In this document: positions 1 to 64,000 of the stretch, in pieces
Layout of the letters: the number at the start of each line of letters is the position of its first letter
Position numbering within the stretch: the first letter of the stretch is position 1
Source: Eunapius fragilis
Lineage: Eukaryota; Porifera; Demospongiae; Spongillida; Spongillidae
DNA: 64,000 bases
Direction: 5' to 3'
Assembly: GCA_963681505.1 (NCBI GenBank)
Contig: OY811980.1
Span: 7,941,118-8,005,117, forward strand
Made by a program: the position numbers and the translations under genes
Notes under the pieces: model-generated
Told to the model about the DNA's origin: nothing
The model's database searches: none
Seen by the model: the letters and a program-made list of their open reading frames with translations, nothing else

Positions 1-667
1 AGGACATAAGGCAGATAATTGCATATAAATTATTTACTTGGGAAGTTTGCCGAATAGAGAGGGAAAAGTCCAATGTCATATTGGAACAAAATTTTGTTTG
101 GTTAAAGGAATTCAGCTGCCTGACGTTAACCTGTTGGAATATTTATTTAATACTATGATCTGGATGAAAAATTTACCATTTTTCACCACTGGTGGCTTAC
201 TAAAATATGAAGAACAGTGTACCAGCAGCATATCATCACAGAGTAGCACTAAATGATAGTATAAACTCTAATATCTATGGTATAAACTACCAGCCAGTAT
301 GGAGAGATGTGCTCTTCTACGGCTGACACTAGTCACAGAATCACTCCACATACACAGACAAAAACAATTGCTGTGTCACATTGCCCATTATAACGACAGC
401 TAGAATAGCTGCAGATGGAACTATTGGTCAGTTTGTCTTGCTATAACAGCATCACATGTATAAAATGGTTATGCTAAGGGGGCATGCATATTGAATTAGG
501 AAGAGTAACTCAATAGCTAAACACTGCAGGGAACAGTTTAATTTGGCTTCCTTGAACATGTCAATGAAACCAAACTGTTACATGTCTGTAGTGATATACG
601 ATTGCATAATAGTTGACTGAAGAAATACAAATTATACTTGATACTTGCTTGATATTTTTTAATAAAT
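1..667. other. No gene recognised
   Basis: I see no coding exon, RNA gene or clear repeat here. The only open frame of note, at 38-256, has no recognisable motif. The sequence is AT-rich and looks like ordinary intergenic or ancient repeat sequence. Confidence 0.5.
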
Positions 668-1285
668 ATGGATAAGTCCTACACTATATTAAGAGTACAA
701 CTTATCACACAACTACACTGCACAACTAAATCACAATGCAATTCTACTGAATATAGCTCTGGAGTTGGCCTTAACTGTTTGGTTCTGATGGAGAGCCTGC
801 GGACCAAATGTGAGAAGGTTTGCTGTGTTTCCATACCCCATGCACCATAGGCTTCAACTGCTAGAGGCACACAGATCCATTCAAGTTCTTCACACCTTTG
901 ATCATTTTCTGAGTGTTTCCTGACTTCTGCTGACCCCCCTGTGAATCCTGCTTCGGCAGTGACATTGGTGTTAAGTGGTGAAATCACAGTTAAGTCAAGG
1001 GCTGCTGGTCTGCAGCAATACCAATTGGGGACCATTATGTCAGCCGGTCTAGTGCGACTGTTTATAAACTGATTGCTGTACAGTAACAACAGAAGAGGGA
1101 ACGTATAGGTTTGAAGTTGAAATCAGAATATTGATTAAATGGTAAAATGAGGGGTGTAACCTGTGTCCATCCCTCCACCCTCCCTCCCCTTGCTCCTTGT
1201 TTTGGTGCCTCAGTTCAGCGAGCACTCCAACCCACTGTACTAGCAAAACGTCACGATGTCCGGTGTATCCTCCAATCTTGCCCAA
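668..1285 (-). pseudogene. Degenerate LINE C-terminal endonuclease-like fragment (copy 1)
   Basis: Read on the minus strand, this stretch encodes a broken piece of the same domain found intact at 1430-2292. It contains an RPADIMVPNW motif followed by a D-x-T-V motif, then KHSENDQ and a V-x-A-Y-G-A-W-G motif. In R2/NeSL-type non-LTR retrotransposons, a CCHC knuckle followed by RPD...D motifs forms the restriction-like endonuclease; assigning this fragment there is inference from the motif order. The CCHC part is missing and the C-terminus is frameshifted. The sequence is duplicated at 5517-6130, so it travelled with the flanking phosphatase exons. Confidence 0.6.
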
Positions 1286-1429
1286 AGGCTATCTGTTGCT
1301 ATTCAGAGAGGCAATTCAGCTTCAGTAATGGGGACAATGAATGGGGATGATGAAGAGTTTTTTGTATGATTTAGTTCAATAGTGAGTTATGAAAATATTT
1401 GACTGGTTTTTATTTTATTTTTTATTAGA

Positions 1430-2292
1430 CATTCAATGAGTCTGTATCTCCTTCTGATACAATTCAGTCTGATGGTTTAGTTTCATCTTCAGTCCATCAA
1501 AATCAACTTTCGAGCAAGATTGACATCCATCAGTTCAATAACATCCTGATCGTTTCTTCTGTTGCTGATAAGGCTCGTTTGTTGTCTGTCTCATCCCCAC
1601 ATGCTGCTTCATGGCTAACTGTAGTCCCTTCTGAAGGTCTCGGCCTTCATCTTGAGCCCTCAGTATTCCAGGTAGCAGTCAAGTGGTGGCTTGGTTTGGA
1701 CACCTCCAATGGTTCTCTGTGTGCCCTATGCCCAAACAGTGCATTAGATCCCCTTGGTCATCATGCTACAACGTGCAAAAAAGGAGGAGACGTAGTCACC
1801 CGACACAACCAGCTGCGCAATGTGTTGGCGGAGACTTGCCGTAGAGCCCACTTGAGCGTAAAGGTGGAGATGGGTAGCAATCTTACATCTGAGCATGACC
1901 ATTCACGCCCTGCAGACATTTTGCTACCCAACTGGGCCCTTGGCAAACCAGCTGCCTTTGATATTTCAGTGACATCACCGCTAAACCCTAAAATTGTTTC
2001 AGTAGCGGGATTGTCAGCTGGGGCAGCCGCCTTTTCCACTGAAGAGCGAAAGCATAATGAGAATGACCCCAAATGCAATGCTTTGGGCTGGTATTGTGTA
2101 CCTCTGGTCACGGAGTCCTATGGTGCTTGGGGAAAGGAAGCCATGGACTCATTTAAGATGCTTGCCTCCCGTCTTGCCATCATATCGGGCAAACCAAAGT
2201 CGGTTGTGCTGTCTGACCTGTATAGCAGGCTCAACTTGCATCTGGTGAGGAAAAATGCGACAGCAATCCTTTCCAGGTGGCTCCCATCTTAA
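1430..2292 (+). mobile_element. 3' end of a non-LTR retrotransposon (restriction-like endonuclease domain)
   Basis: One uninterrupted reading frame runs from just after an in-frame TAG near 1427 to the TAA at 2290. Counting from the TTG at 1579, it shows C48-x2-C51, H61/H62 and C66 (a CCHC knuckle), then RHN (75-77), RPADILLPNW (110-119) and AFDISV (126-131). This order, knuckle then RHN then RPD then D, is that of the C-terminal DNA-binding and endonuclease region of R2/NeSL/CRE-type LINEs. No reverse transcriptase is present, so this is a 5'-truncated copy. The stop is followed by a short 3' region and an (ATT)n tail at about 2391-2414, as expected for a LINE 3' end. It interrupts the block shared with 5517-7090, so it inserted there or was deleted from the other copy. 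Confidence 0.65.
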
Positions 2293-2390
2293 AGTTTATT
2301 GAACTGTAGCATGAGTTATTAATAATTCATGCATGTTATTTCTCCTCCTAAATATTGTATTCCTATTCATGTATTCTCTTGTATATATAA

Positions 2391-2414
2391 ATATTATTAT
2401 TATTATTATTATTA
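2391..2414 (+). repeat. (ATT)n microsatellite tail
   Basis: A run of ATT units lies about 100 bp after the stop codon of the LINE frame. It is best read as the microsatellite 3' tail of that element. Confidence 0.6.
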
Positions 2415-2528
2415 ATTCTTGTGTATTGGATTATTAATTGTAACATGCATAATGCTGCACAAACATTTTTATCACACAAACAGCAGAAATGCATGAAAAT
2501 TACACACACAGTAATGTATTCGGTCGAG

Positions 2529-3378
2529 TTAGTGTGGTGCCGTTAACTCCCTAAAGTTGGCATAGTTATCAAAGCTCCTGACATACTCTGCAAGCACCTC
2601 ATGGCACAAGATGTACTGGTCCTGTGAAGATGGGCATTAAATAGGATGTGAATAAATGTGATGTAATAAGCAAATGCCTTAGTTATTTGGAGTGAGGAAG
2701 AGGGATATAGACACACCACATAAGGAGACAAGGGTAATAGGCAAATGCTCTCCAGAAAGAAATAAGGACATACAAGGCCATAGCCAGACCTTCAAGGGAA
2801 GAGGGGGGGGGGGGGAGGGGGGGGTCGGATAATCAGATATGTGTGACCCTATTCTAAATGCAGACAAGTTGCATTATTAAACAGTCAGCGGTATGTTATG
2901 GAATGCACATGTACATTGAAATCATGCGTAACAAGTGAACACGAATTGAAGCAAATCACTGTGACCTGCTATGTTCTTATAGGAACATAGCAGGTGACAG
3001 TGACCTTCATTACGGGGGAAGGGAGGGGGGGGGGGACAGGTGACCTTCATTATGGGAGGGGGGGGGTAGGTGACCTTCATTACGGGAGGGGGGGGGGGGA
3101 CAGGTGACCTTCATTACAGGAGGGGGGGGGACAGGTGACCTTCATTACAGGGGGGGGGTGGGGTCATTCGACCCCATTGACTCACTGGCTACGGCCCTGA
3201 CATAAGACAAGACATTGTGCTGTGGTGTGGACTGGTACTTACCACATTCTGTACAAGATATGGACGGAAGATCCTGGAAGCCTTGATGCAGTGAAATATG
3301 TCAACCACACCCTCCACCTTCATTCTCTCCAGAGCATAATGCATGCATATGAAAGCTCCAGTACGTCCCATGCCATCA
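2529..3378 (-). pseudogene. Orphan C-terminal exons of an RPTP distal phosphatase domain
   Basis: Two exons match the last two exons of gene A. Exon 3243-3378 (136 nt) begins with [10 protein letters not shown] and ends with FRPYLVQNV at an ACTTAC (reverse GTAAGT) donor. Exon 2529-2621 encodes [10 protein letters not shown]... and ends with stop TAA at 2529-2531. The intron between them carries a G-rich minisatellite (about 2990-3165). Both exons are open, but no upstream phosphatase exons exist: at about 3472 the sequence switches to Ig exons on the opposite strand. This is therefore a stranded duplicate of 6224-6997, not a gene. A segmental duplication or an assembly join of two haplotypes would both explain it. 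Confidence 0.75.
2990..3165. repeat. G-rich minisatellite (GGTGACCTTCATTA units)
   Basis: Units built on GACAGGTGACCTTCATTA are separated by runs of 8-14 G. The same array occurs at about 6680-6785 in the paralogous intron of gene A, with a different number of units. Confidence 0.8.
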
Positions 3379-3471
3379 CTGATAGGGTTGTGGAGGTGTG
3401 AGGGAGGAGGGTGTGGAGGTGGGAGGGAGTGGGGGTGGGGTAGGGAGAGTACGAAGGGTGGGGTTGAGAGT

Positions 3472-5389
3472 GGTGGTGGTAGAGTCTCCCTCTCCTCTGG
3501 AGTCAACCAGACCACTGTACAGTTCTATCCTCTCAACACCAGTGATACTGGAGTGTACAACTGTTCAGTTAGTGTTTCTGCATCAGGTCAGCAGTATGTG
3601 GACACCTCAATAGCTGTCAGTTCTTCCACATCACCAATCACAGTGAAAGGTCAGTAGATGTTAGAGCAGGTGACACCTGATGTTCACCATCCACCCCTCC
3701 TCCCTCACAGCTCTCCCTGCTCCTCAGGTGTCCATCACTCCATCAGGGAGCTCCACTGCAGGAAGTCCATACACACTCACATGTACAGTGATGGTAGTAA
3801 ATGGACTGGTAGTTGTTCCTCAGGTGATGTGGTTGAAGAATGGAGCAAGTGTAGTTGTAGGAAATGGCATCTCAGTGACTCCTGGAGTGGTCTCAGCTAA
3901 CACAACAACCTTCACTCTCAAATTCAACCTTCTCCGCACATCTGATGGAGGACAGTACTCCTGTATAGCCAATGTCTCCCTCCCAGTAATATCCATCACA
4001 GGTCTCTTCAATATCTCTTCTGTCAATCTGACTGTTCAAAGTGAGTCATGGTGTTATTTTCCTAGTTGCCTTAACCTTCCCTCCTCCCCAGTCCCTCCAC
4101 CCACAGTAACCATCACTGCAGCACCCAGCCAGGTCATCACTGTGGGAGATGGTCTCACCCTGACCTGTAATATCCAGTTGGACCCATCAGTGGACAGTAC
4201 AGTGATGGTGACCAGTACATGGACTGCACCAGGAGGGGCCATTATCACTGGGACCATAGGCAACATGGCTGCTACCAGTGCCATTCAAACCTCTCCATTC
4301 ACCTCAACCCTAATGATCACCATGGCTACCATCAGTAATGGAGGGACATATGTGTGCTCTGCTGTGGTGTCTCCACAGTCACCCTCACCTTACATCACCC
4401 CAAGCACTGAGGGGAGTGGTCTAATGCAGGTGTACATAGGTGAGTGTGTGAGCCAATAAGTGTACAGATGTCATGCAGTCACATGACTAGGTCGCGTGGA
4501 GGTCACATGGAACAACACACAGCTTCGTAATAACAGCGTCCTAATGATCTCCAACATGATGATGTACAGAGTACAGTGTAACAGCACTGTATCCAACACC
4601 ACTGCACAGTGGATTGGTCCCATGGGGATGTTTACTGTGGATGGCGTCATGAATGGAACTAACCAAACAGGAGGAGAGCTGGTCATCAATGGAGGGGACA
4701 TGTTTGATGATGGAGTGTACACCTGTGAGGTTATGGTGGCTAAAGATGCCATTATCAAAGTGTTCCTTGGAATATACAGCTATGCTCCTGGTATGGGTGT
4801 GGGGAGGAGGAGGAGGTGGTATGTGGCTATGATCCACTCTTTCACCCACCACACCTCACTCACCCCACCGTACCCCTCCCTCCATTTTCTCTACCCATCC
4901 CTCACTCTTCATCATCACTTTCCCTCCATCCAACACCTCACACTCCCACCTACCACCTACCCACCCTCCACCACACCCACCTACCACATCTCCACCACAT
5001 CCACCTACCCAATCTCCACCCCCTCCACCACACCCCCTCCACCACACCCCCTCCACCACACCCCCTCCACCCCTCAGGTGCCTCCCCACTGATCACCTCA
5101 GAGATGTCCTACAGACTCCAGACACCACTCAATGTTGACCCTCCAGTGTTCCAGCTAACCTGTACCAGCAGAGTCCTCCCAGCCACTGATGTGGTGTGGA
5201 CTGTGGGTGATGTCATCTCTAATGATGGCATTAGGGATCAGGTAGTGAGCAATCCAGAGACTGCTGAGTACATCAACACCCTCACCATAACTGGGAGGAG
5301 AAATGGAACATACCGGTGCAGTGTTACATCGCTGGATAGCAGTGGGGGTGTGGTTAATATGATATCAAAGAGCCTGCAGTACATTGAAG
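3472..5389 (+). pseudogene. Inverted copy of five Ig exons of gene A (no gene ends)
   Basis: Five plus-strand exons correspond to gene A exons at 19048-19386 (only its 3' part here), 18657-18986, 18258-18605, 17907-18206 and 17315-17623. They are 3472-3649, 3711-4040 (330 nt), 4092-4439 (348 nt), 4491-4790 (300 nt) and 5078-5389 (312 nt). All are open, have GT or GC donors and AG acceptors, and begin and end in phase 1. The last donor is the non-canonical GCAAGT, as in gene A. There is no signal exon, membrane exon or phosphatase exon in line with them. Intron sequences are also shared with gene A, so the copy is recent. It could be a transcribed fragment, but there is no evidence for that. 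Confidence 0.8.
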
Positions 5390-5516
5390 GCAAGTTTAAG
5401 CCCTGTGTATGTGTGTGAGTGTGTGTGAGTGTGTCTGCTTGATAAGGCGAGTGCATTTGTGAAGTGTGTTATCAGTGAGTGTTATGGTGATGTCCATGTG
5501 TGATGTGTGAGTGCCC

Positions 5517-6130
5517 ACAACTACACTGCACAACTAAATCACAATGCAATTCTACTGAATATAGCTCTGGAGTTGGCCTTAACTAGTGACATGTTCAGAT
5601 GAGCATAAAGGTCTGTAACCACCCTGGAAATGGTCTGGTTGCTTCTGATGGAGAGCCTGCCGGGCCAAACATGAGAAGGTTTGCTGTGCTTCCATGCCCC
5701 ATGCACCATAGGCTTCAACTGCTAGAGGCACACAGATCCATTCAAGTTCTTCGCACTTTTGATCATTTTCTGAGTGTTTCCTGACTTCTGCAGATGCAGC
5801 TGACCCCCCTGTGAACCCCGCTTCGGCAATGACATTGGTGTTAAGTGGTGAAATCACAATTAAGTCAAAGGCTGCTGGTCTGCTGCAGTACCAATTGGGG
5901 ACCAATATGTCAGCTGGTCTATAAACTGATTGCTGTACAGTAACAACGGAAAAGGCAACGTATAGGTTCGAAGTTGAAATCAGAATATTGATTAAATGGT
6001 AAAATGAGGGGTGGAACCTGTGTCCATCCCTCCACCCTCCCTCCCCTTGCTCCTTGTTTTGGTACCTCTTTTCAGCAAGCACTCCAACCCACTGTACTAG
6101 CAAAACGTCACGATGTCCGGTGTATCCTCC
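5517..6130 (-). pseudogene. Degenerate LINE endonuclease-like fragment (copy 2)
   Basis: This is the second copy of the fragment at 668-1285. On the minus strand it reads RPADILVPNW, AFDLIVISPL, KHSENDQKC and YGAWGMEAQQTF, then shifts frame. The reverse complement continues in another frame with a typical L-x-x-L-N-M-S-L end, so at least one frameshift has occurred. It lies just downstream of gene A. Confidence 0.6.
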
Positions 6131-6223
6131 AATTGTATCATGCATAATGCAGCACAAACATTTTAATCACACAAACAGCAGAAATGCATGAAAATTACAC
6201 ACACAGTAATGTATTCGGTCGAG

Positions 6224-8473
6224 TTAGTGTGGTGCTGTTAACTCCCTAAAGTTGGCATAGTTATCAAAGCTCCTGACATACTCTGCAAGCACCTCATGGC
6301 ACAAGATGTACTGGTCCTGTGAAGATGGGCATTAAATAGGATGTGAATAAATGTGATGTAATAAGCAAATGCCTTAGTTATTTGGAGTGAGGAAAGGGAT
6401 ATAGACACACCACATAAGGAGACAAGGGTAATAGGCAAATGCTCTCCATAGAGAAATAAGGACATACAAGGCCATAGCCAGACCTTCAAGGGAAGGGGGG
6501 GGGGGGGGGGGGGTCGGATAATCAGATATGTGTGACCCTATTCTAAATGCAGACAAGTTGCATTATTAAACAGTCAGCGGTATGTTATGGAACGCACATG
6601 TACATTGAAATCATGCGTAACAAGTGTACATGAATTGAAGCAAATCACTGTGACCTGCTACGTTCCTTATAGGAACATAGCAGGTGACAGGTGACCTTCA
6701 TTATGGGAGGGAGGGGACAGGTGACCTTCATTATGGGAGGGGGGGGGGGGGGCAGGTGACCTTCATTACGGGAGGGGGGGGTCGTTCGACCCCATTGACT
6801 CCCTGGCCTACGGCCCTGACATAAGACAAGACATTGTGCTGTGGTGTGGACTGGTACTTACCACATTCTGTACAAAATATGGACGGAAGATCCTGGAAGC
6901 CTTGATGCAGTGAAATATGTCAACCACACCCTCCACCTTCATTCTCTCCAGAGCATAATGCATGCATATGAAAGCTCCAGTACGTCCCATGCCATCACTG
7001 ATAGGGGTGTGGAGGTGTGAGGGAGGAGGGTGTGGAGGTGGGAGGGAGTGGGGGTGGGGTAGGGAGAGTACGGAGGGTGGGGTTGAGAGCAGGGACGATG
7101 AAGTGAGGGTACATGGGAAAACAAGCAATGTATAAGTATTGCATGGCTGGTTTAAACCACTGTTGTCATAGCAATACCTACTTGCACATCACAGTGATTG
7201 GTTTGTTCCCGCTGTTCATTTGAGCCTTGGTCAGCTGCTGGAGGAGGTCCAAGAGGGAGGAGCTGCTGGAGGCCACACCTCCAATGGGCCAACCCATGTA
7301 ATGGAATTGAGTCAGCAAAAATCCATCCTTTAGTATAGAGAACACACAAGTACTCATTAACACCATCAGTGTACAAGGGAGCACATTAACACCATCAGTG
7401 TACAAGGGAGCACATTAACACCATCAGTGTAAAGGGAGCACATTAACACCAAGAAGCACACATTTACACTATCAGGCTGACTATGATATATGACTAACTT
7501 TGATGCAAATGCAAATAATCCAATTATGTGTATTAATCAGCAGTTATAGTCTGCATAACCATAGTCTGCATAACCATAGTCTGATCACAGTGTGGGAAGT
7601 TGTGCATTGCTAATAAAATGCACTGAAGCCATAAAATATTCAATTATCACCTCCATCACCCATAGCAAAGATATATAATCTCTGCCCATAGTGCACAGAT
7701 TTTTTTTTTAAGTGGTGGTATAGGATATGAAGGCAATGGTGGTGTAAAATGGAAGGGAACAAGGGATCAACGATGATACGAAAAAAATTATTTTAGCAAT
7801 GTTATACAAAAGTGCTAAATATAGGACTTCCAATAGACCATGTAGGCACCATGGCAGGAAAGGTAGCTTGGTGGGCTAGGGGTTGGGGAGCACTGTTAGG
7901 CTGACCTCTTCCTTCACGTATAGCTTCCTGACCACCAGGGACTCAGTAACGGCCTCAGATTGAAGGGTCACTGTTATTCCTCCGTATGTTTGCGTCTCCC
8001 CTTCCTCTGTGGGCCAGTAGCAGTAAGAGGATTCACGACCTTCCTCTGTCAGGTGACACAGCATGACAATGACCCTGCTCTTGAACTCCCACACCATCCT
8101 CCAGAAGTCTTCCACTGTGTTCTGTAGAGGACCCTGGGTGGCTATGTAAGCATTACGCCGCTTGTAACCCTAGAGGAGGGAGATGAGTTAGAATTGGCCA
8201 TCCACCCATATATGGTCGCATGGTCGTACGTCAACAAAGCTGGCATTGACGTAATCAGATCCTTCTTCATCACTCGCCTTGAGATGACATCGATTCAAAT
8301 TATCTAATTCAGGCAAATGAACAAGTGATTGCCATATTCTATTTACAGCACACTCAAAATATTACGACCATACATGGCAGCCTGTCCAGGTAGCGGTTCT
8401 TCTCTCTGTTGTAGGCCTCACTGCCTTCAAAGTGCTCATTCACTGCTGGTACTCGACTGACTTTTTCCAACAC
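6224..8473 (-). other. Gene A D2: membrane-distal phosphatase domain with altered P-loop
   Basis: The domain runs over exons 8374-8473 to 6224-6316. It keeps [19 protein letters not shown] and [10 protein letters not shown]. The acid loop is WPIGGV instead of WPD. The P-loop, joined across an intron, is VMC-NDGMGRTG: Cys and Arg are present but the preceding His is replaced by Met and S-A by N-D. Weak or no activity is the usual expectation for such D2 domains. Confidence 0.8.
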
Positions 8474-11400
8474 CTTAAAGAAGTAAATTTCATCAAATCA
8501 CTGCTAAATTGAGCCATTTCTAATCAATGTACAGTTGTATGTAAAATTACCACATGGCGATAATGGCCCACGTATTCAAGATGAAAGCTAAATATTATCC
8601 CACTGCACTGATTCATTTAGTCAGCCAACCAAAAAAAAAATTTTTGGATAGAATTTGATTAAGTAGAAGGAATTTCCTAAAATATTATGCCTTACTAAGG
8701 AAGGCCCTGGGTCCCTTTCAAACCCTTCACATTGCAAACACCCAATAGTATGTACCATAAACTGTTCCTCATATCCTGTCATGTTCGTTCCCGGCACATT
8801 CCCGCTAAGTTCCTTCATCTTCATGGAGAGGTACGTTGAGCTGACGTCAGTCTCACCACATGTGATGAGCTCATCCAACACATCATGTATGAACACATAC
8901 TGGTCCTACAATGGGGGTGTGGCCCTGACTTCACCAATAAGCACCTAAGGGGTTAAACTGACCAATGTCTGCACCATCATGACTCTGTTCTTCCTCATCT
9001 CCATCACAAAGCCCCACACACTCAGCGAGGCTTCTTTCTTCATCCTGTCCATCATGGCGTCCAGTACAATGAAGGTCCCAGTGCGCCCCACCCCCGCACT
9101 GCAATGGACCACTAGGGGAATCCCCTTGCTCTTGTCATGGGTCTTCTGTACTCTCCTCACAAAGTCAATGATGGAGGTGGCAAACTGGGGTACCCCGTGG
9201 TCTGGCCAGGCAGTATAGTGGAAGTGGGTGAGTTTAAGAGTACCCTTGGATGGATCATCTTTCTGAGGAGAGAGACATATGGTGTGTGGCGTGTGCATGT
9301 GTGTACTGCTCGTAATCTATTGGCCCTGGTAACACGGTTTCCCTCTCCCTCACTCTCCCTCCCTCTTAAAACTCACACTCTTTATGACAAAGGTTCTCAT
9401 CTCATAGTCAGCACAGGGTATGTAGGAGACAGTCTTGATGGTGAGGGTGTCTGTCTCCAAGGACTCATTAAGCCTCTCAGCCCAGTACTGCTCACACTTT
9501 GCCTACAGGGGTCAGGTGTAATAAATACAGCAAGTAAAAGGGGGAGGGGGGGGGCTCTAATTTGGGTAGCAAAGATGGCATACCATGCAATGATGCTCTG
9601 TAACTCATCAACACTACATTAAGGTACAACACATGAATACCTATCAGGTGATCATTAGCTGACTAACAGATGACCATAAGTCAACCATGAAGTAATTGTC
9701 CTGCGGCTGCAGTTCTGAAAACCATTACCTTCTTCTGGTCCCCATCCCCATACCTCTGGTCCCAATCCCATACCTCTCTGGTCCCCATCCCCGTACCTCT
9801 CGTCCCCATACCTTTCCACCTTCAATGCACTTTGTCAACATCACGATACAGCTGATGTGTAGTTCCCAGACCATCCTCCAGAAATCCTTCACCGTATGTT
9901 CCAAGGGACCTATTCCAATGGCACCATCAGATCAATGCACAAATTACCATGGTAACCAACCTTGAGCTGCAACATAGCAGTTTTTATGTTCGTAGCCCTA
10001 TAAGGACATGGGTGTACACATGAGCACACACCAGTGCTGGTGAGAGTGTGGACTTGCATCTATGTAGCTGGCATTGATGTAGTCTGACCCTTCATCACCT
10101 GGGATAGGTTCAAGCTTCACTCTACTGGCATCATCTGTAGAAGGTTGAGAAGTGAGGCCACCTGCATACTGATCCAAGTACTCATATATTAATGTTTTTA
10201 CAAGTCCACTATACTCACAGCCTCCACCCTCCCCCACATCCCTCCCCTCCCCCACATCCCTCCCCTCCCCCACATCCCTCCCCTCCCCCCACATCCCTCC
10301 CCTCTCCCACATCCCCTCCCCTCCCCCACATCCCTCCCCTCCCCACATCCCTCCCCTCCCCCACATCCCTCCCCTCCCCCACATCCCTCCCCTCCCCCAC
10401 ATCCCTCCCCTCCCCCACATCCCTCCCCTCCCCCACATCCCTCCCCCTACTTCCTTCCCCTCCCCCACATCCCTCCCCCACATCCCTCCCCTCCCCACAT
10501 CCCTCCCCTCCCCCACATCCCTCCCCTCCCCCACATCTCTCCCCTCCCCCACATCCCTCCCCTCCCCCACATCCCTTCCCCTACTTCCTTCCCCTCCCCC
10601 ACATCCCTCCCCTCCCCCACATCCCTCCCCTCCCCACATCCCTCCCCTACTTCCCCCATCGTCCATCTCCAACAGCAAACACACACATGAAACATGTTCC
10701 CCTTCCAAAACAAAGTTAAAGCTACAAACATGGACAAGTAAATGGACCACTGCCATAAATGGATCACTGCCGTAAATGGATCATTATACTATAATAGGAT
10801 CATCATCCCATCCATACATGGACATAACCCTACAAGGACATCACCCTACATGGAAAGATATTGCCAAATCTGTTTTTAGGTCTGTTGCACTCGAGGGCAG
10901 AGGTGTTACGTGACGCCAGAGGGTGTGATGGGATCAGCTGTTTTAAGGAGAGGGGAGAGGGGAGGGAGGGAGTAAGTGACAGCAGAGGAATCAAGAGTTG
11001 GTTTGTCCTAACCTGGTACTCCTTGGCAAAGCCTCTGTCCTTCTCTTCGTGCATCTGGCGAACATGCTCACTGAAGTCCTTCAGCTGTACGGCTTCACAG
11101 CCAGCATCTACGCACCCACACACACTGGTCAAGACACACGCCCCCACATCTAAGAGGACCCGCCCACACACTGGTCACACCCCCACATCTAAGACACACT
11201 GGTCACGCCCCCACATCTAAGACACACTGGTCACGCCCCCACATCTAAGACACACTGGTCACGCCCCCACATCTAAGACACACTGGTCACACACCCACAT
11301 CTAAGACACACTGGTCACGCCCCCACATCTAAGACACACTGGTCACACCCCCACATCTAAGACACACTGGTCACGCCCCCACATCTAAGACACACTGGTC

Positions 11401-14400
11401 ACACCCCCACATCTAAGACACACTGGTCACGCCCCCACATCTAAGACACACTGGTCACGCCCCCACATCTAAGACACACTGGTCACGCCCCCACATCTAA
11501 GACACACTGGTCACGCCCCCACATCTAAGACACACTGGTCACACCCCCACATCTAAGACACACTGGTCACGCCCCCACATCTAAGACACACTGGTCCACG
11601 CCCCCACATCTAAGACACACTGGTCACGCCCCCACATCTAAGACACATTGGTCACGTCCCCCCCCCCCCCACACACAGCTAAGAGGATCCACCCACACAC
11701 TGGTCAAGACACACGCCCCCACTGCAGACCTTTCTTTTGGTCTTTGGCAGGGGTGTGGTCTTTCCTTCCCTCCTCTGTTTCGCTAGGGCTCAGTGACTGG
11801 ACAGATGCTGTCTCAGACTTTGTAATATTCTGCATCTCACGGGTTTCCACAGAATTGGAGTAATGTGCTTTACGCTTATGGCTGTGCCTGCAGGAGAGAA
11901 GACATTGAGACATGTACAAAGGTGATGTAAGGGGAAGTACCTAATGACTATGACAGCAGTGACTATACTGACGACAACAATAATCACCATGACAACAATG
12001 ATTACAGCTGCTATGATTCCACCACTTGAACCTGATGTAAAGGAAGGAAGGGGGAGGAGGTGTAAAGGAAGGAAGGGGGAGGAGGTGTAAAGGAAGGAAG
12101 GGGGAGGAGGTATAAAGGAAGGAAAGGAAGGTGTAAAGGAAGGAAGGGGGAGGAGGTGTAAAGGAAGAAAGGGGGAGGAGGTGAAGGGAGAGGGGGTGTA
12201 AAGGAAGGAAGGGGAGGGGTGTAAAGGAAGGAAGGGGAGGTGTAAAGGAAGGAAGGAGGAGGAGGTGTAAAGGAAGAAAGGGGAGGAGGTGAAGCGGAGG
12301 GGTGTAAAGGAAGGAAGGGGAGGGGTGTAAAGGAAGGAAGGGGGAGGGGTTTAAAGGAAGAAAGGGGAGGGGTGTAAAGGAAGGAAGGGGGAGGGGTTTA
12401 AAGGAAGGAAGGGGAGGGTGTAAAGGAAGGAAGGGGGAGGAGGTGAAGGGAAGGGGTGTAAAGGAAGGAGGGGGAGGAGGTGTAAAGGAAGGAAGGGGGA
12501 GGGGTTTAAAGGAAGGAAGGGGAGGGGTGTAAAGGAAGGAAGGGGGAGGAGGTGTAAAGGAAGGAAGGGGAGGAGGTGTAAAAGAAGAAGGCAAGGAGGT
12601 GTAAAAGAAGAGGGGGAGGAGGTAAGTAGGAGGGAATGTGGGGTCCATCACTATCAGATGAGACACACCACACTGGCACACATAGCACACACACATCACA
12701 CAATACCTGTGCCTCCTGAAACAGGTACTGAGGGAGATGTAGCCTTGTTACTAATGGGACCAAGAATACCATTTTTGGTCTGAACACGGACAGTCACAGA
12801 ATAGTCCTTTGAAGGCTCCAGCCCTGAGACCACCACTGATGTCATGTTGGTAGTTACAGAGATCTGACCCTGACGAATGGTCTTCACAACTGGTCCATAG
12901 ACGATGACGTAATCCACAAACCCTCTGGCCTGTGAGAGGGTCAGAGGTGACCAACTGATGTTCATGCTCAGACCATCTGGTGATCTTGACACCCTTAGTC
13001 CCCCAGGGGCCACACTAGGGACTGAACACACAGGGGTACGTGGTGATGTCATAGCCACACCTTTAATGAGGTCACATCATGGCTTACCCTGCTCCACTGT
13101 GAAGAAGACCTTGCACCACGAGTCCCCAGGACCAAGTGGGTTGACTGCACTAATGCACGTCTGGTAGGGCACTCCTGGATCTGGGTGCACACAGGGTTAA
13201 AACATCAAACTGGTGGGTGTGGTGTAGGCATACTCACTTAGACCACTCCAAGTATATGACATCATGATGACATCAACAGTGGTGGTCATTGCAGTACCAC
13301 TAACAGGGACACCATAGTCCAGTAGTTGTACAATGGAGAGGACATAGCCTGTTAGTCGTCCATAGGTCTGCTGGGGTGCACTCCAACTGATCACAGAGGT
13401 ACTATCTGATGGTGTAGCCACTGATGGACCACTCACCACACCTGGGACTGTAAATGGACAGATGGGAGTGAAGTGATGGAGTGTGGGGAGGTGGACATAA
13501 CTCACTTCTCACAGCTACATCTGCTGCTGATGAACCTATCCTATAGATATCCTTATATGGTAAGGTTGTCACTGCAGTACAGTTGTATGAGGTGAGGTCA
13601 GACATAGTCAGAGGACCTAGGGAGAGTGTCCCACTGGATCCTAGGTACAATCCATCTATCCTGGTCCAGGTCAGACTAACAGGTAATACCAGACCAGCTA
13701 CCACCATGGCCTGACATGTTAGTGAGTACATTGCACCAAGGGAGGGTAGAGGGAGGGAAGGAGTGATGGTGACATTGGGAGCAGGAAGATCTGATGGAAG
13801 AGGAAGGGACCAGAGATGGTGAGGATGAATGGAGTGTATTTGTAGCACTGACCTAGGACCTGAAGGGACAGAGAACCACCTCCCACTCCTGAGATGGTAT
13901 AGGGAGCCCCAGGTAGAACAGAGACATTACAGTAGTACCCTCCGCTGTCAGCAGTACCAAGAGGGTTAAACATGAGTGTGGTGACATAGGAGGAGCTGAT
14001 CATGGAGAGTAGTGATATGGTAGTGTAGTCATCAATAGTTATAACTGATGGTCCCTTGAACCAAGTTATGGTAACAGGAGTGTCCACTTGTGGGATGAGC
14101 TGAACATTACAGGTGAAGTTGAGTGGTGTACCAGCATAGTATGAGGAGGTGATGGGTGTGGAGGTGATGGTAACAGTGGGAGGAGGGACTGAGGGAAGGG
14201 GAGGCAGTAATTAGAGCTCACTACTAACACTCCAATCACTTACTTAGAACAGTGACATTCATCATGGCTGTGGTTGTTGAGCTGAATAGTGAACTTAGTG
14301 TAGACTGGCAGACATACTGTCCTCCATGAGAGGTGCGCAGAGGGTTAAATGTGAGGTTACCATTGGATACAGTGATGCCATTTCCACTGGTAACCACTCC

Positions 14401-17400
14401 AGTTGAGTTCCTCCATGTCACCACAGGAATGAGTGAAGTGTTCCCCACCAGTGTTCCATTACAGATGAGTGTGTACATCTGTCCTGCCACTGGACTGCCT
14501 GATGTGGTGATGTTTACTGTGTGTACTGAAACTGAAGGAGATAAGAGAATTTATAATAGTTATGCAGTAAACAATGTATTTAGCTACCCAAGATGGAGGC
14601 AGTCCTTCCCATTGGTCCAGTGATGTACTGTGAGGCCATAGGAGTGACTGACACTCCACAGATATAGTTTCCAGCATCTCCAGTCCCCATTGAAGCCAAC
14701 ATCAGTGTGCTCTGGTAGGATGACTCAGTCCATGAAGGATTACTACCACTGAGGGTAACTCCTCCTGGTGCAGTCCATGTACTGTTCACCATCACTGTAC
14801 TGTCCACTGATGGGTCCAACTGGATATTACAGATCAGGGTGAGACCATCTCCCACAATAATAACCTGGCTGGGTACTGCAGTGATGGTTACTATGGGTGG
14901 AGGGACTGGGGAGGAGGGAAGGGTAAGGTAACTAGGAAAATAACACCATGACTCACTTTGAACAGTCAGATTGACAGAAGAGATATTGAAGAGACTTGTG
15001 ATGGATATTACTGGGAGGGAGACATTGGCTATACAGGAGTACTGTCCTCCATCAGATGTGTTGAGAGGGTTGAATTGGAGAGTGAGGGTTGTTGTGTTAG
15101 CTGAGACCACTCCAGGAGTCACTGAGATGCCATTTCCTACAACTACACTTGCTCCATTCTTCAACCACATCACCTGAGGAACAACTACCAGTCCATTTAC
15201 TACCATCACTGTACATGTGAGTGTGTATGGACTTCCTGCAGTGGAGCTCCCTGATGGAGTGATGGTCACCTGAGGAGCAGGGAGAGCTGTGAGGGAGGAG
15301 GGGTGGATGGTGAACATCAAGTGCCATCTGCTCTAACATCTACTGACCTTTCACTGTGATTGGTGATGTGGAAGAACTGACAGCTATTGAGGTGTCCACA
15401 TACTGCTGACCTGATGCAGAGACACTAACTGAACAGTTGTACACTCCAGTATCACTGGTATTGAGAGGATAGAACTGTACAGTGGTCTGGTTGACACCAG
15501 AGGAGAGGGAGACTCTACCACCACCACTGGAGATCTGTCCTCCTGGTCCAGTCCACAAGGAGTTAAAGGTGACAGGAGTGTCCACTTGTGGGATGAGCTG
15601 AACATTACAGGTGAGGTTGAGTGGTGTACCAGCATAGTATGAGGAGGTGATGGGTGTGGAAGTGATGGTGACAGTGGGAGGAGGGACTGAGGGAAGTGAT
15701 TACCATGTCAGGTACTCATCTATCACTGCACATGGCCTTACCCTTAACTGCTAGTTGAGTGATGTTAGACCCTCTTAGTTCAATGAAGGTTCCATTGTTG
15801 ATCTGTAGTGTGATGGTTACAGAGCAGGTGTAGACACCCCCATCAGAGGTGGTGAGCGGTGCAAATATGAGGGAGGATGTGGAGGTGTTTCCCATGGTGA
15901 TGGGGGTACCAGTCGTGACTCCGTCCCTCCCATTCACAGCCAATCCATTCTTTGTCCAGGACACCTCAGGGGGTGTGGTCAGACCATTCACATGGCTCAC
16001 CACACACACAATCTCAGTGTTTTGTCCAGCTGCCATGGTAGCCAGTGATGGTGGTGATATTGACACCAGAGGATCTGAGGCATCTGTGGGTGTAGGTATG
16101 ATGAGGTGATGACCACCCTCAATTCACAACATACATGATCCACCACACATCCTGACATGATGTGATACTCATGCCCACTACATACCCTAACATGAGGTGA
16201 TACTCATGACCCACTAGGTACCCTAACATGAGGTGATACTCATGACCCACTAGGTACCCTCACATGAGGTGATACTCATGACCCACTAGCACCCTAACAT
16301 GATGTGATACTCATGACCCACTAGGTACCCTCACATGAGGTGATACTCATGACCCACTAGGTACCCTCACATGAGGTGATACTCATGACCCACTAGGTAC
16401 CCTAACATGAGGGGATACTCATGACCCACTAGGTACCCTAACATGAGGTGATACTCATGACCTAAGGACTCACTCTGCACCATAATGGTGGCCACTGCAT
16501 ATGACTGGTGAGGTCCTGTAGTAGCCATACATGTGTAGTTGCCTGCCTCAGAGAAGAAAATGGCCGCCTTGCTGATAGTTAGATTGGATGGACTGCTCTG
16601 GTTCAATCCACTGAGCACTGTATAGCCTGAGGGGTCTCTCCAACTGATGTTTACTGGTCCAGCTGTTGCCAAGGTTACGGTGCAAGTTAGTGAGAATGCA
16701 GTACCAGCAGCAACGGAAGCTCCGCCCCCTTGTATGACCACAGAGCGGATCACTACAGTAAGGGATGAGTTATGTAATAACCCCCTCACCTGGTACCCCT
16801 GGGGGGTGGGTGGGGTAGTCAACCTACTCCCCCCGGGGGGCACTTTGCTATAACAGGTACACACCCACCTTCTCTGTAGACAACAGTGGTCCCCACTGAT
16901 GGGAGGGAGGGGCCCACAGCTATTACTGTCACATTAACAGAGCCCCCTCCTTGCAGGTTGCCTTGGAGACCAGATAAATCAAGGTACGTGTTGTTCCCTT
17001 CTTGTCCAACAGACCCCGCGTAGTAGGTCACGTACTTGATCACCGTGCCCCCAGGGGTGGGTGGAGCTCCCCAGGACACCCGGGCTAGCCCGGGACCGGT
17101 CTGTGAGACTGTGACATCAGCAGGCTGACCAGGAGCAGCTGAGGAGAGAGGAAGGGGACTGTGTGCTAACATCACACATCAATTCATGGCACTCATACAT
17201 CACACATGGACATCACCATAACACTCACTGATAACACACTTCACAAATGCACTCACCTTATCAAGCAGACACACTCACACACACTCACATGCACACACAG
17301 GGGCTTAAACTTGCCTTCAATGTACAGGCTCTTTGATATCATATTAACCACACCCCCACTGCTATCCAGCGATGTAACATTGCACTGGTATGTTCCATTT

Positions 17401-20400
17401 CTCCTCCCAGTTATGGTGAGGGTGTTGATGTACTCTGCAGTCTCTGGATTGCTCACTACCTGATTCCTAATGCCATCATTAGAGGTGACATCACCCACAG
17501 TCCACACCACATCAGTGGCTGGGAGGCCTCTGCTGGTACAGTTTAGCTGGAACACTGGAGGATCAACATTGAGTGGTGTCTGAAGCCTGTAGGACATCTC
17601 TGAGGTGATCAATGGGGGGGCACCTGAGGGGTGGAGGGGGTGTGGTGGAGGAGTGTGGTTGAGGGGTGCGGTGGAGGGTGTGGTGATGGGTGGATGTGGA
17701 GGAGGGTGTAGTAGGTTGGTGTGGTGGAGGGTAGGGTAGGTAGGAGAGTGAGGTGTTGGATGGAGGGAAAGTGATGATGAAGAGTGAGGTGGTGGGTACA
17801 GAAAATGGAGGGAGGGGTACGGTGGGGTGAGTGAGGTGTGGTGGGTGAAAGAGTGGATCATAGCCAGTTACTGACACATACCACATCCTCCTCCCCACAC
17901 CCATACCAGGAGCATAGCTGTATATTCCAAGGAACACTTTGATAATGGCACTTTTAGCCACCATGACCTCACAGGTGTACACTCCCTCATCAAACATGTC
18001 CCCTCCATTGATGACCAACTCTCCTCCTGTTTGGTTAGTTCTATTCGTGAGACCATCCACAGTGAACATCCCCATGGGACCAATCCACTGGGCAGTGGTG
18101 TTGGATACAGTACTGTTACACAGTACTCTGTACGTCATCATGGTAGAGATCATTAGGACACTGTTATTACGAAGCTGTGTGTTGTTCCATGTGACCTCCA
18201 CACGACCTAGTCATGTGACTACATGACATCCGTACACTCATTGGCTCACACACTCACCTATGTACACCTGCGTTAGACCACTCCCCCCAGCGCTTGGGGT
18301 GATGTAAGGTGAGGGTGACTGTGGAGACACCACAGCAGAGCACACATATGTCCCTCCATTACTGATGGTAGCCATGGTGATCATTAGGGTTGAGGTGAAT
18401 GGAGAGGTTTGAATGGCACTGGTAGCAGCCATGTTGCCTATGGTCCCAGTGATAATGGCCCCTCCTGGTGAAGTCCATGTACTGTTCACCATCACTGTAC
18501 TGTCCACTGATGGGTCCAACTGGATATTACAGGTCAGGGTGAGACCATCTCCCACAGTGATGACCTGGCTGGGTACTGCAGTGATTGTCACTGTGGGTGG
18601 AGGGACTGGGGAGGAGGGAAGGGTAAGGCAACTAGGAAAATAACACCATGACTCACTTTGAACAGTCAGATTGACAGAGGAGATATTGAAGAGACTTGTG
18701 ATGGATATTATTGGGAGAGAGACATTGGCAAAACAGGAGTACTGTCCTCCATCAGATGTGCGGAGAAGGTTGAATTGGAGAGTGAGGGTTGTTGTGTTAG
18801 CTGAGACCACTCCAGGAGTCACTGAGATGCCATTCCCTACAACTACACTTGCTCCATTCTTCAACCACATCACCTGAGGAACAACTACCAGTCCATTTAC
18901 TACCATCACTGTACATGTGAGTGTGTATGGACTTCCTGCAGTGGAGCTCCCTGACGGAGTGATGGTCACCTGAGGAGCAGGGAGAGCTGTGAGGGAGGAG
19001 GGGTGGATGGTGAACATCAAGTGTCACCTGCTCTAACATCTACTGACCTTTCACTGTGATTGGTGATGTGGAAGAACTGACAGCTATTGAGGTGTCCACA
19101 TACTGCTGACCTGATGCAGAAACACTAACTGAACAGTTGTACACTCCAGTATCACTGGTGTTGAGAGGATAGAACTGTACAGTGGTCTGATTGATACCAG
19201 AGGAGTGGGAGACTCTACCAACACCACTGGAGATCTGTCCTCCTGGTCCAGTCCACAAGGAGTTAAAGGTGACAGGAGTGTCCACTTGTGGGATGAGCTG
19301 AACATTACAGGTGAGGTTGAGTGGTGTACCAGCATAGTATGAGGATGTGATGGGTGTGGAGGTGATGGTAACAGTGGGAGGAGGGACTGAGGGAGGGGGA
19401 GGCAGTAATTAGAGCTCACTACTAACACTCTAATCACTTACTTAGAACAGACACACTCGTGGCTGTGGTTGTTGAACTGAATGGTGAACTTAGTGTAGAC
19501 TGGCAGACATACTGTCCTCCATGAGAGGTGCGCAGAGGGTTAAATGTGAGGATGCCATTCAATACAGTAATGCCATTTCCACTGGTAACCACTCCATTTG
19601 AGTTCCACCATGTCACCCCAGGAGTGAGTGAAGTGTTCCCCACCAGTGTTCCATTACAGATGAGTGTGTACATCTGTCCTGCCACTGGACTGCCTGATGT
19701 GGTGATAGTTACTGTGTGTACTGAAACTGAAGGTGATAGAAACATCCTATGAGAATCGTTATGTGATAAACAATGTATTTATCTACCCAAGATGGATGCA
19801 TTCCTTCCCATTGGTCCTGTGATGTACTGTGAGGCCATGAGAGTGACTGACACTCCACAGATATAGTTCCCAGCATCTCCAGTCCCCAGTGAAGTCAACA
19901 TCAGTGTGCTCTGGTAGGATGACCCAGTCCATGAAGGATTACTACCACTGAGGGTAGCTCCTCCTGGTCCAGTCCATGTACTGTTCACCATCACTGTACT
20001 GTCCACTGATGGGTCCAACTGGATATTACAGGTCAGGGTGAGGTTGCTGCCAGCAATGGCAACTTGGTTGGGTATGTAGACCTTGACAGTGGGTGGAGGG
20101 ACTGAAGAGGAGGAATATACTTTGGCTACACAATGAACTCAGAAAATACCAAATGATTAGTATAGGCATATTATGCAGGCATATCAGTAATAACATGACT
20201 AGTACAGGCATATCAGTAATAACATGACTAGTACAGGCATATCAGTAATAACATGACTAGTACAGGCATATCAGTAATAACATGACTAGTACAGGCATAT
20301 CAGTAATAACATGACTAGTACTGGCATATCAGTAATAACATGACTAGTACTGGCATATCAGTAATAACATGACTAGTACTGGCATATCAGTAATAACATG

Positions 20401-23400
20401 ACTAGTACAAGCATATCAGTAATAACATGACTAGTACAGGCATATCAGTAATAACATGACTAGTACTGGCATATCAGTAATAACATGACTAGTTCAAGCA
20501 TATCAGTAATAACATGACTAGTACAGGCATATCAGTAATAACATGACTAGTACTGGCATATCAGTAATAACATGACTAGTACAGACATATCAGTAATATC
20601 ATGACTAGTACAGGTATATCAGTAATAACATGACTAGTACAGGCATATCAGTAATAACATGACTAGTACAGGCATATCAGTAATAACATGACTAGTACAG
20701 GCATATCAGTAATAACATGACTAGTACAGGCATATCAGTAATAACATGACTAGTACTGGCATATCAGTAATAACATGACTAGTACTGGCATATCAGTAAT
20801 AACATGACTAGTTCAAGCATATCAGTAATAACATGACTAGTACAGGCATATCAGTAATAACATGACTAGTACTGGCATATCAGTAATAACATGACTAGTA
20901 CAGGCATATCAGTAATAACATGATTAGTACAGGCATATCAGTAATAACATGACTAGTACAGGCATATCAGTAATAACATGACTAGTACAGGCATATCAGT
21001 AATAACATGACTAGTACAGGCATATCAGTAATAACATGACTAGTACAGGCATATCAGTAATAACATGACTAGTACTGGCATATCAGTAATAACATGACTA
21101 GTACTGGCATATCAGTAATAACATGACTAGTACTGGCATATCAGTAATAACATGACTAGTACAAGCATATCAGTAATAACATGACTAGTACAGGCATATC
21201 AGTAATAACATGACTAGTACTGGCATATCAGTAATAACATGACTAGTACAAGCATATCAGTAATAACATGACTAGTACAGGCATATCAGTAATAACATGA
21301 CTAGTACTGGCATATCAGTAATAACATGACTAGTACAGACATATCAGTAATATCATGACTAGTACAGGTATATCAGTAATAACATGACTAGTACAGGCAT
21401 ATCAGTAATAACATGACTAGTACAGGCATATCAGTAATAACATGACTAGTACAGGCATATCAGTAATAACATGACTAGTACAGGCATATCAGTAATAACA
21501 TGACTAGTACTGGCATATCAGTAATAACATGACTAGTACTGGCATATCAGTAATAACATGACTAGTTCAAGCATATCAGTAATAACATGACTAGTACAGG
21601 CATATCAGTAATAACATGACTAGTACTGGCATATCAGTAATAACATGACTAGTACAGGCATATCAGTAATAACATGATTAGTACAGGCATATCAGTAATA
21701 ACATGACTAGTACAGGCATATCAGTAATAACATGACTAGTACAGGCATATCAGTAATAACATGACTAGTACAGGCATATCAGTAATAACATGACTAGTAC
21801 AGGCATATCAGTAATAACATGACTAGTACAGGCATATCAGTACTAACATGACTAGTACAGGCATATCAGTAATAACATGACTAGTACAGGCATATCAGTA
21901 ATAACATGACTAGTACAGGCATATCAGTAATAACATGACTAGTACAGGCATATCAGTAATAACATGACTAGTACAGGCATATCAGTAATAACATGACTAG
22001 TACAGGCATATCAGTACTAACATGACTAGTACAGGCATATCAGTAATAACATGACTAGTACAGGCATATCAGTAATAACATGTTCTCTTACTTCGTACAA
22101 TATGTATGCACACCCTTCATGATGTCTTACTTTGTACAATGACATTTGTGTTTGCTGTGGCTGTTGAAGTATTCACTGAAGTGACTACAGACTGACAGGT
22201 GTACTGTCCTCCATGAGAGGTGCGCAGAGGGTTAAATGTGAGGCTCCCATTGGATACAGTGATGCCATTTCCACTGGTAACCACTCCAGTTGAGTTCCAC
22301 CATGTCACCACAGGAGTGAGTGAAGTGTTCCCCACCAGTGTTCCATTACAGATGAGTGTGTACATCTGTCCTGCCACTGGACTGCCTGATGTGGTGATGT
22401 TTACTGTGTGTACTGAAACTGAATGAGATAAATAATGCTATGAAATTAACCGTGCTGAAAATGGTCTTTAGTTACCTATATTTAAGACGTTCCTTTTCAT
22501 TGGTCCAATGATGAACGGTGAGTTAATGGGAGTGACTGACACTCCACAGATATAGTTCCCAGCATCTCCAGTCCCCAGTGAAGTCAACATCAGTGTGCTC
22601 TGGTAGGATGACCCAGTCAATGAAGGATTACTACCACTGAGGGTAGCTCCTCCTGGTGCAGTCCATGTACTGTTCACCATCACTGTACTGTCCACTGATG
22701 GATCCAACTGGATATTACAGGTCAGGGTGAGGTTGCTTCCAGCAATGGCAACTTTATTAGGTACACCAGTGGTAGTGATGATGGGAGGAGGGACTGGGGG
22801 AGAGGTTAATGCATTAAGATAAATGCTAATTTATACTAAATAGTAATATTAATGTTGCAATTATGTTAGACATTAGTGATGTTTAATGTTATAAGTAGGT
22901 TTAGTAAGTAATATGTGTATTATTAGGCATTGCGGTTGTACCATTGAATGTATTATAATTCATGTATGCAATTATGAATTATCTGTACCTATTTTGTATA
23001 GCAATCCACCATTTATAATACATCCACTTATGCAAGTACTAACTTATGACAGCCAAGGTGTATGATGAATTTGAAGAGAATGTAAGTCCACTGCAAACAC
23101 ATGAGTACTGTCCTCCATCAGATGTGCGTAGAGTGGAGAATGGCCACTGGAGTATGTAGTTCATCTCTGGACTAGCTGATACCACATTGCTGGTGAGCAC
23201 ACTTCCATTTGGAGCTGTCAGTTGGATGGTCAGTGATCCATTCCATCCAATGACTGGAACAGTGCAGGTGAGTGTATATGGTGACCCAGCAGTGGGTGTG
23301 GTCCCATTACCAGTGAGGGACACACTACCTAATGCTGTGTAGGAGGAAAACTTGCTAAGATACAGATCTACTGCACATTTAGTATAAGTATATTGTATTG

Positions 23401-23508
23401 AAGTCTGAAGTATACTAAAGTAAAAAAAGTTCGTTTTGGATTGATGAAATACAAAGTAGTACCGGACATACAAACATGATCAGCTAGTGGTCCCACACAC
23501 ATAGACAT

Positions 23509-23554
<46 letters not shown>

Positions 23555-23906
23555 ACACACATACACACACACATACTGATGATTGCACATGTGAATGTTT
23601 TTAAGAGTCAGCATTTCATGTTAGTGGCCAAATGTTGGCACATTTTGTCATTCTACACTTTAAGCACGTGAGCACGGTGTAGCAAATTAAAAAACCATTT
23701 GATGGGATGATACACTAGTATATAACATATCAAATCTATCCTTGGACCCATACGCGCAAAGAGAAAACGTACAAAGAAAGTTTTTAAAAAGCCTACATGT
23801 GGGCGAACATCCTGATCTTATGTAGGTGTGCATGTATATTTAATGCTTTATGAAGTTTGTTTGTGTTTGGATCGAATATGGTATACCTTCTGCAGGGACC
23901 AGCACT

Positions 23907-23943
<37 letters not shown>

Positions 23944-25555
23944 CATTATGATTTACACACATGAAAACTGTAGCATTATATAAATGTTAAGGACAATTAA
24001 CTAAATTAGCTGCAATTGCTCACATCCCATATTAGTGGAATTACCTATGAAGGCAGCACTCTGAGATGGCATATAAGTGCCCACAGCTATGACAGAGATG
24101 TTGTACTGAACCCCAACTTGAAGGTTGGTTAGGACATAAGAGGTAGAAGTGGTTGAACCACCACTTGTACTTGGGACTCCATTAACCACATAGTAGATAT
24201 CATATCTGCTCACTGGACCACCTGAGGTTGGTGCAGTCCAAGAGACACTGACAGATGTGGGACCAGACTGCACAGCAGTGACACCAGTGGGTGGGGCAGG
24301 AGGACCTGTATAGAGGTACATGTCTATAGTTACAAGACACTCTTCATAGGTAGTACTTACCTGATACATTGAGGGATGAGGTAGTGGATCTTTGAGGAGT
24401 AAACCTTGTACCTCCACACACTGGTGAGCAGGTAGTGATGACAGTGCATGTGTACATCCCAGGTGCTCTCCCAGTCACAGTCAGGGTGTTGTTGTAAGTA
24501 GATGTTGGTCGATCTGTCACTATCTGAGAGGAAGCATAGTTACCACCATTCACTGGACTTCCATTGATGGTCCACTGCACAGTTGTAGGAGGAGAACTAG
24601 TGCTGGTGCAGGTCAACTGGAACACTGGTGGATCAACATTTGTAGGTGTCAACTGCTGAAACTGGACACCTCCTGTGATGTTAGGACCATCTGTGGGAGA
24701 GTCAACACTTCCATAACACATGTGATGTACTTTCCTCTCTACTTACAAGTGGCTGCTACAGAGAGAGTATAGCCCATGGTGCCTGATGCAGCTATGCCTG
24801 ATGATGCTGCTAGTGTGAGATCAGAGTACATTCCAACACAGAGTGTGATGGCGGTATTGGTACAACATTGAACACCATGTGGGAAGTCATAAGGACTTCC
24901 AAAATACAGCTCTACTCCTCGTGACACATTTCGTTGACCCAAACCTCCAGGGGTAGTTGTAGGGTCTAGTGTTGCTAGTGGAAACAGGTCTCCGTTTGGC
25001 TGATACCACTGACCAACTGTTATATTCTCACACACCAGAGGATATCGTGGGTTAGGTACTACATTCACTCTCTGCAGGACCACTGAGAGGGTCACCAGAC
25101 TGTTGTTGGCTACAGAAATGCCATTCCATGTGATCCCAGCAGTCTGGCCTGGGGGATGGGGGGGGGTGTATAGTTATGAGATGTGGTAAATAAAATGTAG
25201 TCATGTGTTGATCATTCTTGCAATAATCTTTATGTACACAACACCAAGTTCCACACCACGCATGCACGCTCATCATACATTTCATGCTCTGTTACATTCT
25301 TATAACATAAACACAAAACAAACCTTTATCACCCACCCACCCAGCCTAGGTTCACTAGGTCATGCACATGTATTGCTATAGCTACATGCCTACTGTGCTG
25401 TTGTATCATGACCACACCCTCCACCCAATATAACCAGCCCTGGACAGTGGTTAGTCACACACCCATGCACCATCTACCAATGAGCAACTTCTCTTACCTA
25501 GCCATGTCATCATCAGTATGATGAACACTTTTAGGATGATGTGCTTTGTGGACAT
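6224..25555 (-). CDS. Gene A: giant receptor-type tyrosine phosphatase with about 19 Ig and 4 FN3 domains
   Basis: This is a single-pass receptor expected to bind ligand outside the cell and dephosphorylate tyrosines inside it. I assembled 42 exons (9588 nt, 3195 residues) with consistent phase: 25498-25555, 24747-25148, 24361-24690, 24045-24305, 23044-23328, 22476-22793, 22131-22412, 19787-20101, 19442-19720, 19048-19386, 18657-18986, 18258-18605, 17907-18206, 17315-17623, 16869-17138, 16474-16752, 15742-16083, 15348-15686, 14957-15286, 14588-14905, 14244-14525, 13853-14188, 13506-13790, 13238-13447, 13088-13180, 12707-13021, 11941-12031, 11730-11887, 11013-11107, 10850-10937, 10058-10134, 9961-9997, 9812-9909, 9377-9502, 8963-9262, 8756-8905, 8374-8473, 8230-8303, 7906-8169, 7182-7327, 6862-6997 and 6224-6316. 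The start is the ATG at 25555 before a hydrophobic signal. Every ectodomain exon is a multiple of three in phase 1-1. Donors at 10058 and 17315 are GC. It is far longer than typical RPTPs because of repeated Ig blocks. Exon ends are inferred from splice consensus and phase. Confidence 0.85.
6670..6785. repeat. G-rich minisatellite in gene A last intron
   Basis: Three or four units of GACAGGTGACCTTCATTA with poly-G spacers lie in intron 6317-6861. It is paralogous to 2990-3165. Confidence 0.75.
8756..11107 (-). other. Gene A D1: membrane-proximal, apparently active phosphatase domain
   Basis: The domain runs over exons 11013-11107 to 8756-8905. Seen in order: [10 protein letters not shown] (substrate recognition loop, KNRF instead of KNRY), SDYINASY, the DFWRMVWE helix, WPDHGVP (acid loop) and [10 protein letters not shown] (P-loop, catalytic Cys at about residue 2829, codon 9101-9103), then MVQTL-DQYVF (Q-loop). 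All catalytic elements of classical PTPs are present, so activity is expected. The donor at 10058 is GC (GCAAGT). Confidence 0.85.
10215..10660. repeat. Minisatellite, CATCCCTCCCCTCCCCCA units
   Basis: About 25 copies of a 16-18 bp C/T-rich unit lie in gene A intron 10135-10849. All frames stay open over long distances because the unit lacks stops, but the flanking exons join in phase without it, so it is intronic. Confidence 0.85.
11105..11660. repeat. 28-bp minisatellite adjoining a splice acceptor
   Basis: About 20 near-identical units (ACATCTAAGACACACTGGTC plus CACGCCCCC; period 28 bp) fill gene A intron 11108-11729. On the minus strand each unit contains TTAG followed by ATGTGG, which resembles the true acceptor TAG|ATGCTGG at 11107. 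Confidence 0.85.
11941..12031 (-). other. Gene A transmembrane exon
   Basis: The exon encodes [18 protein letters not shown] and a further hydrophobic stretch ending VIVIR, followed in the next exon by HSHKRKAHY. The basic stop-transfer patch puts the downstream part in the cytoplasm. It shifts phase from 1 to 2. Confidence 0.85.
12036..12620. repeat. Purine-rich minisatellite (GGAAGGAAGGGGGAGG units)
   Basis: Irregular units of about 20-27 bp built on GTGTAAAGGAAGGAAGGGG fill gene A intron 12032-12706, between the last FN3 exon and the membrane exon. Confidence 0.85.
16150..16462. repeat. 36-bp minisatellite
   Basis: About nine units of CCCTAACATGAGGTGATACT followed by CATGACCCACTAGGTA (period 36 bp) lie in gene A intron 16084-16473. 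Confidence 0.85.
20140..22082. repeat. 29-bp satellite array with 754-bp higher-order period
   Basis: About 66 tandem copies of CATGACTAGTACAGGCATAT plus CAGTAATAA (29 bp) fill the intron between exons 19787-20101 and 22131-22412. Three rare variants recur exactly 754 bp apart (26 units): 20581/21335, 20811/21565 and 20921/21675. This shows that a block of 26 units was itself duplicated. Confidence 0.92.
23513..23575. repeat. (AC)n microsatellite
   Basis: A CA-dinucleotide run with TACACACACA interruptions lies in gene A intron 23329-24044. A second run is at about 23910-23942. Confidence 0.9.
24747..25148 (-). other. Gene A N-terminal extracellular module, unrecognised
   Basis: This 402-nt phase 1-1 exon encodes 134 residues just after the signal peptide. 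It has an early ITWNGISV segment, a V-C-E-N and Q-W-Y stretch, and a later V-Q-C-C and C-V-G-M-Y stretch. The cysteines and the tryptophan loosely recall an Ig fold, but the spacing is unlike the other exons. I do not assign a family. Confidence 0.55.
25498..25555 (-). other. Gene A signal-peptide exon
   Basis: The exon starts with ATG (25555-25553) and encodes [20 protein letters not shown], a basic start followed by a hydrophobic core. It ends in phase 1 at GTAAGA. It is the only ATG with a signal-like sequence upstream of the Ig exons. Confidence 0.75.
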
Positions 25556-26703
25556 TGGGGTAGCTGTAGGGAGGAGGGTAGGGGAGGATGGAAGGGAGAG
25601 GGAGGGAGGTGAGGGAAGGGAAGGAAGGGGAGGAGGGAAGGGAAGGGAAGGGAAGGGGAGGAGGGAAGGGAAGGGAAGGGGAGGAGGAAAGGGAAGGGAA
25701 GGGAAGGGGAGGAGGGAAGGGAAGGGAAGGGAAGGGGAGGAAGGAAGAGGAAAGGATATTTATGTATACCTCCTAGACCACTAACGTACACAGTTAGAAA
25801 TGACATAACTTTTGGTACCATTAGTGCATGCATGTACTTCCTCACCACACCACTCTCCCAACCATATTACCTGCTTTATCCCTTTACCCACGCCTCCCTT
25901 TCCCTCCATTACCCTCCCTCTCTAATTACCTCCCTGCCTTCTTAGAATGTTTTTGTCATGGTGGGGAAAATTTGATAATGTATCATAAAGGTGATTTTGC
26001 TGGACACTATTCCATCTATCTGCATACTTTAAAAAATATCTATTGACAAAAAATAAAAATAAAAAACCGATCTACAATAATTATATATCAATTTTTTTTT
26101 TAAATACTCAATTATTATTATGCTTTGATTCAAGCTTCATTTTCATATGCAAATAATACATGCGTAGATACGGGAGCGTGTAACCTATCTTCTCACCTGA
26201 ACAACGCGGTGCGTAGGCGGTGTAGCTGTGAGTTGTATGGCTACCTCTTGGCATTTTGTGTGTACAACGCGCATGCAGCGTTATATGGCGGTCTAGAGCT
26301 AGCTAGATATGTATGTAGCCACAGGCTAACCTTTAATATAGACTCTTTCTGTTAGACCGCGCCGGCTACATAGAGAGCCCAAAGTAGCATTCACGCAATA
26401 ACTGGTAAACCCCTACTTGTGCTGCGCCCCCGATCAGGGCGGAATGTGTTAGCTAGGCGGAAGACCTACGCATTCTGAAAGCCATGTAGGTGCAACGGCG
26501 TAGTAAAATCTAATGACATCATGCATAGCGATGACGTAATACCAGACGATGACAATCCTCATATTTTTATCTCAACATACAAATGGCTACGGTAAAGGGA
26601 TTAGGTGAGGACACACACACACACACCAGTAATGCTACAAAAGAGTGTGTGCTGTCCCCTTGGTTCCCAGGAGGAGAGGTATTTGGAGTGGATGGTCTGG
26701 GGA
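25556..26703. other. Intergenic region between genes B and A, with polypurine tract
   Basis: The start codon of gene A and the stop codon of gene B are 1148 bp apart, so the two are tandem on the minus strand. A GGGAA/GGGAGG polypurine tract at about 25570-25755 lies directly upstream of the gene A start and may be part of its promoter region; that is inference from position only. I see no further gene. Confidence 0.6.
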
Positions 26704-26939
26704 CTACTTGGGTTTGCTCATGTCTTGGAAGTTGGCGTAAGCAATGTTCATCTCCACGTAGTCAGCAATGACCTCATGGCAGTAGGCATACTGCTCCTGC
26801 AGAGGACAGAAGGTTATGTTTGGGTGTGTCTTATGAGGCCACGCCTTCTACAAGTGCTGATACCTTATAAGGCATTATGGTGGTTCCATACCACCCCATA
26901 GCTACACAGAGATATGCAAGTAAATAACTAACCATCTAG

Positions 26940-26977
<38 letters not shown>

Positions 26978-28480
26978 CCAAAATGGGCAGGATCATTCAG
27001 CAGTGATACATTACATCACTGCCACATCACCTGTACAATAGGGGCAATTCTTTCTATTTTTAAGTCATGAATATACCTCCATGGGGATACAAAACAAACA
27101 GTGTGCATTTGTGGAAGGAAAAGTTTATATTGAAAGTACACTTAACCTGTTATCAACATTGAAGGTACCACCCACATGAGTACCACCCATATGTATAGAG
27201 GTGGGTACAACACTGAAGGTATACATGTACCACCCACATGTAGAGGTGTGTACATTGAAGGTAAACTTACCACATTGCTGACAAAGTTAGGTCGTCTTAT
27301 CCTTGAGGACTTGATGAACTGGAAGAAGTCCACCACATGTTCAGTCTTAAGTCTCTCCATCATGGCATGGATGGTGATGAAGGTACCAGTACGACCCATG
27401 CCATCACTGGGGGGGGGGGGGGGGGGACCAGGAATTGGTCAATGTGCATTAATTTAAAATGCCACCCCAATAACACTAAATATGCAATCACTGATGTGTG
27501 ATGGTGATAATGTGATGACACACACACACACACTCACTTGCACACAACAGTGATGTATTTGCCACTGTTGCTGCTGTTTCCACACTGCATCTGTGCCTTT
27601 ACAACAGAGTCAGCTATAGAGATGACTGATTTGGTCTCTTCAGGACAGCCCATCTCAGGCCACCCAGGGTGGTGGAACAGGGTCACCTGGAGCTGCTGGG
27701 AGAGTTCCTGTGGAAGGGTGGGGGAGGAGGCAGTCACCATGGCTACCTAGAGGAGTGCGCAAACCTTTTCATCTTTGAGACGCAGCTTGTAGATGTTGTC
27801 GTCATCATTTTTGTCTAAACTAACTGACAGCTTGCCAAATGAGTAGGACTCCCCAGCCCTTAACGGCCACAACTTGGTCATATCGACCCCTTGCTAGGGA
27901 TGGAGAGGGGAGGGGGGGAGGTGGTAACACGGTGTTCATTAAATAGAAGACGCGTTACCTCATCCAGACGACACAACACGACAATGGTCATGCTCTTGAA
28001 CTCCCACACCATCCTCCAGAAGTCATTCATAGTGTTCACAAGAGGGGCTTGGGCAGCTATGTAGGCATTGCGCAACTTGTAACCCTGTGGGGAGGAGGGG
28101 ACCAAAGTAACCGTTACCATGGAAACACAAAAGTCAAGGAGGCTGACATCAATAAAGCTGGCATTAATGTACTCTCCTCCTTGTGCCCCCACCCCTGTGG
28201 CCTTGAGACGCACTCGGTCACGGTTATCTGATGATGGGAGGGAGGAGAGAAGAGGGAAGAAAGGGGGAAGGGAAGGGAAGGAACGGGAGGGGAGAAGAAG
28301 AGGGAAGAAAGAAGGGAAGGGGAGGAGGAAAGGTGGATTCAGAATAGGGAATGCATTAATGATATGTTCCACCTCCTTACTTGGCAGTCGATCAGGATAT
28401 CTGTTCTTTTCATTGTTGAACTCCTGCCTGGCTTCAGACGTGTCACTATTATTTGGCTTGTGACTGACCTTCTCCAGAAG
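26704..28480 (-). other. Gene B D2: phosphatase domain lacking the P-loop histidine
   Basis: It keeps [18 protein letters not shown] and [11 protein letters not shown]. The acid loop is GWPEMGCP. The P-loop joined across the intron is VVC-NDGMGRTG. The Q-loop glutamine is replaced ([14 protein letters not shown]). Such D2 domains usually serve regulation or binding rather than catalysis. Confidence 0.8.
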
Positions 28481-29283
28481 CTACAACAGCAAAAAGGTCA
28501 CCTTTCAAACACTCACAAAAGGTCACCTTTCAAACACTCATGGTCTTAGTACTTGATACTGGTGTCTAAGTACTGGTAGTCAAAAAACAGATAGCCAAAC
28601 CTCATGTATCATTGAGATGACATAATTATGTGGTGTCCATAATAAGTGTGGGAGGAGGGAAGGCTATGGGATATGTGGGAGGAGGGAAGGCTATGGGGAT
28701 ATGTGGGAGGAGGGAAGGCTTTGGGGATATGTGGGAGGAGGGAAGGCTATGGGGATATGTGGGAGGAGGGAAGGCTTTGTGGATATTAATAACTCGTTTC
28801 TATGACGGAAAAATAAATTGTAATCAAGAAAGCCCATTCATTTGTGATTAATACTTCGTTTTGGAATGGTGTTGATAATAAATGACTCAATCTGATGGAT
28901 AGTTCCTTGAAATCTGCCCAAGGCAACACCACTTAACCATTTCTATTTAATCGTACAGCGAGAGTTTCTGACCTCATGGCGTACATTTTTTGCACCAATC
29001 AAGAATGAGTAATTTTATTCTAAAAACTATTTGTACCTCTACAACCAACACCTATAGGTGTAGATGGTGGAACTACTGAACCATGCAATGAGCCAACAGT
29101 GTGTCTGATTGAGATACAATGGAGGGAGTTCAAATCTCCTTGTATTTCTGATCTATGTGGTATTAAAATTAATGGACCCAGGATATACATGTACGAAATG
29201 TTGGGGAGGGTCCCAGACCCATAAAATGTGGGGACCACACTCATGATATGTGAAGATGCTATTTCTACCAGCTATGTAGGGGC

Positions 29284-29367
<84 letters not shown>

Positions 29368-32300
29368 GCGTGCGTGCGGTACCCCTGAATGAATTAGTGT
29401 GTTACTTTGCCACCTGGTTGGTCATTTGTTTTGCTTTGCTGTTTTGGTGCCTCTCAAAACATCTAATTCTTTATAATCATTCAAGGTTTTTCAACAACAA
29501 ATGACCAGACCATTAGTGCATACATAACACAATTTATGACCAATTAGGTACTGGTTCTGGATCGGGTTAGTTGAAAAACACCACCCAAGATAATAACTTG
29601 TTACCTCGAACTGTTCGTGAAATCCTGTAGCATTGGTGGAAGGATCCAGTTCACGCATCTTGGCCATCTTGGCAGGAAGTTCAGAGCCTTCCACGTGAGT
29701 GTCCCCACATGTGATCAGTTCATTGAGGGCATCATGGATGAACACATACTGGGCCTGTGGAGAGGAAGGAAGAGAGAGAAGTGAGAGAGAGGGTGGAGGG
29801 AGAGGGTGGAGGGAGAGGGAGGGAGAGAGGGAGGGAGGGAGAGAGGGGAGGGAGGGAGGGAGAGAGGGGAGGGAGGGAGGGAGAGAGGGGAGGGAGGGAA
29901 AGAGGGGAGGGAGGGAGGGAGAGGGAGGGAGGGAGGGTGAGAGGGGAGGGAGAGGGAGAGAGGGAAGGATTAAGGTAGAGCGCAGAAAGAAGAGGTGAAA
30001 ATGGACAAACTTGTGGGAGGGATGGGAGGGGAGGGAAATGGAGGCAGGGTCAAATCCTGTGATGCCCATGTCATCTCAAGTGGCCAGTGTTCCCCTGACA
30101 CCTACCAGTGTCTGGATCATGCTTGCTCTCTGCTCCCTGATGGCGGCCAGACACTCCTGTATGTTCACGGTGTCCGTCATGCGCCTTATAAGGTAGTCCA
30201 GGATGATGAAGGCCCCAGACCTCCCCACGCCAGCGCTACAGTGGACCACCATGGGGGGACCATCTTGTCTGTGTTCACTGCGCACACGTTGGATGAAGCC
30301 AATGATGGAGGTGGTGTAGTGAGGCACCCCGTGGTCTGGCCAACCGAGGAACTGGAAGTGGGACACCCTAAGAGGCTCAGAACCATTCTAAATGGAGAGC
30401 AGAGGTACCAGGTCATTGGGACATGACATGGGTACCGGGTAGGAACATGACATGGGTACCGGGTAGGGACATGACATGGGTACCGGGTAGGGACATGACA
30501 TGGGTACCGGGTAGGGACATGACATGGGTACCGGGTAGGGACATGACATGGGTACCGGGTAGGGACATGACATGGGTACCGGGTAGGGACATGACATGGG
30601 TACCAGGTAGGGACATGACATGGGTACCGGGTAGGAGCATGACATGGATACCGGGTAGGGACATGACATGGGTACCGGGTAGGGACATGACATGGGTACC
30701 GGGTAGGGACATGACATGGGTACCGGGTAGGAGCATGACATGGATACCGGGTAGGAACATGACATGGGTACCGGGTAGGGACATGACATGGATACCGGGT
30801 AGGGACATAACATGGGTACCGGGTAGGGACATGACATGGGTACCGGGTAGGGACATGACATGGGTACCGGGTAGGGACATGACATGGGTACCGGGTAGGG
30901 ACATGACATGGGTACTGGACAAAGGCAACATTTTTACCATAGTGAGTGATAAGAGAACTGTACTTACGTAGGTGACGGACATTTTCTTAGTTTGATAGTC
31001 AGCAAAAGTCATAGAATCGTTAAGAGTAACCCTCAGACCAGGGAATGGTTCCATGGTCCCTCCCACATTGTCTGGCCAGTACTGCTCACATTTACGCTAC
31101 ACATGATATGGGCGGACACATAAGACTGGGGAAGAGGGGAGGGCGTGTCCTACCTTCCCTCCCTCATTGCACTGGGTCAACATGACTATGGTGTTCACCT
31201 TCTCCTGCCAAACCATCCTCCAGAAGTCCCTCACAGTGGATGGCATGGGACCCTGGGCCACTATGTAAGCATGCATCTGGTTGTGGCCCTGTTGAGGTGT
31301 GTGGGGGTGTAGTGTGAGGTGTGTGGGTAGTGTGAAGGTGTAGTGTAAGTATGGAGTGAGGGTGTAATTGTGCAATGTCATGGCATAAGAGTGTAGGTGT
31401 GAGGTGTGTAGGTGTGAGTAGGTGGATGGAAGAGCACATTTCTCATTGATATGTCTGGTCGTGTGTATAATTAGATATGTTGACCGGACATATTAATGAA
31501 CTCCCACCTGGCATATACCGTGCAGATATAAATAGCACACAGCCAATTTTAGACACATACAAAACAAATCCACTACACTAGCCAAAGGATGTGATTCAGA
31601 CGTGAGGCAAACTTAATTTCCAATGGTATCCATAATGTGGTTAGTAAATTTTGGGAAACTAAGTCTGCCTCACCTTTGGGTAGTGTATTTGCTTCGGATG
31701 TGTCTAGAACTGGACGTGTAAATCACATTTGATCCAATCTGCTACATCCTCATCCTAGCTCCAATGTCATCACTCACTATAGCTCCAATGTCATCACTCA
31801 CTATAGCTCCAATGTCATCACTCACTATAGCTCCAATGTCATCACTCACTATACCGCCTATGTCATCACCCACTATAGCTCCAATGTCCTCACTCACTAT
31901 AGCTCCTATGTCATCACTCACTATAGCTCCTATGTCATCACTCACTATAGCTCCAATGTCATCACTCACTATAGCTCCAATGTCATCACTCACTATAGCT
32001 CCTATGTCATCACTCACTATAGCTCCAATGTCATCACTCACTATACCGCCTATGTCATCACCCACTATAGCTCCAATGTCCTCACTCACTATAGCTCCTA
32101 TGTCATCACTCACTATAGCTCCTATGTCATCACTCACTATAGCTCCAATGTCATCACTCACTATAGCTCCAATATCCTCACTCACTATAGCTCCTATGTC
32201 CTCACTCACTATAGCTCCTATGTCATCACTCACTATAGCTCCTAAGTCCTCACTCCTTATAGCTCCAATGTCATCACTCACAGAGATGGACTCACATTAA

Positions 32301-35300
32301 TATACGATGCGTTGATATAGTCTGATCCCTCTTCCCCATCCAGTTGACTGAGACATACTCTGTTGTGGTCATCTACAGAGTACACCATGAGGTGTGGGTG
32401 AGAATGTGTAAGGTGTGGGTGAGAATGTGTGAGATGTGGGTGAGAATGTGTGGGAGTGCATGTGTGGGTGTACATGTGTGAGATGTGGGTGAGCATGTGA
32501 GGGTACACATGTGTGAGGTGTGGGTGCACATGTGTGGGTGCACATGTGTGGGTGTACATGTGTGAGGTATGGGTGAGCATGTGTGGGTGTACATGTGTGA
32601 GCACATGTGTGGGTGTACATGTGTGAGGTGGGCATGCACGTATGTGGAAAGTGATTTGTGAGTAAGATGTTTACAGATGGAACGTAATTCATGAGGTGTG
32701 CAATGTTTGTGTTGAATTGGATGATTGAACATGTGTGATGTGTGGTGTTGTGTGGTGATGCGTGACGTGTGGTGATGTGTGATATGTGGTGATGTGTGAT
32801 GTGTGGTGATGTGTGATGTGTGGTGATGTGTGATGTGTGGTGTTATGTGATGTGTGGTGATGTGTGATGTGTGGTGATGTGTGATGTGTGGTGATGTGAC
32901 ATGTGATGTGTGACTAGTGTGATGTGTGATGTGTAGTGACGTGTCACATGTGTGTGGTGCAGTGTGAGGTGTGTGTGTGTGTGAATATGGTGCAGTGTGT
33001 GATGTGATGCAAAGCTTAGCCTTGCATCACATCACACATTGCACCATACCGCCGCTATCTGGTGCTCACATGGGGATATGTTGTGGAACCTGTTCTTGGC
33101 CTTGTTGCAGGGAAGAGCTGCCACTTCCATCGAGTACTTGCAGTCCATCGATATGGCTTGGTACTCCAGCTCAAAGCCTTTGTCTCTGTCCATGTGGTTA
33201 CGAGCAACGTACGCAGGGAACTCTGCACAAGGTATTGCCACATCTTTTATCATCTCTGATTGGAGGAATGGACTATGTTTAATACAACATACACACACAT
33301 ACAACAGTTACAAGATCCTATGTACAAGCATACACAACATAGCACCTCACATAGAATCCCCTCCACACCCTCCCCAGCACATAGCATCCCCTCCATGGCT
33401 CCACACCCTCCCCCACACATAGCATCCCCTCCACACCCTCCCCAGCATACCATAGCATCCCCTCCACACCCTTCCCAGCACACCATAGCATCCCTTCCAC
33501 ACCCTTCCAGCACACCATAGCATCCCCTCCACACCCTCCCCAGCACACCATAGCATCCCCTCCACACCCTCCCCAGCACACCATAGCATCCCCTCCACAC
33601 CCTCCCCAGCACACCATAGCATCCCCTCCACACCCTCCCCAGCACACCATAGCTATTCGCAGGCTCAACATGCTCAGTGATGCTCAGCTGATCAGGACTA
33701 AGGCGGTGAGGACTCTTCTCATCTCGCGAAATATCAGTAAGCCGCATATCAACACTCCTACGCTTCTGACGGCTAGGGAAGAAAGAATAGCCACTTGTAG
33801 TTAGAGCTATGAGAATGAAGCCATCTTTTTGGCACCTACCAGCGAAGGCAGCACACAATTATGAGAATAACCATGGCAACCAGGACCAGGACCAGGACAC
33901 ACCCACCAACCACTGCTACTATGACGATGCAGCGGCGATCACAGAGCTGGTTGGGAGCGGCCATGGTTGTCGTGGCTGCAAAACAATGGGAGGTCACTAA
34001 CGGCAACCCATCTAAATGCTGTACAACGCACGCATAGCTGTGGTAGTGGTGTTTGCCCCAACACCAGCTGTGGTTCCAGCACTGACTGATACCACATAGG
34101 CCACCATTGGGTCCAGCCCAGTGATGAGGTATGTGGTGATGTCAGCAGTCAGGTTAGCTGTCCCTCCTCCTGTGGTCCCTCTGGCTCTACTGGTACTGGG
34201 TGTCCAGGTGACCAGGTAGTACCTCACAAACCCTCTGGCCTCAACTGGAGACAGAGGCTTCCACCTCAGAAGGATGGTGCTTGCATTTATTGAGGTGACC
34301 ACAACGTCCAGGGTACCACTGGGAGCTGAAGTGTGCATGGGCAAAACAACACAGCATGTTTTGGTTGAGATGAATGTGATGATGGAATAGAGAGGGATGA
34401 AAGGGGTGGGGTTAGGGGATGAAAGGGGTGGGGCTAGGGGGTGAAAGGGGTGGGGCTAGGGGATGAAAGGGGTGGGGTTAGGGGATGAAAGGGGTGGGGT
34501 TAGGGGATGAAAGGGTGGGGTTAGGGGATGAAAGGGGTGGGGTTAGGGGATGAAAGGGGTGGGGTTAGGGGATGAAAGGGGTGGGGTTAGGGGATGAAAG
34601 GGGTGGGGCTAGGGGATGAAAGGGGTGGGGTTAGGGGATGAATGGATGGTTATTGAACTACCCCAAACACTTACCAAGCTCCTGGATGTAGCCATATGCA
34701 GTAACCGTCTTCCCTCTTCCAAGTACATTGATCCCAGTGACAGAGGCATTGTAAGGTACCCCAGGAGCTATGAGGGAAGGGAAGAGACATGGTTATGGCC
34801 ACCAGAGTTCCAATACACCCTACACATAATAGCCATCAGGATTTTTAATTGCCCTTATCTCAACTGAACTTCTGCATCACCTTGAGGTTATGATACCCAG
34901 CCTCACTAGTGGTGGTCACCCTAATCGTCATTGATGATCACCTCATGATCAATGATGATCACCCGCACAATCAAGCGATGGTCACATCATCATCATAACT
35001 GATGGTCACCCTCACTATTACTGATGATCACCCTCATCATCAGTGATGGTCATCTCATCATCAATGATGATCACCCTCATCATCAATGATAATCACCTTA
35101 TCATCAGTGATGATCACACTAACCATAGGTTCCTGTAATGTTCACACTCAGATCGCTAACATTAGCAGGGCTAATGATGTCACCTCCTCCAAAGGGTGTG
35201 GTCACCACCTGGTAGTAGATTACATCATCATTAGGTGGGGGAGGTGGGGTCCAGGACACCATGATGTAGGAGAGATCACCTGAGCCGACTGACAGAGAGC

Positions 35301-38300
35301 TCACACCATCAGCTGTGAGGGAAACAATGAAAGGTCAAAATGGCCATAAGTTAGCTCTAAGCAGCTGGCTATGTCCATAGGTTAGCTCTAAGCAGCTGGC
35401 TATGTCCATAGGTTAGCTCTAAGCAGCTGGCTATGTCCATAGGTTAGCTCTAAGCAGCTGGCTATGTCCATAGGTTAGCTCTAAGCAGCTGGCTATGTCC
35501 ATAGGTTAGCTCTAAGCAGCTGGCTATGTCCATAGGTTAGCTCTAAGCAGCTGGCTATGTCCATAGGTTAGCTCTAAGCAGCTGGCTATGTCCATAGGTT
35601 AGCTCTAAGCAGCTGGCTATGTCCATAGGTTAGCTCTAAGCAGCTGGCTATGTCCATAGGTTAGCTCTAAGCAGCTGGCTATGTCCATAGGTTAGCTCTA
35701 AGCAGCTGGCTATGTCCATAGGTTAGCTCTAAGCAGCTGGCTATGTCCATAGGTTAGCTCTAAGCAGCTGGCTATGTCCATAGGTTAGCTCTAAGCAGCT
35801 GGCTATGTCCATAGGTTAGCTCTAAGCAGCTGGCTATGTCCATAGGTTAGCTCTAAGCAGCTGGCTATGTCCATAGGTTAGCTCTAAGCAGCTGACTATG
35901 TCCATAGGTTAGCTCTAAGCAGCTGGCTATGTCCATAGGTTAGCTCTAAGCAGCTGGCTATGTCCATAGGTTAGCTCTAAGCAGCTGGCTATGTCCATAG
36001 GTTAGCTCTAAGCAGCTGGCTATGTCCATAGGTTAGCTCTAAGCAGCTGGCTATGTCCATAGGTTAGCTCTAAGCAGCTGGCTATGGGGAATACATGTAC
36101 TGTCCAATATCCCCTAGGTTCTAAAGTGAAGAGGTGTACCAGATGATAATACACCTGACCTTCACTTTGGCAATGTTGATAGAACTTGGTAGAATGCACA
36201 AGGCATTCAAACCAGGAAGTATAATTGCATTCATGACAGACATGCAAGATTTCAGTTCCGGCAAACAATACACAAATATTAATTTCCATACACAGGTTAC
36301 CCCACCCCCACGGGATGATGCCCAAAGCATTAGGCATTAAGGCAGCTGTAAAATGTTAGGATGGATCAGGGTTAATTCACATAACAACTGTGGTATCTGG
36401 TATGCACAGTGGACCACACAGAGGTAAGCTGATAGATCAAATGTGGTTTAGGTGATGACTAGTGATTTGGGTAAGGAAACACCTTCTAAGATTGCTGGTC
36501 CGAGAGGGACTTCAGAGCATTTTTTGCTAACTGAAAATAAATGATACATGTATTTAAGTTGTTCGAGTCGGTCAATAAATTTTTTCAGAATTGCTGTGAC
36601 TACACAGCGACATATTAAACATTATTACCCGCAAAAAATAGTTACCTTGAAGGTAGAGAAAGAAACATAAGAGCAAGTAACATACAAGGGAAGAGACCCC
36701 TCCCACAACATACGGGGGAAAAAGGATATGGTCATGACAGGAGTGATGGTAGTTCCCTCTGTGTTGGAGGCCACAATAGTGAAGTAGTACATGGATGAGG
36801 GGACCAGACCAGTCAGGTTGACACCAAACTGTCCTCCAATCACATTGAGGTATGCACTCCCATTCACAGGGGTGCTGGACTGGCTTAGATTACCAGGGGC
36901 TGACCCATAATGGATAACATAGCTCTCCTGAGTGTACACAATGAAGGGAACTGTCCACCTGATGCTAATGGTATCCATGGAAACATATTTGGCAGTGATA
37001 AATGTAGGTTGATTGGGTGGACCTTGAGCTATCAGAGGACAAGGTGGGTGTGGTTAGAGTACATTGGGATACTGCATGTGCTCACCTGGGACAGAGACAG
37101 CAGCTGCAGCAGTCTGGTTCACAGGTCCATCAATAGGGACATACACCCTCACATCACACTGATAGGTGTACACCCCTGGGGGAGGCTGGGACACTGTCAG
37201 AGTGCTGGTGACATTGGGGGTGGAGTTAGTGACCCCGGGGGGCTGTGTCACGACAAATGTGGTCCCCCCAGTGATGGCCACACCACTGCTGTTGAAGGTA
37301 ATGGCCGAACTGTTGTAGCCATTACTCCAGCTCCAGGAGAACACAAAAGGCAGAGGGACAGAGGTAGGCTTGGTGGCAGTACAGTTGATCTGGAAGGAGC
37401 TGTTTGGAGATGACCGCAACATGGAGGGAGAGATGGTGGTCTCTAGGGGAAGGTCTGGGGAGGAGGACATGACTGAACACATGCTGATTGGCAAAGCACC
37501 TCTTACTGTCAACACTGAGGGAGTGATTGGACGTTGTGTTTACTGAAAGAATATAAGGAGATGGTGTTTTAGGTGTTAGCAATCTGATGCATTCGTATGT
37601 GCCAGCATCAGTTATGCTCAGACTGGGGATCGTTAGAGTAGACTGAAGAAAAGGAGGTACTGCTTGTGTTGATGCAGTTCCTCTAGGGGGAAGTCCCATT
37701 ACCCCTCTCCATATGAACTGTATGTCGACATAAGTATCCAGATTATCTTGAATTAGTTGTGTGCAGGTTAGCATGGCTGAGCTCCCTGCATAGTATTGTG
37801 GTCCTGATGTGACAGCAGGTGGGTCTGGAATGAGAGTGAAGTTCACACCAATAAAATAATAATTGTTTGCAGCTTCAGCTAGAGGTAGTAGTTTAGAAAA
37901 TAGGATGGTTCAAACAAACAATAGGATGGTTCAAACAAACCAGTTACTTTGCCAAAATTGTCCCTTCAATAGATCAGGTCCAACACACTCAATCACACTT
38001 AGGTCTTACATGTACTCATAACCAATAACATACCAACTGTAAGTGTGACGTTGAAGGCATAGCTGGCAGTTCTACTAACTCCATTTGCACTGGCATTGCA
38101 TACGTACAGCCCTGCATATGACAGGGCCACTTTAGATGGCAGTGTAAGTGACCTTGATGTGGTACTGCCAGAGGTTGTTTGAGCTCCCTCTGATCCAGCA
38201 GGGTATAAGGTCCACGTGACATTGGGAGGGGCACCAGAGCTAGAGGAGGCTGAGCAGTCCAGAATATACGTGTCCGGCCCTAAGACGACAGCTGGTACCG

Positions 38301-38505
38301 GAAGGTTGTAGCGGACGGTTATGGAGACGTCGAGGGAGACCTGGCAGTCGGCTGGTGATACGTAGTTGACATAACACTGTGATAACTTATACGTACATTA
38401 AATACTCAAATACCACCCGCCATTTCTCTCGCTCTCACTCCCTCCTCGATGCCCCCCTCTCTCACCCAGTGCCAAGCACACAAGTAGAAACAAGACGCCA
38501 ACCAT
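26704..38505 (-). CDS. Gene B: receptor-type tyrosine phosphatase, 3 Ig, 3 FN3, tandem PTP domains
   Basis: This is a conventional-size RPTP: 23 exons, 3957 nt, 1318 residues, all in phase. Exons: 38466-38505 (signal [14 protein letters not shown]), Ig 38034-38351, 37507-37824 and 37086-37454, FN3 36714-37028, 35124-35312 with 34675-34767, and 34032-34325, membrane 33840-33975, then 33648-33772, 33070-33222, 32296-32372, 31154-31288, 30968-31096, 30106-30387, 29605-29754, 28381-28480, 28148-28227, 27959-28084, 27765-27893, 27538-27707, 27271-27406 and 26704-26796. Stop TAG is at 26704-26706. Exon sizes 150, 100, 136 and 93 nt recur at matching places in gene A, so A and B descend from one gene. 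Its Ig3 and FN3 exons are nearly identical to those of genes C and D. Exon 33070-33222 covers what is two exons in gene A. Confidence 0.87.
28650..28785. repeat. 29-30 bp minisatellite
   Basis: Five units of GGAGGAGGGAAGGCTATGGG followed by GATATGTG lie in gene B intron 28481-29604. Confidence 0.85.
29286..29378. repeat. (GT)n microsatellite
   Basis: A long GT run ending in GTGCGTGTGCGTGCGTGCGG lies in gene B intron 28481-29604. Confidence 0.95.
29757..29985. repeat. Polypurine (GGGAGGGAGAGA)n tract
   Basis: An uninterrupted purine-rich tract of GGGAGG and GAGAGA units lies at the acceptor end of exon 29605-29754, in intron 29755-30105. Confidence 0.9.
30414..30915. repeat. 24-bp minisatellite (open in several frames)
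   Basis: About 21 units of GGGACATGACATGGGTACCG plus GGTA (24 bp) lie in gene B intron 30388-30967, starting about 26 bp from the acceptor. Because 24 is divisible by three and the unit has no stop in several frames, long open frames run through it on both strands. They are not supported as coding, since the flanking exons join in phase without them. Confidence 0.92.
31754..32280. repeat. 24-bp minisatellite (ATGTCATCACTCACTATAGC units)
   Basis: About 22 units of TCCAATGTCATCACTCACTA plus TAGC (24 bp) lie in gene B intron 31289-32295. The array ends about 15 bp from the donor of exon 32296-32372. Confidence 0.92.
32378..32640. repeat. TGTGGGTG-rich minisatellite
   Basis: Units of GTGTGGGTGAGAATGTGTGA and GGTGTACATGTGTGAG type start just after the acceptor of exon 32296-32372. 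A second array of GTGATGTGTG units follows at about 32735-32960. Both lie in intron 32373-33069. Confidence 0.85.
33345..33656. repeat. 33-bp minisatellite that copies a splice donor
   Basis: About nine units of period 33 bp (AGCATCCCCTCCACACCCTC plus CCCAGCACACCAT) lie in gene B intron 33223-33647. On the minus strand each unit contains GCTATGGTGTGCTGG, the same sequence as the true 5' splice site of exon 33648-33772 (GCTATG|GTGTGC). The frame stays open through the array (an 11-residue repeat), so unspliced or alternatively spliced product would not stop at once. Confidence 0.88.
33840..33975 (-). other. Gene B transmembrane exon
   Basis: The exon encodes a short extracellular stretch ([10 protein letters not shown]) followed by [27 protein letters not shown] and a basic end. 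The next exon begins RQKRRS, a stop-transfer patch. Confidence 0.83.
34388..34642. repeat. 22-bp minisatellite
   Basis: About eleven units of GGATGAAAGGGGTGGGGTTA plus GG (22 bp) lie in gene B intron 34326-34674. Confidence 0.9.
34900..35118. repeat. TGATGATCACC-type degenerate repeat
   Basis: Degenerate units of CATCAATGATGATCACCCTC lie in gene B intron 34768-35123, next to the donor of exon 35124-35312. The inverted counterpart is at 49375-49505 in gene C. Confidence 0.75.
35344..36092. repeat. 31-bp minisatellite, nearly perfect
   Basis: About 24 almost identical units of TAGGTTAGCTCTAAGCAGCT plus GGCTATGTCCA (31 bp) lie in gene B intron 35313-36713. The low divergence implies recent expansion or homogenisation. 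Confidence 0.93.
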
Positions 38506-38640
38506 CCTCCCGCCAAGAGCGTGTAGTACGGTAGTATATGCTACAAGTAGCGCATCAACGATACTATGCTTTGGGCCACGGTTAATTAGAGTTCAGCCGC
38601 GTGCTAACGTTGTTGGGCGTGGTCCAACTTAATAGGGGAT
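38506..38640. other. Upstream of gene B
   Basis: This short stretch precedes the gene B start codon and contains no recognisable gene. It belongs to the 8.5-kb interval between the divergently oriented genes B and C. Confidence 0.4.
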
Positions 38641-39225
38641 CTTGGTGAGGTGGTATTCCTGAATTATCACTGCCATACCGCACAGTGCTTTCCTCCAATT
38701 AAATGTAGCTCAGAACCCCTCTATATCCACACAATACTGCCAAAGACCCAAATATTGTAGAGGGTTATGTTACTGCCCCACTCAAAAGTGTACACTTTCC
38801 AGTATCTACTCTCGTACCCAGTCGTACGCTCACAGCTGATAGATTACATCACATCACCGCGGCTTACGTCATCCGTACGTACTAGGGTCTGGGCACGAGA
38901 CTACGATGTGCATCGTGGGTGCATAACTGAACAGATAAGTATAAAGCACAGCCCATTGCTGCCTGCTGCAGGGATAATTAATAGGCTCGTCAGAGGTAAT
39001 ATTTTTTCTCTGGCTCGAGACTATGTGGTTAAAGAAAAAAGTTGGGTCTGGGTACGGATCGGCTGTTTAGCAATGCAGCGGCGACGAAAGCGGTAAGCTA
39101 CCGTGCATGCAAGGATTATTGCATGAATTCGGTTAGGCGTTTTGCGCGAAATGAGTAGATATAGTACATACATGTATGTTATAACATATGACAGGACCTA
39201 AGGTTTCTAATTTATAATCAAAGGG
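38641..39225 (+). repeat. Duplicated intergenic block, copy 1
   Basis: This block matches 44650-44734 plus 45872-46395 in the same orientation: GCTTTCCTCCAATTAAATGT, TAGAGGGTTATGTTACTGCC and GGCTGTTTAGCAATG... occur in both, in order. Copy 2 is interrupted by a 1.1-kb insertion at 44735-45871, so copy 1 shows the empty site. Confidence 0.8.
38808..38903. mobile_element. Small inverted-repeat element (CTCGTACCCAG family), copy 1
   Basis: It begins CTCGTACCCAG and ends CTGGGCACGAG, a short terminal inverted repeat, with a core rich in TTACATCAC and TTACGTCATCCG. Family members are at 46004-46104 and 63857-63983. It is non-coding. Confidence 0.6.
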
Positions 39226-40950
39226 AAAAGGGAATATGGACAACGCATTCGAGATGTTGAACATGGCGTCTTCACACCCCTTGTTTATTTTTTTCCCACC
39301 TCGGGTGCAATGGGGATCTGAAAAGCAAGACAAGGCATATTCCTTCATTATGGGCTGGCTAAGATGTCATCTGTCTTTTGCCATACTTCACACACTGTTA
39401 AAAAAAAAGGTGTTACCGCAACACACTTAGGGGTGTCTGTACGCATGTTTGAAAATAACACCCCCTGGGGTGTAGTCGTAACCGCTCAGGAGTGTTATGG
39501 CCAACACCCCTGAAGTGTAGCCAGTACACTCTATTGGGTGTTGACAGAGGCAACAATATCACGTATATTTACCGTAAATTGATGGCAACAACACGTTCAA
39601 TTGATTTTAATAAAATGGTGATAAATAAATACAACCCATAAAAAGAACACATAAAGAAATGTAGATGTCTTTACACGTTATAACGATCGAACAGGTTGTT
39701 TCTCTGTTCAGACACTAGAAAATCAGGAAAACTAATAAAGGACAGGTTACATCACGAGAGATATCTTACCTTAAATCTTGGGTGCATGCAGCCGTCACGT
39801 TCGGGAAGCAAAGGAGACCATTCTGTAACAATAACAATGTCAGCCATACTAATCGTGAAGCTTACCTCGAAAGCTTGGTAGGGCATGTCCATTTAGTCTT
39901 GTGAATTCTGGGGCGGGGCGTATTCAGTAACTTACATGTTTCCTTACGCAGTGTCCCATATAGTGCGGTAGCGTACGCTGTAGTAGTCGGGTAGCACGGT
40001 AGTAAAAATTTTCTTTGCGTATATTTGGCAGTCTACAGAGAAGTGGAGTTATACAGGCATTCCGAACTGCTGCACTAGTATACTCACCACGAAAATATCG
40101 CCACACTCTCTCCAAAGCGCTCAACTTTTTTTTTACTCGAACGAAGCATCGCTAGACGTGGTAAGAAAACAACGTATAAACCAAGCTAAAAAAATACAAT
40201 ACAAACATACCTTTCACAAACAGCGCCATTAAAAGGGTCACGAACGTATACGCGTGCTATTAAGGGTCACGCATGCGCAATGAAATAGACACAGCCAGCC
40301 GAGGGGGGGGAGCAAGAAAAACTGTACGGACCCCATCGTCCAATATTGTAGAGTTTAAAGAGGAGAGTACGAATCTGCTTTCAAAATAAAAATCGGACTT
40401 AAAAGAAAAAAGATATAATGGTTTTTAAAAAGGGGCGTAGGGGGTGGTACCCCTGCTAAAATTACATTTTAAGAAAAGTTCTCGTGTTTTTTTATCTTTT
40501 TTTCTTTCGCTTCGAATTTACATGGGAGTTGCATGATTCTATTTCTCTCACCTAAAGGACTTCACTGAGATCCCACATATTACAATCGCCAGACACTTGT
40601 GAAACAGGCAGCGAACGATTTAACATTTAACCCTCTCGTGGTAGTTACTACACAGCCAAAAACTAACGATTGGACCAATATTGACGCAGTATTGGGTCAG
40701 GATGACATCATTATTGGCCCAATAAATCGTAGCATTATTGCATCAACGTTTTTGGGGAAATTGGAGCATGCATGATACATCATTATTCGATCGGTAGATG
40801 ATAACAAGATGACCCGTTCATGAGTCATCCTTGGACCAATCATGATATATGTAATACATGTATGAGACATGCATGAAAATGTTTGTTTCCTAACATACCC
40901 ATCTATGCAGGCATGAATGGGAAAACCATAGGGTTTCAATTTGTCATATC
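39226..40950. other. Intergenic stretch, no gene recognised
   Basis: No coding exon is supported. At about 39400-39545 there is a cluster of GGGGTGT/ACACCCC half-palindromes. At about 40670-40860 TTGGACCAAT and TTGGCCCAAT motifs recur. Neither can be tied to a known element. Confidence 0.45.
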
Positions 40951-40964
40951 CATCAATATGCCAT

Positions 40965-41640
40965 GCTCAATATTGGCGAATAGTGCAGCTGCTGTAGGAT
41001 AATCCCTGCTCTGCTTCTTCACACGCACTAATAGATGCTCTTTCTCTAGCATCAATTCCACAGTCTTCATAATGGAATCGAGGTCCCATTCATCATTGGT
41101 GATTTCTCGACTAACAGTAACTCAAAGTTCCTGAGGAAGCTCCGTCATGAAGATCGAGGACAACAGACTCCCATATGACAATGATGGGATTCCAACTTTC
41201 CAAGTGACCTTAAGCTCCAAACATGTGACTCCACTAGGTCATATAGATGTCTGAGGCCCTTCAAATTGTGATTTGATGTTACTGCTTCAAGACTCATTAA
41301 GACGTCCATGTGTTTTGTGATGATTTGCTGACATTTGCCAAACTTCCTTTTAGGATCCACCACAGCCTCGTCGTAATTGGCAGAGGTAACCGTTAGTCCT
41401 GATATTGCAATAGCTGCATTTCCTTCCAGTAGAGTTCAAGTAGTTAAATTTATCTATCGCAGAAAGGTCTGGGTTGTTGTGAATTGATAACTCAAAGGTG
41501 TCCCATAATGCCATCCAAGTTGTCAGATCACCGTTGAATGTCTTTAATGACAGCTTGGGTAGTTTAACTTTGGGTCCACTTTATGGTACTCTGCTTGAGG
41601 ATTGACAACAGCTGGCAGAATGAGAAGAGGATGACAGCTC
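40965..41640 (-). pseudogene. BEL/Pao retrotransposon gag-region fragment (DUF1759-like)
   Basis: On the minus strand a broken frame reads LKTFNGDLTTWMALWDTFEL, then IHNNPDLSAIDKFNYLNST, then DEAVVDPKRKFGKCQQIITK-like and HMDVLMSLEAV, then LRHLYDLVESHVWSLRSLGK. The order F-x-G-D...W...W-D-F, H-N-N-P-x-L-S, K-F-N-Y-L and L-R-x-L-Y-D-x-V-E-x-H is characteristic of the DUF1759 region of BEL/Pao elements. Frameshifts and gaps make it a pseudogene, and no protease, reverse transcriptase or LTR was found. Confidence 0.65.
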
Positions 41641-41836
41641 TGTTCCCTGACTAGTAGTAGGTGCAACAGATCTTGGAGAGCCATCAATTCTTAGTGAATC
41701 AGGACTTCCATCACTAACAGTAATAGGTTGTGCAGTTGCGTTCTGCTGAACTTGTCCGGTCGTTGGAGCTTGGTTCGTCCGTCGATCTTGATTAGCCGTT
41801 TGATTCGGTGGTTGAACATGATTCGTAGCGGGTGGT

Positions 41837-44505
41837 CAGTGCCGGATTATCCATTGGGCAAGTGGGGCTACAGTCCAGGTGCCCACAACCTTAGGGGGCA
41901 CCAAACGGGCAAGTATGCATGCGGTGTTTGGTCAGACCCTCCCCCACCCCTTCCCAAAGACGCACTGTACACTAAAGAAACCACAAAATAATTATCGGTC
42001 AATGCATTTGCATATCCCCTCCCCGCTGCATTGATAATCAACTCGGTCCGTAACGCAGGTTACGGCACGTAATAGGAAACTCTTAGTGTGCGTTATTATG
42101 AATAGTAGCAGCTCGACCTCGAAATAAAGCAGTGATGGACCAGGAAGGGTACAGATGAGTGGCGCTGCAAAACGAAAGCTGAAGAAACAGCAGGAGAAAT
42201 CAATTACTAAGCTTCGCAAGCTGGAGGACCTGGGTTTTATCAACATCGTAGCACCCACAAACATGTCTGAAAGCTCTGCCACTACAACAGTGGACCAGAG
42301 TGGAGATTGTGCTTGCAATGAGCGTAATAGCTCCAATCCAGAAGGCATGATTCCTTTGGAGGCTGAAGCTCTCTCGCTTGGCTCTCACGCGGAGAGCGGA
42401 CATGAAGACAATGCTTATCCTGGTTATCCAATTGAAAAATGCAGTAGTTCCGAATGCAGTAGCTCCAAATCCAGTAGCTCCTTGTTGCCAGAATATAGTG
42501 GCGATATTGCTTTGTGGAAGAACATTTCAAAAGAGGTGCGTGAATACTGGAGCATGAAAGGACCTAAAGAGTGCCAGAATTATGATGGCGATTTTGCAGC
42601 TTCCGAGCGACAGTTTAAGGACCAAAGCAGAAAATTCTCTAAACATCTCCTCTTTCGAAAGCATCTTTCTGGTGAAGAAATTGCTCGAGAATGGATTGTT
42701 TACTCCCCTTCCACAGGAAGTATTTTCTGCTTTATATGTGTTCTGTTTGGTGACAGCACATTACAACACAGTTTTCAGGTACTGGATTCAGTGATTGGAA
42801 GCATGCATCCAGTAGATTGATTGATCATGAAAATAGCGCTGCACACCATAGCGCTCAAGTAGCATACTCAAGTCAGAGACAAGTGTGCAGAAGAATAGAT
42901 TGTGAAATTGGGAAACAATTAGAAGCTGAGAAGAGATACTGGCATGATATTCTAAAACGTGTGGTTGCTGTCATTAAATTTTTATCAGAACGTGGTTTGC
43001 CGTTTCGAGGAGATAATGAAATCCTTAACTCACCACACAATGGAATCTACCTCAGTGTACTTGAGCTGATAAGCAAATTTGACCCATTTCTTAGAAACTA
43101 CATTGAAACCTATGTGAAGAGTTTATAGAAATCATGGGCAGCACAGTGTTATCTGTTATCATTACTGAACTAAAAGAAGCCAAGTATTTTTCACTTTCTG
43201 TTGACTCAACTCCAGACCTATGTCATGTAGACCAGCTTACGGTTATAGTATATACGATATGTAAATAAGCAGTCGCACAACATACAAGAGCGTTTTCTTC
43301 TTTTTTTACCTATCCAGAGTCATACAGGTGAATGCCTTGCCACTACAGCAGTGCAGTTTCTTGAAACATAGTATAGATATTATGTACATGCGCGAACAGA
43401 CCCATGCAAGATAATTCAGCAAACATGTCTGGGAAATATAATGGTATGCAAGCTAAACTATGTGATATTAATCCGTTGGCATTGTACGTGCCTTGTGCTG
43501 CACATTCACTACATTTAATAGGTGTTTGCGCTGTTGAATGTTGTGTGGAAGCATTTCTTCAGCTTGGTTCAGAAACTGTTCACCTTTTTTAGTGCTAGTA
43601 CAAGCAGATGGGGGATACTTGTACAATATCTTGAAGGGGAAAAAAGAGTGTTCAAGTGTTTGTCCGATACACGATGGTCATGCATGCAGCTCGTGCTGAA
43701 GCTACTAAGGATGCCGAAAAAAAGAATAAGGAAACCAAAAACGCAATTCGGTGATGAATCTAACGGATTGGTGCTTCATCAGCATGATAAGTTTCGCATC
43801 GAAGTGTTCCTTCCAATATTGGATAAACTGTCACAGGCCTTGACGTTACGCACACAGGCATATGATGTGGTGCACAAGCGCTTCGGATTTATTACAGAAT
43901 TTCTAAGCATGGGAGCAGACGAAATAGAGAAAGCGGCTCAAAACTTACAGCAATGCTATCCTAATCTTTCCTCAAGAGTTCAAACACTTTTCCTGTTTTA
44001 TCGAACGTTTGAATTCAGACAAGGAAATGCCGACATGTTCATTCATATGTACAGCTATTAATTTGTACTGTATTATTTTTAACCATTGTCTACAATCAAC
44101 CTTTCCGGCCGAACGTTAAAATTGCTTATCAAATGTATTTGAGTTTGATGGCAACCGATGCATCAGGAGAGAGATCGTTCTCCAAGCTAAAGCTTATCAA
44201 AAATGAGAATAAAACATGCATGCATCAAGACAGACTTAACTGGCTATCACTCATGGCAATTGAGTCTGAGGTGCTACAGTAGATTGAATTTGAAGACATT
44301 ATTGAAAAATATGTGGCTGCAAAGTGTCGGAAGGTTGTAAAATTGTAAATCCTTTTTGCACAACTTGTACTTCTTATACAATAGTACTAATCACTTTATT
44401 TAGTATATTTAATTTCATGCGCAACGATTGAAACTCAAAAAAGGGAGGGGGGGGCCTTTCAAAATAAATAATCCAGGGGCCCCAGTGACCCTTAATCCGG
44501 CACTG
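41837..44505 (+). mobile_element. Degenerate hAT-type transposon
   Basis: The element starts CAGTGCCGGATTA and ends TAATCCGGCACTG, terminal inverted repeats typical of hAT-like transposons. Between them lies a broken transposase of the ZMYM1-like type. I do not see a matching 8-bp target duplication (flanks CGGGTGGT and ACAATATT), so the insertion is old or one flank has been rearranged. The preceding neighbour is the BEL/Pao fragment. Confidence 0.7.
42155..44347 (+). pseudogene. Broken hAT transposase (TTF zinc-finger / hATC type)
   Basis: The N-terminus (from ATG 42155) has a basic KRKLKKQQ stretch and a TTF-type finger region (REWIVYSPSTGSIFCFIC). A frameshift near 42778 separates it from the finger's second half (SDWKHASSRLIDHENSAAHH). 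Then come LPFRGDNEILNSPHNGIYL (DUF4371-like), a stop, SLSVDSTPDLCHVDQL, DNSANMSGKYNGMQAKL and VPCAAHSLHLIG from the RNase H-like catalytic region. The hATC dimerisation motif ASGERSFSKLKLIKN lies near 44170. Several stops and frameshifts rule out a working enzyme. Confidence 0.7.
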
Positions 44506-44734
44506 ACAATATTGATGCAGTAGGAACAGTGATATACGATCAGCTGATGTGAGGGCGACGGATCTGTAGCCGCCAAACCCTAACTTGTAAAAAACTTTCC
44601 CCACAACCATTTGGACCCGAACCCTTTAAACTTAACCCCCATGCAGTCTTGGGGACCTGGTGGTATTCCTTTGGGAATTACCACTGTCATTGCTTTCCTC
44701 CAATTAAATGTAGCCCAATGGCAGAACCCTCTAT

Positions 44735-45871
44735 AGAGCTCTTTCATGGTCACATGACGCGTGGGCTTTAATTGGGTTAATTGCTTTATTGTCCGCTCGC
44801 ATGGAAATATATGGGCTTATGTTCGGTTTTGGTACTTTTGATACGCGTATAACTCGCGCTCCGAGGGCACAAGTAAAAATCATTTTATTACAAATGTTAG
44901 ACCACAATAATACATATTTAAACGACACTCTGAAGTAATGTTACGTACCAAAACAGGTGATGTGTAACTAATTACAAAATTACAACTACTCATCAATTCA
45001 CACAAAGGGAAGAAGAACAAAGAAAATAAACAAAAAAATAAATAAATAAAATAAATAAATAAAATATAATTGAATAAAGTCACTCCTGCATGTATATATG
45101 GAAGTCCTGCTCCGTCTTCTATCTCCATCCTTCTCCTCCACTTCACCCGACTCCCACGAATGCACAAATTTGTAGCACGAAGGATAGCAAACATCAGCCT
45201 TGCCCGCACATAACCCATCACTTCACTGCTTGATTTATGCCAAGTTGCAGTAATTTTTTCTGATAGGAGGTGCATGAATGCCTTTCCTTCAACACCCAGT
45301 GCCCCATCTGCAGTCACAACAAAAGGTGTAAACGAAGCATGTACACATTCAGCTGCTTGTGAGTACTTCTGTTTCTTAATGTACTCGATAGAAGAAAGCA
45401 CCGCATTTACATCCCGTTGTACATAGGAGCTGGCATCTGAGTCGACTACTCTAACATCGAAAAAAGTAGTAGTTTGAGACTGCCACACACCACGAACAGA
45501 AAGGTCAGCAACTAAAGCTGGAAAATTTTTCTGGACATTAGGTTCTCTTAATTATCACCGGTTCTCTCAAAACTTCTTTATAGGCAATTGAAGCCAAGTC
45601 ACCTAGGGCATCCCTTATTTCATTGTGTCTTTGAATAACTAAACCTCCCTTTCTACAGTCGAGGGCATGTCCAGTGGTGAATTGGCTACCACAACCATCA
45701 CACAATGCTGGCAATCGTAGTAATGGTCTGTGATATCGTAGTGCCAAAGAGTCTCGAAATTCAGTGGCAGACAGATCAAAACTAAGCATAAGCCCATTGT
45801 AAACGAGCACCAATATGGCGGACTAATTAGAAGATGAATGCTCTTAAGAAGTCACGCGATGAAAGAGCTCT
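44735..45871. mobile_element. 1.1-kb insertion with terminal inverted repeats
   Basis: Compared with 38641-39225, this segment is extra. It begins AGAGCTCTTTCAT and ends ATGAAAGAGCTCT, a 13-bp perfect inverted repeat, and both sides resemble CTCTAT/ATACCC at the empty site. It contains the minus-strand coding remnant at 45060-45813. The ends look like those of a DNA transposon while the content looks like a LINE tail, so the class is uncertain. Confidence 0.6.
45060..45813 (-). pseudogene. LINE-like C-terminal endonuclease domain, divergent, frameshifted
   Basis: From about 45813 downward the minus strand reads CDGCG, GHALDCRKGG, VIQRHNEIRDALG and REPVIIK, then shifts frame near 45540. It continues VADLSVRGVW, TTTFFDVRVVDSD, ECVHASFTPFVVTADGALG and SSEVMGYVRARLMFAILRAT. 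The C-x2-C...H-x4-C, RHN, then D and F-D-x-R-V order matches the domain at 1430-2292 but belongs to a different subfamily. Confidence 0.6.
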
Positions 45872-46395
45872 ATACCCACATAACACTGCCAAAGACCCCA
45901 ATAGTGTAGAGGGTTATGTTACTGCCCCACTCAAAACTACATGCACGTGTACACTTTTTGTTTTCACCAGTTCATTAATTTTCATGCTATCATTTACACA
46001 ACTATTCTCGTACCCAGACTTTCGTACGTTCACACAGCTGATAGTTACATCACATCACTGCGGCTTACGTCATCCGCACGTACTAGGGTCTGGGTACGAG
46101 ACTACTTTGTGTAATGGTGCATAACTATATAAAGCACAGCCCATTGCGGCCTGCTGCAGGGATAATTAATGGACTTGTCAGAGGTAATATTTTAGCTCTG
46201 GCTCGTTACCAGTCGAGGCAATGCGGTTAAAGAAAAAAGTTGGATCTGTGTACGGATCGGCTGTTTAGCAATGAAGCGGCGGTGAAATAAATAAGCCACC
46301 TTGCATGCAAGGATTATTGGATGAACTTCGGTTAGGCGAAATGAGTAAATATAGTACATGTATGTGATTACATATGACAGGTTTCTATCAAAGGG
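45872..46395 (+). repeat. Duplicated intergenic block, copy 2 (right part)
   Basis: This continues the block that begins at 44650 and matches 38735-39225 in direct orientation. It includes its own copy of the CTCGTACCCAG inverted-repeat element at 46004-46104. Confidence 0.75.
46004..46104. mobile_element. Small inverted-repeat element (CTCGTACCCAG family), copy 2
   Basis: It begins TCTCGTACCCAGA and ends TCTGGGTACGAGA. It is orthologous to the element at 38808-38903 through duplication of the surrounding block. Confidence 0.6.
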
Positions 46396-46427
46396 TGTAC
46401 ATGTAAACGATAAAACACACAGCAAAA

Positions 46428-46556
46428 AACGGGTCAAATCAATTATTGATGTCACAACGGATTTAAATCAATTAACGCATGATTTGACAGTAAAATCAAG
46501 TGCGCTTGATTTGCGCTGGACAAATCAATTGTGAATCAATAATGATTTGACGCGTT
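46428..46556. mobile_element. Foldback element with GTCAAATCA termini
   Basis: The left end ACGGGTCAAATCAATTATTG is the inverse of the right end CAATAATGATTTGACGCGTT with few mismatches. It is non-coding and MITE-like. Confidence 0.5.
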
Positions 46557-46983
46557 ATTCTCGCTGTGGCAGTCAGCGGGCCATGTCAAATTGACTATGG
46601 AAAAGTGCCCCGCAAATTTAGAATATAAGAAGGCTAGGGGCAGATTGAACGTCGGGGTTAATTAAATTATAATTGGTCAATTAAACTTAATTGGTGAATT
46701 TAATTTTGAAAATATAATGTGCCGCGATATTGATATTTGATTTTATAGGTGATTGAGCACACTTAACTTCCACCATACACGAAATTGACTATATCGGCCA
46801 TGTACCGTGAAAATTATTTGCAATATGATTTAGACACACCTGATGATTTTCAGCTGCCACATGTACCGTATAATTTATGTACTCCAACGATATTAATATG
46901 GGTTGTAGTAGTCCCGTCCCCAGCCTGATATGCAATTAGGTACGCACCGTATTATTAGACCAGGAGGCGGGTAGGATCTAGGA

Positions 46984-49900
46984 ATGGTGTCTCGTGGATT
47001 GGTGGTGTGCTTCATCTTGTTTGGTTCAAGTGAGTATCGCACTGCGTAGTGAAATTGTGCTCCATAAAGAGTTACTAACGTGCGCGTGCGTAGGCTGCGC
47101 ACAGATGTGTTATAGCGCACGTGTGGTACTAGTAATGTACTCCATGAGACCATGTAACCTCTCTCACGCCATTGGCGGCGCACTAACGCGTGGTAGAGTT
47201 GACAGGTAGTGTTAGCTAATGGCTTACCGTTAGCCTTGTGTGTATCACTGAAGTAACAGTGCAGAAAATGCCTTCTGCCTATTGTTTTGCGAATCTTGTC
47301 CTAATCGTTAGTATTGTTCTTACCATACAGTCAGTGCCCAGTCCATCACCATCACTGGACCCATCCCAGTTAATCTGGGATCTTCAGCTCCGTACACCTT
47401 AAACTGCTCAGCCACCTCCACCTCTGGTGCCCCTCCCAATGTCACGTGGACCTCATACCCTGCTGGATCAGTGGGAGCTCAAACAACCTCTGGCAGTACC
47501 ACATCAAGGTCACTTACACTGCCATCTCCAGTGGTCCTGTCATATGCAGGGCTGTACGTATGCAATGCCAGTGCTAATGGAGTTAGTAGAACTGCCAGCT
47601 ATGCCTTCAATGTCACAGGTGAGGAGTTGGACTGGGGACTAGTTCAGTATAATCACAATCTTGTGCACTTTCAGTGGCTCTGTCGTTAAGCCCTCCAATC
47701 AAGGTCACCAGTACCCCTCCACTACCTAACTACCAGGGAAGCCTACTAACACTGATGTGCACATTTGGAATAAGTTCAACTTACCTTGGTTTGGAACCAA
47801 CCTCTATCTTGTGGTGGGTGGGGCCAACTCAGCAGCCATTGGTACCAGATGGTCGTGTGACCATACAGACGTCCAACACGACCACCCCTGGAGTGGTCAC
47901 TGTTTACACCAACACCCTCACCATCTCAGCCCTGAGCAGGAAAGATGGTGGGCCTTATAGCTGTGTCCCTACCATAGGACCCAAGGTACCTTCACCTTAC
48001 GTCATCAACTACACACCTCCTTCTACTGGAGCCTCTTCATTAGTTACAACCATCAGTGGTACGGAAATGTTTAACAAACAGTAATAATACACCCTCCTAC
48101 ACTTCCCCCTCTTCCTCCTCCACTTACTCCACTTACTCCTTCTTAATCTTCCCCCTCCTCCCTCCTCCCCAGACCTTCCCCTAGGGACCACCATCTCTCC
48201 CTCCATGTTGCGGTCATCTCCAAACAGCTCCTTCCAGATCAACTGTACTGCCACCAAGCCTACCTCTGTCCCTCTGCCTTTTGTGTTTTCCTGGAGCTGG
48301 AGTAATGGCTACAACAGTTCGGCCATTACCTTCAACAGCAGTGGTGTGGCCATCATTGGGGGGACCACATTTGTTGTGACACAGCCCCCCGGGGTCACTA
48401 ACTCCACCCCCAATGTCACCAGCACTCTTACAGTGTCCCAGCCTCCCCCAGGGGTGCACACCTATCAGTGTGATGTGAGGGTGTATGTTCCTATTGATGG
48501 ACCTGTGAATAGAAGTGTATCTGCATATCAAGCTAGTGAGTGCTGTCCTCTACCCACATCCCTCTAGCCCCTCCCACATCCCTCTAGCCCCTCCCACATC
48601 CTCTAACCCCTCCCACATCCCTCTAGGCCCCTTATTACATTCCTCTTTCCTCTGTTGACTAAGGGGCACCCAGCCAACCAATCAAAATAAAGGCAATGAA
48701 AGTTTCCATGGATACCATCAGCATCCAATGGACAGCCTTTATCATTGTGTACACTCAGGAGAGCTATGTTATCCGTTATGGGTCAGCCCCTGGTAATCTA
48801 AGCCAGTCCAGCACCCCTGTGAATGGGAGTGCATACCTCAATGTGATTGGAGGACAGTTTGGTGTCAACCTGACTGGTCTGGTTCCCTCATCCATGTACT
48901 ACTTCACTATTATGGCCTCCAACACAGAGGGAACTACCTCCACTCCTGTCATGAACGTGTCCTTCCTCCCCCGTATGTTGTGGGAGGGGCCTTCCCCATA
49001 TGTTGTGGGAGGGGCCTTCCCCATATGTTATGGGAGGGGCCTCTTCCCCATATGTTGTGGGAGGGGCTTCTTCACCATATGTTGTGGGAGGGGCCTCTTC
49101 CCCATATGTTGTGGGAGGGGCCTCTTCCCCATATGTTGTGGGAGGGGCATGTTGCTTGATGCATCCTTCACTTCACAGCTGATGGTGTGAGCTCTCTGTC
49201 AGTCGGCTCAGGTGATCTCTCCCACATCATGGTGTCCTGGACCCCACCTCCTCCACCTAATGATGATGTAATCTACTACCAGGTGGTGACCACACCCTTT
49301 GGAGGAGGTGACATCATTAGCCCTGCCAATGTTAGGGATCTGAATGTGAACATTACAGGAACCTATGGTTAGTGTGATCATCACTGATGATAAGGTGACC
49401 ATCATTGATGATGAGGTGATCATCACTGATGATGAGGGTGATCCTCACCATCACTGGTGACCACTGTTGATGATGAGGTGACGATCAGTGATAATGAGGG
49501 TGACCATTGTTGGTAGTAAGGGTGGCCATAACCATGTCCCCTACCTTCCCTCATAGCTCCTGGGGTACCTTACAATGCCTCTGTCACTGGGATCAATGTA
49601 CTTGGAAGAGGGAAGACGGTTACTGCATATGGCTACATCCAGGAGCTTGGTAAGTAGTGTGTCTTTGGGGAGAGGGTAACTAACAGCCTTGAAGGTCCTT
49701 AGAGGCTTTAGACATCTAATTAGAGCACAGCACCATGTACACCTGTGACACCGTGGCAACCAGCCAACACCTGTGTTGACATCATACTGTAGGAATGTTC
49801 CATCTTATGAGCAACAATGCTGGGATAGTGAGAATGGGGGGAGGAGGAGGAGGAGGAGGGGAGGATAAGGAGGGAAGAGGAGAGGCTGGGGAGGATATCT

Positions 49901-52900
49901 CATTAGGATATCTCATTAGGATACCATACAACATGTAGCACTGCATATGATATGTACACTTTACTGTGTGTGATATGTGTGTACACATTGCTGTATGTGT
50001 CATGATTGCTCATAGCTTCAGTATGTATTCATAACATGGCCTGGTGCACTTCACATGTGTATGTCAACCTCAGCTCCCAGTGGTACCCTGGACGTTAATG
50101 TCACCTCAAATGTAAGTACCATCCTTCTGAGGTGGAAGCCTCTGTCTCCAGTTGAGGCCAGAGGGTTTGTGAGGTACTACCTGGTCACCTGGACACCCAG
50201 TACCAGTAGAGCCAGAGGGACCACAGGAGGAGGGACAGCTAACCTGACTGCTGACATCACCACATACCTCATCACTGGGCTGGACCCAATGGTGGCCTAT
50301 GTGGTATCAGTCAGTGCTGGAACCACAGCTGGTGTTGGGGCAATGTTCTCAAACTCCACTTACTCCACTGAAGGTATAAATGGAGCACTGCTCTAATTAG
50401 TGCCTACCTCTATTACTAAACCCATTACAGAGGCGCCAACTGCTGTGCCATTGCAGTCCCAGCCATGTGGTGCTCTGTGTGTGGCACTACTCACATCTAT
50501 GGCAGTACTGGTTGTCATGGTGGCAGGACTTGTGTCCATCATATTGGCAGCTGTGTATCTTCGTACAATACTTTCAAGGTCTGTATACCCGTGCGGGGCG
50601 GAAGAGTCTTCACTAAGTCACTACCAGGTGGCTATGGGGGGTCACCATCAGGGAGTCAGGGGGTTGGGGGTCCCATCAGGGGGGCTATGGGGGTACCATC
50701 CTAGGACTATGGGGGTCACCTCAGGGGGCTATGGGGGTCACCATCAGGGGGTTGGGGGTCACCTCATGGGGGCTATGGGGGTCACCACAGGGGGCTATGG
50801 GGATTGCCATCAGGGGGCTATGGGGTCACCACAGGGGGCTATGGAGGTCGCCATCAGGGGGTATGGGGTCACCATTAGGGGGCTATCGGGGTCGCAAGCA
50901 GGGGGCTGGGGTCACCCCAGGGGTCTGGGGGTTCCATCAGGGAGCTATGGGAGGGTTATGCAGGGAGCCACAGGGAGCCACAGGGAGGGTTATGCAGCAC
51001 CACTGGTGTGGCCATTTAGCACTAGTACTGGTGTCAGATGATAGTACTACTCCTTGGTGTCGGTTGATAACACCTCCCCTTTGTGTCAGTTGATAACACT
51101 GCCCCTTGGTGTCAGTTGATAACACCATCCCCTTGGTAACACCATCCCTTGTCCACAGGAGAAAGCATCACCAAGGAGAGCAGATTACACCATCACCTCA
51201 TCACTATGATGGTGGGTGTGGTCATCTACAAGTGCTGTCTCTAAAAAGTTGTTCCATCCTCCCTCCTACCTCCACCCCCTCCTCACCCTCTCACCCTCCC
51301 TACCTCCACCCCCTCCACCCCCTCCCTAAGATGTACATGAATTCCACAAGCTGAAGGCTGGGCTTCATCCCTGTGAGTGCACAAGGGTGGCACTAACTCT
51401 AACTGGGCAACAATTGGAGAAGATTGGAGCTTACATAGATGTGAATATAGTAAGTGGTATGATGTACAGCTACAACTGTGGTATAAGGATGTGGTTAAAA
51501 GGTCATCTGTTGATTAGTAATGAGACATAAATTAATTTCAAAACCTGCTAAGGCTGCAATATTGGCTGGCTTACATGTTGTCACAAGGTTCATTAACTTG
51601 CAGCTGTTCATGACAGATGACCTGTGACCTACCCTAAATTTGATACCATACCCTTGTAATGGAATGATTGTGTGTGTGTGTGGGAATGTGACCATTGGAA
51701 TGACATGATTGGTCATTGGCTTTAGGTGATATGAGCTATTAATTAATTACCATGGTAACATATCACTCCTCAGCCATCAGCCAAGGTAGAGAAGCTGCGT
51801 GCTTACATAGTGGCCCAGGGTCCCATGCCATCCACTGTGAGGGACTTCTGGAGGATGGTTTGGCAGGAGAAGGTGAACACCATAGTCATGTTGACCCAGT
51901 GCAATGAGGGAGGGAAGGTAAGACACGCCCCCTCCCCTCTTCCCCAGTCTAATGTGTCCGCCCCCATATCATCTATGAACAGTACTGGCCAGACAAAGTG
52001 GGAGGGACCATGGAGCCATTGCCAGGGATCACGGTCACCTTGGAAGAGGCCACACCCCTTACTGACTATGTGACTAGAAAACTGAGAGTTGAGATGGTAA
52101 GTGAAAACCACACCTACTTACGTCGTGACCACGCCTACTTAAAATACGACTGCTCTCACACCTTTAACCCTTTCAAGACTGGCAATGCGGCGGTGATGGT
52201 TTCCCACTTCCAGTATGAAGGATGGCCGGACACTGGGGTACCAGCTTCTGCCACCTCCATCACCGACTTTGTCAGACATGTTCACAGGGGGCGTGGCTCA
52301 GCTGGCCCCACACTGGTGATGTGCAGTCGTCATGACAGCGGTGGGGCAGAAGCTATCGCCATATTGGAGTGTGTGGCGGAGGTGTGGGAGAGTATGGTGG
52401 ACATGGGAGAGTGCCCTAAGCACACCGTAAGTCTGGGGAGGAGGATGCAGGGCTTGATTTAACATTTAACCCTTCCATGCCCACCCAGGATCCCTTCAGT
52501 GTATTTGTGCATAAGGCCATAGATGAACTCACCTACGACAGTATGGTTCAAGAGGGAGACCTCTGCACCAAGATTACTGAGCTCCACAAAGCGACCTCTG
52601 GGGAACATGGGACCCCTTGGAGGGGGTCAGGGTTCAAACAGCAGTATCAAGTGAGCCTACTTGGCGGTGGTCGGTGTGCTCTATTTAGAATGATGGGTGT
52701 AGCAGTGTGTTTTAATTATGTTCCATCTGCAGAGACTGGACCATTTCAGTCAGTCCACATATAAAGATACAGACGTGGATCAACACAGCAAGCCCCATTG
52801 TACGTTGCAAAGGATCACTCATCCCACACCTTCCACCCTCACCCCTTGTCATCCCTCCCTCCCTCCCATATCACCTCCCTCCTCCGTATGCAGCCTATTG

Positions 52901-53147
52901 TAATCAACCGTCATCCCACATGAGACATCATGTGAAGTATTACTCCAACGCAAGTTTCATTGATGTTAGTTATCTATGCTGGCATATCGCCATGGTAACA
53001 CTCCATCATTCCATGTAGGGATACAAGGTACGCAATACCTACATAGCTGCCCAAGCCCCTCTTGGGAACACAGTGGAAGACTTCTGGAGGATGGTGTGGG
53101 AGTTCAAGAGCATGACCATTGTCGTGTTGTGTCGTCTGGATGAGGTA

Positions 53148-53204
<57 letters not shown>

Positions 53205-54391
53205 TAGCAGATATGATCTGCCTTGTACCCATTAGGAGGGCGTGGTCACCTTCTGGCCTAGGGAAAAGGTTGTGGAGTATGGAGCATTCTCCATCACCAT
53301 GGAGAATCAGGCAACACAGGGCAGTACTTGTGTTTACGTGTTGGAGATGAAGAACTGCGAGGTAGTGTATGAAGGGGCGTGGTCAAGGGAGAGTGGTCAG
53401 TGATTTGTGTGGAGGTGATGTTAGTACTGGGGTGACATGTGGGTGAGGTTATTGTTGCCATGGCATTGCAAGGTAAGGTGCGTGACATTTCATTTTTTTG
53501 CTGTTGTCAGGGCAACAGTCATAAGGTCACGTTGGTCCACTACATTGGCTGGCCTGCCAATGAGAGGCCACATACCACTGGTGACATCAAAGAGATCCTA
53601 GGGCTTCCTCAGCTGTCAACAGAGAACAGTCCCATAGTGGTGGTGTGCAGGTGAGGGGTGTGGCATTGTGGTGGTGTGCAGATGAGGGGTGTGGCATTGT
53701 GGTGGTGTGCAGGTGAGGGGTGTGGCATAGTGGTGGTGTGCAGGTGAGGGGTGTGGCATTGTGGTGGTGTGCAGGTGAGGGGTGTGGCATTGTGGTGGTG
53801 TGCAGGTGAGGGGTGTGGCATTGTCGTGGTGTGCAGGTGAGGGGTGTGGCATTGTGATGGTGTGCAGGTGAGGGATGTGGCATTGTGGTGGTGTGCAGGT
53901 GAGGGGTGTGGCATTGTGGTGGTGTGCAGGTGAGGGGTGGTTAAAGGTGGCATCACGATAACAGCACAATAAATTGTACTATTAATCAATCACAAATATG
54001 GTGGTGTATGTACATAGTATATGTGACATCATAATACTGATTCATTTACTATAGAGACTGTCACATTTGCACTCACATTTAGTAAATACAACCATATTTG
54101 TAATGTAACCCCTCCCCCTTCCTCCTCGCCCCCTCAGTGATGGCATGGGTCGTACTGGTACCTTCATCACCATCCATGCCATGATGGAGAGACTTAGGAC
54201 TGAACATGTGGTGGACTTCTTCCAGTTCATCAAGTCCTCAAGGATAAGACGACCTAACTTTGTCAGCAATGTGGTAAGTTTTCACTACTACCCCATCCCT
54301 CCACCTCTCAATCCATTCCTCTGGTCCCCAGGAACAATACATATTTTGCTACGAATGCATCGTTGATTGCATTCAGTTTGAGGACAAATGA
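46984..54391 (+). CDS. Gene C: RPTP paralogue of B with inactivated D1
   Basis: The model has 23 exons, 3687 nt, 1228 residues, phase kept throughout: 46984-47029 (signal [16 protein letters not shown]), Ig 47331-47618, 47675-48058 and 48173-48535, FN3 48664-48972, 49179-49367 with 49557-49649, and 50074-50373, membrane 50431-50578, then 51159-51211, 51331-51449, 51774-51917, 51983-52096, 52178-52426, 52489-52650, 52733-52799, 52894-52964, 53019-53144, 53236-53361, 53511-53650, 54138-54273 and 54332-54391 (stop TGA 54389-54391). Ectodomain exons and introns are an inverted, nearly identical copy of gene B, except that Ig1 and Ig2 match gene D better. D1 is degenerate but there are no stops or frameshifts, so the protein appears to be kept as a pseudophosphatase. 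It ends 195 bp from the stop codon of gene D on the other strand. Confidence 0.85.
48973..49146. repeat. Minisatellite copying the FN3-exon splice donor
   Basis: About seven units of CCATATGTTGTGGGAGGGGC plus CTTCCC (24-27 bp) follow the donor CCCCC|GTATGTTGTGGGAGGGG at 48972. Each unit repeats the ATGTTGTGGGAGGGG part, with GT changed to AT in most. The single ancestral copy is visible in gene B at 36690-36720. Confidence 0.85.
50431..50578 (+). other. Gene C transmembrane exon
   Basis: It encodes [20 protein letters not shown] then [18 protein letters not shown], a hydrophobic span with a weakly basic end. The next exon starts with KHHQGEQ. Intron 50579-51158 after it is a Gly-coding open minisatellite, so retention would give a truncated membrane receptor. 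Confidence 0.8.
50640..50960. repeat. Minisatellite GGGGGCTATGGGGGTCACC
   Basis: Irregular units of GGGGGCTATGGGGGTCACCA plus TCA lie in gene C intron 50579-51158. They are open in the frame that continues from the membrane exon up to a stop near 51041. Confidence 0.85.
51331..52650 (+). other. Gene C D1: pseudophosphatase domain
   Basis: The N-terminal exon fuses what are separate exons in gene A and lacks the KNRY/KNRF loop altogether, going from [10 protein letters not shown] directly to [26 protein letters not shown] and GWPDTGVP remain. The P-loop is [11 protein letters not shown] (Cys codon 52322-52324): His and Arg are lost. Catalysis is not expected. Confidence 0.82.
53145..53203. 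repeat. (GT)n microsatellite at a splice donor
   Basis: A long GT run begins directly after the donor GATGAG|GTAATG of exon 53019-53144. Confidence 0.92.
53642..53942. repeat. 31-bp minisatellite copying the catalytic-loop splice donor
   Basis: About nine units of TGGTGTGCAGGTGAGGGGTG plus TGGCATTGTGG (31 bp) begin at the end of exon 53511-53650. Every unit repeats both the exon end GTGTGCAG and the donor GTGAGG, giving a ladder of identical 5' splice sites right after the Cys codon of the D2 loop. Confidence 0.9.
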
Positions 54392-54586
54392 TGTGGTCCC
54401 CAGACCACTGCACTGATCAGACAGATAGTTGTGCGTATTCATTAACACATACTTTTATGGTACAAAGTCACTATTATTGGTTGCCATGGCGGCTACAATG
54501 AGCACAGGACAACTCATAATTCCTTCTATGAAGACATACAACACACATAATATATAGCAGCATATACTCCTAATGGTGGGCTCTAT
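54392..54586. other. Convergent 3' region between genes C and D
   Basis: Only 195 bp separate the two stop codons. No AATAAA was seen on either strand here, so the mature 3' ends probably overlap or use a variant signal. Confidence 0.6.
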
Positions 54587-55923
54587 TCAGACTTTGTGTT
54601 GCTGATACATGCTTAGGGTCTCATAGCACAGTCTGACATGTTCCTATGGATACAGTAACATAACGTTACAGACATGTTAGCAGAAGGAATGACATTTCTC
54701 ACCGCACAGCGAATGAAGTGTGGACATCTTGCTCTACTGGAGTTAATGAACTGGATGAAGTCCACCTCACCTTCCCTGTCTGCCATCTCCATCATGGCAT
54801 GGATGGTGATGAAGGTACCCGTACGACCCATGCCATCACTGAGGGGGGAAGGGGAGGGGCATGAGGGCGTTACCATGACAAGTGTGGGTGTGGTCACGTA
54901 CTTGCACATAACTATCATGGGGGCGGGGCTTCTATGTAAGGAGTGTATCTTTGAGCAGAAGGTGAGGAAATCCTCATCATTCTCGGGACGTTCACCTTCT
55001 GGCCAGGTGGTATAGTGATGCAATGAAACCTCATTGACAGCCTGTAAGGGCTGGGGATGAGTAAGACCACTTTCACACACACAATTTGGAGGGAGGTGTG
55101 GCTAAGTGAAGGTGCCTTAGGGGAAGGATAGATACAACACTCCATACCATCATGTGACCACACAACACTCCATACCATCATGTGACCACACAACACTCCA
55201 TACCATCATGTGAACACACAACACTCCATACCATCATGTGACCACACAACACTCCATACCAGTGTTACCTTTCCCTTTCAGTCTCACCTTCTCTTCTTTC
55301 AGTTCCAGTTTGTACACTGTAATACCATCCTTTGCTGAGCTGTCAGGATTTTCTGTCAGAGTGACTGCCATTTTCCCATACATCAGTGTCTCTCCTGGTC
55401 TCATAGGCCAGTACTGAACCACTCTGTCCTGTTAATGAAGAGTAGCTGTCACACATGGACACAACCAACACACACAAATACAAGTACACACATTACCTCA
55501 TCCAGACGACACAACATGACAATGGTCATACTCTTGAACTCCCACACCATCCTCCAGAAGTCTTCCACTGTGTTCTCAAGAGGGGCTTGGGCAGCTATGT
55601 AGGCATTGGGTCTCCCGTTGTATCCCTATATGGAATGATGAGGTGTTACCACCACACCCATGCATTCCCCCCTCACCCCCACACCACACCCATGCATTCA
55701 CCCCCACATATGAACACTTACATCAATGAAGCTGGCATTGATGTAGTAATTCTTTTCATAGGGAAGCCTTACTATGCTGCTGTCATCTGCAAAGCCAGCA
55801 CCATCAGATAAACACATTCATGGTGTGAGGGCACTTACAAGGCACTAAGTCCTTGTAGCGGTTCTTTGTGCTGTTATTCATAGCATGGGATGAGGTGTTG
55901 TTATCCTGCTCACTGTGCAGAGC
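54587..55923 (-). other. Gene D phosphatase domain (D2 type)
   Basis: Seen in order: [55 protein letters not shown] and [13 protein letters not shown]. The last exon reads [18 protein letters not shown], so the Q-loop glutamine and tyrosine are lost. It resembles the D2 domains of A-C and is probably not catalytic. Confidence 0.78.
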
Positions 55924-58900
55924 CTGAGGAGATGTTTAAAGCCACTAGTTAAAGAGAGGCTGTAGAGATGTACAATACACCCCACTGGGGTAGGCCACAC
56001 CTGATTGCCTACACACATAACTCTTAATATTACCTCAAATATATGCTTAAACCTAGCTTTGCTTATTATTTCATCCAGATCGGCTAAAGGAATAGCTGTG
56101 GTTTGAGGTTCATTTGGCTTCAAAGTTATTGATGGGGGTGGAGCATCATGTGACTCCTTATGTTTCTCATCTACAGATGCATAAGCATATTTGATCATAA
56201 TCTGACCACACCCATCACAGCAGTACCTTTGATTTCCTCATATACTGGGGAAGCAGGCTGAACTGAATCTTTACATGTGGTGGAATTCTGACCTTTTTTC
56301 ACCTGTGATAGGGCCACTGTGGGTGGTCTCCATCCAGTAGTACTTCTGAAATGATGAGAGACATGACATGAGGAGGTGTGTTGGAGATATGAGGTGTGTT
56401 AGAGACATGACATGAGGAGGTGTGTTGGAGATATGAGGTGTGTTAGAGACATGACATGAGAAGGTGTGTTGAGATATGAGGTGTGGTAGAGACATGACAT
56501 GAGGAGGTGTGTTGGAGATATGAGGTGTGTTAGAGACATGACATGAGGAGGTGTGTTGGAGATATGAGGTGTGTTAGAGACATGACATGAGGAGGTGTGT
56601 TGAGATATGAGGTGTGTTAGACACATGACATGAGGTGTGTTGGAGATATGAGGTGTGTTAGAGATGACATGAGGAGGTGTGTTGGAGATATGAGGTGTGT
56701 TAGAGACATGACATGAGGAGGTGTGTTGGAGATATGAGGTGTGTTAGAGACATGACATGAGGAGGTGTGTTGAGATATGAGGTGTGTTAGAGACATGACA
56801 TGAGGAGGTGTGTTGAGATATGAGGTGTGTTAGGGACATGACATGAGAAGGTGTGTTAGAGACATGCAAGAGGGAGGTGTGTTGAGATATGAGGTGTGTT
56901 AGGGACATGACATGAGGAGGTGTGTTGAGATATGAGGTGTGTTAGAGACATGACATGTGGAGGTGTGTTGGAGATATGAGGTGTGTTAGAGACATGACAT
57001 GAGGAGGTGTATTGGAGATATGAGGTGTGGTAGACACATGACATGAGGAGGTGTGTTGGAGATATGAGGTGTGTTAGAGATGACATGAGGAGGTGTGTTG
57101 GAGATATGAGGTGTGTTAGAGACATGACATGAGGAGGTGTGTTGGAGATATGAGGTGTGTTAGAGACATGACATGAGGAGGTGTATTGGAGATATGAGGT
57201 GTGTTAGAGACATGACATGAGGAGGTGTGTTGGAGATATGAGGTGTGTTAGAGATGACATGAGGGGGTGTGTTGGAGATATGAGGTGTGTTAGAGACATG
57301 ACATGAGGAGGTGTGTTGAGATATGAGGTGTGTTAGAGACATGACATGAGGAGGTGTGTTGGAGATATGAGGTGTGTTAGAGACATGACATGAGGAGGTG
57401 TGTTGAGATATGAGGTGTGTTAGAGACATGACATGAGGAGGTGTGTTGGAGATATGAGGTGTGTTAGAGACATGACATGAGGAGGTGTGTTGGAGATATG
57501 AGGTGTGGTAGAGACATGACATGAGGAGGTGTGTTGAGATATGAGGTGTGTTAGAGACATGACATGAAGAGGTGTGTTGGAGATATGAGGTGTGTTAGAG
57601 ACATGACATGAGGAGGTGTATTGGAGATATGAGGTGTGTTAGAGACATGACATGAGGAGGTGTGTTGGAGATATGAGGTGTGTTAGAGACATGACATGAG
57701 GAGGTGTGTTGAGATATGAGGTGTGTTAGAGATATGACATGAGGAGGTGTGTTGGAGATATGAGGTGTGTTAGAGACATGACATGAGGAGGTGTGTTGAG
57801 ATATGAGGTGTGTTAGAGACATGACATGAAGAGGTGTGTTGGAGATATGAGGTGTGTTAGAGACATGACATGAGGAGGTGTATTGGAGATATGAGGTGTG
57901 TTAGAGACATGACATGAGGAGGTGTGTTGGAGATATGAGGTGTGTTAGAGACATGACATGAGGAGGTGTGTTGAGATATGAGGTGTGTTAGAGATATGAC
58001 ATGAGGAGGTGTGTTGGAAATATGAGGTGTGTTAGAGACATGACATGAGGAGGTGTGTTGGAGACATGACATGAAGAGGTGTGTTGAGATATGAGGTGTG
58101 TTAGAGACATGACAAGAGGGGGTGTGTTAGAGAAGACATAGTGTACAGTTTCCATCTGCTACACACTTTCTCCTCCTTGCTACTATGGCAATGATTATCA
58201 CTGCTATGGCTGCCCCTATCACCAACACCACCAGAACAGTGAAAGCAGCATATTTGGCATTTGAAGCACCTGCAATAGATCACATGTCACATCATCAGCC
58301 ATATGTTATTTACACATGCGGTTACTAGGCAACGGTGATGGTGTTGATGATGATGATGACAGTGATGAACTGCTGACTGGAGGAGTGGTGCTGGTGAAAG
58401 CTGACACAGGGGAAGAGAAGGATGGTCAAATAGTGAACACCAAACACACTGCTCCCCTCTCCCTCCTCCCCATCCACCATGGCTTCCCCTCCTCCCCCTC
58501 CCTAATCCCTTCCACCTACGTACGAGAGAAGAAAGCTATGTTCATGACAGGAGTGGAGGTGGTTCCCTCTGTGTTGGAGGCCATAATAGTGAAGTAGTAC
58601 ATGGATGAGGGGACCAGACCAGTCAGGTTGACACCAAACTGTCCTCCAATCACATTGAGGTATGCACTCCCATTCACAGGGGTGCTGGACTGGCTTAGAT
58701 TACCAGGAGCTGACCCATAACGGATAACATAGCTCTCCTGAGTGTACACAATGAAGGGAACTGTCCACATGATGCTAATGGTATCCATGGAAACATATTT
58801 GGCAGTGATAAATGTAGGTTGATTGGGTGGACCTTGAGATATCAGAGGACAAGGTGGGTGTGGTTAGAGCACATTGGGATACTGCATGTACTCACCTGGT

Positions 58901-60960
58901 ACAGAGACAGTAGCGGCTGCAGTCTGGTTCACAGGTCCATCAACAGGGACATACACCCTCACATCACATTGATAGGTGTACACCCCTGGGGGAGGCTGGG
59001 ATACTGTCAGAGTGCTGGTGGCATTGGGGGTGGAGTTAGTGACCCCGGGGGGCTGTGTCATGACAAATGTGGTCCCCCCAGTGAGGGCCACACCACTGCT
59101 GTTGAAGGTAATGGCCGAACTGTTGTAGCCATTACTCCAGCTCCAGGAGAACACAAAAGGCAGAGGGACAGAGGTAGGCTTGGTGGCAGTACAGTTGATC
59201 TGGAAGGAGCTGTTTGGAGATGACTGCAACATGGAGGGAGAGATGGTGGTCCCTAGGGGAAGGTCTGGGGAGGAGGGAGGAGGAGAAGATTAAGAAGGAG
59301 TAAGTGGAGTAAGTGGAGGAGGAGGAGGAAGTGGAGGAGGAGGAGAGGGAAGTGAAGGAGGAAGTGTAGGAGGGTGTTTGATAAACATTTCCGTACCACT
59401 GATGGTTGTAACTAATGAAGAGGCTCCAGTAGCAAGAGGTATGTAGTTGATGACGTAAGGTGAAGGTACCTTGGGTCCTATGGTAGGGGTGCAGTTATAA
59501 GGCCCACCATCTTTCCTGCTCAGGGCTGAGATGGTGAGGGTGCTGGTGTAAATAGTGACCACTCCAGAGGTGGTCGTGTTGGACGTCTGTATGGTCACAT
59601 GACCATCTGGTACCAATGGCTGCTGTGTTGGTCCCACCCACAAGATGGAGGTTGGTTCCAAACCAACGTAAGTTGTACTTATTCCAAATGTACACGTCAG
59701 TGTTAGTAGGCTTCCCTGGTAGTTAGGTAGTGGAGGGGTACTGGTGACCGTGATTGGAGGGCTTAACGACAGAGCCACTGAAAGTGCACAAGATTGTGAT
59801 TATACTGAACTAGTCCCCAGTCCAACCCCTCACCTGTGATGTTGAAGGCATAGCTGGCAGTTCTACTAACTCCATTAGCACTGGCATTGCATACGTACAG
59901 CCCTGCATATGACAGGACCACTGGAGATGACAGTGTAAGTGACCTTGATGTGGTACTGCCAGAGGTTGTTTGATTTCCCACTGATCCAGCAGGGTATGAG
60001 GTCCACGTGACATTGGGAGGGGCACCAGAGGTGGAGGTGGCTGCGCAGATTAAGGTGTACGGAGCTGAAGATCCCAGATTAATTGGGATGGGTCCAGTCA
60101 TGGTGATGTACTGGGCACTGACTGTAGGATAAATACAAGCGATTGAGCTGAGGCGGCACCCCCGCGGGATAGGGCGCGGTTAAGCGGTTAGACGCTTCGC
60201 TAGTTCTGGTGCTTCCGTTGGTACAATACACTAAGGCGGGAATTAACGAATCGTACGGCAGGCCAGGCTGAATATAAGCGCACACACGCTACACGCAGCG
60301 GCGGATACAGGTTTTGGGGGGGGGGGGGGGCACGGATGGTGGGTGTGGCTGGGGGTGGGGTCGGCTTCTGGCCCGATACGAAAAGCGGGGGGGGGGGGGG
60401 GGGGGGGGGTGCTGTCGGTTTATGGCCCGATACGAGGAGCGGGGGGGGGGGGGGGGGTGCTGTCGGTTTATGGCCCAAAACGAAGAGCGGGGGGGGGGGT
60501 GCTGTCGGATTCTGGCCCAAAACGAAGAGCGGGGGGGGGGGGGGGGGGGTGCTGTTGGTTTCTGGCCCGATACGAAGGGCGGGGGGAGGGGGGGGGGGAG
60601 TATGATCGCGTATCGGGGGGCCCGGGATATAGTGCAGTAGTAGAGTTCATGCGTGCGGATATCAATAGACAGCGCAATCGTGCAGCTATATTATAAAATG
60701 CGGCCCGAAAAGTTATGAATTTATTAATGAAGGGGGGGGGGGGGGGGGGGGGGCACGTGCCCCGAGTGCCCCCCCCCTGGATCCGCCGCTGACACGTCTC
60801 TACGCCCCTCCTCCTCCCCTTGATGCGCAAACCACCCAGGCCCTATTGAAGTTTGGCGGTATAAAAAATGAGCGAAGCCTACTGGGATATAGAGCCATAA
60901 CGTACCTGATACGAGGAGCGAGACCACAGCCACATACCAACCACAACCACCTTCGGGCAT
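54587..60960 (-). CDS. Gene D: short RPTP with 3 Ig, 1 FN3 and a single D2-type PTP domain
   Basis: The model has 16 exons, 2514 nt, 837 residues, in phase: 60906-60960 (signal [18 protein letters not shown]), Ig 59834-60121, 59397-59777 and 58896-59264, FN3 58524-58832, membrane 58167-58269, then 56227-56345, 56034-56170, 55839-55923, 55722-55786, 55497-55625, 55288-55428, 54902-55041, 54703-54838 and 54587-54643. The ectodomain is the B/C type with two FN3 domains missing. The D1 domain is absent. In its place is a linker with P-V-Y-E-E-I-K and a proline-rich stretch ([12 protein letters not shown]). The FN3 exon uses an internal CAAG acceptor because the upstream AG used in gene B is mutated. 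Intron 1 holds a transposon-like insertion, and intron 56346-58166 a large minisatellite. Confidence 0.83.
55125..55262. repeat. 32-bp minisatellite (CACAACACTCCATACCATCA)
   Basis: Four or five units of ACAACACTCCATACCATCAT plus GTGACCAC lie in gene D intron 55042-55287, ending close to the donor of exon 55288-55428. Confidence 0.85.
56227..56345 (-). other. Gene D juxtamembrane exon with YEEI motif
   Basis: In the frame fixed by the neighbouring exons it reads [20 protein letters not shown], then [12 protein letters not shown] and PVYEEIK (Tyr at about residue 536). pY-E-E-I is the classical optimum for Src-family SH2 domains. The other two frames contain stops or do not join in phase. Confidence 0.7.
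56350..58135. repeat. Large minisatellite, about 44-bp units
   Basis: About 40 units of GTGTTAGAGACATGACATGA followed by GGAGGTGTGTTGGAGATATGAG fill intron 56346-58166 of gene D. Units differ by small deletions (GGAG/GAG) and substitutions. Several blocks of units are repeated, for example 57541-57790 against 57800-58050. Confidence 0.9.
58167..58269 (-). other. Gene D transmembrane exon
   Basis: It encodes [20 protein letters not shown] then [11 protein letters not shown], a clean hydrophobic span with an arginine-rich stop-transfer end. The donor GTGTGT is the only one that leaves phase 2, as needed by the next exon. Confidence 0.78.
60296..60791. mobile_element. Inverted-repeat element with G-run minisatellite core
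   Basis: It begins CAGCGGCGGATACAGG and ends CCTGGATCCGCCGCTG (near-perfect 16-bp inverted repeat), flanked on both sides by ACACG, a possible 5-bp target duplication. The core has about five units of GGCCCGATACGAGGAGC plus 8-20 G and TGCTGTCGGTTT. It is non-autonomous and lies in intron 1 of gene D (60122-60905). Confidence 0.7.
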
Positions 60961-63020
60961 GTTTGATTGCACCTGATGAGTGAGATCAAACGGCGGCGGG
61001 GGGTGGGGGTCAATATAACATAATTTATGTATTACGTCAGCTCTTTGGTAGCGAGCCCCGTTTATTCAGTTACGAGAAATGGTGAAAAGTCTGCCGGGTT
61101 GTGAGAAAATAATGACAACACATGCATCAATGCAAATATCTGTTCAAGTAAATTCTCCAATGAGAAAGTTGGTGGGATCAGAGATATCTATATAAAATCT
61201 CTGGTTCAACGCCATGCGTAAGAACAATGGCCGGGACCAGTACGAGGATGAACTACTCGTATTTTACTGAGTTCTGTACTTTTCGTGGGGTCTGACGATT
61301 CGTTTTTATAAATTTTGTTCCATAACATTTACGCTGTCCATTCGTCGCTATAGGTGCGCGCGGGTTCACGTCAACTCACGAGAACCGGCCGGGTCAATTC
61401 CTATATAGGCCTGATAATACTGACAACACACTGATCCAATTAATGACACTCTTAAGGTTATGCAGGCCTTATCAGCCGGATTGCATCTAGTGCAAAGAAA
61501 CCATGTAGAGTATGTGATACATGCATGTTTCAGCATCCGGTGCGTATGTTTAAGTCTAGACTCTATAGATTTGTCTTGGCCAAACAATAACTGTCGCCAT
61601 TTATTTTAACTACACTTTCAGTTGCATTATATAATGACAAATCAGTAAAATAAACGAAGTGTCCGCTTAATTCTGCATGTTTGTACTATATATTGCACTA
61701 TATAGTGGTATATTGCTCCAGACTAATTATATTAAGTGCGTCAGTGTGTACCTAGCTGCATATGCAGTGGTATGACTACTGCATGATACTTCGCGACACA
61801 GTTTGGTCCATATGGCATCTGTTCTGCATGAAAGGCGATGGTGAATTATAATGTATCGTCTACCACTAATTCATTGCAGCCGCTGACCAACCTGCACTAC
61901 TTCAGTGAAATACCATAGCAACTGACAAAAAAATGACGGGCATCAGGTCAATAAAGCCAGTCTATATATGATCTCTGATAAAGCTTAATGCAAATGGATA
62001 GGCCGGATGGCCTGAATGGTTATCACGCATCACTCATGTCATGCGGTCTCCCATGCATCATTATATAGTCATGCATATATACAAGAGCTGATTAATCGAA
62101 GAACAGGTGCCGCAATATATATAATATTATAATTATAATTATAATTATTATAATTATAATTATAATTATTATATTTATAATTATAATTATATATATAATC
62201 AAGAATGCAATAAAAGATATAACCCCGGTGGGCATGCATGGTTTCACATATATGCATCTCTATAAAAGAACTACTTGAATTAAACTCCACCCACATCAAT
62301 AGCTGACATGCAGGTCAACTGAATTTCCAGCCATGCACAATTATGTGCAAACCAACCTCGATGTACAAACCACTTAGGCAGGAACTGGCGGTGTGAGATG
62401 AGAGCGAAGCAAGACCGCGAATCAATTGATTTCACAAATGATCACTTGTAAAATCATCGCATGATTGAACACAGGGTGCATGCTCAATCATCTAAAATTG
62501 ATTTGACGCCCTGTGCGCCCGGAAAGAAACATTGACAATGGCTGAAATAGACTTATCACGCATATAATGCACTATAACGTCCTATATAGAGGCCTGCAAA
62601 TATACGTGCGCTGATGTATGTTTTGTTTATTGACACTTATACTATCCAACTTTTAAAGAATGTTTTCACGACCTTACGATGCCATTCCGGATCTCGATCA
62701 CGACTCACGATATTTCATTCCAAAGACAAGTATGGGTTGCCCAATACCATATTTTCTCCAGCTTGGCTCCTGAGAGATTGTTAACATAGGCAGCACATTT
62801 TTATTATGTAAGTCACCCGATAAGGTTTTCGCTTACATTTGAATTGTGGGCCATCCTTTCTAATGTACTCGAAGACGTCATGATCATTATGTCTAAACCT
62901 TTAAGTTCTGTTGTCTGTTGTCCTATTTGAAAACTCGCTTCCAAGAAGGTAGATGGATCGCGTGGAACACGTAGCCCGTCCACTATCGTAATCTACGAAC
63001 ACACGGATTATTTTATTGAT
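60961..63020. other. Intergenic region upstream of gene D
   Basis: No coding exon is supported. The sequence is AT-rich. An AATTAT-type microsatellite lies at about 62118-62200. Short palindromes around CAATTGATTT occur at about 62400-62510 and resemble the termini at 46428-46556. Confidence 0.5.
62118..62200. repeat. (TAATTA)n microsatellite
   Basis: A run of TATAATTATAATTATTATAA type sequence extends over about 80 bp. Confidence 0.9.
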
Positions 63021-63021
63021 G

Positions 63022-63110
63022 CTTAGGGGCCGTTCATAAATTACGTCACGCTATTTATGGACCCCCCCCCTCCCATTCAGCGTGACGTAATTAATGAACG
63101 GCCCCTTAAG
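63022..63110. mobile_element. Short MITE (GGGGCCGTTCATAAATTACGTC)
   Basis: The left end AGGGGCCGTTCATAAATTAC and the right end GTAATTAATGAACGGCCCCT form an almost complete hairpin around a C-rich loop. The ends lie next to TTA/TTAA. Confidence 0.75.
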
Positions 63111-63504
63111 GGTCATCTATTATATAATGCGAGCGTTGCTGTGATGTAATCCATCCGCTGCCGTGACTGGGTCTGGGGGCGAGATTACATTTATCTGACC
63201 ACAAAATGCTGTCGTTAGCGTTCATTAGCAAGTAGCGTTTTTTATTTGACTTGCTGCATAACATAATCCTTAAATGGCCTTGCATGCTATTTCGCATGTT
63301 CGGGTTTATAGGGATACATGTACGTATAATTTAAATATGTTAACGAATCCACCCACGTTATTTGGTCTGGGCGCGAGATTAAAAAACCAGGATGCGGATC
63401 ATAATTTACCATTATCTCCAGCAGAGCTTGCCCGCCGGATTGTAATCAGGTCTTTCAAATGAAGTACCGTGACGGTGTCTCTGAATGAAAATGCAGGCAC
63501 ACTG

Positions 63505-63848
63505 TGCGCACGCGCTAGTTGGGCGTAGCCCGACCTTCGCGTATTGGCGAAGGTCGGGTACCAAACCCGCACAGTTTTTGTACAGACGTATTATGCAATT
63601 TGTCAATGAATTTTGGCGTGTTATACAATCGGGTTCAATGAATAATTATATAAATTAAGTGTACATCAGATTGGCTTTACTACCAGCTGCGCAAAATATA
63701 TTTATTGGGCGATAATTGCCCGCAGTGAAATGCTGCATTCTGATTGGACTGCAAACCCCGTTGCAGCTTGTACAAAAACTGTGCGGGTTTGGTACCCGAC
63801 CTTCCGCCAATACGCGAAGGTCGGGCTACGCCCAACTACGCACGCGCC
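63505..63848. mobile_element. Foldback element with about 75-bp inverted arms
   Basis: The left arm (63507-63583) GTTGGGCGTAGCCCGACCTT...AAACCCGCACAGTTTTTGTA is repeated inverted at 63771-63846. Each arm itself contains a small inverted repeat (CCCGACCTTCGC...GCGAAGGTCGGG). The central 190 bp is AT-rich and non-coding. Confidence 0.75.
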
Positions 63849-63856
63849 GCGTGGTA

Positions 63857-63983
63857 TAGTCTCGTACCCAGACCCAGATTCCCAACAGCTGCGGATGGAT
63901 TACATCACCGCTACGTGAAAGTGGCCGTAGCGGTGATGTAATCCACCGCAGCTGTTGGGAATCTGGGTCTGGGTACGAGACTA
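63857..63983. mobile_element. Perfect hairpin element (CTCGTACCCAG family), copy 3
   Basis: The first half TAGTCTCGTACCCAGACCCA...ATTACATCACCGCTAC is mirrored exactly by GTAGCGGTGATGTAATCCAC...TACGAGACTA around a short loop. It shares its ends with the copies at 38808 and 46004. Partial relatives are seen near 63150-63190 and 63364. Confidence 0.8.
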
Positions 63984-64000
63984 GCGTGGCCACGTGGTGA

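Follow-up and report, generated by a model that had tools for sequence, protein, structure and literature searches.

In vertebrate immunity there are receptor families that combine a common stem and a variable tip with intracellular ends of opposite kinds, and self-recognition in a hydroid and a tunicate is controlled by clusters of transmembrane genes. Does a run of receptor-type protein tyrosine phosphatase (RPTP) genes in the demosponge Eunapius fragilis belong in this company? We analyzed a stretch of 64,000 nucleotides of contig OY811980.1 (the window), in which an earlier note had placed 4 RPTP genes, A to D, at 6224..60960 and had suggested, by analogy with paired receptors, a candidate recognition locus. 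The reading we prefer, at a probability of roughly one half, is a tandem RPTP cluster with copied exons, a common stem, a variable tip, and unlike intracellular ends, the products of which would serve as contact receptors.

We identified 4 real Ig/FN3 receptor genes with PTP tails in the window, placed as the earlier note had them (Table 1). Pfam Ig and fn3 domains were found in A, B, C, and D, the phosphatase domain (PF00102) was matched in the joined model of D and in a six-frame search of the window, and hydrophobic transmembrane (TM) stretches were read in all 4 genes. Genes A to D carry the features of receptor-type PTPs (Ig and FN3 domains, one TM, and a cytoplasmic PTP domain), and at the sequence level a catalytic D1 domain with a WPD loop and an HCxxGxxR P-loop was identified in A and B, as well as in E and H, two of the further genes lettered E to J, and was absent from C and D. 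The gene models are predictions from genomic sequence, made with a splice-aware HMM that we wrote ourselves and trained on this region. The claim that all 4 genes are complete was not borne out for B, in which no signal peptide was found, nor for C, in which the model has gaps at the 5' end and between the TM exon and 51781.

Table 1. Genes and exons of the RPTP cluster in the window (positions are those of the window)
Feature	Position	Strand	Remarks
Gene A	6224..25148	-	RPTP with expanded Ig/FN3 array; 6224 is the 3' limit from the earlier note
Gene A, D1 P-loop exon	8963..9262	-	21-residue stretch with catalytic signature intact; PF00102 match
Gene B	27016..38337	-	Ig1-Ig2(B type)-Ig3-FN1-FN2-FNmp-TM-D1(active)-D2
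Gene B, D1 P-loop exon	30106..30387	-	14-residue P-loop stretch; LAR/PTPRF and PTPRS are the best solved relatives
Gene B, Ig2	37511..37828	-	Type common at 78-84% only to five copies on contig C3
Gene C	47331..54273	+	Ig1-Ig2-Ig3-FN1-FN2-FNmp-TM-dead D1-D2 (WPA)
Gene C, Ig1 exon	47331..47618	+	12 copies show 3 divergent versions of the first half and almost no variation in the second
Gene C, membrane-proximal FN3 (FNmp)	50074..50373	+	
Gene C, D1 P-loop exon	52178..52426	+	WPDTGVP kept; frame open up to donor GT at 52427
Gene D	54600..60960	-	Signal peptide-Ig1-Ig2-Ig3-FN1-S/T stalk-TM-YEEI-single D2-type PTP; 3' end approximate
Gene D, 31-nt exon	56227..56257	-	10 residues with YEEI; splices in phase in the model

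The ectodomain of gene A comprised 26 predicted exons at 12707-25148 with 2,466 open codons, in which 13 Ig_3 and 3 fn3 stretches passed individually in Pfam, followed by a TM near 12.0 kb, an intact D1 carrying WPDHGVP and a 14-residue P-loop stretch, and a D2 with WPI, the last exon read being the D2 exon at 6862-6999. Both the expanded Ig array and the active D1 described for this gene were seen, with activity read from the intact signature. Inverted or truncated fragments of A-like genes were also located at 2436-5515 in the window and at C10:7860057, C10 being the contig of the cluster. In gene B, the full D1 signature that had been reported, WPDHGVP with an intact P-loop, was likewise present, and its D1 exon matched solved structures at a best E of 6e-43. 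The Ig2 of B represented a separate type, 33-37% identical to the Ig2 of C and D, with a next match of at most 39% after the C3 copies, and the first half of its Ig1 differed from C and D (dS 0.8).

Gene C had lost both the Arg and the His of the D1 P-loop, as noted earlier; a 15-residue stretch replaces HCSxGVGRS, while the Cys stays. No DYINAS/KNRY-type N-terminal D1 exon was found in 50301-51790 by motif search and tblastn, and together with the WPA of D2 these losses make C a predicted pseudophosphatase RPTP. Gene D starts with a signal-peptide exon (60906-60960), in agreement with the end point given before, is without FN2 and FNmp, and is open throughout its 829 joined codons. A single PF00102 domain (E 1e-62, positions 1-219 of 234) was identified, which in the spliced model is of D2 type (WPE, C-N-D-G-M-G-R), and a search for a D1 exon in this gene found none, so that the description of D as a gene without D1 but with YEEI held. 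Its YEEI exon was the sole match to the pattern Y[ED][ED][IVL] in the 304 kb searched, and we take the motif to be a Src-SH2-type ligand. Further, 5 copies of a juxtamembrane exon were found, and [VI]xYSEI was present in all three that were readable (G, H, and a copy on contig C19). The ITIM consensus is [S/I/V/L]xYxx[I/V/L] in a cytoplasmic tail, which VKYSEI (G), IIYSEI (H), and IMYSEI (C19) match but PVYEEI (D) does not.

The window is a slice of a far larger RPTP cluster at C10:6.98-8.46 Mb, and 40 kb of its right flank was read. Out of 72 D1-exon matches, 59 were on C10 and 47 of these within the cluster interval, each match being an exon and some genes yielding two. FN3 copies with at least 93% identity over at least 85 of 88 residues numbered 23 (C10:6.93-8.13 Mb), and the FNmp exon was 93-100% identical to that of B in eight C10 genes (including B) and one C19 copy. 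TRF arrays (period ≤100, score ≥150) covered 33,330 of 304,000 bases. When prokaryote contigs were scanned for a relative that would point to contamination, none was found; a search for innexin had no match, nor did its controls. Two adjacent cluster genes had identical D1 exons; in the D1-exon comparison, the distances of 7881732 and 7950080 to other exons were out of register and were left out.

Nine genes of the subfamily were found via their D2 exon. B, E, H, and J had a D1 P-loop exon with at least 69% identity, C had a degenerate D1, and D, F, G, and I gave no match to the D1 P-loop exon; of these genes, I is known through search coordinates and the start of its D2 end, and J through search coordinates only. 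Where it was read in B-H, the D2 P-loop was C-x-D-G-M-G-R, without His. The D2 of G had an in-frame stop, so at least 1 D1-less gene may be dead. The ectodomain family of B, C, and D gave 18 matches, 9 adjoining phosphatase exons and 9 on other contigs, and no D1 or D2 exon match was found near the latter, 2 of which (C3) close with a short, hydrophobic stretch that resembles a GPI signal. The C19 copy had no match in the D1 and D2 exon searches and was considered as a phosphatase-free gene; we dropped this assignment, as its 4.75 kb shows a TM, a YSEI exon, and a stretch resembling a D1 start.

We compared the ectodomains exon by exon. Near-identical ectodomain exons and introns in B, C, and D, as previously described, were not borne out, since all three Ig domains were common only to C and D; the C-D alignment ran through the Ig1-Ig3 introns (1,216 bp, 93.4%), whereas B and C aligned only in separate blocks. 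Within the one Ig1 exon of about 290 bp, silent divergence leaps from near zero to near saturation: the 66 pairs formed by 12 copies all had a dS of 0-0.16 in the second half, and in the first half dS ranged from 0.53 to saturation in 44 between-version pairs, exceeding 1 or saturated in 32 of them. Among 11 pairs subjected to permutation, B-H, C-H, D-H, C-B, and D-B reached p 5e-5, the lowest value that 20,000 shuffles allow, and the within-version control E-H gave p 0.55. This sharp break inside a single exon fits gene conversion. The same patchwork was seen along the genes, with dS between C and H of 0.03 in FNmp, 1.23 in Ig2, 1.75 in Ig3, and 0.04 in D2a, between B and C of 0.00 in D1a, 1.49 in D1c, and 0.00 in D2d, and between E and H of 0.01 in Ig2 and 2.51 in D2c, in a map that leaves out cross-domain entries (D1a/D1c of D, F, and G; D2c of C). 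Blastn matched C to H in blocks of 110-494 bp, five in all, each on an exon or a few exons in a row; two of these blocks were 98-99% identical. Homogenization in the cluster thus occurs at the scale of exons. Between C and D, 24 nonsynonymous and 6 synonymous changes were counted in Ig1 and Ig2 and for Ig3 the counts were 11.5 and 10.5 (Fisher p 0.07). These numbers lean toward positive selection without being significant, and we dropped it as the source of distal Ig diversity; so weak a dN/dS signal also counts against a recognition role.

Do these receptors form pairs? Paired receptors in the strict sense would bind ligands through near-identical ectodomains and carry opposite tails, all within a single recognition locus, and the part of the earlier claim that stood is that related ectodomains carry unlike tails, recurrently. 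All three Ig domains are common to C and D (dS 0-0.13), the tails of which differ, and G and H have Ig3, FNmp, and D2 in common (dS 0-0.1) although G is without D1. Homogenization by gene conversion, evident from the Ig1 halves, the exon dS map, and the permutations, follows the pattern of SIGLEC11/16 and CEACAM as given in excerpts of the sources (PMC5701461, PMC5112662). The evidence against the pairing itself is that no active and inactive gene with all three Ig domains in common were found among the genes read and the genome-wide Ig2 matches. Neither C nor D has an active D1, the Ig2 of G and H stand at dS 0.76, and opposite signaling is putative. Ectodomain similarity across unlike tails extended to Ig3, FN1, and FNmp in subgroups but not to Ig2, which in all seven genes read (B-H) differed between active-D1 genes and the rest, with dS of 0.76-0.88 between the Ig2 of E/H and those of F and G. 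A genome-wide search for the C/D type of Ig2 gave four matches with at least 76% identity, on C10 (C and D), C20, and C8, with no D1 exon match on C20 or C8, and neither B-H nor the genome-wide Ig2 searches yielded an active and an inactive gene alike in Ig2. This split by Ig2 between genes with and without an active D1 weakens the strict pairing, which we consider quite improbable; an Ig2 that tracks tail class is also ill suited to simple competition for one ligand.

A plainer account, less probable than our own but a serious one, is birth and death among fast-duplicating adhesion-type RPTPs, in which C, D, and the other D1-less or tail-less copies would be leftovers on the way to decay and the mosaic no more than a trace of unequal exchange in a cluster rich in repeats. 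The stop in D2 of G, the A-like fragments, and the extent of the TRF arrays agree with it, and recombination in such clusters requires no special role. However, no stop was seen in the exons sampled from C, D, and F (in tblastn pieces, which are biased to open stretches), D is open across its whole joined length, and the absence of D1 in 4 of 9 genes is recurrent. Neutral simulation from H exons gave a no-stop chance of 4.5-7% for the D1c exon (d 0.34-0.5) and of 1.6-8% for 185 D2 codons (d 0.13-0.25), so that openness is mild evidence of constraint. It is far less credible that the assembly placed divergent haplotypes of fewer genes end to end; blocks of 93-98% identity in alternating orientation and the adjacent genes with identical D1 exons might suggest so, but the copies are unlike in tail anatomy, orientation, intron content, and Ig2 type, occur on five other contigs, and show within-exon synonymous divergence from 0 to saturation.

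We documented the anatomy, the tail classes, and the mosaic of a long tandem Ig/FN3 RPTP cluster, and we propose that genes, exons, and exon parts have been copied between neighbors. Copying would hold FNmp near uniform, together with the second half of Ig1 and some of D2, and the distal Ig surfaces (first half of Ig1, Ig2, and Ig3) and several phosphatase exons would be old divergent versions that were recombined. The outcome would be surface receptors with a common stem, a variable tip, and differing intracellular ends, predicted as active D1 with D2 (A, B, E, and H), dead D1 with D2 (C), D2 only (D, F, and G), and, as a putative fourth class, the off-cluster copies, in which no PTP catalytic exon was found. 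We infer that the cluster proteins respond to contact or to a ligand and govern the state of phosphotyrosine nearby. Copies with an active D1 would strip phosphate when engaged or clustered, and dead, D1-less, or tail-less copies may compete with them for the same partners, associate with them, or draw in SH2 proteins by way of YEEI or YSEI. More tentatively, the variable tip might discriminate self, kin, or microbes, and on its sequence the cluster looks like a candidate cell-recognition locus with a putative recognition role. It is unlikely, though worth stating, that an early-branching animal has a germline recognition system built on receptor phosphatases, in which conversion at the scale of exons would join a few old versions of the Ig tip to active, dead, D1-less, or phosphatase-free ends and contact with like or unlike tips would alter phosphotyrosine signaling. 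If the recognition role is true, the cluster would reveal recognition by a new molecular means and provide a definite locus for testing it; even without that role, the locus shows exon-scale gene conversion in nature with particular sharpness.

Among known receptors, LAR-type (R2A) RPTPs (PTPRF, PTPRS, and PTPRD) share with the cluster genes an Ig and FN3 ectodomain, one TM, and D1 with D2; LAR/PTPRS were nearest to the D1 exon of B among solved structures, and Ig modules of RPTP delta and LAR were among the weak fold matches of cluster Ig1. Unlike the LAR type, the cluster groups exon matches by the dozen, its exons are shuffled, D1 is dead or absent in some genes, Ig arrays are expanded, and the D2 P-loop, where read in B-H, has no His. 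Sponge protein tyrosine phosphatases reportedly include many PTP genes that arose by duplication (Ono et al. 1999), a likeness to the cluster judged by the title of that work. In arthropod Dscam1, which is without a PTP tail, the N-terminal halves of Ig domains vary and the other half is constant, and Dscam and sDscam Ig domains were among the top fold matches of cluster Ig1; the cluster variants, however, are germline paralogues and not alternative exons. Among the literature matches listed, we recognized no account of a receptor-phosphatase cluster that serves recognition in sponges or other early animals, subscription papers and preprints being outside the scope of the search. SIGLEC11/16 and CEACAM, according to excerpts of the sources, have IgSF ectodomains homogenized by conversion and joined to different tails (PMC5701461, PMC5112662). 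The cluster resembles them in these respects and in the ITIM-like tyrosines of some tails, but its tails are phosphatase domains, its Ig2 differs by tail class, and opposing signals are putative here. Hydractinia Alr and Botryllus fuhc are clusters of transmembrane recognition genes, Alr consisting of IgSF genes with many partial copies (PMC11067881, PMC12065747, in excerpt), and the RPTP cluster is like both in its clustered transmembrane genes and like Alr in its IgSF domains and partial copies. In the same excerpts, Alr and fester are not described as phosphatases, and the RPTP cluster is known from the sequence of a single assembly; if its recognition role is true, it would be an allorecognition or immune locus with a chemistry unlike that of Alr, fuhc, or aggregation factors.

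Genes were modeled with a small, purpose-built, splice-aware HMM, whose splice sites are predictions, and the models were checked by Pfam, reading frames, and comparison with copies outside the window. The assembly searched comprised 219 Mb in 24 contigs and is probably that of an animal, judging by its Ig/FN3/PTP receptors. The window occupies C10:7941118-8005117, and 304 kb of this contig, C10 (C10:7741118-8045117), was read directly. HMM models, Pfam, and reading frames bore out the 4 genes (A to D) with Ig/FN3 ectodomains and protein tyrosine phosphatase (PTP) tails described in the earlier note. In gene A, 13 Ig_3 and 3 fn3 stretches passed on their own in Pfam, the first phosphatase domain (D1) was intact, and the second (D2) read WPI. 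A signal peptide was searched for in gene B and none was found. The tails of B, C, and D differed as described: B had an intact D1; the C D1 kept WPDTGVP and the P-loop Cys and had lost the P-loop His and Arg, with no D1 N-terminal exon bearing KNRY or YINAS found between its transmembrane stretch (TM) and 51781 and a D2 reading WPA; and D had no D1, a YEEI motif, and a PTP domain (PF00102, E 1e-62) with KNRY, WPE, and CNDGMGR. The near identity claimed for their ectodomains held between C and D, across all 3 Ig domains and the introns between, but B and D deviated elsewhere. Gene D was without FN2 and the membrane-proximal FN3 (FNmp), and B was not like C and D throughout, as its Ig2 and the first half of its Ig1 were other versions; Ig3, FN1, FN2, and FNmp were common to B and C (dS 0.02-0.21).

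Features of the window (plain positions) and of contigs C1, C10, C19, and C20 (L numbers label fetched stretches)
Feature	Position	Strand	Description
Gene A	25148 down to ~6.2 kb	-	26 predicted ectodomain exons, 2,466 open codons
Gene B		-	Ig1-Ig2-Ig3, three FN3, TM, intact D1, D2 with WPE
Gene C		+	domain order as in B; altered D1
Gene C D1 P-loop exon	52178-52426		open frame up to donor site
Gene D		-	Ig1-Ig2-Ig3-FN1, Ser/Thr stalk, one PTP domain of D2 type
Gene A material	2436-5515		rearranged fragment
Repeat of gene A 3' end	2436-3470		94-95%, including D2 exon 3225-3377 (-)
Part of gene A Ig array	3469-5515		inverted copy, 95%
Repeated open frames	679-1122, 1429-2292, 5579-6166		RPADI and PNW in common; we take them to be probable retroelement remains
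Open frames between B and C	42128-44061		resemble, we presume, hAT/zinc-finger-MYM transposase
Long intron minisatellite, A	20176-22082		29 bp units
Long intron minisatellite, B	35340-36086		31 bp units
Long intron minisatellite, D	56357-58069		44 bp units; between TM and YEEI exon, where D1 exons might be expected
A-like D1 (L020-L023)	C10:7881732 (within 7860057-7882001)		no nearby D2 match
A-like D2	C10:7860057-7860618		no nearby D1 match
Gene between these two	D1 7872550, D2 7871189		as if inserted or rearranged
Two genes (L014-L015)	C10:7794830-7808731		D1 exons 7796139 and 7808465, 12,326 bp apart
C19 copy (L035)	C19:545650-545790		ectodomain runs into TM, YSEI exon, and D1-start-like HIRDFADHVTLMHQDRDKVFDREFQSI, similar to E and H
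C20 copy	C20:5183792-5184826		Ig1 second half, C/D-type Ig2, and Ig3 close together (search coordinates); Ig2 and Ig3 each placed in 289-codon open frame
C1 match	C1:9534916-9534984		weak (68%, E 0.019), to hydrophobic C-terminal tail of C3 copies

The window is a slice of a bigger receptor PTP (RPTP) cluster. A D1 exon query returned 72 rows genome-wide (rows being exons, with some genes yielding two), 59 of them on C10 and 47 of those in C10:6.98-8.46 Mb, and an FN3 module of neighboring genes was present in at least 23 copies at 93-100% identity in C10:6.93-8.13 Mb among the 150 of 540 candidates that were scored. An intact D1 P-loop was read in 13 exons of the 304 kb, namely 10 A-type exons and those of B, E, and H; that of C was altered, and that of 1 further D1, from another subfamily, was interrupted in read-through. 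The D1 exons at 7796139 and 7808465 differed at 0 of 267 nt, pointing either to a tandem duplication of very recent date or to a stretch duplicated in the assembly.

By a D2 exon at ≥74% identity, the B/C/D subfamily comprised 9 genes, B to J, with E to J on C10 outside the window (B to H were read, I was read at its D2 end, and J is known by search coordinates). A D1 exon at ≥69% identity was identified in B, E, H, and J, and a degenerate D1 in C; D, F, G, and I gave no match in the genome-wide D1 exon search. F and G still carried a portion of the D1-D2 linker exon, so an internal loss of D1 from these genes is probable. Gene G had an in-frame stop in D2 and may be dead; the sampled exons of C, D, and F had no stop, and constraint on C and D is only mildly supported. 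A juxtamembrane exon with [VI]xYSEI, which we take to fit the ITIM consensus, was read in G, H, and the C19 copy, and exons of this type were located by search alone in I and J. Y[ED][ED][IVL] matched once in the 304 kb, at the gene D YEEI, the optimal Src-family SH2 ligand, on an exon distinct from the [VI]xYSEI exon.

The second half of Ig1 had 18 matches genome-wide, 18/18 without stops, with 9 on C10 (B to J) and 9 elsewhere (5 on C3 and 1 each on C1, C8, C19, and C20). No D1- or D2-exon row lay within 100 kb of the latter 9, and C19 had no D1 or D2 exon match in the genome-wide exon searches. In 2 C3 units, the last FN3 was followed in phase by GTTNMSTSYSGGVLILGIIIFFICFNFT (or one residue different) and then a stop, a tail that by composition looks like a GPI-anchor signal or tail-less TM. 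The C3 copies and B had the same versions of the Ig1 first half, Ig2, Ig3, and FN1.

Across 12 aligned Ig1 exons (B to H plus 5 from C3), the protein was nearly invariant from N[VI]xW on, and upstream of it fell into 3 versions, namely, C/D, B and C3, and E to H. The second half had dS 0-0.16 in 66/66 pairs, and the first half had dS from 0.53 to saturation in 44 between-version pairs (>1 or saturated in 32); B and H had 0 synonymous differences in 60 second-half codons versus 18.7 in 35 first-half codons. A permutation test (11 pairs, 20,000 shuffles) gave the floor p of 5e-5 for B-H, C-H, D-H, C-B, and D-B, 0.0001-0.011 for C-E, B-E, C-c3c, B-c3c, and H-c3c (c3c being one C3 copy), and 0.55 for the within-version control E-H. 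By exon, C-H dS was 0.03 in FNmp and 0.04 in phosphatase exon D2a, and 1.23 in Ig2, 1.75 in Ig3, and 0.68 in phosphatase exon D1c. Because protein selection cannot preserve identical silent sites, the mosaic is best and most simply explained by copying between genes (gene conversion). The shared blocks coincided with exons, and the likely reason is that the introns, rich in minisatellites, have diverged too much for pairing. Ig1 was predicted as an Ig fold (mean pLDDT 78, three sequences), in which the variable half would form the first 2 strands and the loop after, and the constant half the other 5 strands. Its fold matches were weak, with 7 at E ≤0.001, including titin, DSCAM, and sDscam, and RPTP Ig domains just below, a likeness of fold alone.

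The genes show a variable tip, a uniform stem, and several tail classes. The paired-receptor form proposed earlier stands as to unlike tails on related ectodomains, but is weakened in its strict form because Ig2 type differed with tail class. Ig2 type divided active-D1 genes from the others in 7/7 genes read (B to H), with B set against C/D and E/H (mutual dS 0.01) against F and G (dS 0.76-0.88), and genome-wide only 4 matches at ≥76% were found for the C/D type (C, D, C20, and C8) and only 6 at ≥78% for the B type (B and 5 on C3); tail and Ig2 are therefore linked. This suggests, from a few cases (7 genes in 2 subgroups), either different ligands for each tail or a constraint of another kind. 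The proteins would be a set of receptors for contacts or ligands. Active members would dephosphorylate their targets, and the dead, D1-less, and phosphatase-free ones may act as competitors, form pairs, or bring in SH2 proteins. A role in recognition is plausible by analogy with the KIR, Siglec, CEACAM, and Alr clusters.
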